Shown: positions 1-64,000 of the stretch, piece after piece
Layout: every line of letters begins with the position of its first letter
Numbering within the stretch: position 1 is the stretch's first letter
DNA from: Apostichopus japonicus
Taxonomy: Eukaryota; Echinodermata; Holothuroidea; Aspidochirotida; Stichopodidae
Length of the DNA stretch: 64,000 nt
Direction of reading: 5' to 3'
Assembly (NCBI RefSeq): GCF_037975245.1
Contig: NC_092566.1
Location: forward strand, 3,660,001 to 3,724,000
Program-made: the position numbers and the translations under genes
Notes under the pieces: model-generated
Databases searched by the model: none
Told to the model about the DNA's origin: nothing
Seen by the model: only the letters and a program-made list of their open reading frames with translations

Positions 1-612
1 AATTTATTTCCAGCAATTGTGTACAGTGCATTAATGTTTAACAATGTGTAAACGAATAGTTTGATACAATACAATCTATTAAAGGTGGGATCGCTCGTAA
101 TTTCCTCGTAAATTCTGTCCTTCACACCACCCGATTCAAAAATAATATCAATACTACCCTCTATCGGATCGTCGCTGTTGTCTCGTAATTTCTCAGCAAT
201 CCCGTATTTACGGCTAGTAAGCAATAAACGGGTTCGGTTACTTGAACGGTGGCCTTGGCGAAATTCCTGCATAGTTTCTTGTCTGTGGCAGTACAGGGAG
301 TTGTTATGGAACAACTCCCTGGTCAGTAGTATGCGGTATTACGCCGCGTTTTCGTGTGTGTTGTGTGATACAAAACTCAGTGCTTTGTTTTACGTTCAGA
401 ACTTTTCACAACTAATGGGCTGTACAGTATAGGTTACGGTCGAGCTTTGCATCAGGCGTAATAGTTCGACCAGGGAGCTGCTACTCTAGCAGTTCCCTGC
501 TTTTACTCTTTTAGGCCTACATGGTGAGCAGTCGAAGTCAAGAAACAGCTCAAGAAACTAATAGTTATGAACTTTATGTCTGATTCACGCTGACTGGTGT
601 CACAAAAAGACA
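1..612. other. Gene-free flank with two strong hairpins
   Basis: No coding region is recognisable. Two inverted repeats stand out. At 294-321 there is a perfect 12-bp stem with the loop ATGG (arms CAGGGAGTTGTT and AACAACTCCCTG). At 471-499 a 13-bp stem with one G-T mismatch (left arm CAGGGAGCTGCTA) closes a 3-nt loop. The two share the CAGGGAG start and bracket about 150 bp. A related hairpin recurs at 44781-44801. They may be ends of a mobile element, but no target duplication was found. Confidence 0.4.
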
Positions 613-620
613 AACGCGAA

Positions 621-2172
621 CAAGGGCGGCGGAACCGGGGGGGCACAGGGGGCACGTGCCCCCCCACTTTTCCTCAGGTTAAAAATGTGCCCTTTTTCTA
701 CATAAAAATTTCTAAATAAAAAAAGAGTTTAAAAAGCGAAACCCACGTCGAATGAAATATTTTGGGAAGTTTGGAATGTTTACCACAGGCGTAGGAGCCC
801 AATTTGATTTGGGGGGCTGTAACGACTTGCCGGAAAAATATTGCCAAAATTTTTCGCGCGCTACGCGCGCGCGCGTTCAGCATGTTAATGTGCATATCAT
901 ATAGGCATGCATTGGTTATTATATTCGCATGCCAATAACATACAATCATTTGCCGTGTTATAACGGTGTTATAAAAATTGGTTAGAAATATTGGGAAAGT
1001 CGTTACAATAATAATCATCATAATAATATCAGTTTAACCATTGAAGAACACATAGAAAATTATTTTTCTTTCAGTATTTTCACATATTTCATTTGCTTTC
1101 ATGCATGTATCGATCGCGTGTGCAGGGACTTGGACTTTATAATGATTTCACCTCATTTTGTCTTTTTCCTTGTTTCCCAATTTGCACATTAGATATTGCA
1201 GTGCTAGTATGCATTGTTTCCTTGAGGGAGGGGGGGGGGGTGGCGTTGATGGAGTCAAGGGCGGCGGAAGCACTTTGAATCTGGGGGGGCACCAACGTCG
1301 AAGGGCACTTTGCAGAAATTCGATTGGACTGATGCAGCCTGATATTTAGTACCCTTTTAACTCTTATTGTATTATCTTATTTGCGTATACACATCACTCC
1401 ATCAACGCAGCCCCCCCCCCCCCCCAAGGAAACAATGCATACTAGCACTGCAGTATTTAATGTGCAAATTGGGAAAAAAGGAAAAAAACAAAATGAGGTG
1501 AAATCATTATAAAGTCCAAGTCCCTGCACACGCGATCGATACATGCATAAAAGCAAATGAAATATGTGAAAATACTGAAAGAAAAGTAATTTTCTATGTG
1601 TTTTTCAATGGTTAAACTGATATTATTATGATGATTATTATTGTAACGACTTTGCCAATAATTCTAACCGATTTGGAAGGGTTATAACACGGCAAATGAT
1701 TGTATGTTATTGGCATGCGATGTAATAACCGTTGCATGCCTATATGATATGCATATTAACATGTTAAACGCGCGCGAAGCGCGCGAAAAATTTTGGTAAT
1801 ATTTTTCGGGCAGGTCGTTACAGCCCCCCCAAATCAAATTGGGCTCCTACGCCTGTGGTAGTAAACAAAACTTCCCGAAATATTTCATTTGACGTGGGTT
1901 TCGCTTTCAATTGGGTTTCGCTTTTTTATTTAGAAATTTTATGTAGAAAAAGGGCACATTTTTCATCTGAGGAAAAGTGGGGGGGCACGTGCCCCCTGTG
2001 CCCCCCCGGTTCCGCCGCCCTTGGATGGAGTGATGTGTATACACAAATAAGATAATACAATAAGAGTTATAAAGGATACTAAATATCAGGCTGCATCAGT
2101 CCAATCGAATTTCTGAAAAGTGCCCTTCGACGTTGGTGCCCCCCCAGATTAAAAGTGCTTCCGCCGCCCTTG
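621..2172 (+). mobile_element. hAT-like non-autonomous element (outer copy, interrupted)
   Basis: The element begins and ends with the inverted repeat CAAGGGCGGCGGAA and is flanked by a perfect 8-bp target duplication, AACGCGAA, at 613-620 and 2173-2180. A TIR starting with CA and an 8-bp duplication fit the hAT superfamily. Without the copy inserted at 1256-2023 and that copy's 8-bp duplication it is about 776 bp long. It encodes no transposase, so it would have been moved in trans. G/C homopolymer runs lie just inside both ends. Confidence 0.85.
1256..2023 (-). mobile_element. hAT-like non-autonomous element (inner copy, inverted)
   Basis: This is a second copy of the 621-2172 family, about 768 bp, inserted into the first in the opposite orientation. 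Its ends are the CAAGGGCGGCGGAA repeats at 1256 and 2023. It is flanked by the 8-bp duplication GATGGAGT (1248-1255 and 2024-2031), which belongs to the outer element. The pair forms a large imperfect inverted repeat: 626-1227 is nearly complementary to about 1426-2020. Confidence 0.85.
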
Positions 2173-2180
2173 AACGCGAA

Positions 2181-4284
2181 TGAGTGAAAAAAATGACTGA
2201 AGTGATTAAAAACTATTGGGTATCAAACGTAAAGTCAAGTCCGTCATGTGTGAACAATTGGTATTTCAGCCAATTTAGGTATTAATTATACATAGACTGA
2301 GTCACAGCTTACATTGTATTTTATATATAAATTTTAGTTATATATCAGGAGGGAAAGACAAAGCATTTTATGTCATATACCATATACAGATAAATATGTA
2401 TATTTAATTATTTTTGGACTCCTGGCAACGGGCCCTTTAGGCGATCACAGAGCACTTGCCCTAGCTGCACCCCGTCCTCCGAACCGGTGCACGTAAACCC
2501 TGTCCTTGCACCCCTTTGACCCGAATTAAAAAATAACGAAACTTGAACGGAAAAGGAAAGGAAAATACGTTGCCATAAGGGGCGGCTCCACCCTCTTTAG
2601 AAAGGATTGGCTAAAAGGGAATAAGTACATGAACAATAAACTAATAGTTATTTCCATTGAAAAGTGTCTCGCTGACCATCGGCCGTCAAAGCAAAAAACT
2701 TTTTTTTTCTAAATCACGTCAGTTTATTGCTTTCCAGCGTACTGTACTCCCAGAATTGACTATCCTGCTTCTTGTTCCGAACGGCTCCCAACGAAATGCC
2801 AAGAAGTCGGCAACGGGGTTGGGGTGGGTTACCCAGCTCCACCATGGGGCACCTCATCACGACTGACTCGAATTACAACTCGAAACTTTAACTGAAATTG
2901 GACTGAATTTAAAAAAATATATACTAGATGTCTGCATGGATCATACTTATCTATACTATTGTGTGACCATATAGGCGTACGGGCTCTATATAGTCAACCA
3001 GGAGAGACTGGGGGGAAGCTTTTTTTCTTGCCACAGAAAATTAAAAATTGCCCGGAAGTTCCTAGCACGATTAATTCATTTCAAACTTCGACGGCAATGA
3101 AGGACAAAGAGAACCATATAGGCCTATGCCTGACTATAAGATCATTGAACCATCACGAACAACTCCGAATAATCTTCCATTTGCCGATTCATGACACTGG
3201 GAAGTAAGGGGTGGGGGGGGGGTGGGGCTTTCCATTTGATCCGCAAGTATATTGAACGGTCACCACAACAAGGGTGTATAGCTTGGGACTAGCACGGGGA
3301 GACTTGTCAACCTTGTGAACTTTTTTGGGGGTGAGATGCGGGGGGGGGGGGAGAGTCGGCAAACTAAAACATACAGGGTAAACAGAGGGGAGGAAAGAGG
3401 TCAAGAAAGAAAGCGTGAAAGACAGATGAAGGGATGGAGGAAGAAAGTAAAGAAAATGTGGAGATGGAGGCTAGGGGTAGAGATAGATATGATATGAAAG
3501 TACAGAGAGAAAAAAACCAAGAGCAGAAAAATAGAGATCACTGGGATACTGTCAAATACACAAGAAGAATATACAATCTAAATACTGGAATTAAATAATG
3601 CACAACATAAATACAGCTTTATGACATCAACAAATCAGAGGGGAAGGATATAATGTTTCAAGGATGCTGGAAAATAAGACACAACAGAAGATGATTATGG
3701 TTTCTGATCTATTAGGCTTCTTCTCTCTACTGCTACCAGGATGTAAGAGACCACAGTGACTCGCACAACTCTTTAAGTTGTGATGACCTCTGACCCTTAC
3801 TATGCCTAACTGTTATCTTGCCAGGAAATAAATACACCAGTGCATGAGAGGAGGTGAGAGACAGGACTGATTGATCGTGTCGATAGGGGTACATGTGATT
3901 CAAGAAGATAGATGTAAAGATTAGCATCGTTTGGACACTTCAAATGGGACCCCCTCCCCACCCCCCCACACCCTCCCCCACGTTCAAATCATATCCCCTC
4001 CTGGCAACGGAAATGAACACCAGTATAAATAAACCGATACAGATATTTATACACGCTGTGCGTGTAGGCCTATATACAATAATACAAAGCTGGCCATTCT
4101 CTGATTGTTACTCCTTGATTGAATTTCCCCAACCTTGCCCACCTTGACTTAGAGGGTGGCCAAGCTCCTGATTCACAGTCATAGCTACTATCGAACAAAA
4201 TGGACGAAAGCAATTTATCTCAATCTGGTGATGCAGATGTATCATTAGCTGCTAATCCAACGTTTGTGAATGTCGCACAACCTG
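2181..4284. other. Gene-free stretch
   Basis: No convincing coding exon or repeat. The only notable features are G runs near 3209-3225 and 3341-3351, an A/G-rich tract at about 3380-3560 and a C-rich tract at 3951-3980. Short open frames here have no recognisable domain. Confidence 0.5.
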
Positions 4285-4487
4285 TCAACAAAAGTCTGGG
4301 AAAAGTGCTTGCCCCTGCCATATGTATGATCTCTTTTGTTCAGGATCATGTAAATGTGGCAATGTGTATTCGTATAGTCTGAGGTTTTTCTCCCATGCTG
4401 CTCCATATCTAATCCTACTGGTAACATTGGACAGAACATTGGCAGATGGCTTCTTGGGAGGTGTTGAAGTAACTGGATCAGGAGTAT
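4285..4487 (-). CDS. Possible last exon of an unrecognised gene
   Basis: On the minus strand a good acceptor (ATCTCTACAG) precedes an open frame of 67 codons ending in TGA at 4285-4287. The peptide starts Thr/Pro/Ser-rich (TPDPVTSTPPKKPSA) and continues into a charged and aromatic stretch (RYGAAWEKNLRLYEY). It needs a phase-1 upstream exon, and the candidate at 5351-5451 ends in phase 1. No domain recognised. Phase agreement is the only support for the join. Confidence 0.4.
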
Positions 4488-5350
4488 CTGTAGAGATTAC
4501 ATAAAACAAGAGTTACTAGATTGCAAGTATCCTGCTATAGCTTCTATGGCTGTGACTAAAAATATACCTTTTGTTTAGAACTTATCACACTTATGCAGCA
4601 CTGGAAACTGATATTTCAATTTAAATGGTGTCATTGAGTTTAGAGGACATTGAAGTTACAAGTATGTTGGTGAAACCAAGACCACCCTCAAGAAGCAGTT
4701 CTAGTCACAAGTCAATACCATGAAAATGGAGACTCCAGTAGGGGAACACTTTCAGCTGCCCAATCATACCATTAAAGACATGTCCCAACAGGTAACTGAA
4801 TTCGTAGACTAATCATCTCAGACATAGTACACCACAGCAGAGATAGAGAGAGCGGACGGAATGCCCTAGCACCATTCAACTGAATAGGCTCAATATACAG
4901 GAAGGACATGACTAACTTTATCCTGCTCCATCTCTGTATTCTGCTATAGTTTATTCGCCCTCTCTCCTTACTTAATCCTCGCTTTGTACTCCACAGTTTA
5001 TCTAAATACCTCTGCTTTCACTGACTCCTTTTGTTCAATACACCATTAACTTCTTTCTTTGTGTTCACCATGTCCTCTCTGTTCCAGGCTCTATTGTGTC
5101 TCTTGAATTTACTGTTACTAGTCAGTTTGCCTCTAAAGAAGATCCTGATAATATCAGGCCCACTTACTTTTATAAATTTTCATACACATGTATGCTTTTT
5201 AGTGGATGAGCAATATGCTACCATTTTTTCTTTTCTTTTGGAATTAAATGAGAATGAAATTGTATTATTTTTCTGATCACATCAGATCAGATAAGATTAG
5301 CACTGCTCTTCCAGTCTGTAATTCATGCAAGGATAAACATATAAATTTAC

Positions 5351-5451
5351 CTTCTCCTTTCTGAGTGTCAACTGATCTTTCTGTGGTGACAGCTGCTGAG
5401 AATGCCTCTATTTGACTTTCAGCATCTTTCCGGAAAAGATGCATTTGAAAC
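5351..5451 (-). CDS. Possible middle exon of the same unrecognised gene
   Basis: A 101-nt open segment on the minus strand lies between an acceptor (TTGTATAG) and the donor GTAAAT. It enters in phase 2 and leaves in phase 1, so it joins the exons at 7840-8243 and 4285-4487 without breaking the frame. The peptide includes RKDAESQIEAF and TTERSVDTQ and is hydrophilic. No family recognised; an expressed transcript would be needed to accept it. Confidence 0.35.
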
Positions 5452-7104
5452 CTATACAATGAAACCAAAAAAATTGTCCGTAAATCATATAACTGAAATA
5501 GTAATTTTACTGTACACCCCAAGCTTAATTGTATGCATAATGAATCTGGTAAATGGTAATGACCAAATCATTACAAATATACATGTTTTTATCATACCTA
5601 CCCAAGAAAAAATATGAAAGAGAAAAGTAACAAACAAACACTTAGGCATATTTCAATAATAACATATTGTTAACCCACATTGATTTAAACCCAGATAAGG
5701 ATGAGATATTCTTTCATACTCTTCTTCAACATATCCATAAACCGCGGTACCTTTCAAGAATTGTAAGGATAATTTTGTGTTGCCCAACTGCTTGCCCAAC
5801 AACTTGAGCTCACATGTCAATGTAAAATTTACTATGTAAACTTCCTGTCTTAGTGAACTGATTGGTTTCATATCGCTAAAAGATGTCCAGTCTTTTGATG
5901 AGAGTTTGATGTACACTCATTATTTACCTACTGTGTAAACTTCCTGTTTATGTGAGCAGTTGGTTCATTGAATTGAATTGAGATGCTACTGTAGCTTACA
6001 CCATGACATATGCCCACCATTGTGAAAAATTCCTGTTTACATGAATAGCTTGATTTCAGACTACCATTAATTTAACGCTAGATTACTCTCCACAAGAGAT
6101 AGTTTCGGCCACCAAATTTAATAGATATTATAATTTTTGAACACTAAACATCAGATCATTCACAAGAAGCTGAACAAAAACAAGCATAGTATATACTGAC
6201 TATATATAAAAAATATGATAACTTAGCACAGCATCATAAAGTATGAGCATCAGGCCTACACGCAAAAAAAAAACTGGTACTTTCTTACCCCCAGGCATGG
6301 CTATATAAAGGTTTATATAGGTATAGCTATATGTACTATGGTCCCTCAATTTGTGAGGCTAATTTACCTAACTTCTTGCATAGCAGTTGGGTTCCTTCAA
6401 AAATCCCAAACACAGACATGTACACATGATTGCTGGAATATTGGACAGACAGTCAGTAGATAACAGTATAACACCCTGTTGCCCAAATGAACCATTAAAA
6501 CTTGATTGCATATATGCTGGCTGTGGCTGACCTTAGAAAAACCTAAGGTCTAGTTGCATACGCAGCGGTGTGAAAACATGTGAATCAGTTAGGAGTGATT
6601 CTAAATTATTTATGTAGATGCATTATTTTTATAGGAAAAATTGCAGGTCCATGTGGTTGTACTTGTACAGCACAGTAGGCCTTCCTCACTGGTGTATATT
6701 ACAAAATTAGGGAATACAGTTACTATGAACACTAAATTCTGATACTTATTACTAATACTATAGGCCTTAGTCCTATGTTATATTGCCCAGTTAATTATGA
6801 CTGGGCATAGGTGAGGCTTTTCTATCAAATGCTCATTCACCAGAATTATTCTTCAAACAAGGACAGCTGATAACAATTTAGAACCTGGAGGGGGTGGGGA
6901 TGAACAGATCACCTAGGCCTAGTGGTTAGAAAATATATTTCCATCAATTTGTTGAGGCAAAAACAGTTTACTTTTTGGTGATGAGAAGGCCCAGCTTTCC
7001 ATGGCATAAATATGAGGAGTGAAACTAAAGACCCCCAGTCCCTGTCAGTCTTCTTTAGGAAGGATATTTTAATTTTTAACTGTATACAGTACAAAGTGGC
7101 TATT

Positions 7105-7323
7105 CTTACAACTAGTCGTAAGAATAATTTCCGACTACGCATGGGCAGTTGCTATTTTTATGATTAGGAGTACTAATTTTACGACGATGAGTAACAATAA
7201 CTTCCGGTTAGGGTTAGGGTTATGTTTAGGGTTACCTCTACTACATGCCCAGTTGCTTTATTTACTGCACTTGAATTTGCCTTTGTCGTAAGAATAGTTT
7301 ATAATTGTTACGACTAGTCGTAA
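7105..7323. repeat. Short element bounded by a repeated palindrome, with telomere-like repeats inside
   Basis: The right boundary is a perfect 16-bp palindrome, TTACGACTAGTCGTAA (7308-7323). The left boundary is the near-perfect CTTACAACTAGTCGTAAG (7105-7122). Between them, at 7206-7235, are head-to-tail TTAGGG-type units with one degenerate unit (TTATGT). TTAGGG is the telomere repeat of deuterostomes, so this is an interstitial telomere-like tract. Its origin is unknown. Confidence 0.6.
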
Positions 7324-7839
7324 GAAACGGCCTATACAGTATCCTCATGACAAGCATTCACAAACAGTGATGATGATGACTCAGTAATACAACTTACTGC
7401 TATTTTGTGCTAGGATAAGTATGATAAGGTTAGCATACGCTAGGTCCATTGGAAAAATAATGAATGATAGGCCTAGTTACAAAGCCTAGGCTCATCAAAT
7501 CATGTATGTTACAAATACAATAGCATAGACACTGCGAAGTTCGAACACCTAAGCCTTAAAATACCCCAAAAACTATCTTCATTTTATTGACAGATATGTA
7601 CGTACATACTTGCGCACGGGTCATTTTGGAGAGGAAATAACTGTAGCTTCCTAGTTTTTAGTGATATTGGCTTTCGCTTGTAGATTATCATGGTGAAATC
7701 GTGTATTTCTTAGGGGTGTCCGAACTTTGCAGTTTTCTGTACTTCGCAATACTGACAGTTACCTAGGACAATACCCCGTAGTACTACTATGTACTAGTAT
7801 CACCCTATACAGTTTTAGCCTAGCTTAGCAAATCATTAC

Positions 7840-8243
7840 CTTTTTGTGTGATCCTGAAGCAAATGTTCTGCGAAATCTGCGTTGCTAACAGAAGTCAAAT
7901 CGTGGACATGTTTGTAGAGTTCTTTCTCCATTTGCCAGTTTACGTAGGAACGTAGAAGATAGATCTTCGTGGCATCTCTTCGTCGCTGTTGTTCCTTTGC
8001 ACTGCTGTTTTTGTCAGGTCCATGCAACAATTGCTTTCCTCCACTTGAACCTATACGCTCGTTCCAGGATAAGGTCGTTTTCTTTCGCCCGATTCTCCTT
8101 GCCCTGATCCCTTTTCCATGATTGTCACTATACTCTAGTCTAATCGAATGTATTTGTACGAAAGTCGTACAGTATTCTTTACTCAAAAGGCACACAAACA
8201 ACAAACTATCGCGTACGAAAATCCTTTGCGGTAAACAGTACAA
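7840..8243 (-). CDS. Possible first exon of an unrecognised gene
   Basis: The minus strand is open for 134 codons from an ATG at 8243 to a donor (AAAAAG then GTAATG) at 7840. The first 40 residues are hydrophobic and may not be coding. The later part is basic and then helical-looking, with EQQRRRDATKIYLL followed by NADFAEHLLQDH. This loosely recalls the short N-terminal module before zinc fingers or other domains in many animal proteins (a basic RRD stretch, then a terminal (A/L)LLD-like helix). With the two exons to its left it would give about 235 residues. Function unknown; the start codon is uncertain. Confidence 0.4.
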
Positions 8244-8399
8244 TAATCTGAAATGCTGTGCTATAACATTATGTGTGCATGGGTACGGGCTTGTTACGCA
8301 TACGCTTGCCTGTGCTATTCACTGATCTAAATTTGCCACCGAGGTCACGTGAGTTTTAGGGGTCCCATTAAACCTCGCTGAAACCTCGATAATGCCAGC

Positions 8400-9902
8400 G
8401 CCCTCAAAAAAAAGTCTACGAGCGATATCGCCTTTAAGAGACAGGTACATTATAATTTATATACAATATTTTAAGCTATACAAATGCATGGAAAAGGAGA
8501 AAAAAAGAAGCACAGTGCTTATAGAATGTTTTCCCCATTTGATTATAATAAATATATTCATATACTGGAGAGAAATTGGTGAAAGGTAGACAACCCCACC
8601 CCCCCCCCCAAAAAATACTGCAAGCACTCCCCACGCGCACTACAATACTGCGTATATTTGCAAAGTTCTTCCTAATACTGCAAGGGTTCCACGCGCATTA
8701 CAATACTGCGAATTTGCAGGTAAATGCATGCAGTTCTAGTTCCTCCTTGTAGTCACGGTGGAGTGTGTAAAGTCATGGGTTTAGTTCACGGATGTTTGAA
8801 CTGGATGGAAGATTTGATGATGCGGGGCGGTTTAATGGATTCATTCGCAAAAGAAGAAAACAATTATCATGATAACATTTTGCGGAAATTCCGGGATCGC
8901 TTAATATAATGCTATTTTACTAGATGATTCACCTAAAATTCTCAATCAGATTCTTCAATGTTATACTAATATTATATATACTGAAACCGAAATTACCTCC
9001 ATGTTATTATTCCTCAAGAATCCGACAGAGATTATAACTCAGTCACATGTTTCGGTTTTTCAACATCCGTCCTGTATGTAGTAGCATAGACAATACCGTG
9101 CACCTGGTTCAGGGAGTCGGACCCTGCTTTTTTTTTCTTCTGGTGGTAGTGGGAATTTAGGTTTTCCAGTTGAAGTACTTTTATGCGTGTGTATGTGAGC
9201 ACGTTTGAAGCATATAGACATGCAAGTTAGCGGGGAAGGGGAGGGAAGCAACGGTGATCCTCCCCATGAAAATCAAAGTTGTAAAGGGGGGAAAATGTAT
9301 TGCTCTCGTATCACCAGCTCTTAAACGTTTACTGATCGAATCAAAGGCCTCGTGTAGACATCCTATGAGCCGGTTTAAATTTCAAGGTTAACCGGTTAAT
9401 TGTCGTTAGTGTAAAATCAGTCAACATGTTAATTTTTGGCTCAGCTGAAAACATTCAGCTCTGCTATAGCGATCGTACGATTCTGCCGAAAATCTGTCCC
9501 TTTTTGCCGCTGTATTTGACTGACTGCCATTTCGTCATATTTTCCATTCGATTTGGTTGAAAATTCGTCGGTGGTTTGTGTGAGTTTAGTTTTCATACAT
9601 GCGATCATATTGAATATATTTGAAGGTCATTTGAAGTCGCGAGAGGTCATTTTCTGAAAACGTAAATAACTTTTCTTTTTTTCATCTCATTTATTCGATT
9701 ACTGCATATAAGTGGTACATTTATAAAATAACAAAGCTTATAAGAATGCTACGCCTCCTAGAGGGTTTTCCAAATCTGCTGAATGAAATGTTGTTGATGA
9801 TGAATGGTGGCGAACCAACGTTGTTCAGAAAAAATATAGTTGCCGTCACGTGAGGGTCCAAACCAGGGCCTCCTGTAGAGCTTTCAGTATGATGACACGT
9901 AT
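8400..9902. other. Gene-free stretch with one imperfect direct repeat
   Basis: No coding sequence recognised. At about 8613-8718 a unit of roughly 60 bp is present twice; each unit carries AATACTGCAAG and then an ACGCGCA-rich stretch ending TACAATACTGCG. A C-run lies at 8599-8609. Confidence 0.5.
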
Positions 9903-9910
9903 CCCACATA

Positions 9911-10947
9911 CATAGGCGTAGAAGGCGGGATGGGGGGGGGGCTGCGCCCCAACCCAAAATTTGTGAAAATTCGGGCAATATGCTGAGAATTTTTCGGGCA
10001 CCTACTGAAAGAAAAATAATTTGCAATGTGTTTTTCAATGGTTAAACTAATATTATTATGATCATTATTATTGTAACGACTTCCCAAGGGCGGCGGAACC
10101 GGGGGGCACAGGGGGCACGTGCCCCCCCCCCCACTTTTCCTCATTTTAAAAATGTGCCCTTTTTCTACATAAAAATTGAGGTGTCTCGGGTTAGCAAGAG
10201 GCCAGAGAACCAGAATGAACACTCGGGAAGGGCCGTTTCCGGCCATCTGAGGGGTTTGTAAAACCAAAAATTTTCTTGTACGCTCCGCGCCAACCGATGG
10301 TGGCGCTCCGCTCAGATAGTCGTGCATACAACTTTGCAAATCCTGGCTACGCCCCTGACTTTTTAATGAGTTTCTGTGGGTCAAACTCAAAGCTATTTCG
10401 AATGGAAAAAATTTGTTAAGATATTAACAAGAAATAAACTCTAATTCGAAAGATTCCTACATTAGCAACTTGCATGATTTCACCTCATTTTGTCTCATCT
10501 CAAAAGAAAACTTGTTCCTTGTTTCCCAATTTGCACATTGGATATTGCAGTGCTAGTATGCATAGTTTCCTTCAAAAAGGGCGGGGGGGGGGGGGTGGGC
10601 GTTGATGGAGTGATGTGTATACGTAAATAAGATAATACAATAAGAGTTATAAAGGGTACTAAATATAAGGCTGCATCAGTCCAATCGAATTTCTGCAAAG
10701 TGCCCTTTGATGTCGATGCCCCCCCCCCCCCCAGATTAAAAGTGCTTCCGCCGCCCTTGCGACTTCCCCATTAATTATAACCAATATGGAAGGGTAATAA
10801 CACGGCAAAATGATTGTATGTTATTGACATGCGATGTAGAAACCAAAGCCTGCCTATATGATATGCACAATAACATATTTGGTTATATTTTTCGGGCAAG
10901 TTGTTACAGCCCCCCCCCCCAACCAAATTGGGCTCCTACGCCTGATG
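9911..10947 (+). mobile_element. hAT-like miniature element, interrupted by another
   Basis: The ends are CATAGGCGTAG on the left and the complement of CATCAGGCGTAGGAG on the right. The perfect 8-bp target duplication CCCACATA lies at 9903-9910 and 10948-10955. Leaving out the inserted element at 10085-10759 and its duplication, the original is about 354 bp and has no coding capacity. Parts of its body resemble the interior of the 621-2172 family (for example 786-1040), so the two families share sequence by capture or descent. Confidence 0.8.
10085..10759 (+). mobile_element. Third copy of the CAAGGGCGGCGGAA hAT-like family
   Basis: It carries the same terminal repeats as the elements at 621-2172 and is flanked by the perfect 8-bp duplication CGACTTCC (10077-10084 and 10760-10767). 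It is 675 bp long. About 10195-10345 differs from the other copies and includes what looks like a fragment of a 'GCGTAGCC' miniature element like the one at 47993-48267. It sits inside the element at 9911-10947. Confidence 0.85.
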
Positions 10948-10955
10948 CCCACATA

Positions 10956-11796
10956 TCACATGCAATGATCAATTTTCGTAGGCAATTTTAGGTCAGCACA
11001 ATTCAAACGGGATTTCCACAACATTTTAGCAGATTTAGCAGAGGAAAACATTCGTTACGGTTTCATTTCTATCATTGCGAGAATGAAAACTATACAAATT
11101 GCATTGGCTCTTTGTTTTTGCAATGGGGCATAGTTTATACCTAGTAATAAGTACAACGATCAATCGCATAACATAAGTTCGTGACAGTGTTAACACTTTG
11201 AAGGAATACAACTTTCAAACATTGTAACAAAGTACGTCTGCTAAGTAGGAGCAGAAGGCAAGGATATAAAGGGGGAGATGGGAGGAAAGGAAATGACACC
11301 GCTATCCCGCCCATGTCTTAGATATTTTCGCACAAATAAATGGATAAACTGCTCAGAAATAGTCAAAACAAATTTCTCAAATAGAAGCCTATAGATGAGC
11401 TAGTGCAGCGTTGCTGTACTTGTTTTTACGGTTAACCGGTTACAGAACACCCACAGTATTTTCGTCTCTGCGGACGTCCATGGGTAGGTACCGGTATATA
11501 TTATAGACCAATTATTTATTCAATACATACCAATGATATACGGTATAAGGAAGTTTTCTCTCATACCTCTTTTCCTCACAATAATAAAATAAAAAATAAA
11601 AATAAATAAAAATATTAATAATAAATAATAATAACAATTGTAATACTACTACTAATAATACTAATATTTTTTATGTCATGAAATAGGTTGATCTTTCTTT
11701 TTTAACATAATTTGTTGTGCCGAAGAGATGAATGCAAATAATAAAGGGGGAAAAAATAATAATAACAATAGGTTTTTTTTTTCATCATCTCAACAG
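10956..11796. other. Upstream region of the LRR gene
   Basis: No coding sequence. An A-rich simple repeat of AAT/AAAT units lies at about 11577-11670. Just before the LRR coding exon a pyrimidine tract and CAACAG at 11791-11796 look like a splice acceptor, which suggests an untranslated exon further upstream. Confidence 0.45.
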
Positions 11797-11800
11797 GCTC

Positions 11801-12952
11801 ATGGCATACAGCGCCGACAAAATGTGTGTTACTGTAATTTTCGTCACGTCTTTCTTTATCGCCGCTTCCGGGTCATGTGACTTGAATTTGACCAGTCGGG
11901 GCTATGAAGAGATAACACCCCCACCGGTAGATCGTAAACTGTTAAAGATGAACCTCGCGTCTAACAATCTCCGAAACGTAACCCGAGGAGACTTCAGCAT
12001 ATATGATAAACTAATCTATCTTAATTTATCAGATAACTGCATTACAAGCTTGGACGACCATGCATTTGAAGGGCTACATGGACTCCAAATGCTTGATTTG
12101 TCGGGAAATCCCCTTCGTGCCTTGAAGGCGAATGCGTTCACAGATATGCAGTTGATTCATATCTACTTGGAATCGTGTGAACTGTTCTGGATTGGTCCAG
12201 ATCTGTTCACTGGAGGTCTCTCGCACCTAAAGGACCTAACATTATCCAGAAATCTAATAAGCTATGTACCCAAAAAGACGTTTTATGCATTAACTTATTT
12301 AGTAAATCTGGATATTTCGCATAATAAGATCGAAGTATTGGCAAGCGGAATGTTCAATGGCTCAGAAAGCATAATAAAGGTAGATCTTGGTGATAATTTA
12401 TTGACAGAGATTCCAGTCGGCATTTTTAAGGGTCTACCAAAATTAAACTATATCATTCTCTCGAATAATCCCTTAACTCCTCGACTCGTTCTGGAATTCT
12501 CGTCGCTCTCGCCGGTGTTTTTGTCGGTCGACAATTGTAGTTTGGATCAAGTGCCACAAGTGACTTCAACATCGAGCAGTAAAAATACGATCGAAATAAG
12601 TATTTCCGGAAATCAGATGAATTGCAAATGCGACACCTTTACAGGGAAAGTCTCGGAAGCAGGGACCACTATCTTTACCTGCAGCGATGCGACGTCGGAT
12701 GGAAGAGATCCGACCGAGAATATTTGTGAGATTGGCAAAGGAAACCAAATGACGTCAACAGTTCAGCCCAAAGGCGGTAACACGCATGCGCTCAATGGTG
12801 ATGAAACGACGGATTGTTCTAAATGTGAACTACCTAACAACGGTCAACATACTTCAGTTTCTGTTGTTGTGTTGGCTGTGTTACTAATGATTTTAATAAT
12901 TGTAATAATTGTACAGCGTCGGCAATTGAAAAAGAAAAGAACGATAAAATAA
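11801..12952 (+). CDS. Leucine-rich repeat single-pass membrane protein
   Basis: A 383-residue protein on one coding exon. The chosen ATG follows a likely 3' splice site ending at 11796 and opens a signal peptide (hydrophobic about residues 9-22); an upstream in-frame ATG at 11732 would place extra residues ahead of the signal and is less likely. About eight LRRs cover residues 48-230, with typical cores such as LIYLNLSDNCITSL and LVNLDISHNKIEVL. A reduced C-terminal cap has Cys at 275, 277, 294 and 309. A Thr/Gly-rich stalk leads to a transmembrane helix at about 352-371 and a short basic tail (RRQLKKKR). There is no TIR or other signalling domain, so it would act as a surface recognition or adhesion protein with a partner. 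LRR proteins of this build are common in invertebrate immunity and development; the ligand is unknown. Confidence 0.85.
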   Translation: MAYSADKMCVTVIFVTSFFIAASGSCDLNLTSRGYEEITPPPVDRKLLKMNLASNNLRNVTRGDFSIYDKLIYLNLSDNCITSLDDHAFEGLHGLQMLDLSGNPLRALKANAFTDMQLIHIYLESCELFWIGPDLFTGGLSHLKDLTLSRNLISYVPKKTFYALTYLVNLDISHNKIEVLASGMFNGSESIIKVDLGDNLLTEIPVGIFKGLPKLNYIILSNNPLTPRLVLEFSSLSPVFLSVDNCSLDQVPQVTSTSSSKNTIEISISGNQMNCKCDTFTGKVSEAGTTIFTCSDATSDGRDPTENICEIGKGNQMTSTVQPKGGNTHALNGDETTDCSKCELPNNGQHTSVSVVVLAVLLMILIIVIIVQRRQLKKKRTIK

Positions 12953-13398
12953 CTCAGACGTGATGATTGGTGCCTACAAAGTAAGCTATCCGTGCTGACT
13001 AGGCACAGTATACAGCCACACTTATCTAGGGAAGCCTAACGATGTAGCTTCGAGTCACAGTAAGAAGGCCTCGTTCTCAGCGTACAGTCTCGTCGTCCGT
13101 TCGCCGAGTGCAGTATGACGTCACACATCAAGCTTTCAAAAAACAACCGATCAAGCCTAAACTGTGTTACCATTGTCTAAGTCCAAGCTGCACATTCGCA
13201 TGCGCACATGGGCGTTGTACGTGTGACGTTGGTCGGGCAACAGACTGGCATGTATTAACCTACCCCAGGATGATGGGTACCAAAACAAATAGCAAAACCT
13301 ATATACCGGTTGAAACCACGAAGAAGAAAAAGTATTTTCATATATTTATAGTGTTAGCCTCCAATTATTCTGTTGAGTGTCTTCTTGTATTGAAAAAT

Positions 13399-13752
13399 GT
13401 GTCTGTGCCCCCAAATTGTGGAATGCACTCCCATTTTCTATTCGCAATTCAAGTACTGTAAGTTCATTTAAATCCAGTCTTAAGACTTTCATTTTCACAC
13501 GTGTATATAATTAATCTAGTTTTTGTGGCATGGTATTGGTATATACTGACTTCATTTTCTCCATCGTTATTGGATTTGTTTAGTCTTTTAGGGTTATCTG
13601 TTTTTAAGATATTTTACCTCTTTCTTATGGTTAACTTGGTTTCTTAATTTTCTTTAAGTTTTTTTTTTACCTTTACTCTTTTAAGTTTGTACAGCGCCAT
13701 AGCTTATGTTTTTACATATATATGTGCGCTTTAGAAATGTTTAAATAATAAA
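13399..13752 (+). mobile_element. 5'-truncated non-LTR retrotransposon 3' end
   Basis: Nearly identical to the end of the longer element at 57255-58585: the last reverse-transcriptase codons (CAPKLWNALPFSIRN in the longer copy), the 3' UTR and an AATAATAAA tail. About 62 bp present at 58289-58350 are missing here, with a short TTTTT repeat at the break. It lies about 450 bp downstream of the LRR stop codon and has an AATAAA at 13747, so it could supply that gene's polyadenylation site. Confidence 0.8.
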
Positions 13753-14439
13753 AATCTACATTATAGATATAGTAACACAATGCGTTACATACGCATGAAA
13801 ACTTGATAATATGGAAGGACAGTATTCACACAATTTGTTTTCTTGTTGTCCTTGCGTATATAAATGTATATTTGAAACCTTTTCGTGTTCGTGGTTTATT
13901 GACAAAACAATGAAATCAAAAGTGACGCGCCATATTTCAGATATTTGTAAATATAGTGATATACTGAATAATTCATAATGGCTTATTTGTAAATGAATAT
14001 AAATTATTCATATGTACATATTTATATGTTGGAGGGATGGAACGGTGATCATCAATCAATCAATGATATTTATGTTGTTTACTATGTATTGTTTAATATG
14101 ATGGACATGAGGGTGCAGGTTTTGTACTAACGGAGGAGTGGAGAGAGATGAGGTGGACCGTGACAAGTAGATTTGCTCCATTTTTAGATTAGCGAGAGCA
14201 ATGAGTTGTCTTCCGGGCCTATCGTTCTATTTGATATCAGTAAAATCGATATAATCAATAACATTTGTCGGTATTCGTTATAATTGCTCATTTGAGCTCA
14301 CATATCTTATAATATTTTTAAACGTAGCCTATAATGTGTCTGCCATGTAACGACAGATTTGTTATTCGAAAATGCATTATACATACATTTGATTTGTATT
14401 CATTTAGTATTTACACTAACGGATTTGCTGAGGAAGGTG

Positions 14440-14703
<264 letters not shown>

Positions 14704-15140
14704 TGGCTCTCCATTCTTTTTGGAAATGGTGTGTGTATTCATTATCAATTCGACCCGAGAAAGGAAAACTATAAATTCAGAGTGCTATAGACTTGTGGAA
14801 ACCTCTTGAGAGTAATTCACTCTCTATTGCATGCGTATACAAAGGTTAAACAGAAATGTCAATAATTCTGATTTGCTCTATATACCCAGTCACTCTGGTC
14901 AATACTGAAATATATATCTGTAAGTTGCACCATGTAGTTTTAAACAGTGTTATAAATACAGCTGAACTTTTACTAATTTGTATACTGACTTATATCTCAA
15001 GAATACGTAAATGGAGCGGCTCGTCGTATAGTATATGAAGAACATTTCACATCCCCTGCCCCATTCTCAACAACAAGGAAAACAACATTTCATCAACTAT
15101 TGGCAGAAAGTAACAGACAATGTGACTACCCTGCTCTCAT

Positions 15141-15232
15141 TGCCTTTTGAATGGTGGTCAAAGTGCACTGCCTTTTGAATGGTGGTCAAAGTGCAGGCCG
15201 CATGCCTCCCTCGAGCAATTTGTCTGCGGCCT
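15141..15232. repeat. 28-bp tandem duplication followed by a hairpin
   Basis: A 28-bp unit starting TGCCTTTTGAATGGTGG occurs twice in tandem (15141-15168 and 15169-15196) with one difference. It runs into a hairpin with the perfect 9-bp stem GCAGGCCGC / GCGGCCTGC. No gene is apparent around it. Confidence 0.7.
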
Positions 15233-15871
15233 GCGACGGGGGAGATTTTCAGTACCATAAATATACGATCTGTGGAATAGTATAGGAACTTTAATAATCC
15301 AGTAAGGGCAGAGGGAAATATTATAGACAAGAAGAGGGTGTAAAAGAAGGGATGGGAGCGGCGGGAGAGCATTCTGAGGGTAAATTGGATGAGGGATGTA
15401 AAGAGAGGAAATGTGCAGAGAATAGTTATACAGTGTTAGAGAAGAGTGAAAAGAGGAGTAGACCGGTAGTAGAGGAGGGAGAGGAACACACTGTAGGGAA
15501 AGGAACACTTAGAGATGAAGATGGGATGAAGGGAGTGAACACGTTGGACGGAAAAGCACAGTGAATAGTAGAGGTGATTAACCGGCATCCGTCACGAAAT
15601 GATAGCCTGAAGAGGGAGTGCGGGGTATCTGCCGCGAGTAGAGGTTTTATATGGTATCAAGAAAAGATGGATGTTAGGAAACCGGGGGCTAGAGTGCATG
15701 TGAGTCAAACTCCGGAAGAATAGTTCTCTTCCGGGGAACAGCCCAGCCACTGGGAAGGTTTTTTGTCTTCATTTTTTTTTCTTATAGCATAGCCTTCATC
15801 ACGGGAGGGTGGGGTTCCTATAGGGTCTGGAGCAGTCTCCTAGTATTTAAGTTTCCCGCGTTGTTGTTCTT

Positions 15872-16172
15872 AAGGCTGTGGCCGAATGGATAAAGGCGGT
15901 GGCATATAAAATAACGAGGCTTAGCAATCGGGGGGTTCCAGGTTCGATACCCGGCCCGGTCATAGTAAGGTGGGTTTTTCATCCAAGAGCAACCTACGGT
16001 TTTCCCATCTGATATGACTTTCTAAATTGAAAAGATTTCAAATTTGAGTTAAAATGTTGAATTGGAGGCACCCGACGTGTAAGTTGTAATCCATAAACCC
16101 TTATTGCTGGTGTCTCACACTTTTATGTTCGCTTAAGCGTCGTAAAAATAACTGCTGCTGATTATAATTATT
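15872..16172 (+). mobile_element. tRNA-derived SINE candidate
   Basis: The head resembles a long-variable-arm tRNA (Ser/Leu type). An internal polymerase III A box, TGGCCGAATGG, lies at 15879-15889 and a B box, GGTTCGATACC, at 15941-15951. The acceptor stem does not pair and the T stem has a mismatch, so it is not a working tRNA. About 220 bp of unrelated body follow, ending in an AT-rich tail near 16150-16172. Extent and family assignment are uncertain. Confidence 0.55.
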
Positions 16173-16547
16173 GATTCCATTCTGTGTATATTGCTTGTCT
16201 TCTTACCCTTACTAATGTCTAAATATTTAATAGTCTGTTTTTGTTTGTTTAACAATTGCTTTTGCTAACCTGCAGGAGCCGGCTCAATCAGGATTGTCAC
16301 CCCCTCCCCTCCCCCTCCCCGGACACTGGGTAGCCTATAGAAAGGGCGGGACAGAATATGGTTAGTCGCTCCCTCTCTGTGCCTCTCTTGTGAAATAGAA
16401 ACCATTCAATATTCTCAAAATTGTCTCGTTATAATTAGCAACTTGATTGGGTACTGTAAGTACTCCTGTTACAATATATTTAGTCATTTTCTGCAATTTG
16501 GTTTCCAGTGGTATATTCTTAGGCAATGCACCTTCCTGTTAAGGTCG

Positions 16548-16584
<37 letters not shown>

Positions 16585-18650
16585 GGAAGACTATCCGTCC
16601 ACTGTATATATTTGTCAATGTTGACGAGAGTCTGTTCCACGGGGAGTGGCGTGTTATATCGTGAATGGCAAATTGGGGTTCTAAAGGTGGAGAGGGACAT
16701 AGTCAACAACCACAATTTCAACAACGACATAATTTCACAGCGACGACATAGCTACCTAGCGACGAAAGTTCTCTATATAAGACTACAACAACTAGTACTC
16801 AATAACAACAGAGGATATAACAGAGGAAGTTGAAGACTGCAAATGTTGACAGAACTGAATGAAGTTTGACAGAGTAATGAAATTAAACCACAGATTTAAT
16901 TAAGAAGAAAAGTTCATATTTGACAACAACATTATATTGGCAGATAACATCATATTGAACATGTAGAATCAGAAAACAATGACAACAGCTTTACATTTGA
17001 AAACGAACAGTATTCTATCCCTTTGGCGCTCCTTACTATCGAGGAAAAACTATGGGATTCCCCATGATTTCGCAATGCTTTACACCCATAGTTCAATTTC
17101 TATGTATGCAACCGAATCGTAAGTCTAGTTTATAGGAAAACTATTGCTGAAACTGACGTCTGTTCTCTAATTCATATGATAGGTATGAAAGTAAGCAATT
17201 CATATATGAAGTGTTGTGAAGCCTTAACAGCTGAATTACACATATGAAACTGATCTCTTTTAAACTAAAAGCGAATGTGCCTTTGCTAGGCTAGGTCTAA
17301 CTTAGGCTACGCACTACTATCCGACTCCTTAGGGCAGGATTAGTGATAGTATTGCTTAGGCCTAGCCTATGGAGCTATATGGTATAGGACACATAATGTG
17401 TTGTCAATGTCCAAATGTAGTGTTGCCAGTTCATCCTTGGGTCAATTGGTATTAAGCACATAAAACAGAAATTCTTTTTCAAATTTTTAGTTCACTTATT
17501 CGTTTGAAATGAAACTTCTACGGTCCAGAAAATGAGCTAGGCTACATTGTAATGGGATTTTAGCATCGATAGCCTCAAAAACCAACCGAAAATCTGCTTT
17601 AAATATGAAACGAAAGGTATAGTTTTAGAAATATTTTCAGCTGGCTTTTTGCATAGCATAGTGAAGTCATGGTATTTATTACTAAATGGTCCCAGTTTTG
17701 TTCAGGTCCTAATTTCGTTCACCTTGTATGATCACTGGTATGATCAGGCAACAGATACCTCTTCTGTTCACTGCAAATCATACAAGGTTGGGTGCACATT
17801 GTCGAAAGACCTTTCAGAAATGGTAAAGCCCTTCTAACATAGATGATAAGATCTTTCTTAAGCAGAATGTATTAATTTCAATGGCCTACCAAACTATCAT
17901 CAAAGCCATCTCCATGGTTTCCTTTTCTCTGATTGCAGTTTGTTCATGTTTGGATCTCAAAACAAAAATAGTTCACAGGGTGAAAGAAATCGGGACCACT
18001 TGCCAGACAAGACACAAATTATTAGGTTGTTATCAAGGTGTACTTTTAATAGCTCAAGTTGTGCATTCTGGATGAGAAAATGTTTCCTGACAGTACTACA
18101 TGACAATAATGCATACAAAATGACCATATTTATGATCAATGCATTATCTTGATCACAATTCATGCTAAAATGGACAAATTTGGAACCCTCCATCTTCTCC
18201 ATTTTCCTCCATTCTTCTCCTTTTGATAATACTGAGTTTTCATTATTGTCAATTCCAATATTGCCAGGACCAGATTTGTATAGTGAGCCATGAAAAATAA
18301 TGTGGACAAATGGTGGACCTTCTTTCCGATTTGAGCAATGTTCAAAGTTGATGACTTCTTTTTGTTTTAAATATCAAATTATACTAACTTTGTATGAGCT
18401 GTACCATTCTAACATGGCGTTTGAAGCATCAAACTGCAAACAACTTTGAATGATACTTTAGAAATTATTAAGTATATATCTTAGAAAGATTTCTCAATGA
18501 TGAGTGTGTAGGGACCAAGTCTCCAAGTAAAGAGAACATATATATGCACACTGAATTAAGGCTTGTACAACTCTGTGTGTTCTATCCTTACATTTATATA
18601 TGGTACAATAATTAGAGACTTGTAACCTGACATAGGTCACCAGTAGTCTG
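16173..18650. other. Gene-free stretch
   Basis: No coding exon recognised. A short (TA)n tract lies at 16551-16580 and a C-rich tract at 16299-16320. Confidence 0.5.
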
Positions 18651-18663
18651 GTGAGCATAGGGC

Positions 18664-19123
18664 ATGATCAGAAAGTACACAAGTTACCACACCCAGCAGG
18701 TCAGTACAGTACAGGAACTATGCCATAACCCTAAACAGCATTGCACACATACAATACTAGTTAAACATGGTGCAAGGAGGTTCTTCCATAATACCACACA
18801 AAACCACTTTAAGCCTACAAAACCGTGCAACAATAACATGGAATCTTCTAACGAACGCTTTAAAGAGTAAAAAGTCAGTCACATCCTTAAAGAAGTGGTT
18901 TTTTAAGGAAATAATAACTAGTTACTGACTACTTCCAAATTATACTCATATATAATTACTACATATGTAATGAAAATTTAATTTGTATTTTATATTTATG
19001 TATATATTTTTTCTTGTCTTTTCTTTCTTCAGGGAGTCTTCCACACTGTTAAGCTTTTAAGCTTTATGGAAGACTTCCCTCCACTTTGTACTTTTGTGGA
19101 AAAACAAACAAATAAATAAATAA
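18664..19123 (+). mobile_element. Decayed non-LTR retrotransposon 3' end
   Basis: One frame at about 18838-18930 reads ITWNLLTNALKSKKSVTSLK, ending soon after in TGA. This matches the usual C terminus of CR1/Jockey-type reverse transcriptases (WN-L, then S-FK/LKK). A 3' UTR follows with a hairpin (GGGAGTCTTCCA at 19032-19043 against 19067-19079) and an A-rich tail of AAATA units up to 19123. The segment CTTTCTTCAGGGAGTCTTCC recurs at about 62221-62240. Upstream frames are broken. Confidence 0.5.
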
Positions 19124-19732
19124 CATGTGACTACAAGATTTATGCAATGTACACGTAACACACTTAACAAGGGTGAGTTATGTGCGTAAAGGCATAGAGG
19201 AGACCCATCAAGGATTACTACAAGGATTGTTTCCTACAAGTTGGTGGCCAAATGTTCTTGGAAGGGGATTAATGGTGCGGCTTGACGTGCTCAAACTGAT
19301 ATGTCTAATGAAAACCCTAAACAGCTTACTACCAATGTTCATTTCACAATTTTCCGAACTCATATTTAAAAGGCTTAGAGTATTCAGCCGTATAAGGAAA
19401 AAAAATGAGAAAATGGTCTAATGGTCTGTGTTGAACTTCATATCAAAATTACTGTTCCTTATGTTATCCATTAAAACATAATATATTTTTCCTCAAGGAG
19501 CTTTTTGAATTTATATATTTATTGGTTTTATAGTATTCAGCAGGTTTGCTGAAATGACAAAAAAATTCTACAAATTCTTCAAAAATTCTACCTAAAGTCT
19601 TCATTCACAAAAAGAAAACGGATTTAACCAAACCAGTGGTTCAGCTATCAATGATTGTCCATATGTAAATTTTTGAAATCACCAGAGGAAATGTTTTTTT
19701 TTTTTAATTCTAGAACTTTCTTTTTTTTTCAG

Positions 19733-20101
19733 TTGATTAGGAAGACATCAAGATGGCTGAAAAATTCTCAGACGATGTTATAACGGCTGTAATGACTATT
19801 AATAATGCTCTAAAAGAACCAGGAAATAATGAAAAATTTGAGTTAATGTTAGCTGGTTTGATGATGAGAGATGACCTTAATCAAAGAGAAGCAGATGACA
19901 TTAAGGACTTCCAACAACTTTTTATTACTCTAAAAGAGAAGGACAAAATTCGTCCTGGGAAAATAAAACCACTATTAAAGGGGCTAGGAGATATTGGAAG
20001 ACAGGATCTCCAAAGACTACTGCGAGATGGCCCCGATGGAATTGTCCAGGGAGGATATGAGTCTAAGAAACCACAGACTAAGAAACCACAGACTGCAAGA
20101 G
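19733..20101 (+). CDS. FADD: FADD-like adaptor, exon with the death effector domain
   Basis: The first coding exon of a FADD homologue. A pyrimidine tract and AG end at 19732, so the exon starts with 20 nt of 5' UTR and the ATG is at 19753. It encodes residues 1-116 and a first codon base, then the donor GTAAGT. Residues about 26-92 form a death effector domain; helix 6 keeps the RxDL signature (GRQDL, residues 82-86). In animals FADD links death receptors to caspase-8 through this domain, and in insects it serves the Imd pathway. A Lys/Gln-rich repeat (KKPQTKKPQT) ends the exon. An untranslated exon should lie upstream. Confidence 0.85.
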
Positions 20102-22463
20102 GTAAGTCTTGTAAACAATTTCTCGGGTGACATACTGTAAGTTTTTAAGGGTTGGCTAAATACTTTTCTCCACGCTCCACAGACAGGTAAGAACCATATA
20201 CAGTATCCTGGTGGCATTGTGTTTTGTCGCACACAAGATTTTAATTATTATATAGAGAACGAACTGGTTAATGAGGATTGAGTGACGACATTTTCAATTT
20301 ATTGATGTTTTGGTACAAATGTATTAAATATAGATAGTTAAAATTTCTAGGGTTATGTAAATGAGACAAATTATAATGACCAAACTGGCCATTTCACTGC
20401 ATTGTTAAAAGGGAATCTGTTAGTTACTGCACATGTCATTTACATGAAATGTGAACTAGTAGTGTAAGAAATCCAAGAAAAACAATCCAACAGGGTTCGC
20501 AAGTTTCTTCCAACGCGGAAAAAACCCTCGGAAAATAGACATGGTTTTCCGGATAGAAGAAACAGGTTTGTTCTAGTTTCTTCCACTAAAACTGGAAGAA
20601 ACTCAAATAAGTTGGAAGTTACTGTTTAAGGTTTACCACATTTATTCTGGGTACTGACTGATAAATGTTAATTCTAGAACTGAGTTATAGGGTAAACTTA
20701 GAGCACAGATACAACTGTAGATTAAATCAGCTAATGAACCACAATAAATCTTGAAGCATATATCGAGCTACTGGCCACAAGTTCCTGCTTAATAGTGCCA
20801 GGAGATAATCCTTCTAAACCAACATGGATCTGTCAATGCATTTAATTTTGGAAATTCGCTACAGCTGGTCCAGTTCTGTGTAGTTGTAGGTCCTGCACTT
20901 GGACCTTACATAATTACAAACATTCATATTCACATATTTAAGAGATATGATTTTTGAGGGGAATGGGGGAAGGCAATGAGTTGGGTGGGGTAGGGGGGGG
21001 GACAAAGCAATCTTGTGTAAATGAACTTTTAAAGAACTGTGTCTCGGTATAGTATGCAAGAACTATTAGTATCATGTTAAAAATGTTCAAATTTTTTAGA
21101 GGAACAAGAAATGTGTTGTCCATCTTTGTATGTCAAAGACCATAATAAGTTCCTCTCTAGAATTCATACCGCATGTACTGTACATTGTCACATTTTGATG
21201 AAAACTGACAAAAGGTCTTTTAAACAGCCTTTGAACTTAAGGGGAGGGGAGCCAGAACTTGCAGATAAAAGGGTTTTCAAAGATCTGTGTTGTATTAGAG
21301 CAGAGAGAGTAGACCTACTGTATAGTGTAAAAACTTAAAGATATTTCATTTCATTATATATTTGATCCAATCAAAAAGCAGTATAAAAACAACAAGTACA
21401 AAAACACAAAGCGGATCAGGATGTTCAAAAGGAAACCAAATTCCTGTAGCCCGAAGGCCTGTACATCCTTGTTGCAGAGATGGACTTTAAAAAGACACTT
21501 ACTTTTAATTGTAACATTGTTATACAGATAGACTTTGAAGAAAGGCTACCTTAAATCTTCATGATTCCTATTTTTGTATGCATTTTTTCCATATATGGAA
21601 ACAATGCATAAACAAATAGGAATCATATATATACATAAGTAGTTTCATCCAGTTTCTTCCATTCTTCCGGAAGAAACCGAACCCAGCAGTCCAAATATGC
21701 CTTCTTTCAAGTACCGGCCCGCAACAGATATTAAAAAGAAAAGCTGCATATCCCCAAACATTTTTAGACTTTACATAAAAGCCATTCCAAAACAGTTGGT
21801 TCTATGAGTCCATGCGGTTATCTGGTAGACTATGGTCACTGAGCATGAGGTTATAAAAAGTGTAATTATAAGGGAGAGCACTATGATGAAATGCTTAAGG
21901 CTGGGGACTTCCCGTGTAAGAATTTCAGGTTCCAGGGCCTCATCAGATCATTACGATGTGTCTTTTGGACATAGCACTAGTCAATCTTCATTGCCTCTTT
22001 CAGGCAAGAGGTACAAATTTGGACCAGTGAGATAACTAGTAAATTTATTGTAGTTGTTTGAGCTGGACTGTGGCTTCACTATATGGAATATCCCCTAAGG
22101 AACTAATAGATGTGGCGCACTGTTGTGTCCCAGAAACCACCGTTTGAGTTGTACACACTTCTTCAGTTTGAGGGTGTGTTATAAGGTATTAGTGACCAGG
22201 TATTAACTGGTGTAAAGTCGTGTGAAAAGACTTAGGTCTTGAGAAAGAGATGTAAACCTTCAACTGTTAACCCGGCGTATAACAAGAGTTAAAGGAACTT
22301 GGAAGGCTGCTATTTCACTGACACATGGTTCCTTTAGCTTACACAGTATTCCTGACATTATTCAATTCTACATGAATTCACTACTACTACTACAGAAAGT
22401 ACTTTGACAGTTCTATTCATTGCATGGTTTATAGTTCTTGTATTATGTCTTCGTATTCAACAG
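20102..22463. other. FADD coding intron 1
   Basis: It contains the hAT-like element at 20491-21686. No other exon recognised. A G-run is at 20992-21001. Confidence 0.6.
20491..21686 (+). mobile_element. hAT-like element in the FADD intron
   Basis: The left end is CAGGGTTCGCAAGTTTCTTCC-like and the right end is its partner, GGAAGAAACCGAACCCAG. The flanks CAATCCAA (20483-20490) and CAGTCCAA (21687-21694) are an 8-bp target duplication with one change. The left subterminal region has a perfect 10-bp hairpin, GTTTCTTCCA / TGGAAGAAAC (about 20576-20602). No transposase frame is visible, so it is non-autonomous. Confidence 0.65.
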
Positions 22464-22532
22464 AAGTACCTGTGGGCCCTTCAACCGCTCCTAATCCTGT
22501 CATGCCACCCTCAGAAGAAATCATGGGAGAAG
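22464..22532 (+). CDS. FADD: FADD-like adaptor, linker exon
   Basis: A 69-nt exon flanked by TTCAACAG and GTAAAG, phase 1 on both sides. It encodes 23 residues, mostly Pro, Ser, Val and Glu (VPVGPSTAPNPVMPPSEE), which separate the death effector and death domains. Human FADD has no separate linker exon. Because it is phase-symmetric it could be skipped without a frameshift. Confidence 0.75.
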
Positions 22533-23156
22533 GTAAAGAGATCTGGCTGAACAAATATTGAAATATTGTCACCTTACAATCATATGTTTTAATTCTGCTC
22601 TCATAAGTCTGTCTTGAACGTTCTGTTTCGTGTTGTTGTGAATTATCCACATACCAGATAGATGTTAGCAGCCACTAACTGCACATGTAAACAATTTACA
22701 CACAGTCCTTAAAGAGGGCAGTAATGCTAATTATAGGTGATAAATGTCATAATTTCAGTCAATATAATACAGAATGAAATTGCCTCGGCAAGGATTGAGG
22801 ACTGCTAAAGTGGTGCTGCTATGAAATAACTTATTTAAGTTTGAGCATGGCTGACCATTATTTGTTTTCTAGCATATTTGGGGTCAGTCTTTATCCTCCA
22901 ATATCTTTTTCCCTTTACATGGACTATTTACTGACTGACCCCAAAATTGAATAAATCAAATTTTATTTCAACCTAAGCATAACTCTTCCTTGAAAACATT
23001 TTTTCTGTTGGGAGATTTTATCGATAAAGAAACTAAGAATTGTGACATAGCTTTCCCTATATAGTGTCTTCTATACACATGTATAGCTTTTTTTAATGTT
23101 GTTCTGGTATGCATCACTATGAAATAACATGTGTATACTAAATATTGTCTCCTTAG

Positions 23157-23290
23157 ATTTATCTCAATGCTTTTTCGTTGTGGTGGAATACGTAGGAAGA
23201 GACTGGAGATTTTTGGGTCGTCAGTTGAACCTAAGCCAGTTTGACTTTGAACAGATCGTTGAGCAACATCCAAGAAATTTACGAGAACAG
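23157..23290 (+). CDS. FADD: FADD-like adaptor, first half of the death domain
   Basis: A 134-nt exon after CTCCTTAG, ending at the donor GTACGG; it enters in phase 1 and leaves in phase 0 (residues 140-184). It carries the death-domain core: VGRDWRFLGRQL, then QIVEQHPRNLREQ, both very close to FADD death domains (GxDWRxLARQL and PRNLxE). This surface binds the death domain of a receptor or upstream adaptor. Confidence 0.88.
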
Positions 23291-23635
23291 GTACGGTGTG
23301 TATATGACATGCATTTCTTCCATACTATCAGTAGAGTTTTTAAGTTTGGAAGAATTAATTTTGAATTTCCTTTTTCTGAATGATACTTGATGTCAGTTAT
23401 GCTTAATTTATATTCCTGTCCTCTGAATGCTGGGTAAACAATTTCCCTGAAGGTTCAGTTTATGTTGACTCTCTAATTTGCGATATTTTGACAGAATCTT
23501 CACATTTTGACAAATATTTTTAGATGCCCCTCCAGCTAACAAATAGTAAAAGTTACTGTTATGATGCAGGTCTGTCTACGTGAGGATGGAATAACGGAAT
23601 GAATGATTTTTGTTCTGCATCCAATTTTTTTTTAG

Positions 23636-23770
23636 GTCCAATCAATGTTGGAACTATGGAAAGATCGTTACCGAACAAAGGCAACCAAAGCATCCCTGGT
23701 GGCAGCTCTACGGAAATGCAGGATGAATCTCGCTGCAGACATGGCAGAAAAGACGGCCACTACAGAGTGA
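23636..23770 (+). CDS. FADD: FADD-like adaptor, last exon
   Basis: The exon begins after a T-rich acceptor and runs 44 codons to TGA at 23768-23770. It completes the death domain with LELWKDR, then ASLVAALRKCRMNLAADM, matching helices 5-6 of FADD (HLVGALRxCxMNLVADL). The spliced protein is 228 residues against 208 in human FADD. Polyadenylation signals AATAAA at 23907 and 23956 fit a short 3' UTR. Confidence 0.88.
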   Translation, partial: VQSMLELWKDRYRTKATKASLVAALRKCRMNLAADMAEKTATTE

Positions 23771-23964
23771 AAAGAAGAGAAAGTATTAAAGTATGAATAT
23801 GGATTTTATTATTCAAAATCAACCAATCGATGCCTATCCTTGTCAGCTAAGATGATCTCTTTTTAATGCTGCTGCATGGTCCACTGGAATATGCAGGGTA
23901 GCTTCCAATAAATATCGAAGTTTGGGCATTTCATATCTAGTGAGCAAAAAAATTAAATAAATGA

Positions 23965-26070
23965 TTTTCAAAATCGGCCATGGGTTTGGTTTTTACACAG
24001 GGAAGACGTAGATTTCGAATAACACATTCGAATCAAACACCTGGGCTTTCGTGTTTACTTTGTTTATACCATTCGCTCCTTCCATTACACAAGGAACCAA
24101 AGATTTGGGGAATTTAAGTACTATTTTATATAGCTACTATCAGTACTTAAAGTGAAGAACTAGCCTCAGGAGTTTGGCATCGACCTTGTTGATAGTGTTA
24201 ATATATAAATCCAACTTGTTAAAACTAATGGACTCTGACAGGTGAAATCTGTATGAAGGCTCTAACATCAGAACAATAATCGTTGTGAAATAAATCTTTT
24301 TTAATCTGAGCGATTGCAAAAGGTTAGGTAATATGGAAGGATGTAGGGATCGTATTGAATGCAGATCACAATCATGGCAGCCAAGTTAATCAATGCCTTA
24401 CGCTACAGCCGTCTGTGTAATTATTACCGAAAGATTTTTGAAAAAGTTAAGAAAGTCAAGAAAGTGTTTAAGATACCCCAGTACAGGTACAGGCTTGTAA
24501 AACCTTGCAAACCATCAGCGGTAGATTTGTGGGAAATTCATAGCTCTTGTAGAAATCCACTGTGCCCCCCCCCCCCAAAACACATTTCAAGGGTACAGTA
24601 AATAAACAGCATGATTTTAACAGGGAATGTAAATGTTTTGAAATAAAAACATATTACCATGGTGATGTCACCTACCACCCACTGTCAGTTTGTGACAATG
24701 AGTATTACAAAAGTAAGCTATCTTCAAACTGAAGAAGCATATCTTAATTTAAAGAAAAGACATTAAGATGGACCTTTTTGTTTTTCAAATATCATTGTTA
24801 AACATTTGGGACTCCACTGTAATACTTTTAAAATTTTGCCGTTGTAAGAATACATTAAAGCTGGCTATACCTTGCCAAACTGAAGATGATTGAACAAACA
24901 TGTACCAAAACTTGGCTGTCCGGACATACTTCTAATAGTCATTGAGACCCATTCCCATCCAACCGACTCTTGCACCCTGGGGGAAGCTGCGGTGTAGTGG
25001 ATTGAATGTCCCCCACCTCCCCCCACTACACCACCAGGTTCAACTCTGCACTAAAACCATTTTAAACCATTAATTATCACTGCATTGCAGTACAGTTGAG
25101 TAAGGTCTCATGTGGATGAGGTATTTCTGAATGCAATTTGGGAAATAGGGCTTGGTTCTGTTCTTTAAATGGTTTTGAAACAAATTCATTCACCGTGGCT
25201 GCACTGCAGTGATGATGAATAGTTGCCTTTGCCTCCTTATGATATGATTATGTGTTGTTTGTTTGTTTTATATTCTCTCCTCTCTTATTTTTGCTGCTGA
25301 ATAATAATCAGTGTGTCATTTGAAAAAGAATTAATTTGATCTAATGGCAAAAGTTTAGCAATGGCTTTAAAAGAATTTGCAATTCATGCTCTTTGATGAA
25401 TGAATAAATTTGTGAGTACTTAAAATATGTTACTCCATAGAAGGTCAATAATAAGTAAAGACTTTGCAGTGTATGTTGTGGTTTTGAAATTATTTAGGCA
25501 TACGTGGCATTCACCTTCAAAATATATTCCTTGATTTCAATGTTCATAATATATGAGGTCAGCCCTTCAGTTCAACCGTATATATATATATATATATCTA
25601 TATCTATATATATATATATCTATATCTATATTTTGTCATTGTGTTAGTTGTTCTGTGATTTCTATCATGAAAATCAGTAAACAGTTAGCTGCATTACCAG
25701 CTTGTGAGGTCATAATTCATCTGGTATCTCAAAGCAAAATGCGGTGCACAGAACTCAAATAACGTCTACGCAAATGCAAATATCTATAACAGAAAATACT
25801 GTGCTATTTTTGGGTATTAAGGGACTGCCAATTTGTAAATCTGTGATTGTTACATTGTCGGAGTTCAGTGAAACTTTCACTTTTCCTTTGACTTTTCTCT
25901 CCATATTTCCAAAGTGATCGTTAGCATCGAGATTGAAATCAAAACAAATCATGTTAATGCTGTCAAACATTTAGGCTCACCATTTGCGAAGAACCCATCT
26001 CCACTACAGAAAGTTAATATTTTTATAAATAGATAAAAGAAAATCATTAAAAATTCAAGCATTTGTATTA
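23965..26070. other. Gene-free stretch downstream of FADD
   Basis: No exon recognised. A (TA)n tract with CTA interruptions lies at 25579-25631 and a C-run at 24566-24576. Confidence 0.5.
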
Positions 26071-26071
26071 A

Positions 26072-26784
26072 AACTCAATGATGTCATAGTTAGACTTGTT
26101 CAAGTCTTCTTCTTTGTTTGTTAAGGTACATTAATGCCTTGTCTGGGAGCTGTCTTTTTGTAACTCAATGATGTCATAGTTAGACTTGTTCAAGTCTTCC
26201 TCTTTGATTAATAGGGTACATTAATACCTTATCTGCAAGCTGTCATTTTGTAACTCAATGATGTCATAGTTAGACTTGTTCAAGTCTTCCTCTTTGATTA
26301 ATAAGGTACATTAATACCTTGTCTGGAAGCTGTCATTTTATTATTCTATGATGTCATAGTTAGACTTGTTCAAGTCTTCCTCTTTGTTTGTTAAGGTACA
26401 TTAATACCTTATCTGGGAGCTGTCATTTTGTAACTCAATGATGTCATAGTTAGACTTGTTCAAGTCTTCCTCTTTGATTAATAGGGTACATTAATACCTT
26501 ATCTGGGAGCTGTCATTTTGTAACTCAATGATGTCATAGTTAGACTTGTTCAAGTCTTCCTCTTTGATTAATAAGGTACATTAATACCTCGTCTGGAAGC
26601 TGTCTTTTTATTACTCTATGATGTCATAGTTAGACTTGTTCAAGTCTTCTTCTTTGTTTGATAAGGTACATTAATGCCTTGTCTGGGAGCTGTCATTTTG
26701 TAACTCAATGATGTCATAGTTAGACTTGTTCAAGTCTTCCTCTTTGATTGGTAAGGTACATTAATACCTTGTCTGGGAGCTGTC
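26072..26784. repeat. 90-bp satellite, eight units in a trimeric higher-order pattern
   Basis: Units start at 26072, 26162, 26252, 26342, 26432, 26522, 26612 and 26702, exactly 90 bp apart. Each contains TGATGTCAT and the hairpin GACTTGTTCAAGTC. Variants recur every third unit: 1, 4 and 7 have CTTTGTTTG; 2 and 5 have GATTAATAGGG; 3 and 6 have GATTAATAAGG and an altered join to the next unit. The array therefore grew as a 270-bp trimer. Confidence 0.92.
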
Positions 26785-27896
26785 GAATGTAGACACTGAA
26801 ATTAATACCATCGTTGAGACATAATAAGAGGTTCAATAGTTTAGATTCAACATTTGTGAATCCCATCGCCCATTACAGATAATAAATTTGTAATAAACAG
26901 GAAAAACCTAAATGAAACATGTGAGGCCTGTTGATGTTATATTTAGGCTTGATCAAGTCTTTAGCAAACTGTGTCAAGAAAACTTAAGTCTACGATATCT
27001 GCCAAATGAAAAAAAAAAATTCTTAGCTGTTTGTATTACGTAGACCAATTATGATGGTCGGGTTTGCTTCTAATTTAATTAATTTTTGCATCATTTTCAC
27101 AACATTCTTTACATAATATAAACTTTTTAAATCATCCCATTGGTCCAGCTATTTCTTGTTATGTCATATACATGCTTCTTTTACAGAAAACTCATTTTAA
27201 ACTCAACTTGACTACTGGGTCTGTAAAAGGTCATCAGTATTGGTCCAAAATATGCTAGATGTCAATTAATGGTCACTCAGATATTGTGCTTGAACTTCCA
27301 GGAGAATTTTACTATTCCTTAACGATATCATTCATCACTAAAATATTAAATTCTCTAATATGAACACACTTTTGTTGGAAAATAAAATTGGGAGAGCGAG
27401 GCTTGCCAACAGTGTGTGTGCCTTGGGAAAAGAGTTGGCAAATTTGGCATGCTAGAATTTATGGCCAAATACAGATGACATTTGAAGGCTTCTAAGTAAG
27501 AGTTATGATACCTTTTAAATCTTGTTTTACTGGACAGAAGAAGAAGAAGTATACTGAAATATATGATGTAATTAAACATCAAACATGGATTTTGTATAAA
27601 TTTGTATTTATTTTTTCATTTCTCATCTCAACAATATCTCCATTGCTTATTCCTAAACAACATCACATTTAACATGCAGACATCAATCAACTCAATCAGG
27701 GTTGTCTTCTGTAATCGGTTGAACGAAAAATGAGCATGTATGGGGCAGGGCTATATAGTGATAGGTAAAATTCGTCTAAAGGCGACTAGACAAGTCTAAC
27801 TGAATAGTGGAAATCCTCTTTTACGTACATAGAAAATTATCAATTAAACATTTTTTCTTAAAAGAGTCTAGCGCCCTCCCTGTTCATGTCTAACTT

Positions 27897-28328
27897 GGGG
27901 TGAAATCAAACCTTGGGGGTGGGTCAGGGTGACCTTTGTGGGGGTCTGACAACACCTTCACGACTGGGAATTTTGTCAGTTTTACACTTTTTGTAATGTA
28001 CATCCATACTACTTCCTTTTGACAAAGTTTGGTGCATGGGCTAGATGGGGTGAAATCAACCCGCCTTTGGGGGTGGGTCAGGGTAAAGTTTGTGGGGGTC
28101 TGACAACACCTTCCCGACCAACAATTTTGTCAGTTTTTCCATTTTTGTAACATACTGCCATGCTACTTCCTTTTGCCAAAGTTTAGTCCATGGGCTAGAT
28201 GGGGTGAAATCAACCCCACTGGGGGTGACTTAGTGTGGGGTCTGACAACCCCTTCCCGACCAGGAATTTTGTCAGTTTTGCCTTTTTTGTAATGTACAGC
28301 CATACTACTTCCTTCTGACAAAGTTTAT
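27897..28328. repeat. 150-bp tandem repeat, nearly three units
   Basis: Units start at 27897, 28047 and 28201, each beginning GGGGTGAAATCAA and containing GGGGGTCTGACAAC and CTACTTCCTT. The third unit is shortened in its G-rich part. The array stops where the GATATC-rich stretch begins. Confidence 0.88.
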
Positions 28329-28330
28329 TT

Positions 28331-28735
28331 AGGATATCTCGAATTGATTTTGAGATATCAAGAAAAAAAAATCGAGATATCCAATTTTGTAATAAAGATA
28401 TCCAAAATTGACTTTCGAGATATCAAGAACACGAATTAGAGAAATTTGAGATATCAATTTTGAATATTATCTAATTCCCGATATCTCTAATTAAAATTTG
28501 GATATCTCGAATTCGAATAAGAGATATCTCGGATTTGGATATCTCGAATTCGAAATTTGGATATCTCTCATTGTGTTCCCGATATCTCTAATTCAATTTT
28601 GGACATATCTTAATTGAGTCCTTGATATCTCGAATTGAATTTCTGATACCTCAAATGTGTTTAATTATTGATATCTGGAAATGAACTCGAGATATCTGGA
28701 CATGAATTCGAGATATCTGAAAATGAATTAGAGAT
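28331..28735. repeat. Island of GATATC palindromes
   Basis: Sixteen GATATC hexamers occur in about 390 bp, most extended to GAGATATC or GATATCTC and often next to GAATTCGA-like sequence, in both orientations. One further copy is at 29047. Spacing varies (about 15-40 bp), so it is not an ordinary tandem array. Expected chance frequency is about one per 4 kb. Confidence 0.85.
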
Positions 28736-31700
28736 AAGATCCTAAGACACATGCGAACACTCTTGAGAGTTTTAAAGAAATGATTGCTAATGTTTTGTAA
28801 TGGTGTATTTACCAGACCTTGATATGTTTTTATCTACTCGTTGTAATTCTATTTCAGTGTTCTTTGTGATTTTATTTTGCGTTTTATTCTTATTTTTAAA
28901 GGTTTATATATGTTCTAAATTTTTTGATTTCTTTAATTGTAAATTATGCTTGAGTGCCTCATGTAAGATAAGCGTTTTATATTGCTAGATGAGTTTTGTC
29001 CTGAAAGTTGAAAAAATAATAAATAAAAATATCCGAAAATGAAGTAGAGATATCTGTAATTGTTGAATAAATGTTAAAATGGCGTTCCATAGGTGCGTTG
29101 TCGGTTCATCCAAACCTGCTTGAACAATACTTCATATTCACTTCGTAAAATTGCTGCAATGTATGTCGTCCTGAGAAGAACAACACTCATACAGAAACGT
29201 GAAGCCCCATGACATATGTTTTGTATATATAGCATTTGCCACATGACCCGTGAACTATTAAGAATCGCGGAGGTTCCGTGGGTGGCCAGAGTCTCATTGT
29301 CATGACAACCTTTCTACAGGCACGTACTCGTTGTATAGTACTAGTAGACCTTTTATAAGCGTAGCGGGTAAAAGATAACCCTCATCGGACAGCTGACACG
29401 TTATGACCATTCACGGCGTCCTCAATTGTCTCGTATTATGATCATGCATAAATAACGTAGCAAGGATAGCTCAAGGTTTTTGTTTCTCTGAAACACCAAA
29501 CTTTATTACTTAGTTGTAAGCCAAGTTGATACTCTGCTCTTTGATGACCTAAAAGTGGTCTAAAATTGTCTCAATTACCGCGTATGTTTGCACCATATGT
29601 TCTCCCAATCATACAGCTCAACTTCAAAGACACCAACAATCAATCCCTATTCGGTAATAACTCTAACAAGATGTTCACCTGTTGCTTTTGGTACTTTCCC
29701 TTAGAGACAACACTCGGACATCGATATGTATGGAACGCAGAAAAGGTCAACGCACGTTTACCCTTTCAGCGTTCCATAGATATGACACCATGTGGTGACC
29801 ACTCCCAGAAGTTACGAGTAGTTTCATTATTGTGGGCCACAAAAGTGCATGTGTGCTAACTTACTACTATATTTGGGGTGAGGTTAGAGGGGGGAGGGGG
29901 GTATACATGATATGGTCTACATAGGTGTGGGCTGCCTGCACAACTGGACTAGGCATAACATAGTTGTGGAGCAGACGGTAGACTCGGTATATTATAGGCC
30001 TGTGAAGCTGATGAACCAAAGTCTGCAACACTGTGTTGGCTACAACGATGCTGGCCAAGCCACTTTTGGCCACATCACCACTGGTGACCACTCCCATCCC
30101 GGATCTAGGCCGGGGCACAGGTTGACCTACCCCCCCCCCCCCCCACCATGCACACTGCTGTGCCACCCCTCCCCCCAACTGCGTCACCACCATGTGTACA
30201 TAAACGAGTAAGGTACAAGACACACGTACTGTTACCCTCCTTAAATTGTGGGGGCATTCCTTAAATGCTGGTCTGGCTATAGGCCACTGCCAGCGTTCCC
30301 TTTGTAGAACGATATGCTACATAGGCATGTTGACGATATACAAATCTGTGTAGGTAGTAAACCGACACTGATTTGTAACCCGTACCAAAATCAAGTGTAG
30401 GATATGATGAACCTTTCCTACATGAATGCAACTGGCTGCGCCTCATATTCGTCGGCTATCAACTGCACAGCCTAGACCACCGTTAACCCCTAGATCAGTT
30501 ACTCAGGCTACAATCTTTCTTTTTTTTGGAAAGTCGATCTATCTCGGTTTGAAGGTGTGTTTATAAAACCTGTTTACGTATCTTCGTTCGGGTCATCTTC
30601 AAGGTTACACGCGTCTTTCGTCAATGCCAGATTACACAGTGGCGACTACAGTACCAAGAACACTGTGTACTTTACCACCAAGATTGATATATATAGGCCC
30701 GTAAGTCACTGACGGTCTCAGCGTGACTTATTATCAAACTTGTGGAACTACTTTGATACATCTTTGTGGCAATGTGCAGTAAATAAAACACGAACTCCCA
30801 ATAAAATCTTCCGTTTCGCATGCGGATTGTTTACTACTTGTTACCTTGGGAAGTGTTTTGCGATGCACAGGGGTTTATCTTTATACCTGCTCTGGACTAT
30901 CGAAGTTAGGATATCATTTTGAGATATTGAAATGTTCACAAAAAAGTGACTTTTATCACACGCAGTCTTACCACGCGACAGAGTGTCTGGTTCAAATGAA
31001 GGACTCTTCAATCATATTTGTTCTTTTTTTTCTTTTGACCTATCCAAACTGAGGACAACTTCTTCGGACACCGTCGGAAGTAGGTCGGTTTCAAATCAAT
31101 AAGAATTTTTCTTTTACTAATGGGATTTTGTAAAAACTTCTTCTTGTGACGTTGTCAGAGACAAAAGAGACAACATACATGCATATATAGAAAACTGATG
31201 AAAGTGTTTTGACAATAAAGCAAGTTTTTATCCGTGGATAGTGATATCATCTGTTTTATCCTTCCAGTTCGGATGATACGCAGTAACAGTTGTCGCCCGT
31301 TTTTTTTCTCCATCAACTCTTCTTCATATACGCAGTTACGGTGTTATAATTAGGCTAGTAATTAGTATCTGTACGGCACTCGTGTTTTGAGCAGCACAAT
31401 TTATACCTTTTTGTAGGGTGCCTTTGATGTGTAGTGATCAATATACAGCTTACGAGGAGCACCATAGGGTTCTGCGTCACAGAGGCCTACATATCCTTTC
31501 CAACAGCAATAGTACGCTTACCCCCTACTAGGCCGGTCTCATCCCGCATTCTAAATTATTTCTCGCAGTTCGAGATAAACCCGCAGTGGTCAGATCCATT
31601 GTTTAGGTTTCCGCTTTGTTAGGCTAATCCTCCCTCATTTTAAGATTGGATTTCGGATAATGATTAACTTTTCTTGTCAACTTTGAGAACTGAAGAACTA

Positions 31701-32050
31701 GAATCCAAAGGATTGTCATTTTGGACGACTGACGCATGTACTGTACGCAAGTGTTGAGGTGACCCAGTGTTTGTTCCATTGAAATAGCGTGTCCTACACA
31801 CTTCCTATCGCAACACCATCGGTATCGCTACATAGCACACAATTGTTGACAAAGAGTGAGGTAATACACGAGAGGAGACTAGGGAAGAGAGTATCCTAAG
31901 ATATTCAAGCTGAAGTTATCACCAATTAACTTTTGCGTACTGGAGTGATCATTAGTAGTATTATTATCATTATAACACCAACTTAATATTGATGATATGT
32001 GGATGCTGCCAGTGTAAATTGGAATATTACGTAATAAATTCAATCGAACA
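28736..32050. other. Gene-free stretch upstream of the mosaic receptor gene
   Basis: No supported exon. A C-run lies at 30130-30143. The promoter of the gene starting at 32051 should be at its right end, but no TATA box or other core element can be assigned with confidence. Confidence 0.45.
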
Positions 32051-32101
32051 ATGGCGCGATCTTCGAACCTCGGAATATACTTGCTGGTGTCTTTGATAGT
32101 G
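32051..32101 (+). CDS. Mosaic gene exon 1: signal peptide
   Basis: The ATG is in strong context (A at -3, G at +4). Seventeen codons encode a short N-region and a hydrophobic core (GIYLLVSLIV), then the donor GTAAGT in phase 0. This is the only good signal-peptide exon upstream of the SRCR exons. Its link to the next exon is by phase only. Confidence 0.65.
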
Positions 32102-35100
32102 GTAAGTCATTTTCATTGTCCCTTTTGTTTTCAAACTCTGTTATACTATTTAGTCCTTCCTGCAGTGTATCGCACCTCTGCGTTGTAGGCTCGTCCACGT
32201 GAGATCCATGTGCGACATTCCATTCTGCTCTGACGGTGTAAATTAAACCACACCGATTGCTAAATGTTATGAACTCATGCGACGTATTTTCCCCCTTATG
32301 TGGAACAACTATAAGATTCGGTCAGAAGGGGGGGGGGGGGGCCTACAATTTATAAAGTAGGAGGGTGTGTGACCCTGGGGTCGTTGAAGCTGACGTCAAT
32401 TACGGGGTCTGGGGCCCTCCGTCAGACCATTACAAAAACGAAAGAAGTAGACGTGCATAAAATGCTGCATTCTGAGGCATATTTGTAGATTATAAATTCG
32501 GTTCGCACACAAGAGTTTGCAATTTTATTTTATCTGAGGCTGAAAATAGGGGGTATAAATCCTAAATCCACTGGATCCGAGACTTGCGTTACATCATGTG
32601 TGTCAATCACACAACCCCCCCCCGCCCCCCTCCTACGTTCCTCTGAGAGTAGCCTGTATAGAGTTTTATCCGGAACAGTTATAAGGCGGTCAGGGACCTT
32701 GACCTATACACAGTACTCATCTTATTAGCTGCGCGCGACGGCTGAAGCAGTGGCGTGCGTAACTACAATAGTTACCCCCCCCCCCCGCCGGATCCTTCTT
32801 CACCCCGTGCAGGGATGCCGTCTTGAGAGAGGTGTCTAAGGGAAGGGGTTGCTCCCACTTCATTTGAGAAATGTTTGTTTATGTACTGTAAGGTGGCTTA
32901 GATGGAAAATGGTGCAAAAACTTGGCAAAGGTTTGAATAGATTATGTTAAGGATTTCTCATTCTCTAGTGAAATGTTTCTTATTTTTTTCTACATTGTTT
33001 GTTCAATTATTCATTTTTTGGCTTATGGCATGGCACTCCCCCTGACTGATACTCGGACGGATCGTCCCCCCCCCCCCCCGCTTAGTACGCCATTGTGTAG
33101 AAATAGCTGCAAGTGCGGATACCGAATGTGATCATACTAATATGATTTTGCTACGATCGAAGATCAACAATGACTGTGTCTTTTTATCAAATAATTTTCC
33201 GACACCGAATTTAGTTTGTCAAGTGTTATAGACTATATACTTGTCATGTGCTATTTTTCCCCAAAGAGAAATTGATAATGAGGTACGTGGGTTCACTCCT
33301 TCAGCTTGGGCCGCCCGATTGGAGCCTTCCATTGGAAACTAGGGGTCGCGGTCAAACAACACCATACCTCCCATTATGCATTTAATGATCAACAGTAGTA
33401 CCACCAAATATGCTAGAAATTCACATAATGGCCACACAGGGGCAGGCCTTATCAAGCCTGTTTCCGAGTTACTGCCAGCCTCAAATAATACCCCTCCCCA
33501 AGTATCCCATATCAACAAGACTTATAATTGTCTTGGAATGTTGGTTTTTTGTCAATGATCAGAAGTTTAAACAACTTTTGGTGCCAGGTGAAAATACCTA
33601 TACCGGGTTAAGAACCGTTTGTTAATTGGAGGATGTGAAATATACGGTATTCCTCAAATCTGCCACTCAACATGTTCAAAACAGCACGGTTTGAATGCCC
33701 TCTACGGTTCTTTGATGTCTTTGCCCACTCAGTGGATGGGGTGGGTGTGGGATGGGGTGGTCGTTTAGGCGGGGATCCGTTAAGCGTATGAAGAAACTAG
33801 ACCAAAAGCAAAATGCAAAGAAAGACGTGATAAGTTGCGGCTGTCACGCATGCACGAGGAAGGTAAGTTCAGCACCCATGGGGAGTTGTACACCAATATT
33901 TATCAACTTCTGTTTATCAAGCATAATCGACCACATTACTGGTATACGTGCTCATTTGATATCATTTGGTCACTGACTTTAAATTATCCTCCCTAGTGGT
34001 ACCTGGAAACATCTAAGACCACATGGGTTGCAACTCCCTCACAACTTCCTAGACGCTATGTACTAGCTATATGGCCGAACACGAAGACGAAACTTGCAGA
34101 ATAGGTGGAAAATATTGCTCCTCCCTTCGGCTCTGTAAACAACGTCGGCCCATTCCCCTCTCCGTCCTTAATATCCACTCTGGCCTGTTTAAGCATCATG
34201 CCACATCGACGGGTGTACTACAGTACCATGGTTTACGAAGCAATTATCTCTACTCTTCTTCCCTCCAAAAAATTTTCTGGCATACCATTGGTCAGTAGTT
34301 TGTGAAACATGAAAGTGGCCTACCTGAGCTTCGAGATAATATTTCAAACGTATATATTTGAAGTAACTACGGATATCATGCAAATTTGTAATCTTTGCTC
34401 ATTTTAAGTTTTAGTATCATTTTAAAGCAATAGCTTGATGGTTTTCTGCTTTATTCGTTGTTAATGCTCGGGATCGTTTAATCATCGACATCATTATTGC
34501 ATGCTAGGCCTTAAGGACACCACTAACGTAATGCAAATCTAGTACAGTCATATCTATATTGAATGTATATATATGACAGTGATAAAGTTTCTTGTGGAAG
34601 AACGTACAATAGAAAGTTGGTTCCAGATTTAAGTTCAGAAAACATTTTACATTTTCGATTCCCAGATTTCTATGGTATACGGAGAAATAATCCGGCGGCA
34701 TGCACAAGATAAAACAGGTTAGGCTTCGTACTATGTTGCTCTGAATCTAGTTAACAGACTTAACCTTGCCTAGACCTAGCCTAGGATACAACTTCATTTG
34801 GCCTAGCCTGTGCCTAACAATAATTTGTAGCCTTACACCCTAAGTTAGGCTAATTTTTGTACGGCCTAAATCAGTTCATAACTGCAATGTGGGTTAACCT
34901 GTAGCTTATCGTAGCCCTAAAATAAGTAATACATCTCAATTCAACAGAGTCCTAGTTATTTAGCTGTAAAAATTAAAGTGAAGTGGGATTCTTGGCTATA
35001 CCTTTTTGTCTGAAATTAAAATATTATGCCATAACAATTTGAGAAGAATAATGCAAATATACAGCTCAATTAACTATGGTGTCCTTTTACAGGATAAAAA

Positions 35101-38100
35101 CTGCAAATTGGTCACATCAGAAAAACAAAATTTCAAAAATTATTTCTGTGTCACAAGTACTATACAGTATATATGCCTAGAATAGAGCAAGAAACTTCCT
35201 TTTACACTTCAGTTTCAACGAACGCAAAGAACAACATAAAATAAAAACAGTTAGATTTTTGAAGAAGTAGGTCTAAAGTCTTGGTTTCATTTGGACCATA
35301 ATTTTTGCAAACTTTCCAGCCTAGGTTACTTATGAAATATCTATCAAACAGGACATGTGGACTTTAAAGCTTAAGCTGCCATACATCACTACTATAAAAT
35401 AAAATTCTTTATGATTTGTTATGCAAGTCATGGTAAAATCTGTCTACAATTTATAACTTGCCCAAACAACTTATTTCAGTCAATTCAATTTCAAATCATT
35501 TATAACAAAGGAATTAGAGCTTTCATGAGTATGAGAAAACCTATTTATATGTAAATGGATTTAAAATAGATATAAACAACATGTTCAGGATGAATAGTCA
35601 ATTTTATGGTTTATCTTAATTATACACCATTTATTTCCAAGATGTTTTAGCTAAGAGAGAAAAAAGACAGGGACAAAGTTGGTATACTGTTTCCTTTGCG
35701 AGACTTCATAGGGAACTTCGGTCCAGGAGTGGCCGCGATGACGACAACGACGATGACGATGACGATGATGATGAAGATAGTGAGCGAGGAGAGCCTGAAC
35801 GGGTGATCTTCCGTAGAATAGCTGATACAAGAGCAGTTTCAGGTGATAATCTTTTGGTGTTCTAAAATTTTGCTTCTAAGTTTGCAGTTGTTTGCAAGAA
35901 AGATGAAATTAATCATAATCTTCAAATGGTTTTGCAAACAGTTTGGATCATACAAGAGAATTGATAACTACAATATGTTGAACACAAAACTTTCTGTATT
36001 GGAGTACTGTATTGCAGTGGATAACTCAACAGATAGTCCTGCATGGTTTACTGGTTATAACCATCTGCAGGCATCTCTCAGGTAGATCAAGAAAAAGTAG
36101 ATTATGCGTGGCTGGATAAGAGTAATTAACCTAAAGCAAATTTCAGTTTGAAAGTGGGGTGTGTCTTGTCACAATGCTGCAACCAGCTAAATACAATTAG
36201 TGACAATTAGCGTTTCAGTTCTCAGATACTCATACAGTATATATATATATCATTCATTTTCTGTGCTTTTTTTTTCCCCCAGCTACATACCAAATTCGGT
36301 AAGTGTGTTTTTAAAAATTCTTTTTATAAGTGTTATTATTCATTAAGCATACTAATACTGCATATTAGAGTACATACAGAACACAAATGTGACCATATTG
36401 TATCACAGCAATGCATGGAGAAATAAATGTAACTATATATCTTAAGCAAATCCTGGTTACTCTTTTTTTTTTACAAAGATGAAGAAAACAAAGCTGGATG
36501 TGAATTTGTTACACTTTTATTTCGAAAATTAGTAAATGAAAGAAGTAAATGAGCAAATGAAAACTGGTTGGGAAATAATAGACATTGAAATAGAGCAAGT
36601 GTTAAATCACTGGGTTTGTATTAACCCAGAGGTTAGTGATTTTAATCCAGTTATAGCCATTAATTTCTTTACTCTTTTCCATAGAATTCTAGTTGCGAAA
36701 TGTGCATTTTATTGACAAAATCTTCTTTCAAAATTCTTTAAATTAAAGGAAGGAACAGTTATGTGAAAGTGAAAACCATACATATAAGATTAATTTCATA
36801 TGTATTCCACCAAACATGTACTGAACTTGATGACATAATGATTTAATATAATTATGCAAAGGAAATAATAGATGTATACATTTTAATTTACGGCACTTCT
36901 TTTAACGAGAAAGAAGCAAAAGAAAAATTCACTCCACCTACCTGTTACTTTCATATAAAATTAATTGCAATGTTACTCACTATTTGATGGATGTTTGCAC
37001 ATTTTTTTTTTCTTTTTCAATAGGCTTGTTGGAGGAAATACAGATAATGAGGGAAGATTAGAAATAAGGAAGAATTCTGGACCATGGGGAATGGTTTGTG
37101 ATGACAGTTGGACGTTTGAAAATGCATTTGTTGCTTGCAAGATGCTCGGTTACAGGTTTGTACAATGTTCTACTTGTCAACGAACCAGAATGAAAACAAC
37201 ATAGATTTGATTGAAGAGATAGTGAAGTGATACTAAAACACCCTAACAATACAGGGCATCAGTTTTACTGGTTATCTCCTACTGCTTCAAATTCCATATA
37301 TATGATGACAAAATAGTTAATTAAATCTTTGAAATTTTTCCTCATCATTCCTTGTGCATGGATAATTATTGCTAACATTGTTTATCAATAATTAAGTTGA
37401 ATCTTGATCTTTTAATTAGTTGCTAATTAATTTTCATTCGGTGAGAAAGTACAGGATGATACACCACTTTGTATTCACTGTCAATATAGTCACATGTGAT
37501 AAGTGTTCCTAGACTTAGTGAATCAACACAAAATCGCTTGCAAGCTGGCAACATGTCGGAAGTTTCGTAGACTTGGCCAGAAAAGGGGAATCAAGGCTAA
37601 TACCTACTTAAAATACATTCTAAATAAAATAAAACTGTTAGCAAACTGCTTATCCACGAAAATTTATCCATGAAAATATATTCTATCAGAAGTATATATG
37701 CACATAGCAACACATTTAGGGGTAATAGGCCAATAGGGAGAGGACAGGGCCACATGGGATACAATTGGGCTGGGAGGATAGGAGGTTCAGAGGAAAGGAT
37801 ACTGGGGGTCTAATTGATGTGCAACAAACAGTTTGAATGGCAAATAACAAGTACAATAACTTTAATTTAATATTTGCCACGACAACAACCCCTTCTTCAA
37901 GTCTTAGTAATTCTGAAATTATGAAAACCTTTTCTGTTCTTTGTTGATTTCTTGCTTTAGGCAAGATGTGATGGCGTGTGTGTGTTTGTGTGTATGTGAC
38001 AATTGGTGGAGATCAAAGGTCATTTGCAGTCAACATGTAAGTCTAAGTCTGAAAATCTTGTAAACCTGATAACTCAAGAAGTACATCTTTATTGAACTTT

Positions 38101-41100
38101 ATACTTACTATGTGGATCCAGCTTGGTGAGTGCAAGAATCCTATCAAAATTGGTAGGGGGTCAAAGGTCACATGAGGTCAATAGGTGTCAAAGTCTGAAA
38201 ACTTTTAAACATGATAACTCCAAAATTAAAATTACAATGAATCTGTGAATTCTCCAATGCCATGAGTTTCTTTTGGTGAACATAGTTATATCAAATTCAG
38301 TTCAGTTTAGTTTTGTGAAGGGGCTCTAATTTTAAGTCTCTAACAATTGCTACATTCATCCAGGAAATGCTGCTTCAAAGAGATGGTCTTTCTTTAAACA
38401 CACTCAAGTGGCTCTTATCAGTTTTCACCTGCTGAGCTTCAAGAAATCAAATTAGCTATTTAATTTGCTCTGTGAATTATACTAGATGACTTTTGCTTTG
38501 GCAGTAGGTTGTGAAAATATTTCAGTGTATAAATAATTCCATGTAACTCTCATTCCTTAATAATAATTATGAAAGGGATGGTTGGTGGCTTAACTGATTT
38601 ACTAGCTCAATATTGGTAAAAGAAAATGTTATTTTATTCATACATCTATGTGTCTCTATTTCACAAACGTAGAGTGTTCTTTCTGGATATTGAAACATTT
38701 TGATATAAGATTGGTGTACTGTAAAATCCATACCAGTGAATTAAAGACCAACTATGGAGGCAAATTTTTTTTTGTGGATTTTCCATTAAGTTAGGAGTTT
38801 ACATACCCATAATCAACATGTGTAAAAAATAATCTTCGAAAACCTACTATAACCCATCAAAAAACGACCACGAAAATGGACATTTTGGGTAGTCACGTGA
38901 CATGAACCTCTGGAATGTCTGAAAACAGAGATTGACCCAAAGGAGCCTCTGGTCTCCGTGTGACGTCATTGTTTGTATACCGCGGAAATCAAACGCTGAT
39001 ATAGGCACTGTTTGTACACAGATAGCGATTAATTGTACTGTTTTTGACTTCCAATTTCGAGCGTTTGAAAAGCTGTTAGCTTAAAACAAGAACACATGAA
39101 GGTTAACAACTAGTTTTAAGACAATTATAAGCAGAAATTTCAGTTAAATTGGTTATTTCATTAGCAAAATTTCCACTCAAATGGAAGCATCTTTTACATA
39201 GCGGAGCGTCAATAGGTCCGTACGGTACAATATACTGTAGAACATGCTGGCAAGCAGCTTGGCGATTCCGTAATACAATTTGATCGCAAGATACCGTAAA
39301 CTGAACAGAAGAATAGACCTAAAAGATGCCTCATGCGTGATATGTGACGGGAAAATGACTTACGTTACTGTCAACAAATTACCAAAAAGACACTAACCAT
39401 AATCGAACAACTACGAGAAGACGCTGACCCGAATCGACCAGGGTAGCATATACATGACTAAGCTTCAGCTGAACATAGTACTTACTCGTTTTAATATCCA
39501 AAAGTACAAACACAGAAAAAGTATCCTTTCAATAAACAAAATTTAGCAGTGAATATCCAAATCCACGTTTCTCGTTCAATCCTGGGCGAAATACTACCGT
39601 GACTCTGTGTAATTCCATAGAGTTAGGTCTAGTTGAAACAGGCCTTGACCAGTTACATCCCACAATCACAAGACAGTCACTAACGAAATAAAACGTCCGA
39701 TCGCTACATAGAACCGTTTTTATTCAACTCCTTGGACCATGCAGATGCTGGAATAAACATAACGGACAATATAACACAATGTATCACGAACTCACGATAC
39801 TGGAATGCAACAAAGGAAATAGATAAATGCGATGAAATCCTATAGCATGGCTATTTACACATGCTGTGAGCCATACATGTACTAACAATGCTACCCTATA
39901 AGCACGGTATATACACGGTCATCTCTTACGGTAAATATTATACTGTCAATTGCGTGATATAATGTTACATGTAAGGACGTCCAGAGCTTGTTTACGGTCA
40001 ATTTCACATTAGCTATGTCCGGCCATGGTCCGACACAGCTATCGACAGAATATAACTTTCGCAGAATGAGACATTTGCAGCTTACACAGAGGCATGGTCA
40101 TGCATGTGGACTCATGGGCATGAGATACTCCGGGTGCTGACAAATCTTTCCGCGTGGATCTCAAAAATTGATTCAAAGTCTGCGGCGTTTTACGTCGCTT
40201 CTTTTACTCGGAAATCTAAAAAAGCTGATGCTTTTGTTGGATGAGGTATAACTGCAACCTCCAACAACACAGAATTGTGGCATTTCGGGGGAAAAGGAGT
40301 AATATCGTTGATGTTTTTGGCAGCTCAAGTATACAACTTTACACACTAAAAGTATCGTTGTGAGTGAGGTATACAAACAGTGACGTCACATGGTCACCTG
40401 ATGTCTTTGGAATGTTTCAGGAATGTCTGAAACAGGTTTCATAAAAAGCTGACTTTTCTTCCCATTTTTCACGTATTTAACGTCCGAAATTGGTAAAGTT
40501 AATTACAGCAATGTAATTGGAGTGAGTTAAGGATTACATACATGCAAAATGGTGGGATTTTATGTTCATCGAAAAGTCTCCATAGTTGGTCTTTAAACGG
40601 TTGATAGAAATCTCTGTTCTTATCTGGTTCTCGTTTAATCCTTGGACAAATTTAACTCACTTGCCGCACATTAGTCAGATAGTTATGTGGAATTGTATAG
40701 CAAGGAATCACAAAACCAACTGGCTTTCTGATTTTCTTGACATTTGGTCAAAAAAGGTGCTTCAAGGAAGGATATTGTCAGTGTATATTTAATCATGGTA
40801 TCTGGTATTTAAGAAAATGCCAACATATTTCCTTTCCAAGAATACAGCGTTAACTCAAATCACACATTACTTCCCCCAAGTGAATTTCAACAGATCTCTC
40901 TGTCTTCTTTTAAATTGTGGGTTTTCCTAAAGGCACAGCTGAAAACTGTCAAAAGGAGCAGATGTTTGGATTGGGTAGGGAAATCCCTGCTTTGCTCTGA
41001 GAGAATAACTAGAGCACTGTCATGTTACTTTGAAAGACTTCAGTTTACAACGTGGAAGGCCCTAAGGGCTTTAATTCTTAAAGTCATTTTCACTTCTATT

Positions 41101-44100
41101 GTGTAATATAATTGTATTTGGATGACTTTATATCTCAAAACATTTTCCTAACCCCTCCTTGAGTATTGCATTCCGCCTGAGTTTTATATTAAAGCAGCTG
41201 TTGGAATTGAGTTTGAATAAAAAATGGTTATCATGATATTCAACACATAAATCTTAATATATATATATAGATATATATTCTGAAGTTAAAGGTTACATGT
41301 GGATTTGATTGATATTAAACAGGAAATCTTATCTTGCCACACAAATGTTGAGCTTCCAATCAACTTCATAAATTAATCCATCACCCAATAAACATCAGTT
41401 CATGAAATAGTGGGCGACCATAGTTTGATCAATAATAATCTTACGTTGAGCACTATTTGGTAAGGTTTACAAAAATTGCTGCCCAAACGAAATAAGCTTC
41501 TTTAAATGATACTCCTCTCAGTGGAATCTTTAATGTAGACTCCTTTTGCTGTATTATGTCAATATTATTTCAAGCCAGGGGCAGTTCGAGGTGCCAAAGG
41601 TGCCTGCTTTTCCTACATGTAAGAGGATCTGGTGAAAATTTTCAAATCCAGTTTGTTAAAGCTTCTGCAATAAATTGTAGTTGTATGACCTAGTTATGAT
41701 TATAGCCTATCAACTTAGCTGCCTTCTGTGAAATAGTGCTCTTGGGAGATGTTTCAAAGTCTCAGTACTTGTTTGCCAAATTTAAACTTTGATCTTTGCA
41801 GCTTACTGGACTAAAAGCGCATTGAAAATGACACCGTTCTATGCAATTTTCATATCAATATTAATTATTTTTATAGAGTTATCTGTCGTTATAAATTTTG
41901 AGCTGAATAAAATTTGTCAGATTTTTTAACGAGTCTGTAGATTCTACAAACTTCAATAAAAATTGGCAATCGCCCGCCCAACAGATCATGCGCCAATCAA
42001 ATCTCTCTGTCTTGTTTACGACCATTAGGCCTCAAGGACTACTTTTACTTTCGTGGCTAGCCTGTCTTAGGTCCTTTCTCTTGAATGGTATCTTTTTCTC
42101 GGTCTTAACGATGTTCCTTACAAAATAATGTCATTTCCTTTCATTGAAATGAAGAAACGTGTTTTCAGACATTTCCTCTGTGGACAATACCAGTGTAGGA
42201 CTGCATTAAAATCTTGATCAGGCCACATGTGTAGACAATTTTTTTTACATTTGTGTAATGAACATGCTGACATGGGCAGTGGCAGTGACTTTACGGTAAA
42301 TCATTCGCGCCATTAGGGCAACAGAAAATACTTTCTTTCTTTTGATTGCGACAGCTTTTCTCCATTAAACCCACCTGGTCAGAGTTCATTTAGAATAAGA
42401 AACATTGAATCTACTCCAGAAGTTTGTCAGCAAACAGGTATTCAGACTTTAAACTATAAGTGATACTGTAAGCCTGTGCTAGAACTCAGATCAAAAGAGG
42501 GGGATGGCAATTACTTTTTGTTTAGGGCAAGTAAAAATTGTCTTGGATTTTCAGTGAAATGGCAGGGCACGAGGGTAATTTTACAGCTTTTCAAATGGGC
42601 ACCAAGCTAAGTTTCAAGAATTTGAATCGGCTCCAAAGCATTTGTTTCTAAAGTGAGAGAAAGCGATGAAAGAATCGACAGAAAAGGAGAAAGATTTATG
42701 ACATCTTTGGTAAAACCTTATCTCTGGAGCTTTATGTTCCCCCTCCCCCCCACCCCTGCTGAGATGCTTATAATGGCTGTTTTCTGGCACAAATAAATGG
42801 CTGAAGTTGTGTAGGATTTTTGAGACCTGATTAAGCTTGATAATCAAGATAATTATGGAAGCACCTATGGCAAACTTGAATATAAAATGGAGTCCAGTAG
42901 TTGCCGTTGGTCATGGATGATTTTGTACTGCGTTAGGGCAAGTGGCAGGGTGACCAAAGGCATTTTGCCATCGGTCTCGTTCGGTACAGTCGGTTAATTT
43001 GAGCCTGGTCTTGCAGGTCAGTCCTGTTTGCAGTGGATTGTTTAGTTGTAGGTGAACTATGCCATTTCTCAACTTAGGGAAATTGAAGGAGTGGGAATCC
43101 CATTTGACACAATGTGTATGAAGACTGCAGGGAAATGGCCTTTGACAACATCATCATAACCCCCCCCCACCAGAGTATTATAAATAAGTTTTGAAAAAAA
43201 AAATTATGCACTGAGAAAAAATCATTTGAAGTTTCACAGAGGAAATATATCCTTTGTTTAGGACCAAAGTTGAAAGGGCTAATAGTTGGAGAGAGTTTTG
43301 TATACATATTTTTTAATGTGGACATAAATATCAGCATGCGCTTGGATTCGTTTAACTTGCTACAAGCCTGTCATGTTTTCCTCGGATTTTCTCTAAATCC
43401 AGTGGAAGGAAAGATTCCCACCTCACTATGTGAAAAGTTTGCTGGTCGTAAATTAAAGTGAGACATGAACCACAGGTAAACTGCTGACATATTTAGTGTC
43501 CTTAACAGGGTATAACATCTGGCTTGGTGTGTAACACAATACCCTATGAAACAGACCTATAAGCACACCACTTCTACCTGTTATGTGGTTACTGTCACAA
43601 CTCCACAAATGTCTGATTTTTTAAATAGGCGTATTAATTATGTCACTACTAGATACAGAGGTTAGGACTCAACCTAAAACTAAAACCATGGTAAAGTAAC
43701 CATTTGCATCAAACTTCTGAATAGGTGTTTTGAAGTAAAAATGGTGTAATTAGCTTGAATTCTTCATGAGTACTGAAACTTTCATGTATGTTATTTATGA
43801 TTTGAAATGAGTACTGGGAAAATTGAAGGCTGTACTGTTGAAGACCATGGTTATAAAAGGTTTTCTACCAACTTTGACCTTTGTTAACCACGGGTTTCCT
43901 AGGATAATTGGAAAGGAAACTGGTAGTGTGGTAGCATGGGGCTATTGAAGGAATTTTGTACACATGAGATATGCTAAAAACTGAATTGTTCACAAGGAGG
44001 ATCAGTTTGTAATTTGATTCTCTCTTGACATTGACCTCCTTGCCTGTGGGGAAGGTAGAGTCCCCAGGTGAGATGTGTCTCAAGGTCAGCAAGGTCAACC

Positions 44101-47100
44101 GAGATAGATTATTGATAAGAATTTTAGGTCCATTAAAGTTTACCCACTTGGATGATGAGACTATGGGAGAGGAATGAATGAATCATCTGGAATGAATTAC
44201 AATGGATAAAGGTTAAGTAGTCTGGTTTGATTGAAGATACAAAGCATCGGCCATCTTTGATTGAGGATATGTAGACCTGTTAAAGCAGCATTTTGCGTTG
44301 GGTCACTTTTTTCCACCTTTTTAACATGTGCATCGATTGTTTTACATGTATCAATCATAAAACAGCAAACTAAGATACCATCCAAGTTTCACCCTGCCAA
44401 GAGCGTTAATTAGCAAGTAATTAACGATTTATATCGATAATGAGTAAAAGTGTCCTCGACAAAGTTTTCATATCTCCAAATCCACTAGTTTGAATTCCAC
44501 CAATCAGTGAATAGTATGTTTATTCATGAGCATTTTGCGTTTGGTCGCCGTTTTCTACTTTTTTGACATGTCCGTCGAGTTTTTTACATACATCAAATCA
44601 CAAAACAGCAAATTAAGATATTAGCCAAGTTTTTCCCTGCCAAAAACGTTAATTGGTGAGTATTCCACATACAAAATTAAATCGCATTCAGTTCCCAAAC
44701 CCACTAGTTTGAATTCAACCAATCAGAGATGCAGGTTTAGTTATGAGCCGTTGCTAAAAATAGATTCAAGACTTTGCGTTGGGAGTTGTTATGCAACTCC
44801 CTGGTACAACTGCCATATAGGCTGTACACAAATCAAGCGTGGTGTTATATTACGTATCTGTCAATGACGTTCGTAGTGTTTAAATATTCATATTATGGGC
44901 GAGGTTTATTGGGTTCCCAACGGAAAATATCTTGGAGAACAACAAAGTTGAAAGTTGCAATTTTTTCGACTTTTATGCCACCATTTGAAGTAAAATATAA
45001 ATAGATAAGCTAGTTATGTATGTCGTTATGGCATAGTGGAGTCAGTGAGGTTGAGAAATATCATAGTCGAGGACGCAAAATGCTGCTTTAAGATAGGTAC
45101 AGCGGTCTTCTTTGATTATGAATATTTAGCAATGTCAAGTTACAGACAGTACATGGCCACATGTATGTATTTGTATGTATGTATTTTAGATCCTCCTGCA
45201 AGCAGGAACTCGCGGAGAAGCCTCATTGGCTTATCAAAGCCGCAAGCTGACCGAAGTCATGATTATGAATCGTCAATTTTCAACAACTTTGTAACTGGAC
45301 GACATACATTAATCTTGGAGTGACTTTAACTAACACTGAGCTTACACTCCACGTTTGAAGATATGTTTGAAGATATGTAGCCCTTTTAAGTTAGGTACAG
45401 TTGGTTGAGAATATTTAGTGCTATGAAGTTGCAATTGTACATAGCCATGTTTAAAGATACGTCGCCCGGCTGTTAAGTTAGGTACAGCGGTCTTGGTCGA
45501 TTGAGGATATGTAGCTCCGCTGTTGATTAGGTACAGTAGTCTTGTGCAATTTAGGATATGTTAACCGCTGTTAAGTTAGGTACAGTGGTCTTGTTCCATT
45601 GAAGATATGTAGTTAAGTTAGGTACAGTGGTCTTGTTCAATTGAGAAAATTAAGTGCTGTCAAGTTACATAGTTTAAGTAAACCATGTTTGAGGATACCT
45701 ACCCCTTTTAAGTTAGATGCAGTGGTCTTGTCTAGTTGAGACTATTTAGCGCTGTTAAAAACATTGTAAAAATATGTTCATTACTCCCAGAAGACGCTTG
45801 CACCATAAATATATGATAAGTCAGTTACCAATGGTCCAAACCTAACATATGCCAAGTATTAATTACTCTTATCTTATCGGCAAATACTATTGAGCCGCTC
45901 CCCTAAGCTTATGCAGTGACTGATTTGTGGTGTAAATTCAGGGAAATGCCTATGGGACTTTAGCTATCATGTAGCATTTTTGTTCCAGCACTTCCATTGT
46001 TTTAGATAGTGACTAAAATTGTGGTATTCTTGACCTGCATATATGTAGCACTGTAGTTTACATAACGTAGCTTTGTTTAAGGAGGATAAGTATGTTACGA
46101 TAACTCATTATATTATTTGAATTCCGTTTAGCCTTGGATTTGGCTTTGGTTTTGGCTGCTGTCCACTATTGTCACAAGTAGTCTGTAAACCAATAAAGAC
46201 TTAATCATTGTGACATGTTCTGTATATACAGTTCACAATCTATTTGTTGAAAGTACACTGTACTAGAAACGAACTTATAGTCTGCAAAATCCTAATATGT
46301 GGCTATGCCAGTAACCCATGTACTGAGGCCATGAATTGTTTAACAATAACATTCATCAACACTTAATCCCTTTGTAGATTTAAAGCCCTCGTAAAGATGT
46401 ACACAATCATGGAGATTTAGTGTTTATATGTATGCTGTATTGGCCCCAAATATGCTAGATATTCAAATATGGTCACCTTTGCCAAAATTCTTAAACTGAT
46501 TTTTGCGGAAAGTTTTCTCACTGGGACATTCATGCAATCATCTTGTGTGTTTCTTAAAAATGTCAGAGAACAATTTGGAGAGTAAAGACCTCCAGGAAAG
46601 TACTTTTTGAAAACTTCTAGCAATTATAGCTTGCTTTATGATTTGGGGTCTATACTGACTACCTTTAAATCTTGTGTGGCAGTTTTGAATGAATTTGAAT
46701 CTTGTCTCATGTTAAGTACTATGGTTCCTGCAGGCAGAAACTGCTATGTACATCTTTGCACAAGCTTGTACAGCGAGATACTGGTCCATGCGTTTGTGAC
46801 ATCAAAGCTTGATTTTCTAAATTCACTTTTATTCGGCCTTCCTGATTCGACCATCCAGAAACTCCAAAAGATCCAAAACACCGCTGCCCGTATTGTGAAA
46901 AGGAAAGGAAGAAAATGCCAAACCATCCCACTTCTGAAGGAACTTCATTGGCTCCCTATCAGCTACAGAATCCAGTATAAAATACTTTTTCTCACCTTCT
47001 GTGCTCATCATCTTGAACGGCCTGTGTACCTGTCACAACTTCTCTTGCCATTAACTCCAAATCGCACAATTCGTTCCTCAAACAAACTGTATTTAACTGT

Positions 47101-50100
47101 TCCAAAACCAAGATTGAAGAACTATGGTTACAGAAGCTTCCAATACTCTGGGTCTTATCTCTGGAACAAGTTACCAGATCACAGTCGAACATGCTATACA
47201 CTTTCTACTTTCAAAAGTCTACTTAAGACCCATTTTTTCATTTGTTCTTTTGTAAATTAATTTACTTTCTTTGTAAAGCGCTTTGAGCAGTGACTTTTGT
47301 TTACTGATTTGGCGCTATATAAGTCTCATTTATTATTATTATTATTTGGCCATTTTGCATAGCATATTGTCATTCGAACATGGATAAATGATTCCTTGAC
47401 AAGCTGCTATCTGAGTGTCCAAACACAGTGTAACATATAAATTTCTCTATGTACTATCATCAAATGTGAAAGATCTGCATATATATTACACAGTAGTAAA
47501 ATATATATGACCATGTACCTTGTACTGTAGAAACTGCTACACAAGCTGTACTATACACAGTGCTGAGTCAATGTAAGCTACTGAGGCACCATGTACAGTA
47601 CATAGTATGGTACTGTTCAAATTAGTCAATGGGAATACCCTTTAGTACATGTATGTCATGTGACCCATCTGAATCACTTTGTTTACCCTGTGTATATGAT
47701 GCCATTACCATGACTACTGAGGCTTGAACATGAAGCAAGCAGGGGTTTCCAATCCATAGATGTCAGTTACTACTGCATAATAATTGTGACTTCAATTAAT
47801 GGTGGAGTCTAATTGTCATTGATAGCTCATGTCAAGTCATGGACCTGGAGTCACTTTGGTTATCTCCATGGGGAGACACCTGAAGGCAACTTTTCCCCGA
47901 GTCTATTTACATTTGATCTTTAGTTAGTGTGAAGTGTGGCTTGTTAAAACAATACCATCATTAATTGACTTTGATTACAAGGCAGAGCAAACCCGGTGCG
48001 TAGCCAGGAATTTGCCAAGGGAGGGGCGAAACTGTAGATTCAGCATTGCAAACTATCTAAGCGTAGCGCCACCATGGTTGGCCCGAAGCCTACAAGAAAA
48101 TTTTGGATGAAAATGCCTCCCAGATCGCTGGAAATGGCACTTCCCAGGCCTCGTAAGTTGCATCTTACTAGCAATATCATAAAAGCATTAAAAAAACATT
48201 AACAAAAATATGCTCAAGGGGGGGGGAGGGGCGGCTGCCCCCTTCGCCCCCCTTGGCTACGCGCCTGGAGCAGACATGAATGAAAAAATGTCTCCTTTCA
48301 ATAGTGTTCTCAATCCTTGCAATTTCTTGTTTTGGATGTTAATACAAATTCCATTACATATATGTGTATGTGTCAAAGGCATATATATTTACTTTGACTC
48401 TTACTAACCTGTCTCCTCACAACCTCAGCACTATGACTCTATAATTGCCTAGAGTGAATTTGGTAAACTTTTGAACACTTTACCCCCTCTTCGTTTGGAG
48501 GAGACACGTAAGCTCGTCACTCGTAAATATCCTTGTAACCCGGTAAGATTTGGAATATTTTGGAATATTGATCAATCCTCCATAAATATACACCCTCAGT
48601 TTTCTGCATGTCTTTTTTTATTTAACAGGGGGGTCATGTCCGTGCACCTACAAGCGAATCCCCGTTTTGGATCAGGGAGCTTAGATTTCATCATGGATGA
48701 TGTCTCATGTAACGGAAATGAGGAGAGCCTCGGAGAATGCCAACATCAGTGGGGCTCCCACAATTGTGACCGGGCGACAGAAACTGTCGGCGTGACTTGC
48801 CTGATAGACGTTGTTGACGAAGGTAATTATCACATCAAAACTAAAACACTGTGTGGGAGACATTGGCAAGGGAGGGGTACTTGGTTGCTCCCAATCCCTT
48901 CCCTTCTATCAAGTTTTGTATTGTTTATGCTATACTTAAGGGGAAAGGATGAAGAAACTTTATCCGTCCATCATTTCTTATAATCAGCAATGGTGTATAA
49001 CAATGTGAGACAAGTGTAATGCTAAAAGGAAACTTTGAGATACTGGGCACCCTCAAGACTTCATAGTTTTAACCCGCCCCCCCTGTTTCCCTCCCCTTCC
49101 TCCTCCTCCTTCTTTCTTTCGTCCTTCCCAGACCAAACACACTTCACCACAGTCTCGCACCTTCACAAAATAAGTGGCTACCCCGCTGCCTTTAGATATG
49201 AAAGGTATATTTTTGTGTTTTTTGTGTATATTTGCATTGATATCACATTTATGACAATTAAACACAGTTTATGTGTATGTTTTTCGTTTTGATATATTTC
49301 ATCAGACCACCTTTGAAGTTCAGTGTGTTCCACCAGTGTAACACTGACATTTAAAATACAACATTTATGGTTTTAGATACATCCTGGTTGAAATTTGGTT
49401 CTCATGACTCGACCAGTTAATATTGACAGGAGGGGAAATTATTTGCCCTTGGGACAACTTGCCAAAATCTTGGAAATGTTTTGGCAGGAAGTAAAGATTA
49501 ACAGGTTGAAATGTCTGTTTAAAGGAGTTTAAATGTCATGTTTCAGAACTGGAGTGAAAGAAGTCACAGTAGTAAATGAAATAATAACTTTGACACATCC
49601 TCACCCAGTAGCCTACAATGGCATGTTCGCGATCAGAACATCAGTCCTACTGAACCGGAAGGGGTAGTCAGTAAATGTATTGTATTAATCTGTAGGTGTT
49701 CAGAATGAATTGATCGTCGGGTGCATTTTTGGAATCACCCATTGAAAGGCTGTTATAGTTGATCTCTGATCGTAAATTTCTGAACATCTGTAGGATCCAC
49801 TACTCAACAAAAGTTGTTCCAACCGGTGGTCAAGATTCATTCATTACATTAGAATGTGAAGATGAAATTCATTATGATTGAATAATAGGAAATTTTCTTT
49901 CGAACGATGAAGACAAAAATTCGCAACTTATCGAAATTTGGGAAAAACTTTTCATAAAAAGGCAACCCAAGATAATAAGCTGCTTTAAGATCCCATGGGT
50001 ACATTTGAAGATACATTGATTTCCTGGTTCACACTGAACAGCTGTTATTCAATTGATGGGTTCCTAAGCCTTCCAGCCAAGCTAGAACTTATGTCTGCAT

Positions 50101-53100
50101 TACTCAATGCTAGTAAAAGCATATGCAGTATAATTGAAAAATGAGGACAAAAAAAAAAAAAAAAAAAAAAATAATAATAATAAAAAATAAAATAAAAAAT
50201 ATATATAAAGACCAAACTTTTCCCACTCAACAAGGATGCTATGATAAAATGGAATATATACCTTTTGTGAAAATGTTAAAAACTGGAATGTAAATATAAT
50301 GTGAAAACCACAGTAAGATTAAAAAAAAAAAAAAAAATATGAGAAAAGGAAACAGACGATGCCAGGAAAAAGTTGGATCCTGTCAAAGAATCGTAATCTC
50401 AAGAAGGGTGGACCATAGATGAATGTTTTACTTTGTTTGTGGATGTACCATAACAAGTGCAAGGATCCTGTTGGTCATGGTGTTAGGTCACAGTTCAGCA
50501 GAGGTTAAACATGTGAAATCTCAAGAAGGCAAGCCATTGATTGATTCCAAAGTTTGTCTGTAGATGTCCCATATTGAGCAGATGGAGCTGTTGCTTTTTG
50601 TTGGAGGTCAAAGGCCATGTTAAGTCATATGTGGTTTAACTGTGAAAATCTGTAAACATGATATCTTAAGAAGAAAAGCTTGGATGGGTTGTAAACTTTG
50701 TATGTAGATACCCCATAGTGAGTTGATTAAGCCTTTTGTTTTTGTGGGAGGTCAAAAGTCATGTAGTCAGGGATTTGCATAGTCCTTGTTGCCAGGGGGA
50801 TATGTAAATAAGGGGTGCACCACTTTATCACTGCACCACCTATCACTTCCTGTTCCTCCCAATGTTTCCATTCTACATACCCACATTTTCAAGGGAAATT
50901 TCCTAATTCAGTTGCTTTATAGTTCCACAAAGTAGTTTTTCAGACAACAGTGCATTTTAATGGTGAACATTTGAAAATGTTTAAAGTCTGAAATCCAAGA
51001 TGTAAATGATAGGATGACTTGCAGTCACCATTCTGCCCCCATATGCTTGATCCATAACCCGGTAGGGACTCAAACCAAAAAATGGGGGTAAATTTTGTCA
51101 TAACACATGGTTCCAAGTTCATAGTTACATTTTCTAAGAAAGGCCTTTAAATAGTATAAGTTGTTATTCAATGCTGTTTGGGGAACAAAATAAGAGAACA
51201 GAGGAAATGTAAAAATAATCTTTTTAGAACCTGCAGGAATTCTCCCTAGTTGTTTTCAATTATCTTTCTCTTCAGATTTACTGTTAAAGTTTTGTATTTG
51301 TTGGTGTAACCCCTGACCTTACATCCTGGGTTTGTGCAAGTTTATATTATCCCAGGTATTGTGTGTCTGAGAGTAATCCAGTCAAGTATTTTCATGTACT
51401 TTAAAACTGACCTTTCTATCTGTTTTGGCAAAGCATTTTTCTCCTTTTATCTTCATGCCCAACAGCATGAGTGGGAGGGAAGGGGGGGGGGGAATTTTTG
51501 AACGTTCTGTGAACTGTTTCAAAACTGCGTACAGGGTTACACAGCATGACATAAATTACATCTTGCTGTGCATTTTTGTAGTAAATTCTTTATATTGATG
51601 GATATACTTCCACTGGGAAAAAAAAAGAGGAAAAATATGATTCATTAGTTGATCATCTCCAACCACGTCTGTAGCTGTATGTATGAAGGGCTGTAGACAC
51701 AATGGAAATACTATGTGGTGTTGTGAATGTACCATGTCTTACCTGTCTCTTCACTACAACTGCACATCAGGTTTTGAGTTTTATCAAATTCAAATTTTTT
51801 CTCAAAATTAATTTGTATACTTCTTACAATTTAAAAAATATCATTGATTTAAAGAAATGGTCCCTCTTTCATATTAAACTGAAAGATTTAAACTTAAATA
51901 GAACGCTAAACAAACAGACAAACAGACACAAAAAGTAAACATGCAACGAAACATGGAACGATTGATTTATGAAATTCAAAGACTGTTTTTCTGAAAATTA
52001 ATTTTGATCCTCCTGACAATTGTGGATCCTCCTGACAACACAGCATTATCATTGATTCAAAAAAAAGTTCCCTCTTCAATTTAGACTGAAAGATTAGAAA
52101 ACAACACAAAACAAACAGGCAGACAAAAAGTAAACAATGAAACATGGAACGGTTGATTTATGAAAATTCAAAGACTGCTTTGCTCAAAATTAATTCTTAC
52201 TTTTGTTACAATTTAAAAATTATCATTGATTTAAAGAAATGTTCCTTCTTTCAGTCTACTGCATCATGGGTGTAAAAGATCTGATTGCTTCACATTTTGT
52301 TGGATTACACATATATATCCCATGCAAATGTAAATTTCAGATTCAGCACACAGCATTCTCAATACCTGGGGGACAAACTGTAACTGTGGTTTGATTGTCA
52401 GAGATTACCAAATTAAGCTGTTCTGGTCGTTGGGCAGATTACTATATAGTTTCATTTCATTTCATTTATTGAAACCAGTATAAATATAGCATATTTATAA
52501 AAAGGAGTACACATGTCAAACTAAAAACAAATAAATATGAAAACCATGATAGATAAGATGTTCATATGATTGCACATCAAGAAAGCGTTAAAACTATGTA
52601 CATTACTAGAACTAGGTGAAACAATTACAGAATATGAAAACCGTGATAGATAAGATGTTCAAAAGATTGCACATCAAGAAAGCGTTAAAACTATGTACAT
52701 TACTAGAACTAGGTGAAACAATTAAAGAATATGAAAACCGTGATAGATAAGATGTTCAAAAGATTGCACATCAAGAAAGCGTTAAAACTATGTACATTAC
52801 TAGAACTAGGTGAAACAATTAAAGAATATGAAAACCGTGATAGATAAGATGTTCAAAAGATTGCACATCAAGAAAGCGTTAAAACTATGTACATTACTAG
52901 AACTAGGTGAAACAATTAAAGAATATGAAAACCGTGATAGATAAGATATTCAAAAGATTGCACAACAAGAAAGCGTTAAAACTATGTACATTACTAGAAC
53001 TAGGTCAAACAATTAAAGAATATGAAAACCATGATAGATAAGATGTTCAAAAGATTGCACATCAAGAAAGCGTTAAAACTATGTACATTACTAGAACTAG

Positions 53101-56100
53101 ATGAAACAATTAAAGAATATGAAAACCGTGATATGTTCAAAAGATTGCACATCAAGAAAGCGTTAAAACTATGTACATTACTAGAACTAGATGAAACAAT
53201 TAAAGAATATGAAAACCGTGATAGATAAGATGTTCAAAAGATTGCACATCAAGAAAGCGTTAAAACTATGTACATTACTAGAACTAGATGAAACAATTAA
53301 AGAATATGAAAACCGTGATAGATAAGATGTTCAAAAGATTGCACATCAAGAAAGCGTTAAAACTATGTACATTACTAGAACTAGGTGAAACAATTAAAGA
53401 ATATGAAAACCGTGATAGATAAGATATTCAAAAGATTGCACAACAAGAAAGCGTTAAAACTATGTACATTACTAGAACTAGATGAAACAATTAGTAAAAT
53501 TAAATGAGAGGTTCCAAATTACCAAATTGAATGTATATTGCAGCACGGTAGATGAAAGAGTTCTTATAAAGTTGAATTCTATATTTTGGCAAGATATGAG
53601 GGTCCCTAAGATTCCTGGTAGCTTTCACCAACAGACAATTAAGTGGCCCATGTAGTGGGTGATCTTTGTCATCTCTAATTTTATTTGTCATCCTTACAAA
53701 TTCATTCTTTGCAGCTGTGTTTACTTGATCCTTCAGTGATAGCTGGCTTACATTCAATATACGTGAAGTATACTTAAGGAATCTCATCAGTCTATGCTTG
53801 TCAGAAGATGATATAAAGTGATACCATACGGGAACAGCATAAAGTAAATGTGGCAGAATAAAGGAGCTGAACACATTTTTCCTTGCACCTTCATTAAAGA
53901 ATGACACAATATAGGCAAGACTTGATACAAAATAATACACTTTACATGATTAAATTCATATTACACTCTAACTAAATACCTTAATTTTTTAAAATTACCT
54001 ATAGGTTAAAGGATAAATTGGTATCACACTCCATCACTTTTGAGATATTGATAAAATAAAACGAAAATCGTGCTAGGCCTATGATCTAGCAGAAGTTCTA
54101 TTTATGTTTACCAAATCTACACATCACTCTTACAATCTACATAATTTATTTGGACAACCAATTTTGACGTTCGTGAAAGACCTGATTGTCCGAGTGACAA
54201 CCAAAGACAAAAAACTTCCAAAATATATGTCGTGATACCCAAATGCATTCTTTCATTCTGTTCTGTTGTTGTCTTCCTCACCCAGATCACCCAGAATGTT
54301 TTACCCTCGATAGCGGGGCAGACTACCGAGGTACGGTGTCACAGACTATATCTGGCCTCACCTGCCAAGCGTGGAATGAGCAGACACCTCATAGGCACGG
54401 TTTCTTGCCGGATAGCTTCCCTGGATTCGGTCTCGGGGACCATAATTACTGCAGGAGTTTGGGCAGGGCGAGGGCGCCCTGGTGTTTTACAACCGATCCA
54501 GAGACCGAGTATGAATACTGTAGTGTTGGGCAGATACAGTCTAATTGTCGTAACCCTGGTGAGTTCAACACCCCCCCCCCCATTGTTGCGTTGAAAGCCA
54601 CTCGTGCTTAGTAAAAATAAAGATATTTGTCTACAACAAAGGGAGGCAAAATGCAGCCAAATTGTTTTTCTTTGGCTGGGTAGGTTTACGAAACCTTATT
54701 GATACAGCCTGTGGAGCTCCATAGCAAAGAAAAACGTGAAATAAGTACCCTTCGGGGAGTTTGTATATAGCTGTTACTTGTCGAATTTTAAGATTATTAT
54801 AGACTACACAATAGTGACAAAGTAAAGATTGTTTAGGCTGTCGAGGTTGAATGCATAATGAGAACTTTAAGGGCAGAAAGCTTCAACAAAGATATTTTGG
54901 AAAATTAAAAACCTGAGCATGGTTGCTTTTTGGGATTATAAAAATTAAAAAAAGAGAGAAATAAAAAGAAAAAAATGTTAATTTTTTTTTTTTTTTAAAT
55001 GAGAGGGTATTAGATGCAACATAAGAAAGGGGAAATCTGTATGCTTACGAGCACATATATGCAACATTTTGTAATTAATGTAATCATCATCAGGTAGTAA
55101 CGGTTGTCATTTGTCATTTTTCACAGTATCCCCAGAATGTTACATAACACCAAACGGTTCCGACTACAGAGGGTTTGCCTCCACCACGGTCACCGGGATG
55201 AATTGTGTCAACTGGTTAGACTCGACATTCGTGCATCCCTTCACACCGGAAGATTTTCCCAACCAGGGTCTGGGGGATCACAACTACTGCCGAAACGTCA
55301 ACAGTCAGAAGGCGCCCTGGTGCATATCCCCAAATCCTCACTCGGAGACGCACTGGGAATTTTGTGACGTGGCACCCCCCATGCCATCTTGCGACCGAGA
55401 GGTCCCGATGATAGTCGGTTAGCCTGTGATTTCATTTGATTCTTGAGAGTTCGAGAAATGCTAAGGAAATGAAACTGTGATCATTTAGGGTTTTTTTTTT
55501 TTGGATATGATATGATATGATATATATTATATATGATATAAATCTTGACGGAATAAATCTTCAGCCAAATATTTTGAAGCAGGATACAGGGTTTGCTTCT
55601 CAATCTCTAAATGTTGGGATGGCAATTTTCTAGTGTCATTTACAAAATTTTAGACTGAAAGGCTGTATTGGTATTTTTTTTCACATCACTGGCAAAGGTC
55701 TGATTTCAGCAGGGTTTTGAGAAACTGAGAAAAATTTAAATCTGTTTTTGAAGTTTTCAATTATGTAGTCTGAAAAATTATGAAGTATGAATAATTTACG
55801 TATTGAAAAACTTCTGAAGCTGGACCATATTTCACATACTTTTGCTAACTTTCTGTCATAGGAATCTCTTGTATGGTTTTGCGGTATAAAAACTTTTATG
55901 TTACATATAAAGCCATCAAACTATAGACCAAACTTGCAAATTTTTGGATTTGTCGTGAAAATAATATGCTGGCCGTTTAAACACTGCCTGCATTGCTGAC
56001 ATACTGAATGCAACCTGACTCAATTGAACTATCTGACCCAGGCCTGGATAGTCATGGCCGTTTAAACGCTTCCTGCAACGCTGACATAGGGAATGCAACC

Positions 56101-59100
56101 TGACTCGATTGAACTATCTGACCCAGTTCTGGATAGTCACGGCCGTTTAAACGCTGCCTGCAACGCTGACATACTGAATGCAACCTGACTCAATTAAACT
56201 CTGACCCAGGCCTGGATAGTCATGGCCGTTTAAATGCTGCCTGCAACGCTGACATAGGGAATGCAACCTGACTCGATTGAACTATCTGACCCAGGCCTGG
56301 ATAGTCATGGCCGTTTAAACGCTTCCTGCAATGCTGACATACTGAATGTAACCTGACTCAATTGAACTATCTGACCCAGTCCTGCATAGTCATGTACCAC
56401 TCATAATCATACAACCAAACCCCTCACACTGGACGACACATGAGTATACATTGAACGACTCTTACCTGCAATACCGCTTCCCCACCCCAACTGGCTACAT
56501 TTGTCGAATACCGGGCAGTTGTAGCTGTGAACCGATGCCACACTTTGAGCAGCTCCGTTGAAAGCCGATGCGCCTAAAAACTGGCTAAATTTTTGTCGTC
56601 AGTAAATGCACACTGCCCTGACTATCCATGATTGTCCATGTCACGATGATCCAGTCGGGTCCGGTCTCCTCCCGTTGTGCAGTGTGCGACCGGCGTAAGG
56701 CAATGGCTTGAAAACGATAACGAACTGTACCCTTGTGACTTTAAAGCATTTATGTCCCACATTTGATTTGATCCCACATCTGATTGGCTGTAATTGTACC
56801 GATTTTGAATGTACATGTTACAACATGGTGGCTTTCCATTTACTAGAAAGTTGAATTGTGTTAACTTTGTTTGCTATTTCAGGAACAGAAGTAGATGTTT
56901 TGGAATCATTCTGGGTTGTGGAAGGTGCAGCAATACAAGGTTATAACCGAAGGTAATTGGTGTTGCATATTTTGGCATGCCATGTAACTTTGAGTTGAGT
57001 TGCCTTATGATGTCACAATTGCAGGGAATCAAATTTAACTGCATCTAATTTTCAAACATGCTTTGAAATTTTCCACTCAAAAATGCTGGCATCCACTCCA
57101 TCATCAGTCAAATAATATTTTAGCTAGTAAAGTATGATCTGTTGTTCATTATAGCTAGTGTTATCTTATTGTAGTCATACTAATTTACCAAATTGATGTG
57201 TTCTCTAATGCCTTGTGCAATATGAAATAAAGTAAAAGAAAACTGAATGTTTAGTAGAGCTATTTAAGACCACGCACACAAAGTGTTCAGGTTGGTGAAT
57301 GCATTTCTACGAAATCCACCGTCCACCAGGGCGTGCCACAAGGATCTTGTGCTGGCCCTGTTCTCTTTACGGCTTATGCAAGTACTTTATATCATACAAT
57401 CTCCAGTCACCTTCCCGAGGTCATGGGGTATGCAGACGATCACGCCCTGTACCTAAAATTCAAACCTGGTAATTCCGACTCTGAACTTTGTGCTCTAAAT
57501 GCTATGGAGAGTTGTTTATTGGACGTTAAGGCTTGGATGAATATGTGTCGCTTAAAAATGAACGATACCAAAACTGAATTTCTTATCTTTGGTTCACGAA
57601 CTCAACTTGCAAAACTTGAAATTGATTGTATTAACGTGGACTCATCTATTATTAATTGTGTAAATGATGTGAAGTATCTTGGCGTTTATTTGGACAACAC
57701 ATTATCAATGAAAAAACATATAAATGAAAAATGTAAAATCGCTAGTTTTAACTTGTATAATATTAGAAAATTACGTAAGCATCTTTCAACTGATTCTACT
57801 CGCACTTTAGTTCAGGCACTTGTCACATCACACTTTGATTATTGTAACTCTTTGTTTTATGGTCTTCCCAGTTCTTCCCTTAATAAGTTACAGCGTGTAC
57901 AAAATATGGCTGCCCGTATCATCCTAAATTTGAACAAATATGACAGTATATCTTCTGCTTTTAAACTTCTCCACTGGCTTCCGATAAAGGATCGTATCGA
58001 TTTTAAAATTTTATCACTCACTTATAAGGCGCTTCACAGATCTGCACCATCTTATCTGAAGGACATTCTTAAACCACGATCAGTGAGCTACTCCATACGA
58101 TCTCATGACAGTTTGATTTTAACTACCCCCCGCACTCGCTGCAAGTCCCTTGGTGACCGTTCTTTTTGTGTCTGTGCCCCCAAATTGTGGAATGCACTCC
58201 CATTTTCTATTCGCAATTCAAGTACTGTAAGTTCATTTAAATCCAGTCTTAAGACTTTCATTTTCACACATGTATATAATTAATCTAGTTTTACTTATTG
58301 TCTCATTCTTTTTGTATCTATCTCTTACTATTGTTTTATCCTATTTTCTGTTTTTGTGGCATGGTATTGGTATATACTGTCTTCATTTTCTCCATCGTTA
58401 TTGGATTTGTTTTGTCTTTTAGGGTTATCTGTTTTTAAGATTTTTACCTCTTTCTTATGATTAACATGGTTTCTTAATTTTCGTTAAGTTTTATACCTTT
58501 ACTCTTTTAAGTTTGTACAGCGCCATAGCTTATGCTTTTACATATGTATGTGCGCTTTAGAAATGTTTAAATAATAATAATAATAGATCATATATCTTCA
58601 TTCGATTGGATCTGCCGATGTATTGTAGGAAGTGTGACTTGGGCAGTGTGAACTGAAGAAAAAATTGTGTAAATTAAATATAACATTCACCTTTCTTCCT
58701 CTCTCTCCCTTCCTTGCCTCACCCTGGTCACTCTCTCTCCATCACCTATCACTTTCATCCCTCCTTTCTGCCCATTCCTCCTCCTCCTCCTCCTCCTCCT
58801 CCTCCTCCTCCTCCTCCTCCTCCTCCTCCTCCTCCTCCTCCTCCTCCTCCTCCTCCTCCTCCTCCTCCTCCTCCTCCTCCTCCTCCTCCTCTTCCTCCCC
58901 TCTTCCTTCCTCCTCCTGCAGAATCGTCATCAACGTGTCTCCCAGTAGCTGTGCGAGGTACTGCCTGATAGAAGATGACTTCACTTGCCGATCCTTTGAC
59001 TATTCAACACGTCTGAACAGATGCTGGCTCAGCGACCAGAGTTCTCACCAAATCCCGCTCACCATCGGCGATGAAGTGGAGATCTTCACCTACCACGAGA

Positions 59101-62100
59101 GGATAAACATAGGTCAGTCTCTTTCTCCTTCTGGCTCTCGATCGATATTTATCCTGGTAACATGTAAAACTAAAGTAGTTTTGTACATGTCAATCACACT
59201 CCATTTAGTTTTCATTTTGGCAAAGTGTTTACAAGTCACATTGTTTTTCACTATCCTGATCGAGCCGTGCAGGTTAGCATAACACTTAAAAAAAAAAAAA
59301 TTAAATGATACCATACCGGGTATGAAGTAGCCCTTGACCGCGTCTCTATCTTTTATCCCTTCAGGTGCAACCGGTCAGTTCAGCATGAAAGCTAATCAAG
59401 CGTTACCGGGGAGTGGAACCCAAGCCATCTCCCAGCTCAGCCTTCACTCCTGTGCATCTGCCTGCCTGGTGGCATCGTTCGGCTGTGCTTCCTTCGATTA
59501 TGCTCGCAGAACCAGAGACTGTTGGCTGAACAGCGTGGAAGCTAGCGCCCAAATCCTTGGAGCCTTTGAAGGCGACCCTTACGATCACTTTGATAGGATT
59601 GGGCCCGGTAAATATTGACAGTTACCATTTAATATTTCATGGAAATTTGTATGGAAGTTACTGTACATCTGTTGTAACCATTCGATCAGAGCAAGTCCGG
59701 TACATTTTCGTAAAAAATGGGCCCCGTGAAGAACAATTCTCCTGATGATTCCAGGATTGAAATGTGCTTAAGTATGTTACAGCTCCTTCCTTCCTTGATT
59801 TTGATGCAAAACTGGCTAGCTGGGTAAAGTTGCAACTTTTATGATTTTTAGTTTCCTGGAAATTGACAGAAATTTGTTTCTGTGTAGAATCATTGGACCC
59901 ACATAGGCAAGCACCTTTCCTTTGCTTTACCAGAATAGGCCAGCGAGGTAAAGCCACTATTTGTATCATTGGTTAATTCCATAATTGGGACAACAAAGAG
60001 ATGCAGAATTAATATATCTCACAAAAGAGATTTGTCTTTTGAACACTTTGTCTTTTGTGCACTTTTGAACACTTTGTCTGTCACACTTTGTCTTTGTCAC
60101 ACTTTGTCTTTTGAACACTTTGTCTTTTGTCTTTTGAACACTGTCTTTTGTGCACTTTTGAAATATTCAAAGTGATTCTGCAAGTGATATCAAATGGTTG
60201 TCCATATCACTCACATGATGATCTTTGTCATTGTTGTTGTTGTTTATCATGTATACAGCTGAAGCAGACTGCTATTCTGGGAATGGACGAGAATACCGCG
60301 GTTACGTCAGTACGACAGAGGACGGCATGATGTGCGCCAACTGGATGGTGGCTAAAGAGCACGCCGTAGGAGTTACAGAGACCCAGTACCCGAACAGAGG
60401 TCAGTGCAGCATAACACATAAAACAAGTGTTTCTGAACCACCACTAGTACCCTTTAAATAACAACTGTAAAAAAATTGGCACCTCTGTTACCGGCTGTTG
60501 ACGAATTTTTTTGGGTAACTATTGCTCAGCACCCCCTGTGATCCAACCTCACCTCACAAAAGGATCATTCTTAATTTTGTGAAGCAATATATTTATGATT
60601 TTCACTTCTTCGTTACAGGTATTGGAGACCATAACTACTGCCGAAATCCTGACGATGACATCAAACCCTGGTGTTACTATGGTAACTCCGAAGACGTAGT
60701 GGCGTCATGGAGTTACTGCGACATACCGTTATGCTCAGATGAATCTGTCACGACTGAACCAACTTCTCAGGCAGCTCCTACTTCCACACCAATCACTTCA
60801 AGTAAGTTGATCTTGAGTAAATCTAACTGCCAAAATATTTCAGATAAATGGGATTCAATTGTTTTGGCTATAATACTTGTTAATCACCAATATGTAACCA
60901 TCTTCAACAGGTGGGGGGGGCAGGGGGGGCGCATAAGCTTATGAACCATAGTTCAGCCATAGTCATCCTTATATCATTCATGTCCTTTCATTTGCCAGTT
61001 ATTGTCACATTAGGGGTGAATTAAGTTACGTTTTAAGACGTCTCAGTGTGTTGAACATGCGATACATGAAGATTAATGGAATAACACAACAGTCAGGCCT
61101 ATAATATTAAGCCCTCTTGATTTGAAATAAAATACATGGACATTTAACAGTTATTTAGTATCCTTGTTCTTGCTGGTTTGTAAAAGTGGATCCCAAAATA
61201 TGTTTGTTTTTGGAAGGATTGAAGGTGGTGGGGTTACAGTGGATTTATAATTAATGCTTCATCTTTTGGAATCTTCCCATTATTTTTTTATTTTTTTTTA
61301 ATATATTTTATTCCAGCCTTACTTTCAGAAGGAAAAGAAGTATCGCAAAGTACCACTTTAAACAAGTTTGGCTTTGCGGGTGAAGCATCTCTCGCAGTCG
61401 ATGGGAACCTCGAACCACGGTACAGGCAGAGAAGCTGCTCGTCAACAGGTAAGCATAAATGAAGATGAATAATCCAGTTTCACTCTTAAAATCAGTGAAG
61501 CAGCTTCTTTCGTCAGGTTTGATTCAACCCAGAAAACCAAAGATCTGTGCAACGACCAGTTCTGAATTACAATCAGGAATCTGATCATCATCTCATCTGG
61601 AGTTATACTTTTAAGTCTTCAGGTTTCATCTCAATCTGTCTTCAACGTCACACCTTAAAGGGTGTGAAGACTCGTGCAAAAAGAAACGTCTAATGCCGGT
61701 AATTTGACCTAGTTTCGAATGAGGTGTAACATAAGTGTTAAACACCACCATCGATCCCAGAAAATTCACACACAGCTTGCTACCGTCGGTAATTAGACAC
61801 TAGTGTACAGTCAGTACATACCACTGCGGTCAATACCCACAGCACAGTATGCAAACGATACAGCGATGGACATCTCAGGTCCAGCTAAAGATAACAAGAT
61901 ATCACGTTTCATTACTGTCTGCATTTTGTAGCGACACAAACAAAACGTCACTTGCAAGCAACAGAAAGTTAACTTTTTCAAATGGCCGCACACGGTTTGG
62001 GGCGAGTCTTCAATGCCTTTAAACTATTGAGTTTTCATTCATCTTTATATGTATTTTTTTTTCTTCCTCTCAGAACGTGAATTAGATGGTTGGTGGGCGG

Positions 62101-64000
62101 TAGACCTCGGTGGCATTCACAACGTTGAATATGTCGAAGTTGTCAACGAGTTTGATAACCGTGAGTTAGTCCCAATAGAATTTATTCTTTAATTATTTTG
62201 TTTTTTTTTTCTTTTCTTTTCTTTCTTCAGGGAGTCTTCCACATTGTCAAATTGTAAAAACCTTGTAAACATGATATTGCAAGAAGGGAACCTTGAACAG
62301 GTCTCATATTTGGTTTGTACCATATCAAATTTGAGGAGCCCATTATTGGGGAGCCCCCCCAAAAATCGGGGGGAAAAAAAGGGATTTTCCATCATAAAAC
62401 TTATGTGTCATAACACACAGTAAAATAGTCTCTGCACATTTTATTTAGAATTTTTTTTTTCTTCTTCAAATGTGTGTAAATTCTACAGCATTACGTATTC
62501 GTAGAACGGAGGTTTCGGTTGGAATGGTACTTACCGACCTGTCCACCTTTGAGGTATGTGGAGTTATCAAGAAAAATGAAGCTCAGAAATCGATGTCAGA
62601 TCCAACACGGACCATCAGGGTGGACTGCCCCCAGGACCTCAATGGCAGATATGTCCGTCTGCAAATGAAGAGGAGGGATTTTTTGACTCTCTGTGAAATC
62701 AGAGTCTGGGGCACAGAAGGTGAGTTCTACCGTCCTACCGTCTTAAACTGACTTATAGCGCCATGAGATTTGTTGTTTGAAAAAAAAAAACACATTCACA
62801 TCAGTCACCGTAGAGAAAACAAGTCCTATGATGTGCTCTGATGAACTTTACAAGGCATTTGTTTGTTTGTTTAGTCATAATTCACAATCAAAATGAGTCA
62901 TGAATGATATTTAATAAGTTATGAAACCGAGAGTTGCACCTCTCTACCTTTACAAAACAAGTCCTGTAATGAATATGCATTGATTCTCATCAGTATCGTC
63001 CCCACACTCACTCTCTAATATTTGCAAAAAGGCGTCAAGAATTAGTTGTCCTTCGTAGTTCTCCTTCGAGTCTTTGGTCGAAGGCTTTGTTGATTATTTC
63101 TCTCCGCATTTTAATGCATGTCTTATCGAGGGAAAATGCTCTGAACATGGCAGTCAAATGCTTGTTGTAACGTCGACAGTGAGTGACCGACTGACCGTTA
63201 TTTAACTTCTAGCATATGTTGGCGCAAAATTATTGCTGACCTTCAAAGCCTCAAAGCGTTGTTACTCCTGTGATTTTACAACTCTCTGGTATGTGTATTT
63301 CCTTCCACACTTAAAAGCATCTTCTTGGTGACAAACAATATGAAACTTACATTTGAGAGAAAAGTTGAAATGGTCACATCAATATGTTGTTTCCTAACTT
63401 GAGAAACGGTTGCTTGAATCTAATCTTTGGCTGGCTGTAAGCCGTCAACTACTCCAGGAAGTTGGATCACAGTCAGGGGGTCTGTGATGTCATCTGGGCA
63501 AAAGCTTTTCAAATGTTTTACTCCGGTTATTTTAATCTCGTCATTGAATCATCCTTGAAACCTGATACTTTTGAAATCTTTTTTTACAGCTGTCAAAGTT
63601 CTTGTTAATACTTAGAATTTCATCAAAATGTTTTTTTTTTTGGTGTAAAAATATGACTTTTCTCTTGTGGATCAAAATTATAAAGAAAAACAAAGACATT
63701 TTCTATGGAAGCCACATGATGACGTCATCCATTTTGCTGTTGCGAGATGCATTTACAAAATATTGCAAAAATATTAAAACATTCATAACGATAAAAAAAT
63801 GCTATGGGTATTTGGTTTTGGCCTAAAGATTCAGAAAATTTTCAGCAATATTGCTAAGAAAATAACTTAAGTCACCAGAAGATCCTTGTAATGAAAACCT
63901 GCTAATTGATCATGTATTTACATGTTTGTGTGTTTTCTTCATTTCTCTGAACCAATACAGCTTCTGTACCTTGTGGTCCAAGACAGTTTATGTGCCACAG
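32051..64000 (+). CDS. Mosaic SRCR-kringle-PAN-lectin secreted or surface protein (whole gene, 3' end outside window)
   Basis: Sixteen exons join in frame: 32051-32101, 35656-35842, 36283-36298, 37024-37155, 48629-48822, 54286-54558, 55127-55417, 56883-56952, 58922-59112, 59365-59607, 60259-60399, 60619-60801, 61317-61448, 62074-62160, 62489-62719 and 63961 to the edge. About 820 residues result: signal peptide (1-17), acidic region (18-79), SRCR (about 84-190), kringle 1 (194-284), kringle 2 (285-381), PAN 1 (382-468), PAN 2 (469-549), kringle 3 with Ser/Thr linker (550-657), fucolectin-type domain (658-807), likely LDL-receptor class A repeat (808 on). These are extracellular, disulphide-rich modules of recognition and proteolysis cascades. 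Neurotrypsin and plasminogen/HGF are partial relatives, so a C-terminal serine protease is possible but unseen. I know of no described protein with this order. Confidence 0.85.
32102..35655. other. Mosaic gene intron 1
   Basis: No certain exon. Long G or C runs lie at about 32329-32342, 32615-32630, 32776-32789 and 33066-33080. The segment 32748-33095 has related ends (CAGTGGCGTGC on the left; CAATGGCGTAC on the right when complemented) and may be a miniature transposon, but its flanks do not form a clear target duplication. A good donor at 33862 lacks a convincing exon. Confidence 0.45.
35656..35842 (+). CDS. Mosaic gene exon 2: acidic segment
   Basis: An open 187-nt segment from phase 0 to phase 1. 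It opens with REKRQ, a furin-type RxKR site, which may allow processing just after the signal peptide. It then has an Arg-rich stretch and an aspartate run (DDDNDDDDDDDDED) encoded by GAC/GAT repeats. No domain. The acceptor chosen (TTTTAGCTAAG) keeps the frame with exon 1; the AG five bases earlier would need a phase-1 donor. Confidence 0.6.
36283..36298 (+). CDS. Mosaic gene exon 3: 16-nt microexon
   Basis: A strong pyrimidine tract (TTTTTTTTTCCCCCAG) ends at 36282 and a consensus donor GTAAGT starts at 36299. The 16 nt enter in phase 1 and leave in phase 2, encoding ATYQI plus part of an Arg codon. They supply exactly the missing start of the SRCR domain (ATYQIRLVGG when joined), which is strong support for a real exon. 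Confidence 0.75.
37024..37155 (+). CDS. Mosaic gene exon 4: SRCR domain, first half
   Basis: It encodes LVGGNTDNEGRLEI, then WGMVCDDSW and ACKMLGYR, the hallmark first half of a scavenger receptor cysteine-rich domain (RLVGG...G.VEV...WG.VCDD.W....A.V.CR.LGY). Donor GTTTGT, phase 2. Two cysteines of the domain lie here. Confidence 0.93.
38008..38230. repeat. Dispersed repeat with GGTCAAAGGTCA motifs, two units
   Basis: Two diverged units of about 150 bp, each with (G/A)GTCAAAGGTCA near its start followed by 'GTAAACCTGATAACTC'-like sequence. The unit at 38159 carries a perfect direct repeat of AGGTCA-type half-sites spaced by one base (DR1). Related units are at 50391-50765 and 62255-62345. 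Confidence 0.6.
38741..40596 (-). mobile_element. DNA transposon with TTAA target site and THAP relic
   Basis: The outermost inverted repeats are identical: TTAAAGACCAACTATGGAG at 38741-38759 and its complement at 40578-40596. TTAA at each edge suggests a TTAA target duplication, as in piggyBac. Longer degenerate subterminal repeats include TGTGACGTCA(C/T)TGTTTGTATAC near 38960-38982 and 40360-40390. Inside, the minus strand starts a THAP zinc-finger frame (40173-40283). No transposase core is visible, so it is a degraded or deletion derivative. Confidence 0.75.
40173..40283 (-). pseudogene. Truncated THAP zinc-finger frame inside the transposon
   Basis: It reads MPQFCVVGGCSYTSSN, then SISFFRFPSK, matching the start of THAP domains (MPxxCxxxxCxN...SFFxFP). 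The frame stops after about 36 residues. The next part in another frame is basic but lacks the expected Trp and Cys/His pair in order, so the domain is incomplete or interrupted. THAP domains are DNA-binding modules of P-element-type transposases and their domesticated relatives. Confidence 0.65.
44288..44780. repeat. Two-unit tandem repeat, about 241 bp
   Basis: Units start with CATTTTGCGTT near 44289 and 44531, and a third begins near 44772 (ACTTTGCGTTGGG) but is cut short. Shared blocks include AAACAGCAAA(C/T)TAAGAT, CCCTGCCAA and CACTAGTTTGAATTC. The third start runs into the hairpin GGGAGTTG-TTATG-CAACTCCC (44781-44801), related to the one at 294-321. Confidence 0.7.
45090..45760. repeat. 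Degenerate short tandem repeat
   Basis: At least seven diverged units of about 45-60 bp, built on TTAAGTTAGGTACAGTGGTC followed by TTG(T)TC(A)ATTGAGGATATGTAG. Units are interrupted and unevenly spaced. A related fragment lies just upstream at about 44212-44280. Confidence 0.65.
46735..47345 (+). mobile_element. Non-LTR retrotransposon fragment (CR1/L2-like)
   Basis: One frame encodes the C-terminal part of a reverse-transcriptase polyprotein: LVHAFVTSKLDF, then KLQKIQNTAARIV, LHWLPISYRI and WNKLPDHSR, ending with a stop at 47258-47260. The order and motifs are those of CR1/L2/Rex-type elements. The 3' end has AAGCGCTTTGAGC, GCGCTATATAAGT and an ATT-repeat tail. It is 5'-truncated, lies in an intron and is a different family from the element at 57255. 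Confidence 0.85.
47993..48267 (+). mobile_element. 'GCGTAGCC' miniature hAT-like element
   Basis: The ends are CCGGTGCGTAGCC and, complemented, CAGGCGCGTAGCC. The flanks GAGCAAAC (47985-47992) and GAGCAGAC (48268-48275) are an 8-bp duplication with one change. At 275 bp it has no coding capacity. A fragment of this type is embedded in the element at 10085-10759. Confidence 0.7.
48629..48822 (+). CDS. Mosaic gene exon 5: SRCR domain, second half
   Basis: It enters in phase 2 (completing an Arg codon) and leaves in phase 1. It encodes SLDFIMDDVSCNGNEESLGE, then a Cys, HNCDRATE and VGVTC, the conserved second half of an SRCR domain (I.LDDV.C.G.E..L..C.....G.HNC....E.AGV.C). With exon 4 there are six cysteines in all, and the domain is split over two exons, both features of group A SRCR domains. 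Confidence 0.93.
50391..50765. repeat. Dispersed repeat with AGGTCA motifs, three units
   Basis: Three diverged units of about 125-140 bp, each with a CTCAAGAAG or CTTAAGAAG start, a GTAGATG(T/A)(A/C)CC(A/C)(C/T)A block and GGAGGTCAAA(A/G)G(T/C)CATGT-like sequence near the end. Same family as 38008-38230. Confidence 0.55.
51784..52250. repeat. Tandem repeat of about 190 bp, 2.4 units
   Basis: Units begin near 51784, 51968 and 52162 with A(A)ATTCAAA, then TCAAAATTAATT. They share ATCATTGATT(T/C)A, CTGAAAGATT and AACATGGAACG(A/G)TTGATTT. The middle unit contains a small internal duplication of GATCCTCCTGACAA. Confidence 0.75.
52449..53940 (-). mobile_element. Non-LTR retrotransposon 3' part, minus strand
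   Basis: The minus-strand frame 53940-53500 encodes a reverse-transcriptase thumb and C-terminal region (FILPHLLYAVPVWYHF, then DKHRLMRFLKYTSRIL, ending LEPLI and stop). The 3' side runs through a 97-bp minisatellite to a tail of GAAAT units at 52469-52450. The coding part is uninterrupted for 146 codons. 5'-truncated; a third retrotransposon family in the window. Confidence 0.8.
52537..53495. repeat. 97-bp minisatellite, ten units, in the retrotransposon 3' region
   Basis: Units start with ATGAAAACC at 52537, 52634, 52731, 52828, 52925, 53022, 53119, 53209, 53306 and 53403. The seventh unit is 90 bp through a 7-bp loss near 53133. Units are nearly identical, so the array is recent. The stop codon of the minus-strand reverse transcriptase lies just outside it. 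Confidence 0.93.
54286..54558 (+). CDS. Mosaic gene exon 6: kringle 1
   Basis: A single phase 1-1 exon of 273 nt after TTCCTCACCCAG. It encodes a complete kringle: DYRGTVSQTISGLTCQAW, then LGDHNYCRS, APWCFTTDP and EYEYCSV, with the six canonical cysteines. The acidic pair that makes the lysine-binding site in plasminogen kringles is absent: the loop after NYC is RSLGRARAPWC. Confidence 0.93.
55127..55417 (+). CDS. Mosaic gene exon 7: kringle 2
   Basis: A phase 1-1 exon of 291 nt. It encodes SDYRGFASTTVTGMNCVNW, then LGDHNYCRN, APWCISPNP and WEFCDV, a complete kringle with a short tail. The lysine-site acidic pair is replaced (RNVNSQKAPWC). The donor is a weak GTTAGC, chosen because it keeps phase 1; no other GT in the right phase is better. 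Confidence 0.9.
55971..56393. repeat. 85-bp minisatellite with dimeric pattern
   Basis: Five units start with GGCCGTTTAAA at 55971, 56056, 56141, 56224 and 56309. Units 1, 3 and 5 read CATACTGAATG and ACTCAATT; units 2 and 4 read CATAGGGAATG and ACTCGATT, so the array grew as a dimer of about 170 bp. It lies in the intron between kringle 2 and PAN 1. Confidence 0.9.
56883..56952 (+). CDS. Mosaic gene exon 8: PAN domain 1, start
   Basis: A 70-nt exon after TTGCTATTTCAG, ending at GTAATT; it enters in phase 1 and leaves in phase 2. It encodes VLESFWVVEGAAIQGYNR, the first strands of a PAN/apple domain (F....G..I.GYN). Phase 2 is matched only by the exon at 58922. Confidence 0.82.
57255..58585 (+). 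mobile_element. 5'-truncated non-LTR retrotransposon with intact RT C-terminal frame
   Basis: It starts in frame at SYLRPRTQSVQVG and stays open to the stop at 58281-58283. Reverse-transcriptase motifs appear in order: GVPQGSCAGPVLF, GYADD (the catalytic Asp pair), KTEFLIFGS, then the CR1/L2-type thumb (KLLHWLPIKDRI, PKLWNALPFSIRN). A 3' UTR and an AATAATAAT tail follow. No stop or frameshift interrupts about 340 codons, so insertion was recent. The fragment at 13399-13752 is a second copy. It lies within the PAN 1 intron. Confidence 0.93.
58776..58890. repeat. (TCC)n microsatellite next to a splice acceptor
   Basis: About 38 uninterrupted TCC units, followed by more C/T-rich sequence up to the AG at 58920-58921. 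The pyrimidine tract before the PAN exon is therefore over 140 nt. Apparent poly-Ser, poly-Pro and poly-Glu proteins here are artefacts. Confidence 0.95.
58922..59112 (+). CDS. Mosaic gene exon 9: PAN domain 1, remainder
   Basis: It enters in phase 2 and leaves in phase 1. It encodes SSCARYCLIEDDFTCRSFDY, then NRCWLSD and a Tyr-His-Glu-Arg ending, the conserved centre of a PAN/apple domain (SC...CL....C.SFDY....C.LS). PAN domains bind proteins or carbohydrates in plasminogen, HGF and coagulation factor XI. Confidence 0.9.
59365..59607 (+). CDS. Mosaic gene exon 10: PAN domain 2
   Basis: A complete PAN domain on one phase 1-1 exon of 243 nt. It encodes LHSCASACLVASFGCASFDY, then RDCWLNS and DHFDRIGP. 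The Cys pattern is that of PAN 1. Unlike PAN 1 it has no internal intron, so the two are not a simple recent duplication. Confidence 0.9.
60030..60165. repeat. Short CTTTGTCTTTTGAACA repeat
   Basis: Irregular tandem copies of TTTGTCTTTTGAACAC and shortened forms in the intron before kringle 3. No coding role. Confidence 0.8.
60259..60399 (+). CDS. Mosaic gene exon 11: kringle 3, first half
   Basis: A phase 1-1 exon of 141 nt. It encodes ADCYSGNGREYRGYVSTT, then MMCANW and QYPNR, the first half of a kringle. Kringles 1 and 2 are each on one exon, whereas this one is split before the GIGDHNYC motif, as in many vertebrate kringle genes. Confidence 0.92.
60619..60801 (+). CDS. Mosaic gene exon 12: kringle 3, second half, and Ser/Thr linker
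   Basis: It encodes IGDHNYCRNPDDDIKPWCYY, then WSYCDIPLC, the most canonical kringle in the gene. The Asp pair of the lysine-binding site (RNPDxD in plasminogen) and the aromatic partners are kept. After the last cysteine come about 25 residues rich in Thr, Ser and Pro (TTEPTSQAAPTSTPITS), a likely O-glycosylated linker. Donor GTAAGT, phase 1. Confidence 0.93.
61317..61448 (+). CDS. Mosaic gene exon 13: fucolectin-type domain, part 1
   Basis: A phase 1-1 exon of 132 nt. It encodes EGKEVSQSTTLNKFGFAGEA, then SLAVDGNLEPRY and SCSST, the start of a fucolectin/F5-8C-like fold (G..A.QS......A..AVDGN......SC). Three exons make up the domain. Confidence 0.87.
62074..62160 (+). CDS. Mosaic gene exon 14: fucolectin-type domain, part 2
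   Basis: An 87-nt exon, phase 1-1, encoding GWWAVDLGGIHNVEYVEVVN, then EFDN. WW.VDLG......V.V.N is diagnostic of the fucolectin family. The family's fucose-binding motif HX24RXDX4(R/K) appears altered: the His and the first Arg align with Glu, while the Asp and last Arg are kept. Confidence 0.88.
62255..62345. repeat. Dispersed repeat fragment joined to a retrotransposon-tail fragment
   Basis: CTTTCTTCAGGGAGTCTTCC at about 62221-62240 matches the 3' region of the retrotransposon at 18664-19123. It runs directly into GTAAACATGATATTGCAAGAAG-like sequence of the family at 38008 and 50391. The two pieces look fused. Confidence 0.5.
62489..62719 (+). CDS. Mosaic gene exon 15: fucolectin-type domain, part 3
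   Basis: A phase 1-1 exon of 231 nt. It encodes LRIRRTEVSVG, then CPQDLNGRYVRLQM and LTLCEIRVWG, the typical end of a fucolectin/F5-8C domain (C....GRYV.L.......LTLCEV.V.G). Confidence 0.9.
62720..63960. other. Mosaic gene intron 15
   Basis: No exon or clear repeat recognised. A-rich and T-rich runs at 62780-62789 and 63631-63640 only. Confidence 0.5.
63961..64000 (+). CDS. Mosaic gene exon 16 (cut by the window edge): likely LDL-receptor class A start
   Basis: After CCAATACAG the phase-1 frame reads ASVPCGPRQFMCHS before the sequence ends. C-x-x-x-x-F-x-C fits the opening of an LDL-receptor class A repeat (C....F.C..G.CI). Only fourteen residues are visible, so this is provisional. Confidence 0.55.

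Follow-up and report, generated by a model that had tools for sequence, protein, structure and literature searches.

A multi-module echinoderm gene with SRCR, kringle, PAN and F-type-lectin-fold domains belongs to a known, little-studied protease family

Background

A 64,000-nucleotide stretch of DNA (hereafter the window) contains, in its second half, exon-sized reading frames that encode SRCR, kringle, PAN and fucolectin-type modules, which raises the question whether these belong to a single gene, whether their combination is new and what the encoded protein would do. The original prediction held that they form one mosaic gene with a module order unlike that of any described protein, and that a protease at the C-terminus, if there were one, would make the product a recognition-triggered protease. 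We found that the window covers the front half of a gene whose product is a large, secreted protein of many binding modules, and that this is a real echinoderm gene of a known, little-studied protease family. What is new is the gene itself, i.e. a gene in a divergent echinoderm lineage, with a lectin-like domain that lacks two of the three fucose contacts and with a third kringle that has kept its Asp-X-Asp motif.

Results and discussion

Exon structure and module order

The gene model derived from the window sequence joins 15 exons in one frame on the forward strand between positions 35642 and 64000, over 14 joins that are bordered by AG and GT. All 15 exons are open, the phases agree at 14/14 joins, and the spliced product comprises 807 residues that read, in order, acidic region, one SRCR, two kringles, two PAN domains, a third kringle, linker, F-type-lectin-fold domain and the beginning of an LDLa module. 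The first of these exons (35642-35842, phase 1 to 1) encodes a furin-like site, AKREKR, followed by the acidic stretch DDDNDDDDDDDDEDSE. A micro-exon of 16 bases (36283-36298, phase 1 to 2), which encodes (A)TYQI(R), restores the missing phase into the start of the SRCR domain, and the latter is itself spread over two exons (37024-37155, phase 2 to 2, and 48629-48822, phase 2 to 1). Kringle 1 (54286-54558), kringle 2 (55127-55417, with the weak donor GTTAGC) and PAN 2 (59365-59607) each occupy a single exon of phase 1 to 1. Internal introns are present in PAN 1 (56883-56952, phase 1 to 2, and 58922-59112, phase 2 to 1), in kringle 3 (60259-60399 and 60619-60801, both phase 1 to 1, where the second exon keeps NPDDDIKPWC and also encodes the Ser/Thr linker) and in the F-type domain (61317-61448, 62074-62160 and 62489-62719, all phase 1 to 1, with Ser at the His52-equivalent position in the first and Glu at the Arg79-equivalent position in the second). 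The last exon, a probable LDLa exon on account of its likeness to the LDLa starts of relatives, is present by its start only (63961-64000) and is cut by the end of the window. From the end of the SRCR domain on, the introns at the module boundaries are of phase 1 in 7/7 cases, precisely as had been predicted, and this supports the proposed origin by exon shuffling.

The modules were identified with Pfam on the spliced 807-residue product, which yielded the three kringles (2e-57), the SRCR domain (6.5e-25), the two PAN domains (3.3e-15) and a F5/8C / NedA-like domain (2.5e-10). Pfam was also run on ten exon-sized reading frames before splicing, and there the SRCR halves (2.9e-12 and 2.4e-9), kringles 1 and 2 (5.9e-22 and 4.1e-17), the halves of kringle 3 (4.2e-7 for the first, which is under the Pfam cut-off, and 3.4e-10) and the PAN domains (6e-7 and 1.8e-6) were recovered in the order originally given, so that the assignment of one SRCR, three kringles and two PAN domains holds with and without splicing. 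Two of the F-type exons gave no Pfam match when tested singly. For the last complete domain after splicing, the nearest sequences of known structure are F-type lectins (FBP32, 3cqo, 3.4e-22; 1k12, 1.3e-10), and the designation 'fucolectin-type' is therefore correct as a description of the fold. The last 40 bases of the window, ASVPCGPRQFMCH, resemble the LDLa starts of relatives (e.g. ASCGPDEFQC in Diadema) and stand at the same place as in those relatives, that is after the F-type domain, which bears out a probable LDLa module of which only the first residues are inside the window.

The prediction had counted sixteen exons in frame, and it is the additional one that does not fit: the proposed signal-peptide exon (MARSSNLGIYLLVSLIV, 32051-32101, forward strand) ends in phase 0 and the acidic exon at 35642-35842 starts in phase 1, so that the two can not be joined directly. 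Splice-aware scans and an alignment of the propeptides of relatives revealed no bridging exon between them. The best match in the window to those propeptides has a score of 33, a value that was reached in 16/20 runs with shuffled queries; the segment concerned is rich in lysine and arginine and has a consensus donor at its end (33862), and no good acceptor was seen. Several relatives carry a basic segment between the signal peptide and the furin-like site, and in several of them acidic residues come after basic pairs, as in the acidic exon of the window. Given that basic segment, a small 5' exon was probably overlooked, or else the exon at 32051-32101 was misassigned.

Other elements in the window

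Several further features were observed, all reading frames among them lying on the forward strand. Ahead of the gene there is an open frame of 406 amino acids with leucine-rich repeats (11732-12952; LRR_8, 1.4e-35) and a weak match to a transmembrane segment near its C-terminus, an open frame like a death-effector domain (19753-20130; 2.5e-7) and one like a death domain (23129-23383; 4e-4), the latter two under the Pfam cut-off. The intron of PAN 1 contains a reverse-transcriptase fragment (57258-58280; RVT_1, 2.7e-8), and the SRCR intron an open frame of 224 amino acids (46586-47257) that looks like the end of a reverse-transcriptase element and has no Pfam match. A (TCC)n microsatellite of ~47 units (58776-58917) ends four bases before the second exon of PAN 1 at 58922, and thereby supplies much of the polypyrimidine tract of that exon. 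Tandem arrays are found at 14441-14701 ((TA)130), 26072-26784 (a 90-base unit, eight copies), 52534-53493 (a 97-base unit, ten copies) and 55970-56394 (an 85-base unit, five copies).

Relatives and their architecture

A first homology search returned 153 matches, and the best 120, which were listed, include many SRCR proteins and plasminogens next to one hemichordate and one crinoid protein with SRCR, kringle, PAN, F5/8C, LDLa and trypsin domains. A second search took this crinoid protein, from kringle to LDLa, as its seed and recovered relatives from crinoids, sea stars, one brittle star, urchins and two hemichordates. Every echinoderm or hemichordate match of this second search with an E-value below 1e-100 was mapped, i.e. 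11 relatives; left out were P0146, P0148 and P0162 (weaker ambulacrarian matches with other module sets and no trypsin listed) and the DMBT1-like matches of the first search.

The echinoderm core, SRCR, PAN-PAN-kringle-F-type-LDLa-PAN-LDLa-SRCR-SRCR-trypsin, is present in 9/9 mapped echinoderm proteins, of which that of Lytechinus starts inside its first SRCR. What varies is the number of kringles between SRCR and PAN: two in 3/9 (all sea stars, and as in the window), one in 2/9 and none in 4/9. In both hemichordate relatives (2/2) the first SRCR is missing and one further PAN-kringle pair is present. The SRCR-(K)n-PAN-PAN-K-linker-F-type-LDLa order of the LOC578177/LOC110982961 family is thus found in the window, where the LDLa is represented by its first residues only. 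The full order visible in the window recurs exactly in the three sea stars (3/3) and in close variants in eight other species, and the idea that no described protein has it had to be abandoned. It has been overtaken in print as well: a 2017 study of the sea-star skeletal proteome describes peptides similar to Strongylocentrotus LOC578177, the name of the mapped urchin relative P0131, as a novel neurotrypsin-like protease, places a LOC578177-like protease in all echinoderm skeletal proteomes examined and proposes a role for it that is connected to proteoglycans (PMC5460417). Among the literature matches listed (subscription papers being outside the coverage), the F-type-lectin variant is described in PMC5460417 and nowhere else. 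The relatives go by the database names plasminogen-like, apolipoprotein(a)-like, atrial natriuretic peptide-converting enzyme-like or uncharacterized.

A trypsin domain forms the end of 11/11 relatives, complete with the activation site R-(I/V)-(I/V)-G-G and the His, Asp and Ser motifs AAHC, NNDI and GDSGGP. Because all of them continue to trypsin, the protease branch of the original conditional prediction is probably right for the window gene, whose own trypsin domain would lie beyond the window's end, and because they end in a trypsin-type protease the gene should be seen as a member of an existing family and not as a new invention. Judged from these relatives, the unseen half very probably reads LDLa-PAN-LDLa-SRCR-LDLa-SRCR-trypsin. 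A homology search with the trypsin domain only gave 867 matches, the best 120 of which, as listed, are dominated by multi-protease proteins such as TMPRSS9.

Position of the modules and phylogeny

When the window segments were compared to the sea-star proteins, 7/8 matched best at the corresponding position, the exception being kringle 1, which matched the second sea-star kringle. Domain trees grouped kringle 3 of the window with the position-matched kringles of echinoderms and hemichordates (SH-aLRT 93) and PAN 2 with PAN 2 of four other echinoderms (SH-aLRT 80); kringles 1 and 2 fell together with four out of six additional kringles of echinoderms (SH-aLRT 92). As kringles 1 and 2 of the window are both closer to the second than to the first sea-star kringle, the shared kringle pair may have arisen twice. 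In the case of the SRCR domain, the best match in crinoids, urchins and hemichordates is a later SRCR, and a tree of 54 rows and 100 columns did not group it with the first SRCRs of the relatives; its nearest rows are SRCRs of the next position, which counts against a simple position match.

This displacement, the introns of about 11.5 and 5.5 kb that separate the SRCR exons and kringle 1, and the derivation of the model from genomic sequence speak for the idea that exons of separate neighbouring genes, one of them a DMBT1-like SRCR gene, one with kringles and PAN and one for a lectin, had been chained by eye. Yet such a chain should hardly have matched in phase at 14/14 joins among 15 exons, nor have reproduced the modules and the order that occur within one protein in three sea stars (with the core in 9/9 echinoderms), with 7/8 segments at the position expected from the sea-star proteins, and we consider this explanation very improbable.

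With five modules joined, a 100/100 branch separates echinoderms from hemichordates, and the one gene so defined lies on its echinoderm side. It is assigned to no class there, since it groups neither with the crinoids, sea stars or urchins sampled nor with the single brittle star; a sea cucumber would be a guess by elimination. Its branch has a length of 1.59, against a median of 0.22 for the end branches, and on account of this long branch the gene may be a rapidly evolving paralogue in which tail or role has changed. In the trypsin tree, of which the root is arbitrary and the branches are long, plasminogen and HGF are split from the ambulacrarian trypsins by a 100/98 branch; the deep forks among neurotrypsin, mollusc and ambulacrarian proteases are not separated, and hence we make no claim of descent from neurotrypsin.

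Sugar-binding site and kringle motifs

F-type lectins contact fucose through a basic triad, His52, Arg79 and Arg86 (PMC5712786). The alignment shows the window domain, similar as it is to these lectins in fold, to have Ser, Glu and Arg at these positions, with the equivalent of Asp81 kept. His-Arg-Arg is found in 2/2 hemichordates and 2/2 crinoids, Leu-Arg-Arg in 3/3 sea stars and in the single brittle star, Arg-Lys-Arg in Lytechinus and Strongylocentrotus, and Arg-Ser-Arg in Diadema. With Ser-Glu-Arg in place of the basic triad, the window domain is unlikely to bind fucose in the canonical way; of the glycan recognition that had been attributed to the protein the lectin fold stands, and the sugar contact is weakened for this copy by the replacement of two of the three residues.

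The Asp-X-Asp motif of kringles marks lysine binding. It precedes PWC in the third kringle of the window as well as in the position-matched kringle of 11/11 relatives, and is absent from kringles 1 and 2 of the window.

These replacements and the missing motifs would agree with a lineage-specific paralogue that has a shortened or catalytically dead tail, i.e. with a secreted decoy or matrix glue that is no protease, and so would the long branch, the closeness of both upstream kringles to the second rather than the first sea-star kringle, and the existence of echinoderm SRCR-kringle proteins such as P0013, which has related modules and no trypsin listed. Since the probable LDLa start is nevertheless placed as in the relatives, 15/15 exons are open and the protease motifs are kept in 11/11 mapped relatives, we think it unlikely that the gene has left the proteases.

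Proposed function

Taken together, the observations are explained best, and in our opinion with good probability, by a matrix-tethered trypsin-type protease with a visible targeting half, activation by cleavage and a role in proteoglycan remodelling. The product would be a very large secreted trypsin-type protease that is trimmed by furin at its acidic N-terminus. Its SRCR, kringle, PAN and F-type-fold modules would constitute the targeting half and anchor the zymogen to the extracellular matrix, mineralised matrix included, where the acidic stretch may favour calcium or mineral surfaces and kringle 3 may bind exposed lysines in the manner of plasminogen kringles; an acidic stretch behind a furin-like site would indeed suit a matrix- or mineral-associated protein. 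A cut at the Arg of R-(I/V)-(I/V)-G-G would activate the protease, which would then cleave after Arg or Lys and remodel proteoglycans like neurotrypsin. The latter has affinity for heparin, which raised the activity of a construct comprising the last two neurotrypsin domains about twofold (PMC9616769). Against this explanation it can be held that the trypsin exons of the gene are beyond the window and that the skeletal location comes from other species, that the long branch (a fast paralogue), the SRCR misplaced relative to the first SRCRs and kringles 1 and 2 without Asp-X-Asp do not follow from it, and that there are other echinoderm and hemichordate proteins (P0013, P0146 and P0162) in which SRCR, kringle or F-type modules are combined and no trypsin is listed.

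Defence offers another role for the same modules, which could bind microbial surfaces and leave it to the trypsin to trigger clotting or a complement-like cascade. PMC1761132 lists honey bee SP23 as 4LC-4CBD-SR-Clect-KR-LDLA-PA-2LDLA-SP and mentions that infection raises Drosophila Tequila and that mosquito SP22D binds chitin; moreover, the mollusc-type relatives P0045, P0037 and P0077 contain a C-type lectin domain. However, the F-type domain of the window retains one of the three basic sugar-contact residues, the published protein evidence for echinoderms (PMC5460417) is skeletal, and PMC1761132 reports the Tequila null mutant to be without phenotype. An immune pattern-recognition protease therefore appears rather doubtful to us, though less so than a dead paralogue, and we prefer the matrix-tethered protease. 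Bringing the misnamed relatives together as one family, in which the protease is conserved and the lectin site decays, yields a candidate for the remodelling of matrix and skeleton, and the interest of the locus lies in this joining and in a lectin that is swapped and decays, rather than in an unprecedented protein.

Comparison with known systems

The closest counterparts are the sea-star proteins of Acanthaster (LOC110982961, P0122), Asterias (LOC117303722, P0123) and Patiria (LOC119731787, P0124; 'Serine protease 12' in one source), which share the acidic N-terminus with the window and have an identical SRCR-K-K-PAN-PAN-K-linker-F-type-LDLa order. They are full length with trypsin, and are at most 44% identical to the window over the 498 columns of five modules; they differ in the F-type triad (Leu-Arg-Arg versus Ser-Glu-Arg) and in the first kringle, where Asp-X-Asp is present in sea stars and absent in the window. 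Strongylocentrotus LOC578177 (P0131) has the acidic N-terminus, the SRCR and the PAN-PAN-K-F-type-LDLa core in common with the window, but zero kringles between SRCR and PAN. The hemichordate 'plasminogen-like' proteins of Ptychodera (P0005) and Glandiceps (P0127) share the PAN-PAN-K-F-type modules and have the tail LDLa-PAN-LDLa-SRCR-LDLa-SRCR-trypsin, with a PAN_4 match within that of P0005; they differ by the absence of the N-terminal SRCR, by a PAN-K pair after the F-type domain and by retention of the full His-Arg-Asp-Arg motif.

Plasminogen consists of a PAN domain followed by a kringle array and trypsin, without SRCR. Plasminogen and HGF have PAN, kringle and trypsin in common with the family, whereas SRCR, LDLa and F-type domains are absent from their Pfam lists, and the gene as a plasminogen is ruled out by its leading SRCR, its two PAN domains and its F-type domain. 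Vertebrate neurotrypsin (PRSS12) shares kringle, SRCR and trypsin, but PAN, LDLa and F-type are absent in the two neurotrypsins mapped. The relatives do have kringle, LDLa and SRCR before trypsin in the order of the neurotrypsin/Tequila type; the window covers the N-terminal part of its own protein only.

At a larger distance, mollusc mosaics (Bulinus P0077, Pinctada P0139, Argonauta P0089) and aphid-like insect proteins have SRCR, kringle, LDLa, PAN, LDLa, SRCR repeats and trypsin in a shared order. The mollusc proteins have a C-type lectin between SRCR and kringle, and insect Tequila, SP22D and honey bee SP23 have chitin-binding modules; neither group has the F-type domain or the PAN-PAN insert. 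SP23 is given in PMC1761132 as chitin-binding, SRCR, C-type lectin, kringle, LDLA, pan-apple, LDLA and protease, and PMC6337849 lists amphioxus proteins with SRCR, kringle, LDLRA, PAN and trypsin, a listing of content and not of order. The third PAN of the ambulacrarian proteins (the fourth in hemichordates) groups with the single PAN of molluscs and insects (87, on long branches), and together with the shared module order this speaks for a single backbone that bears different sugar-binding modules, even if the trypsin tree does not separate the deep forks. The family illustrates how modules are exchanged on a protease chassis that is itself conserved. One might go further and suggest, tentatively and as less likely than not, an ancient bilaterian matrix or defence protease with a SRCR-kringle-LDLa-PAN-SRCR-trypsin chassis, of which the sugar-binding part was refitted per lineage and which, in the lineage of the window, has lost the fucose site and has a fast-evolving targeting half. 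Both would perhaps reflect a protease that was re-aimed, for instance in a class with a reduced skeleton. One and the same chassis would then carry the F-type lectin in Ambulacraria and, in insects and molluscs, modules of the chitin-binding or C-type kind.
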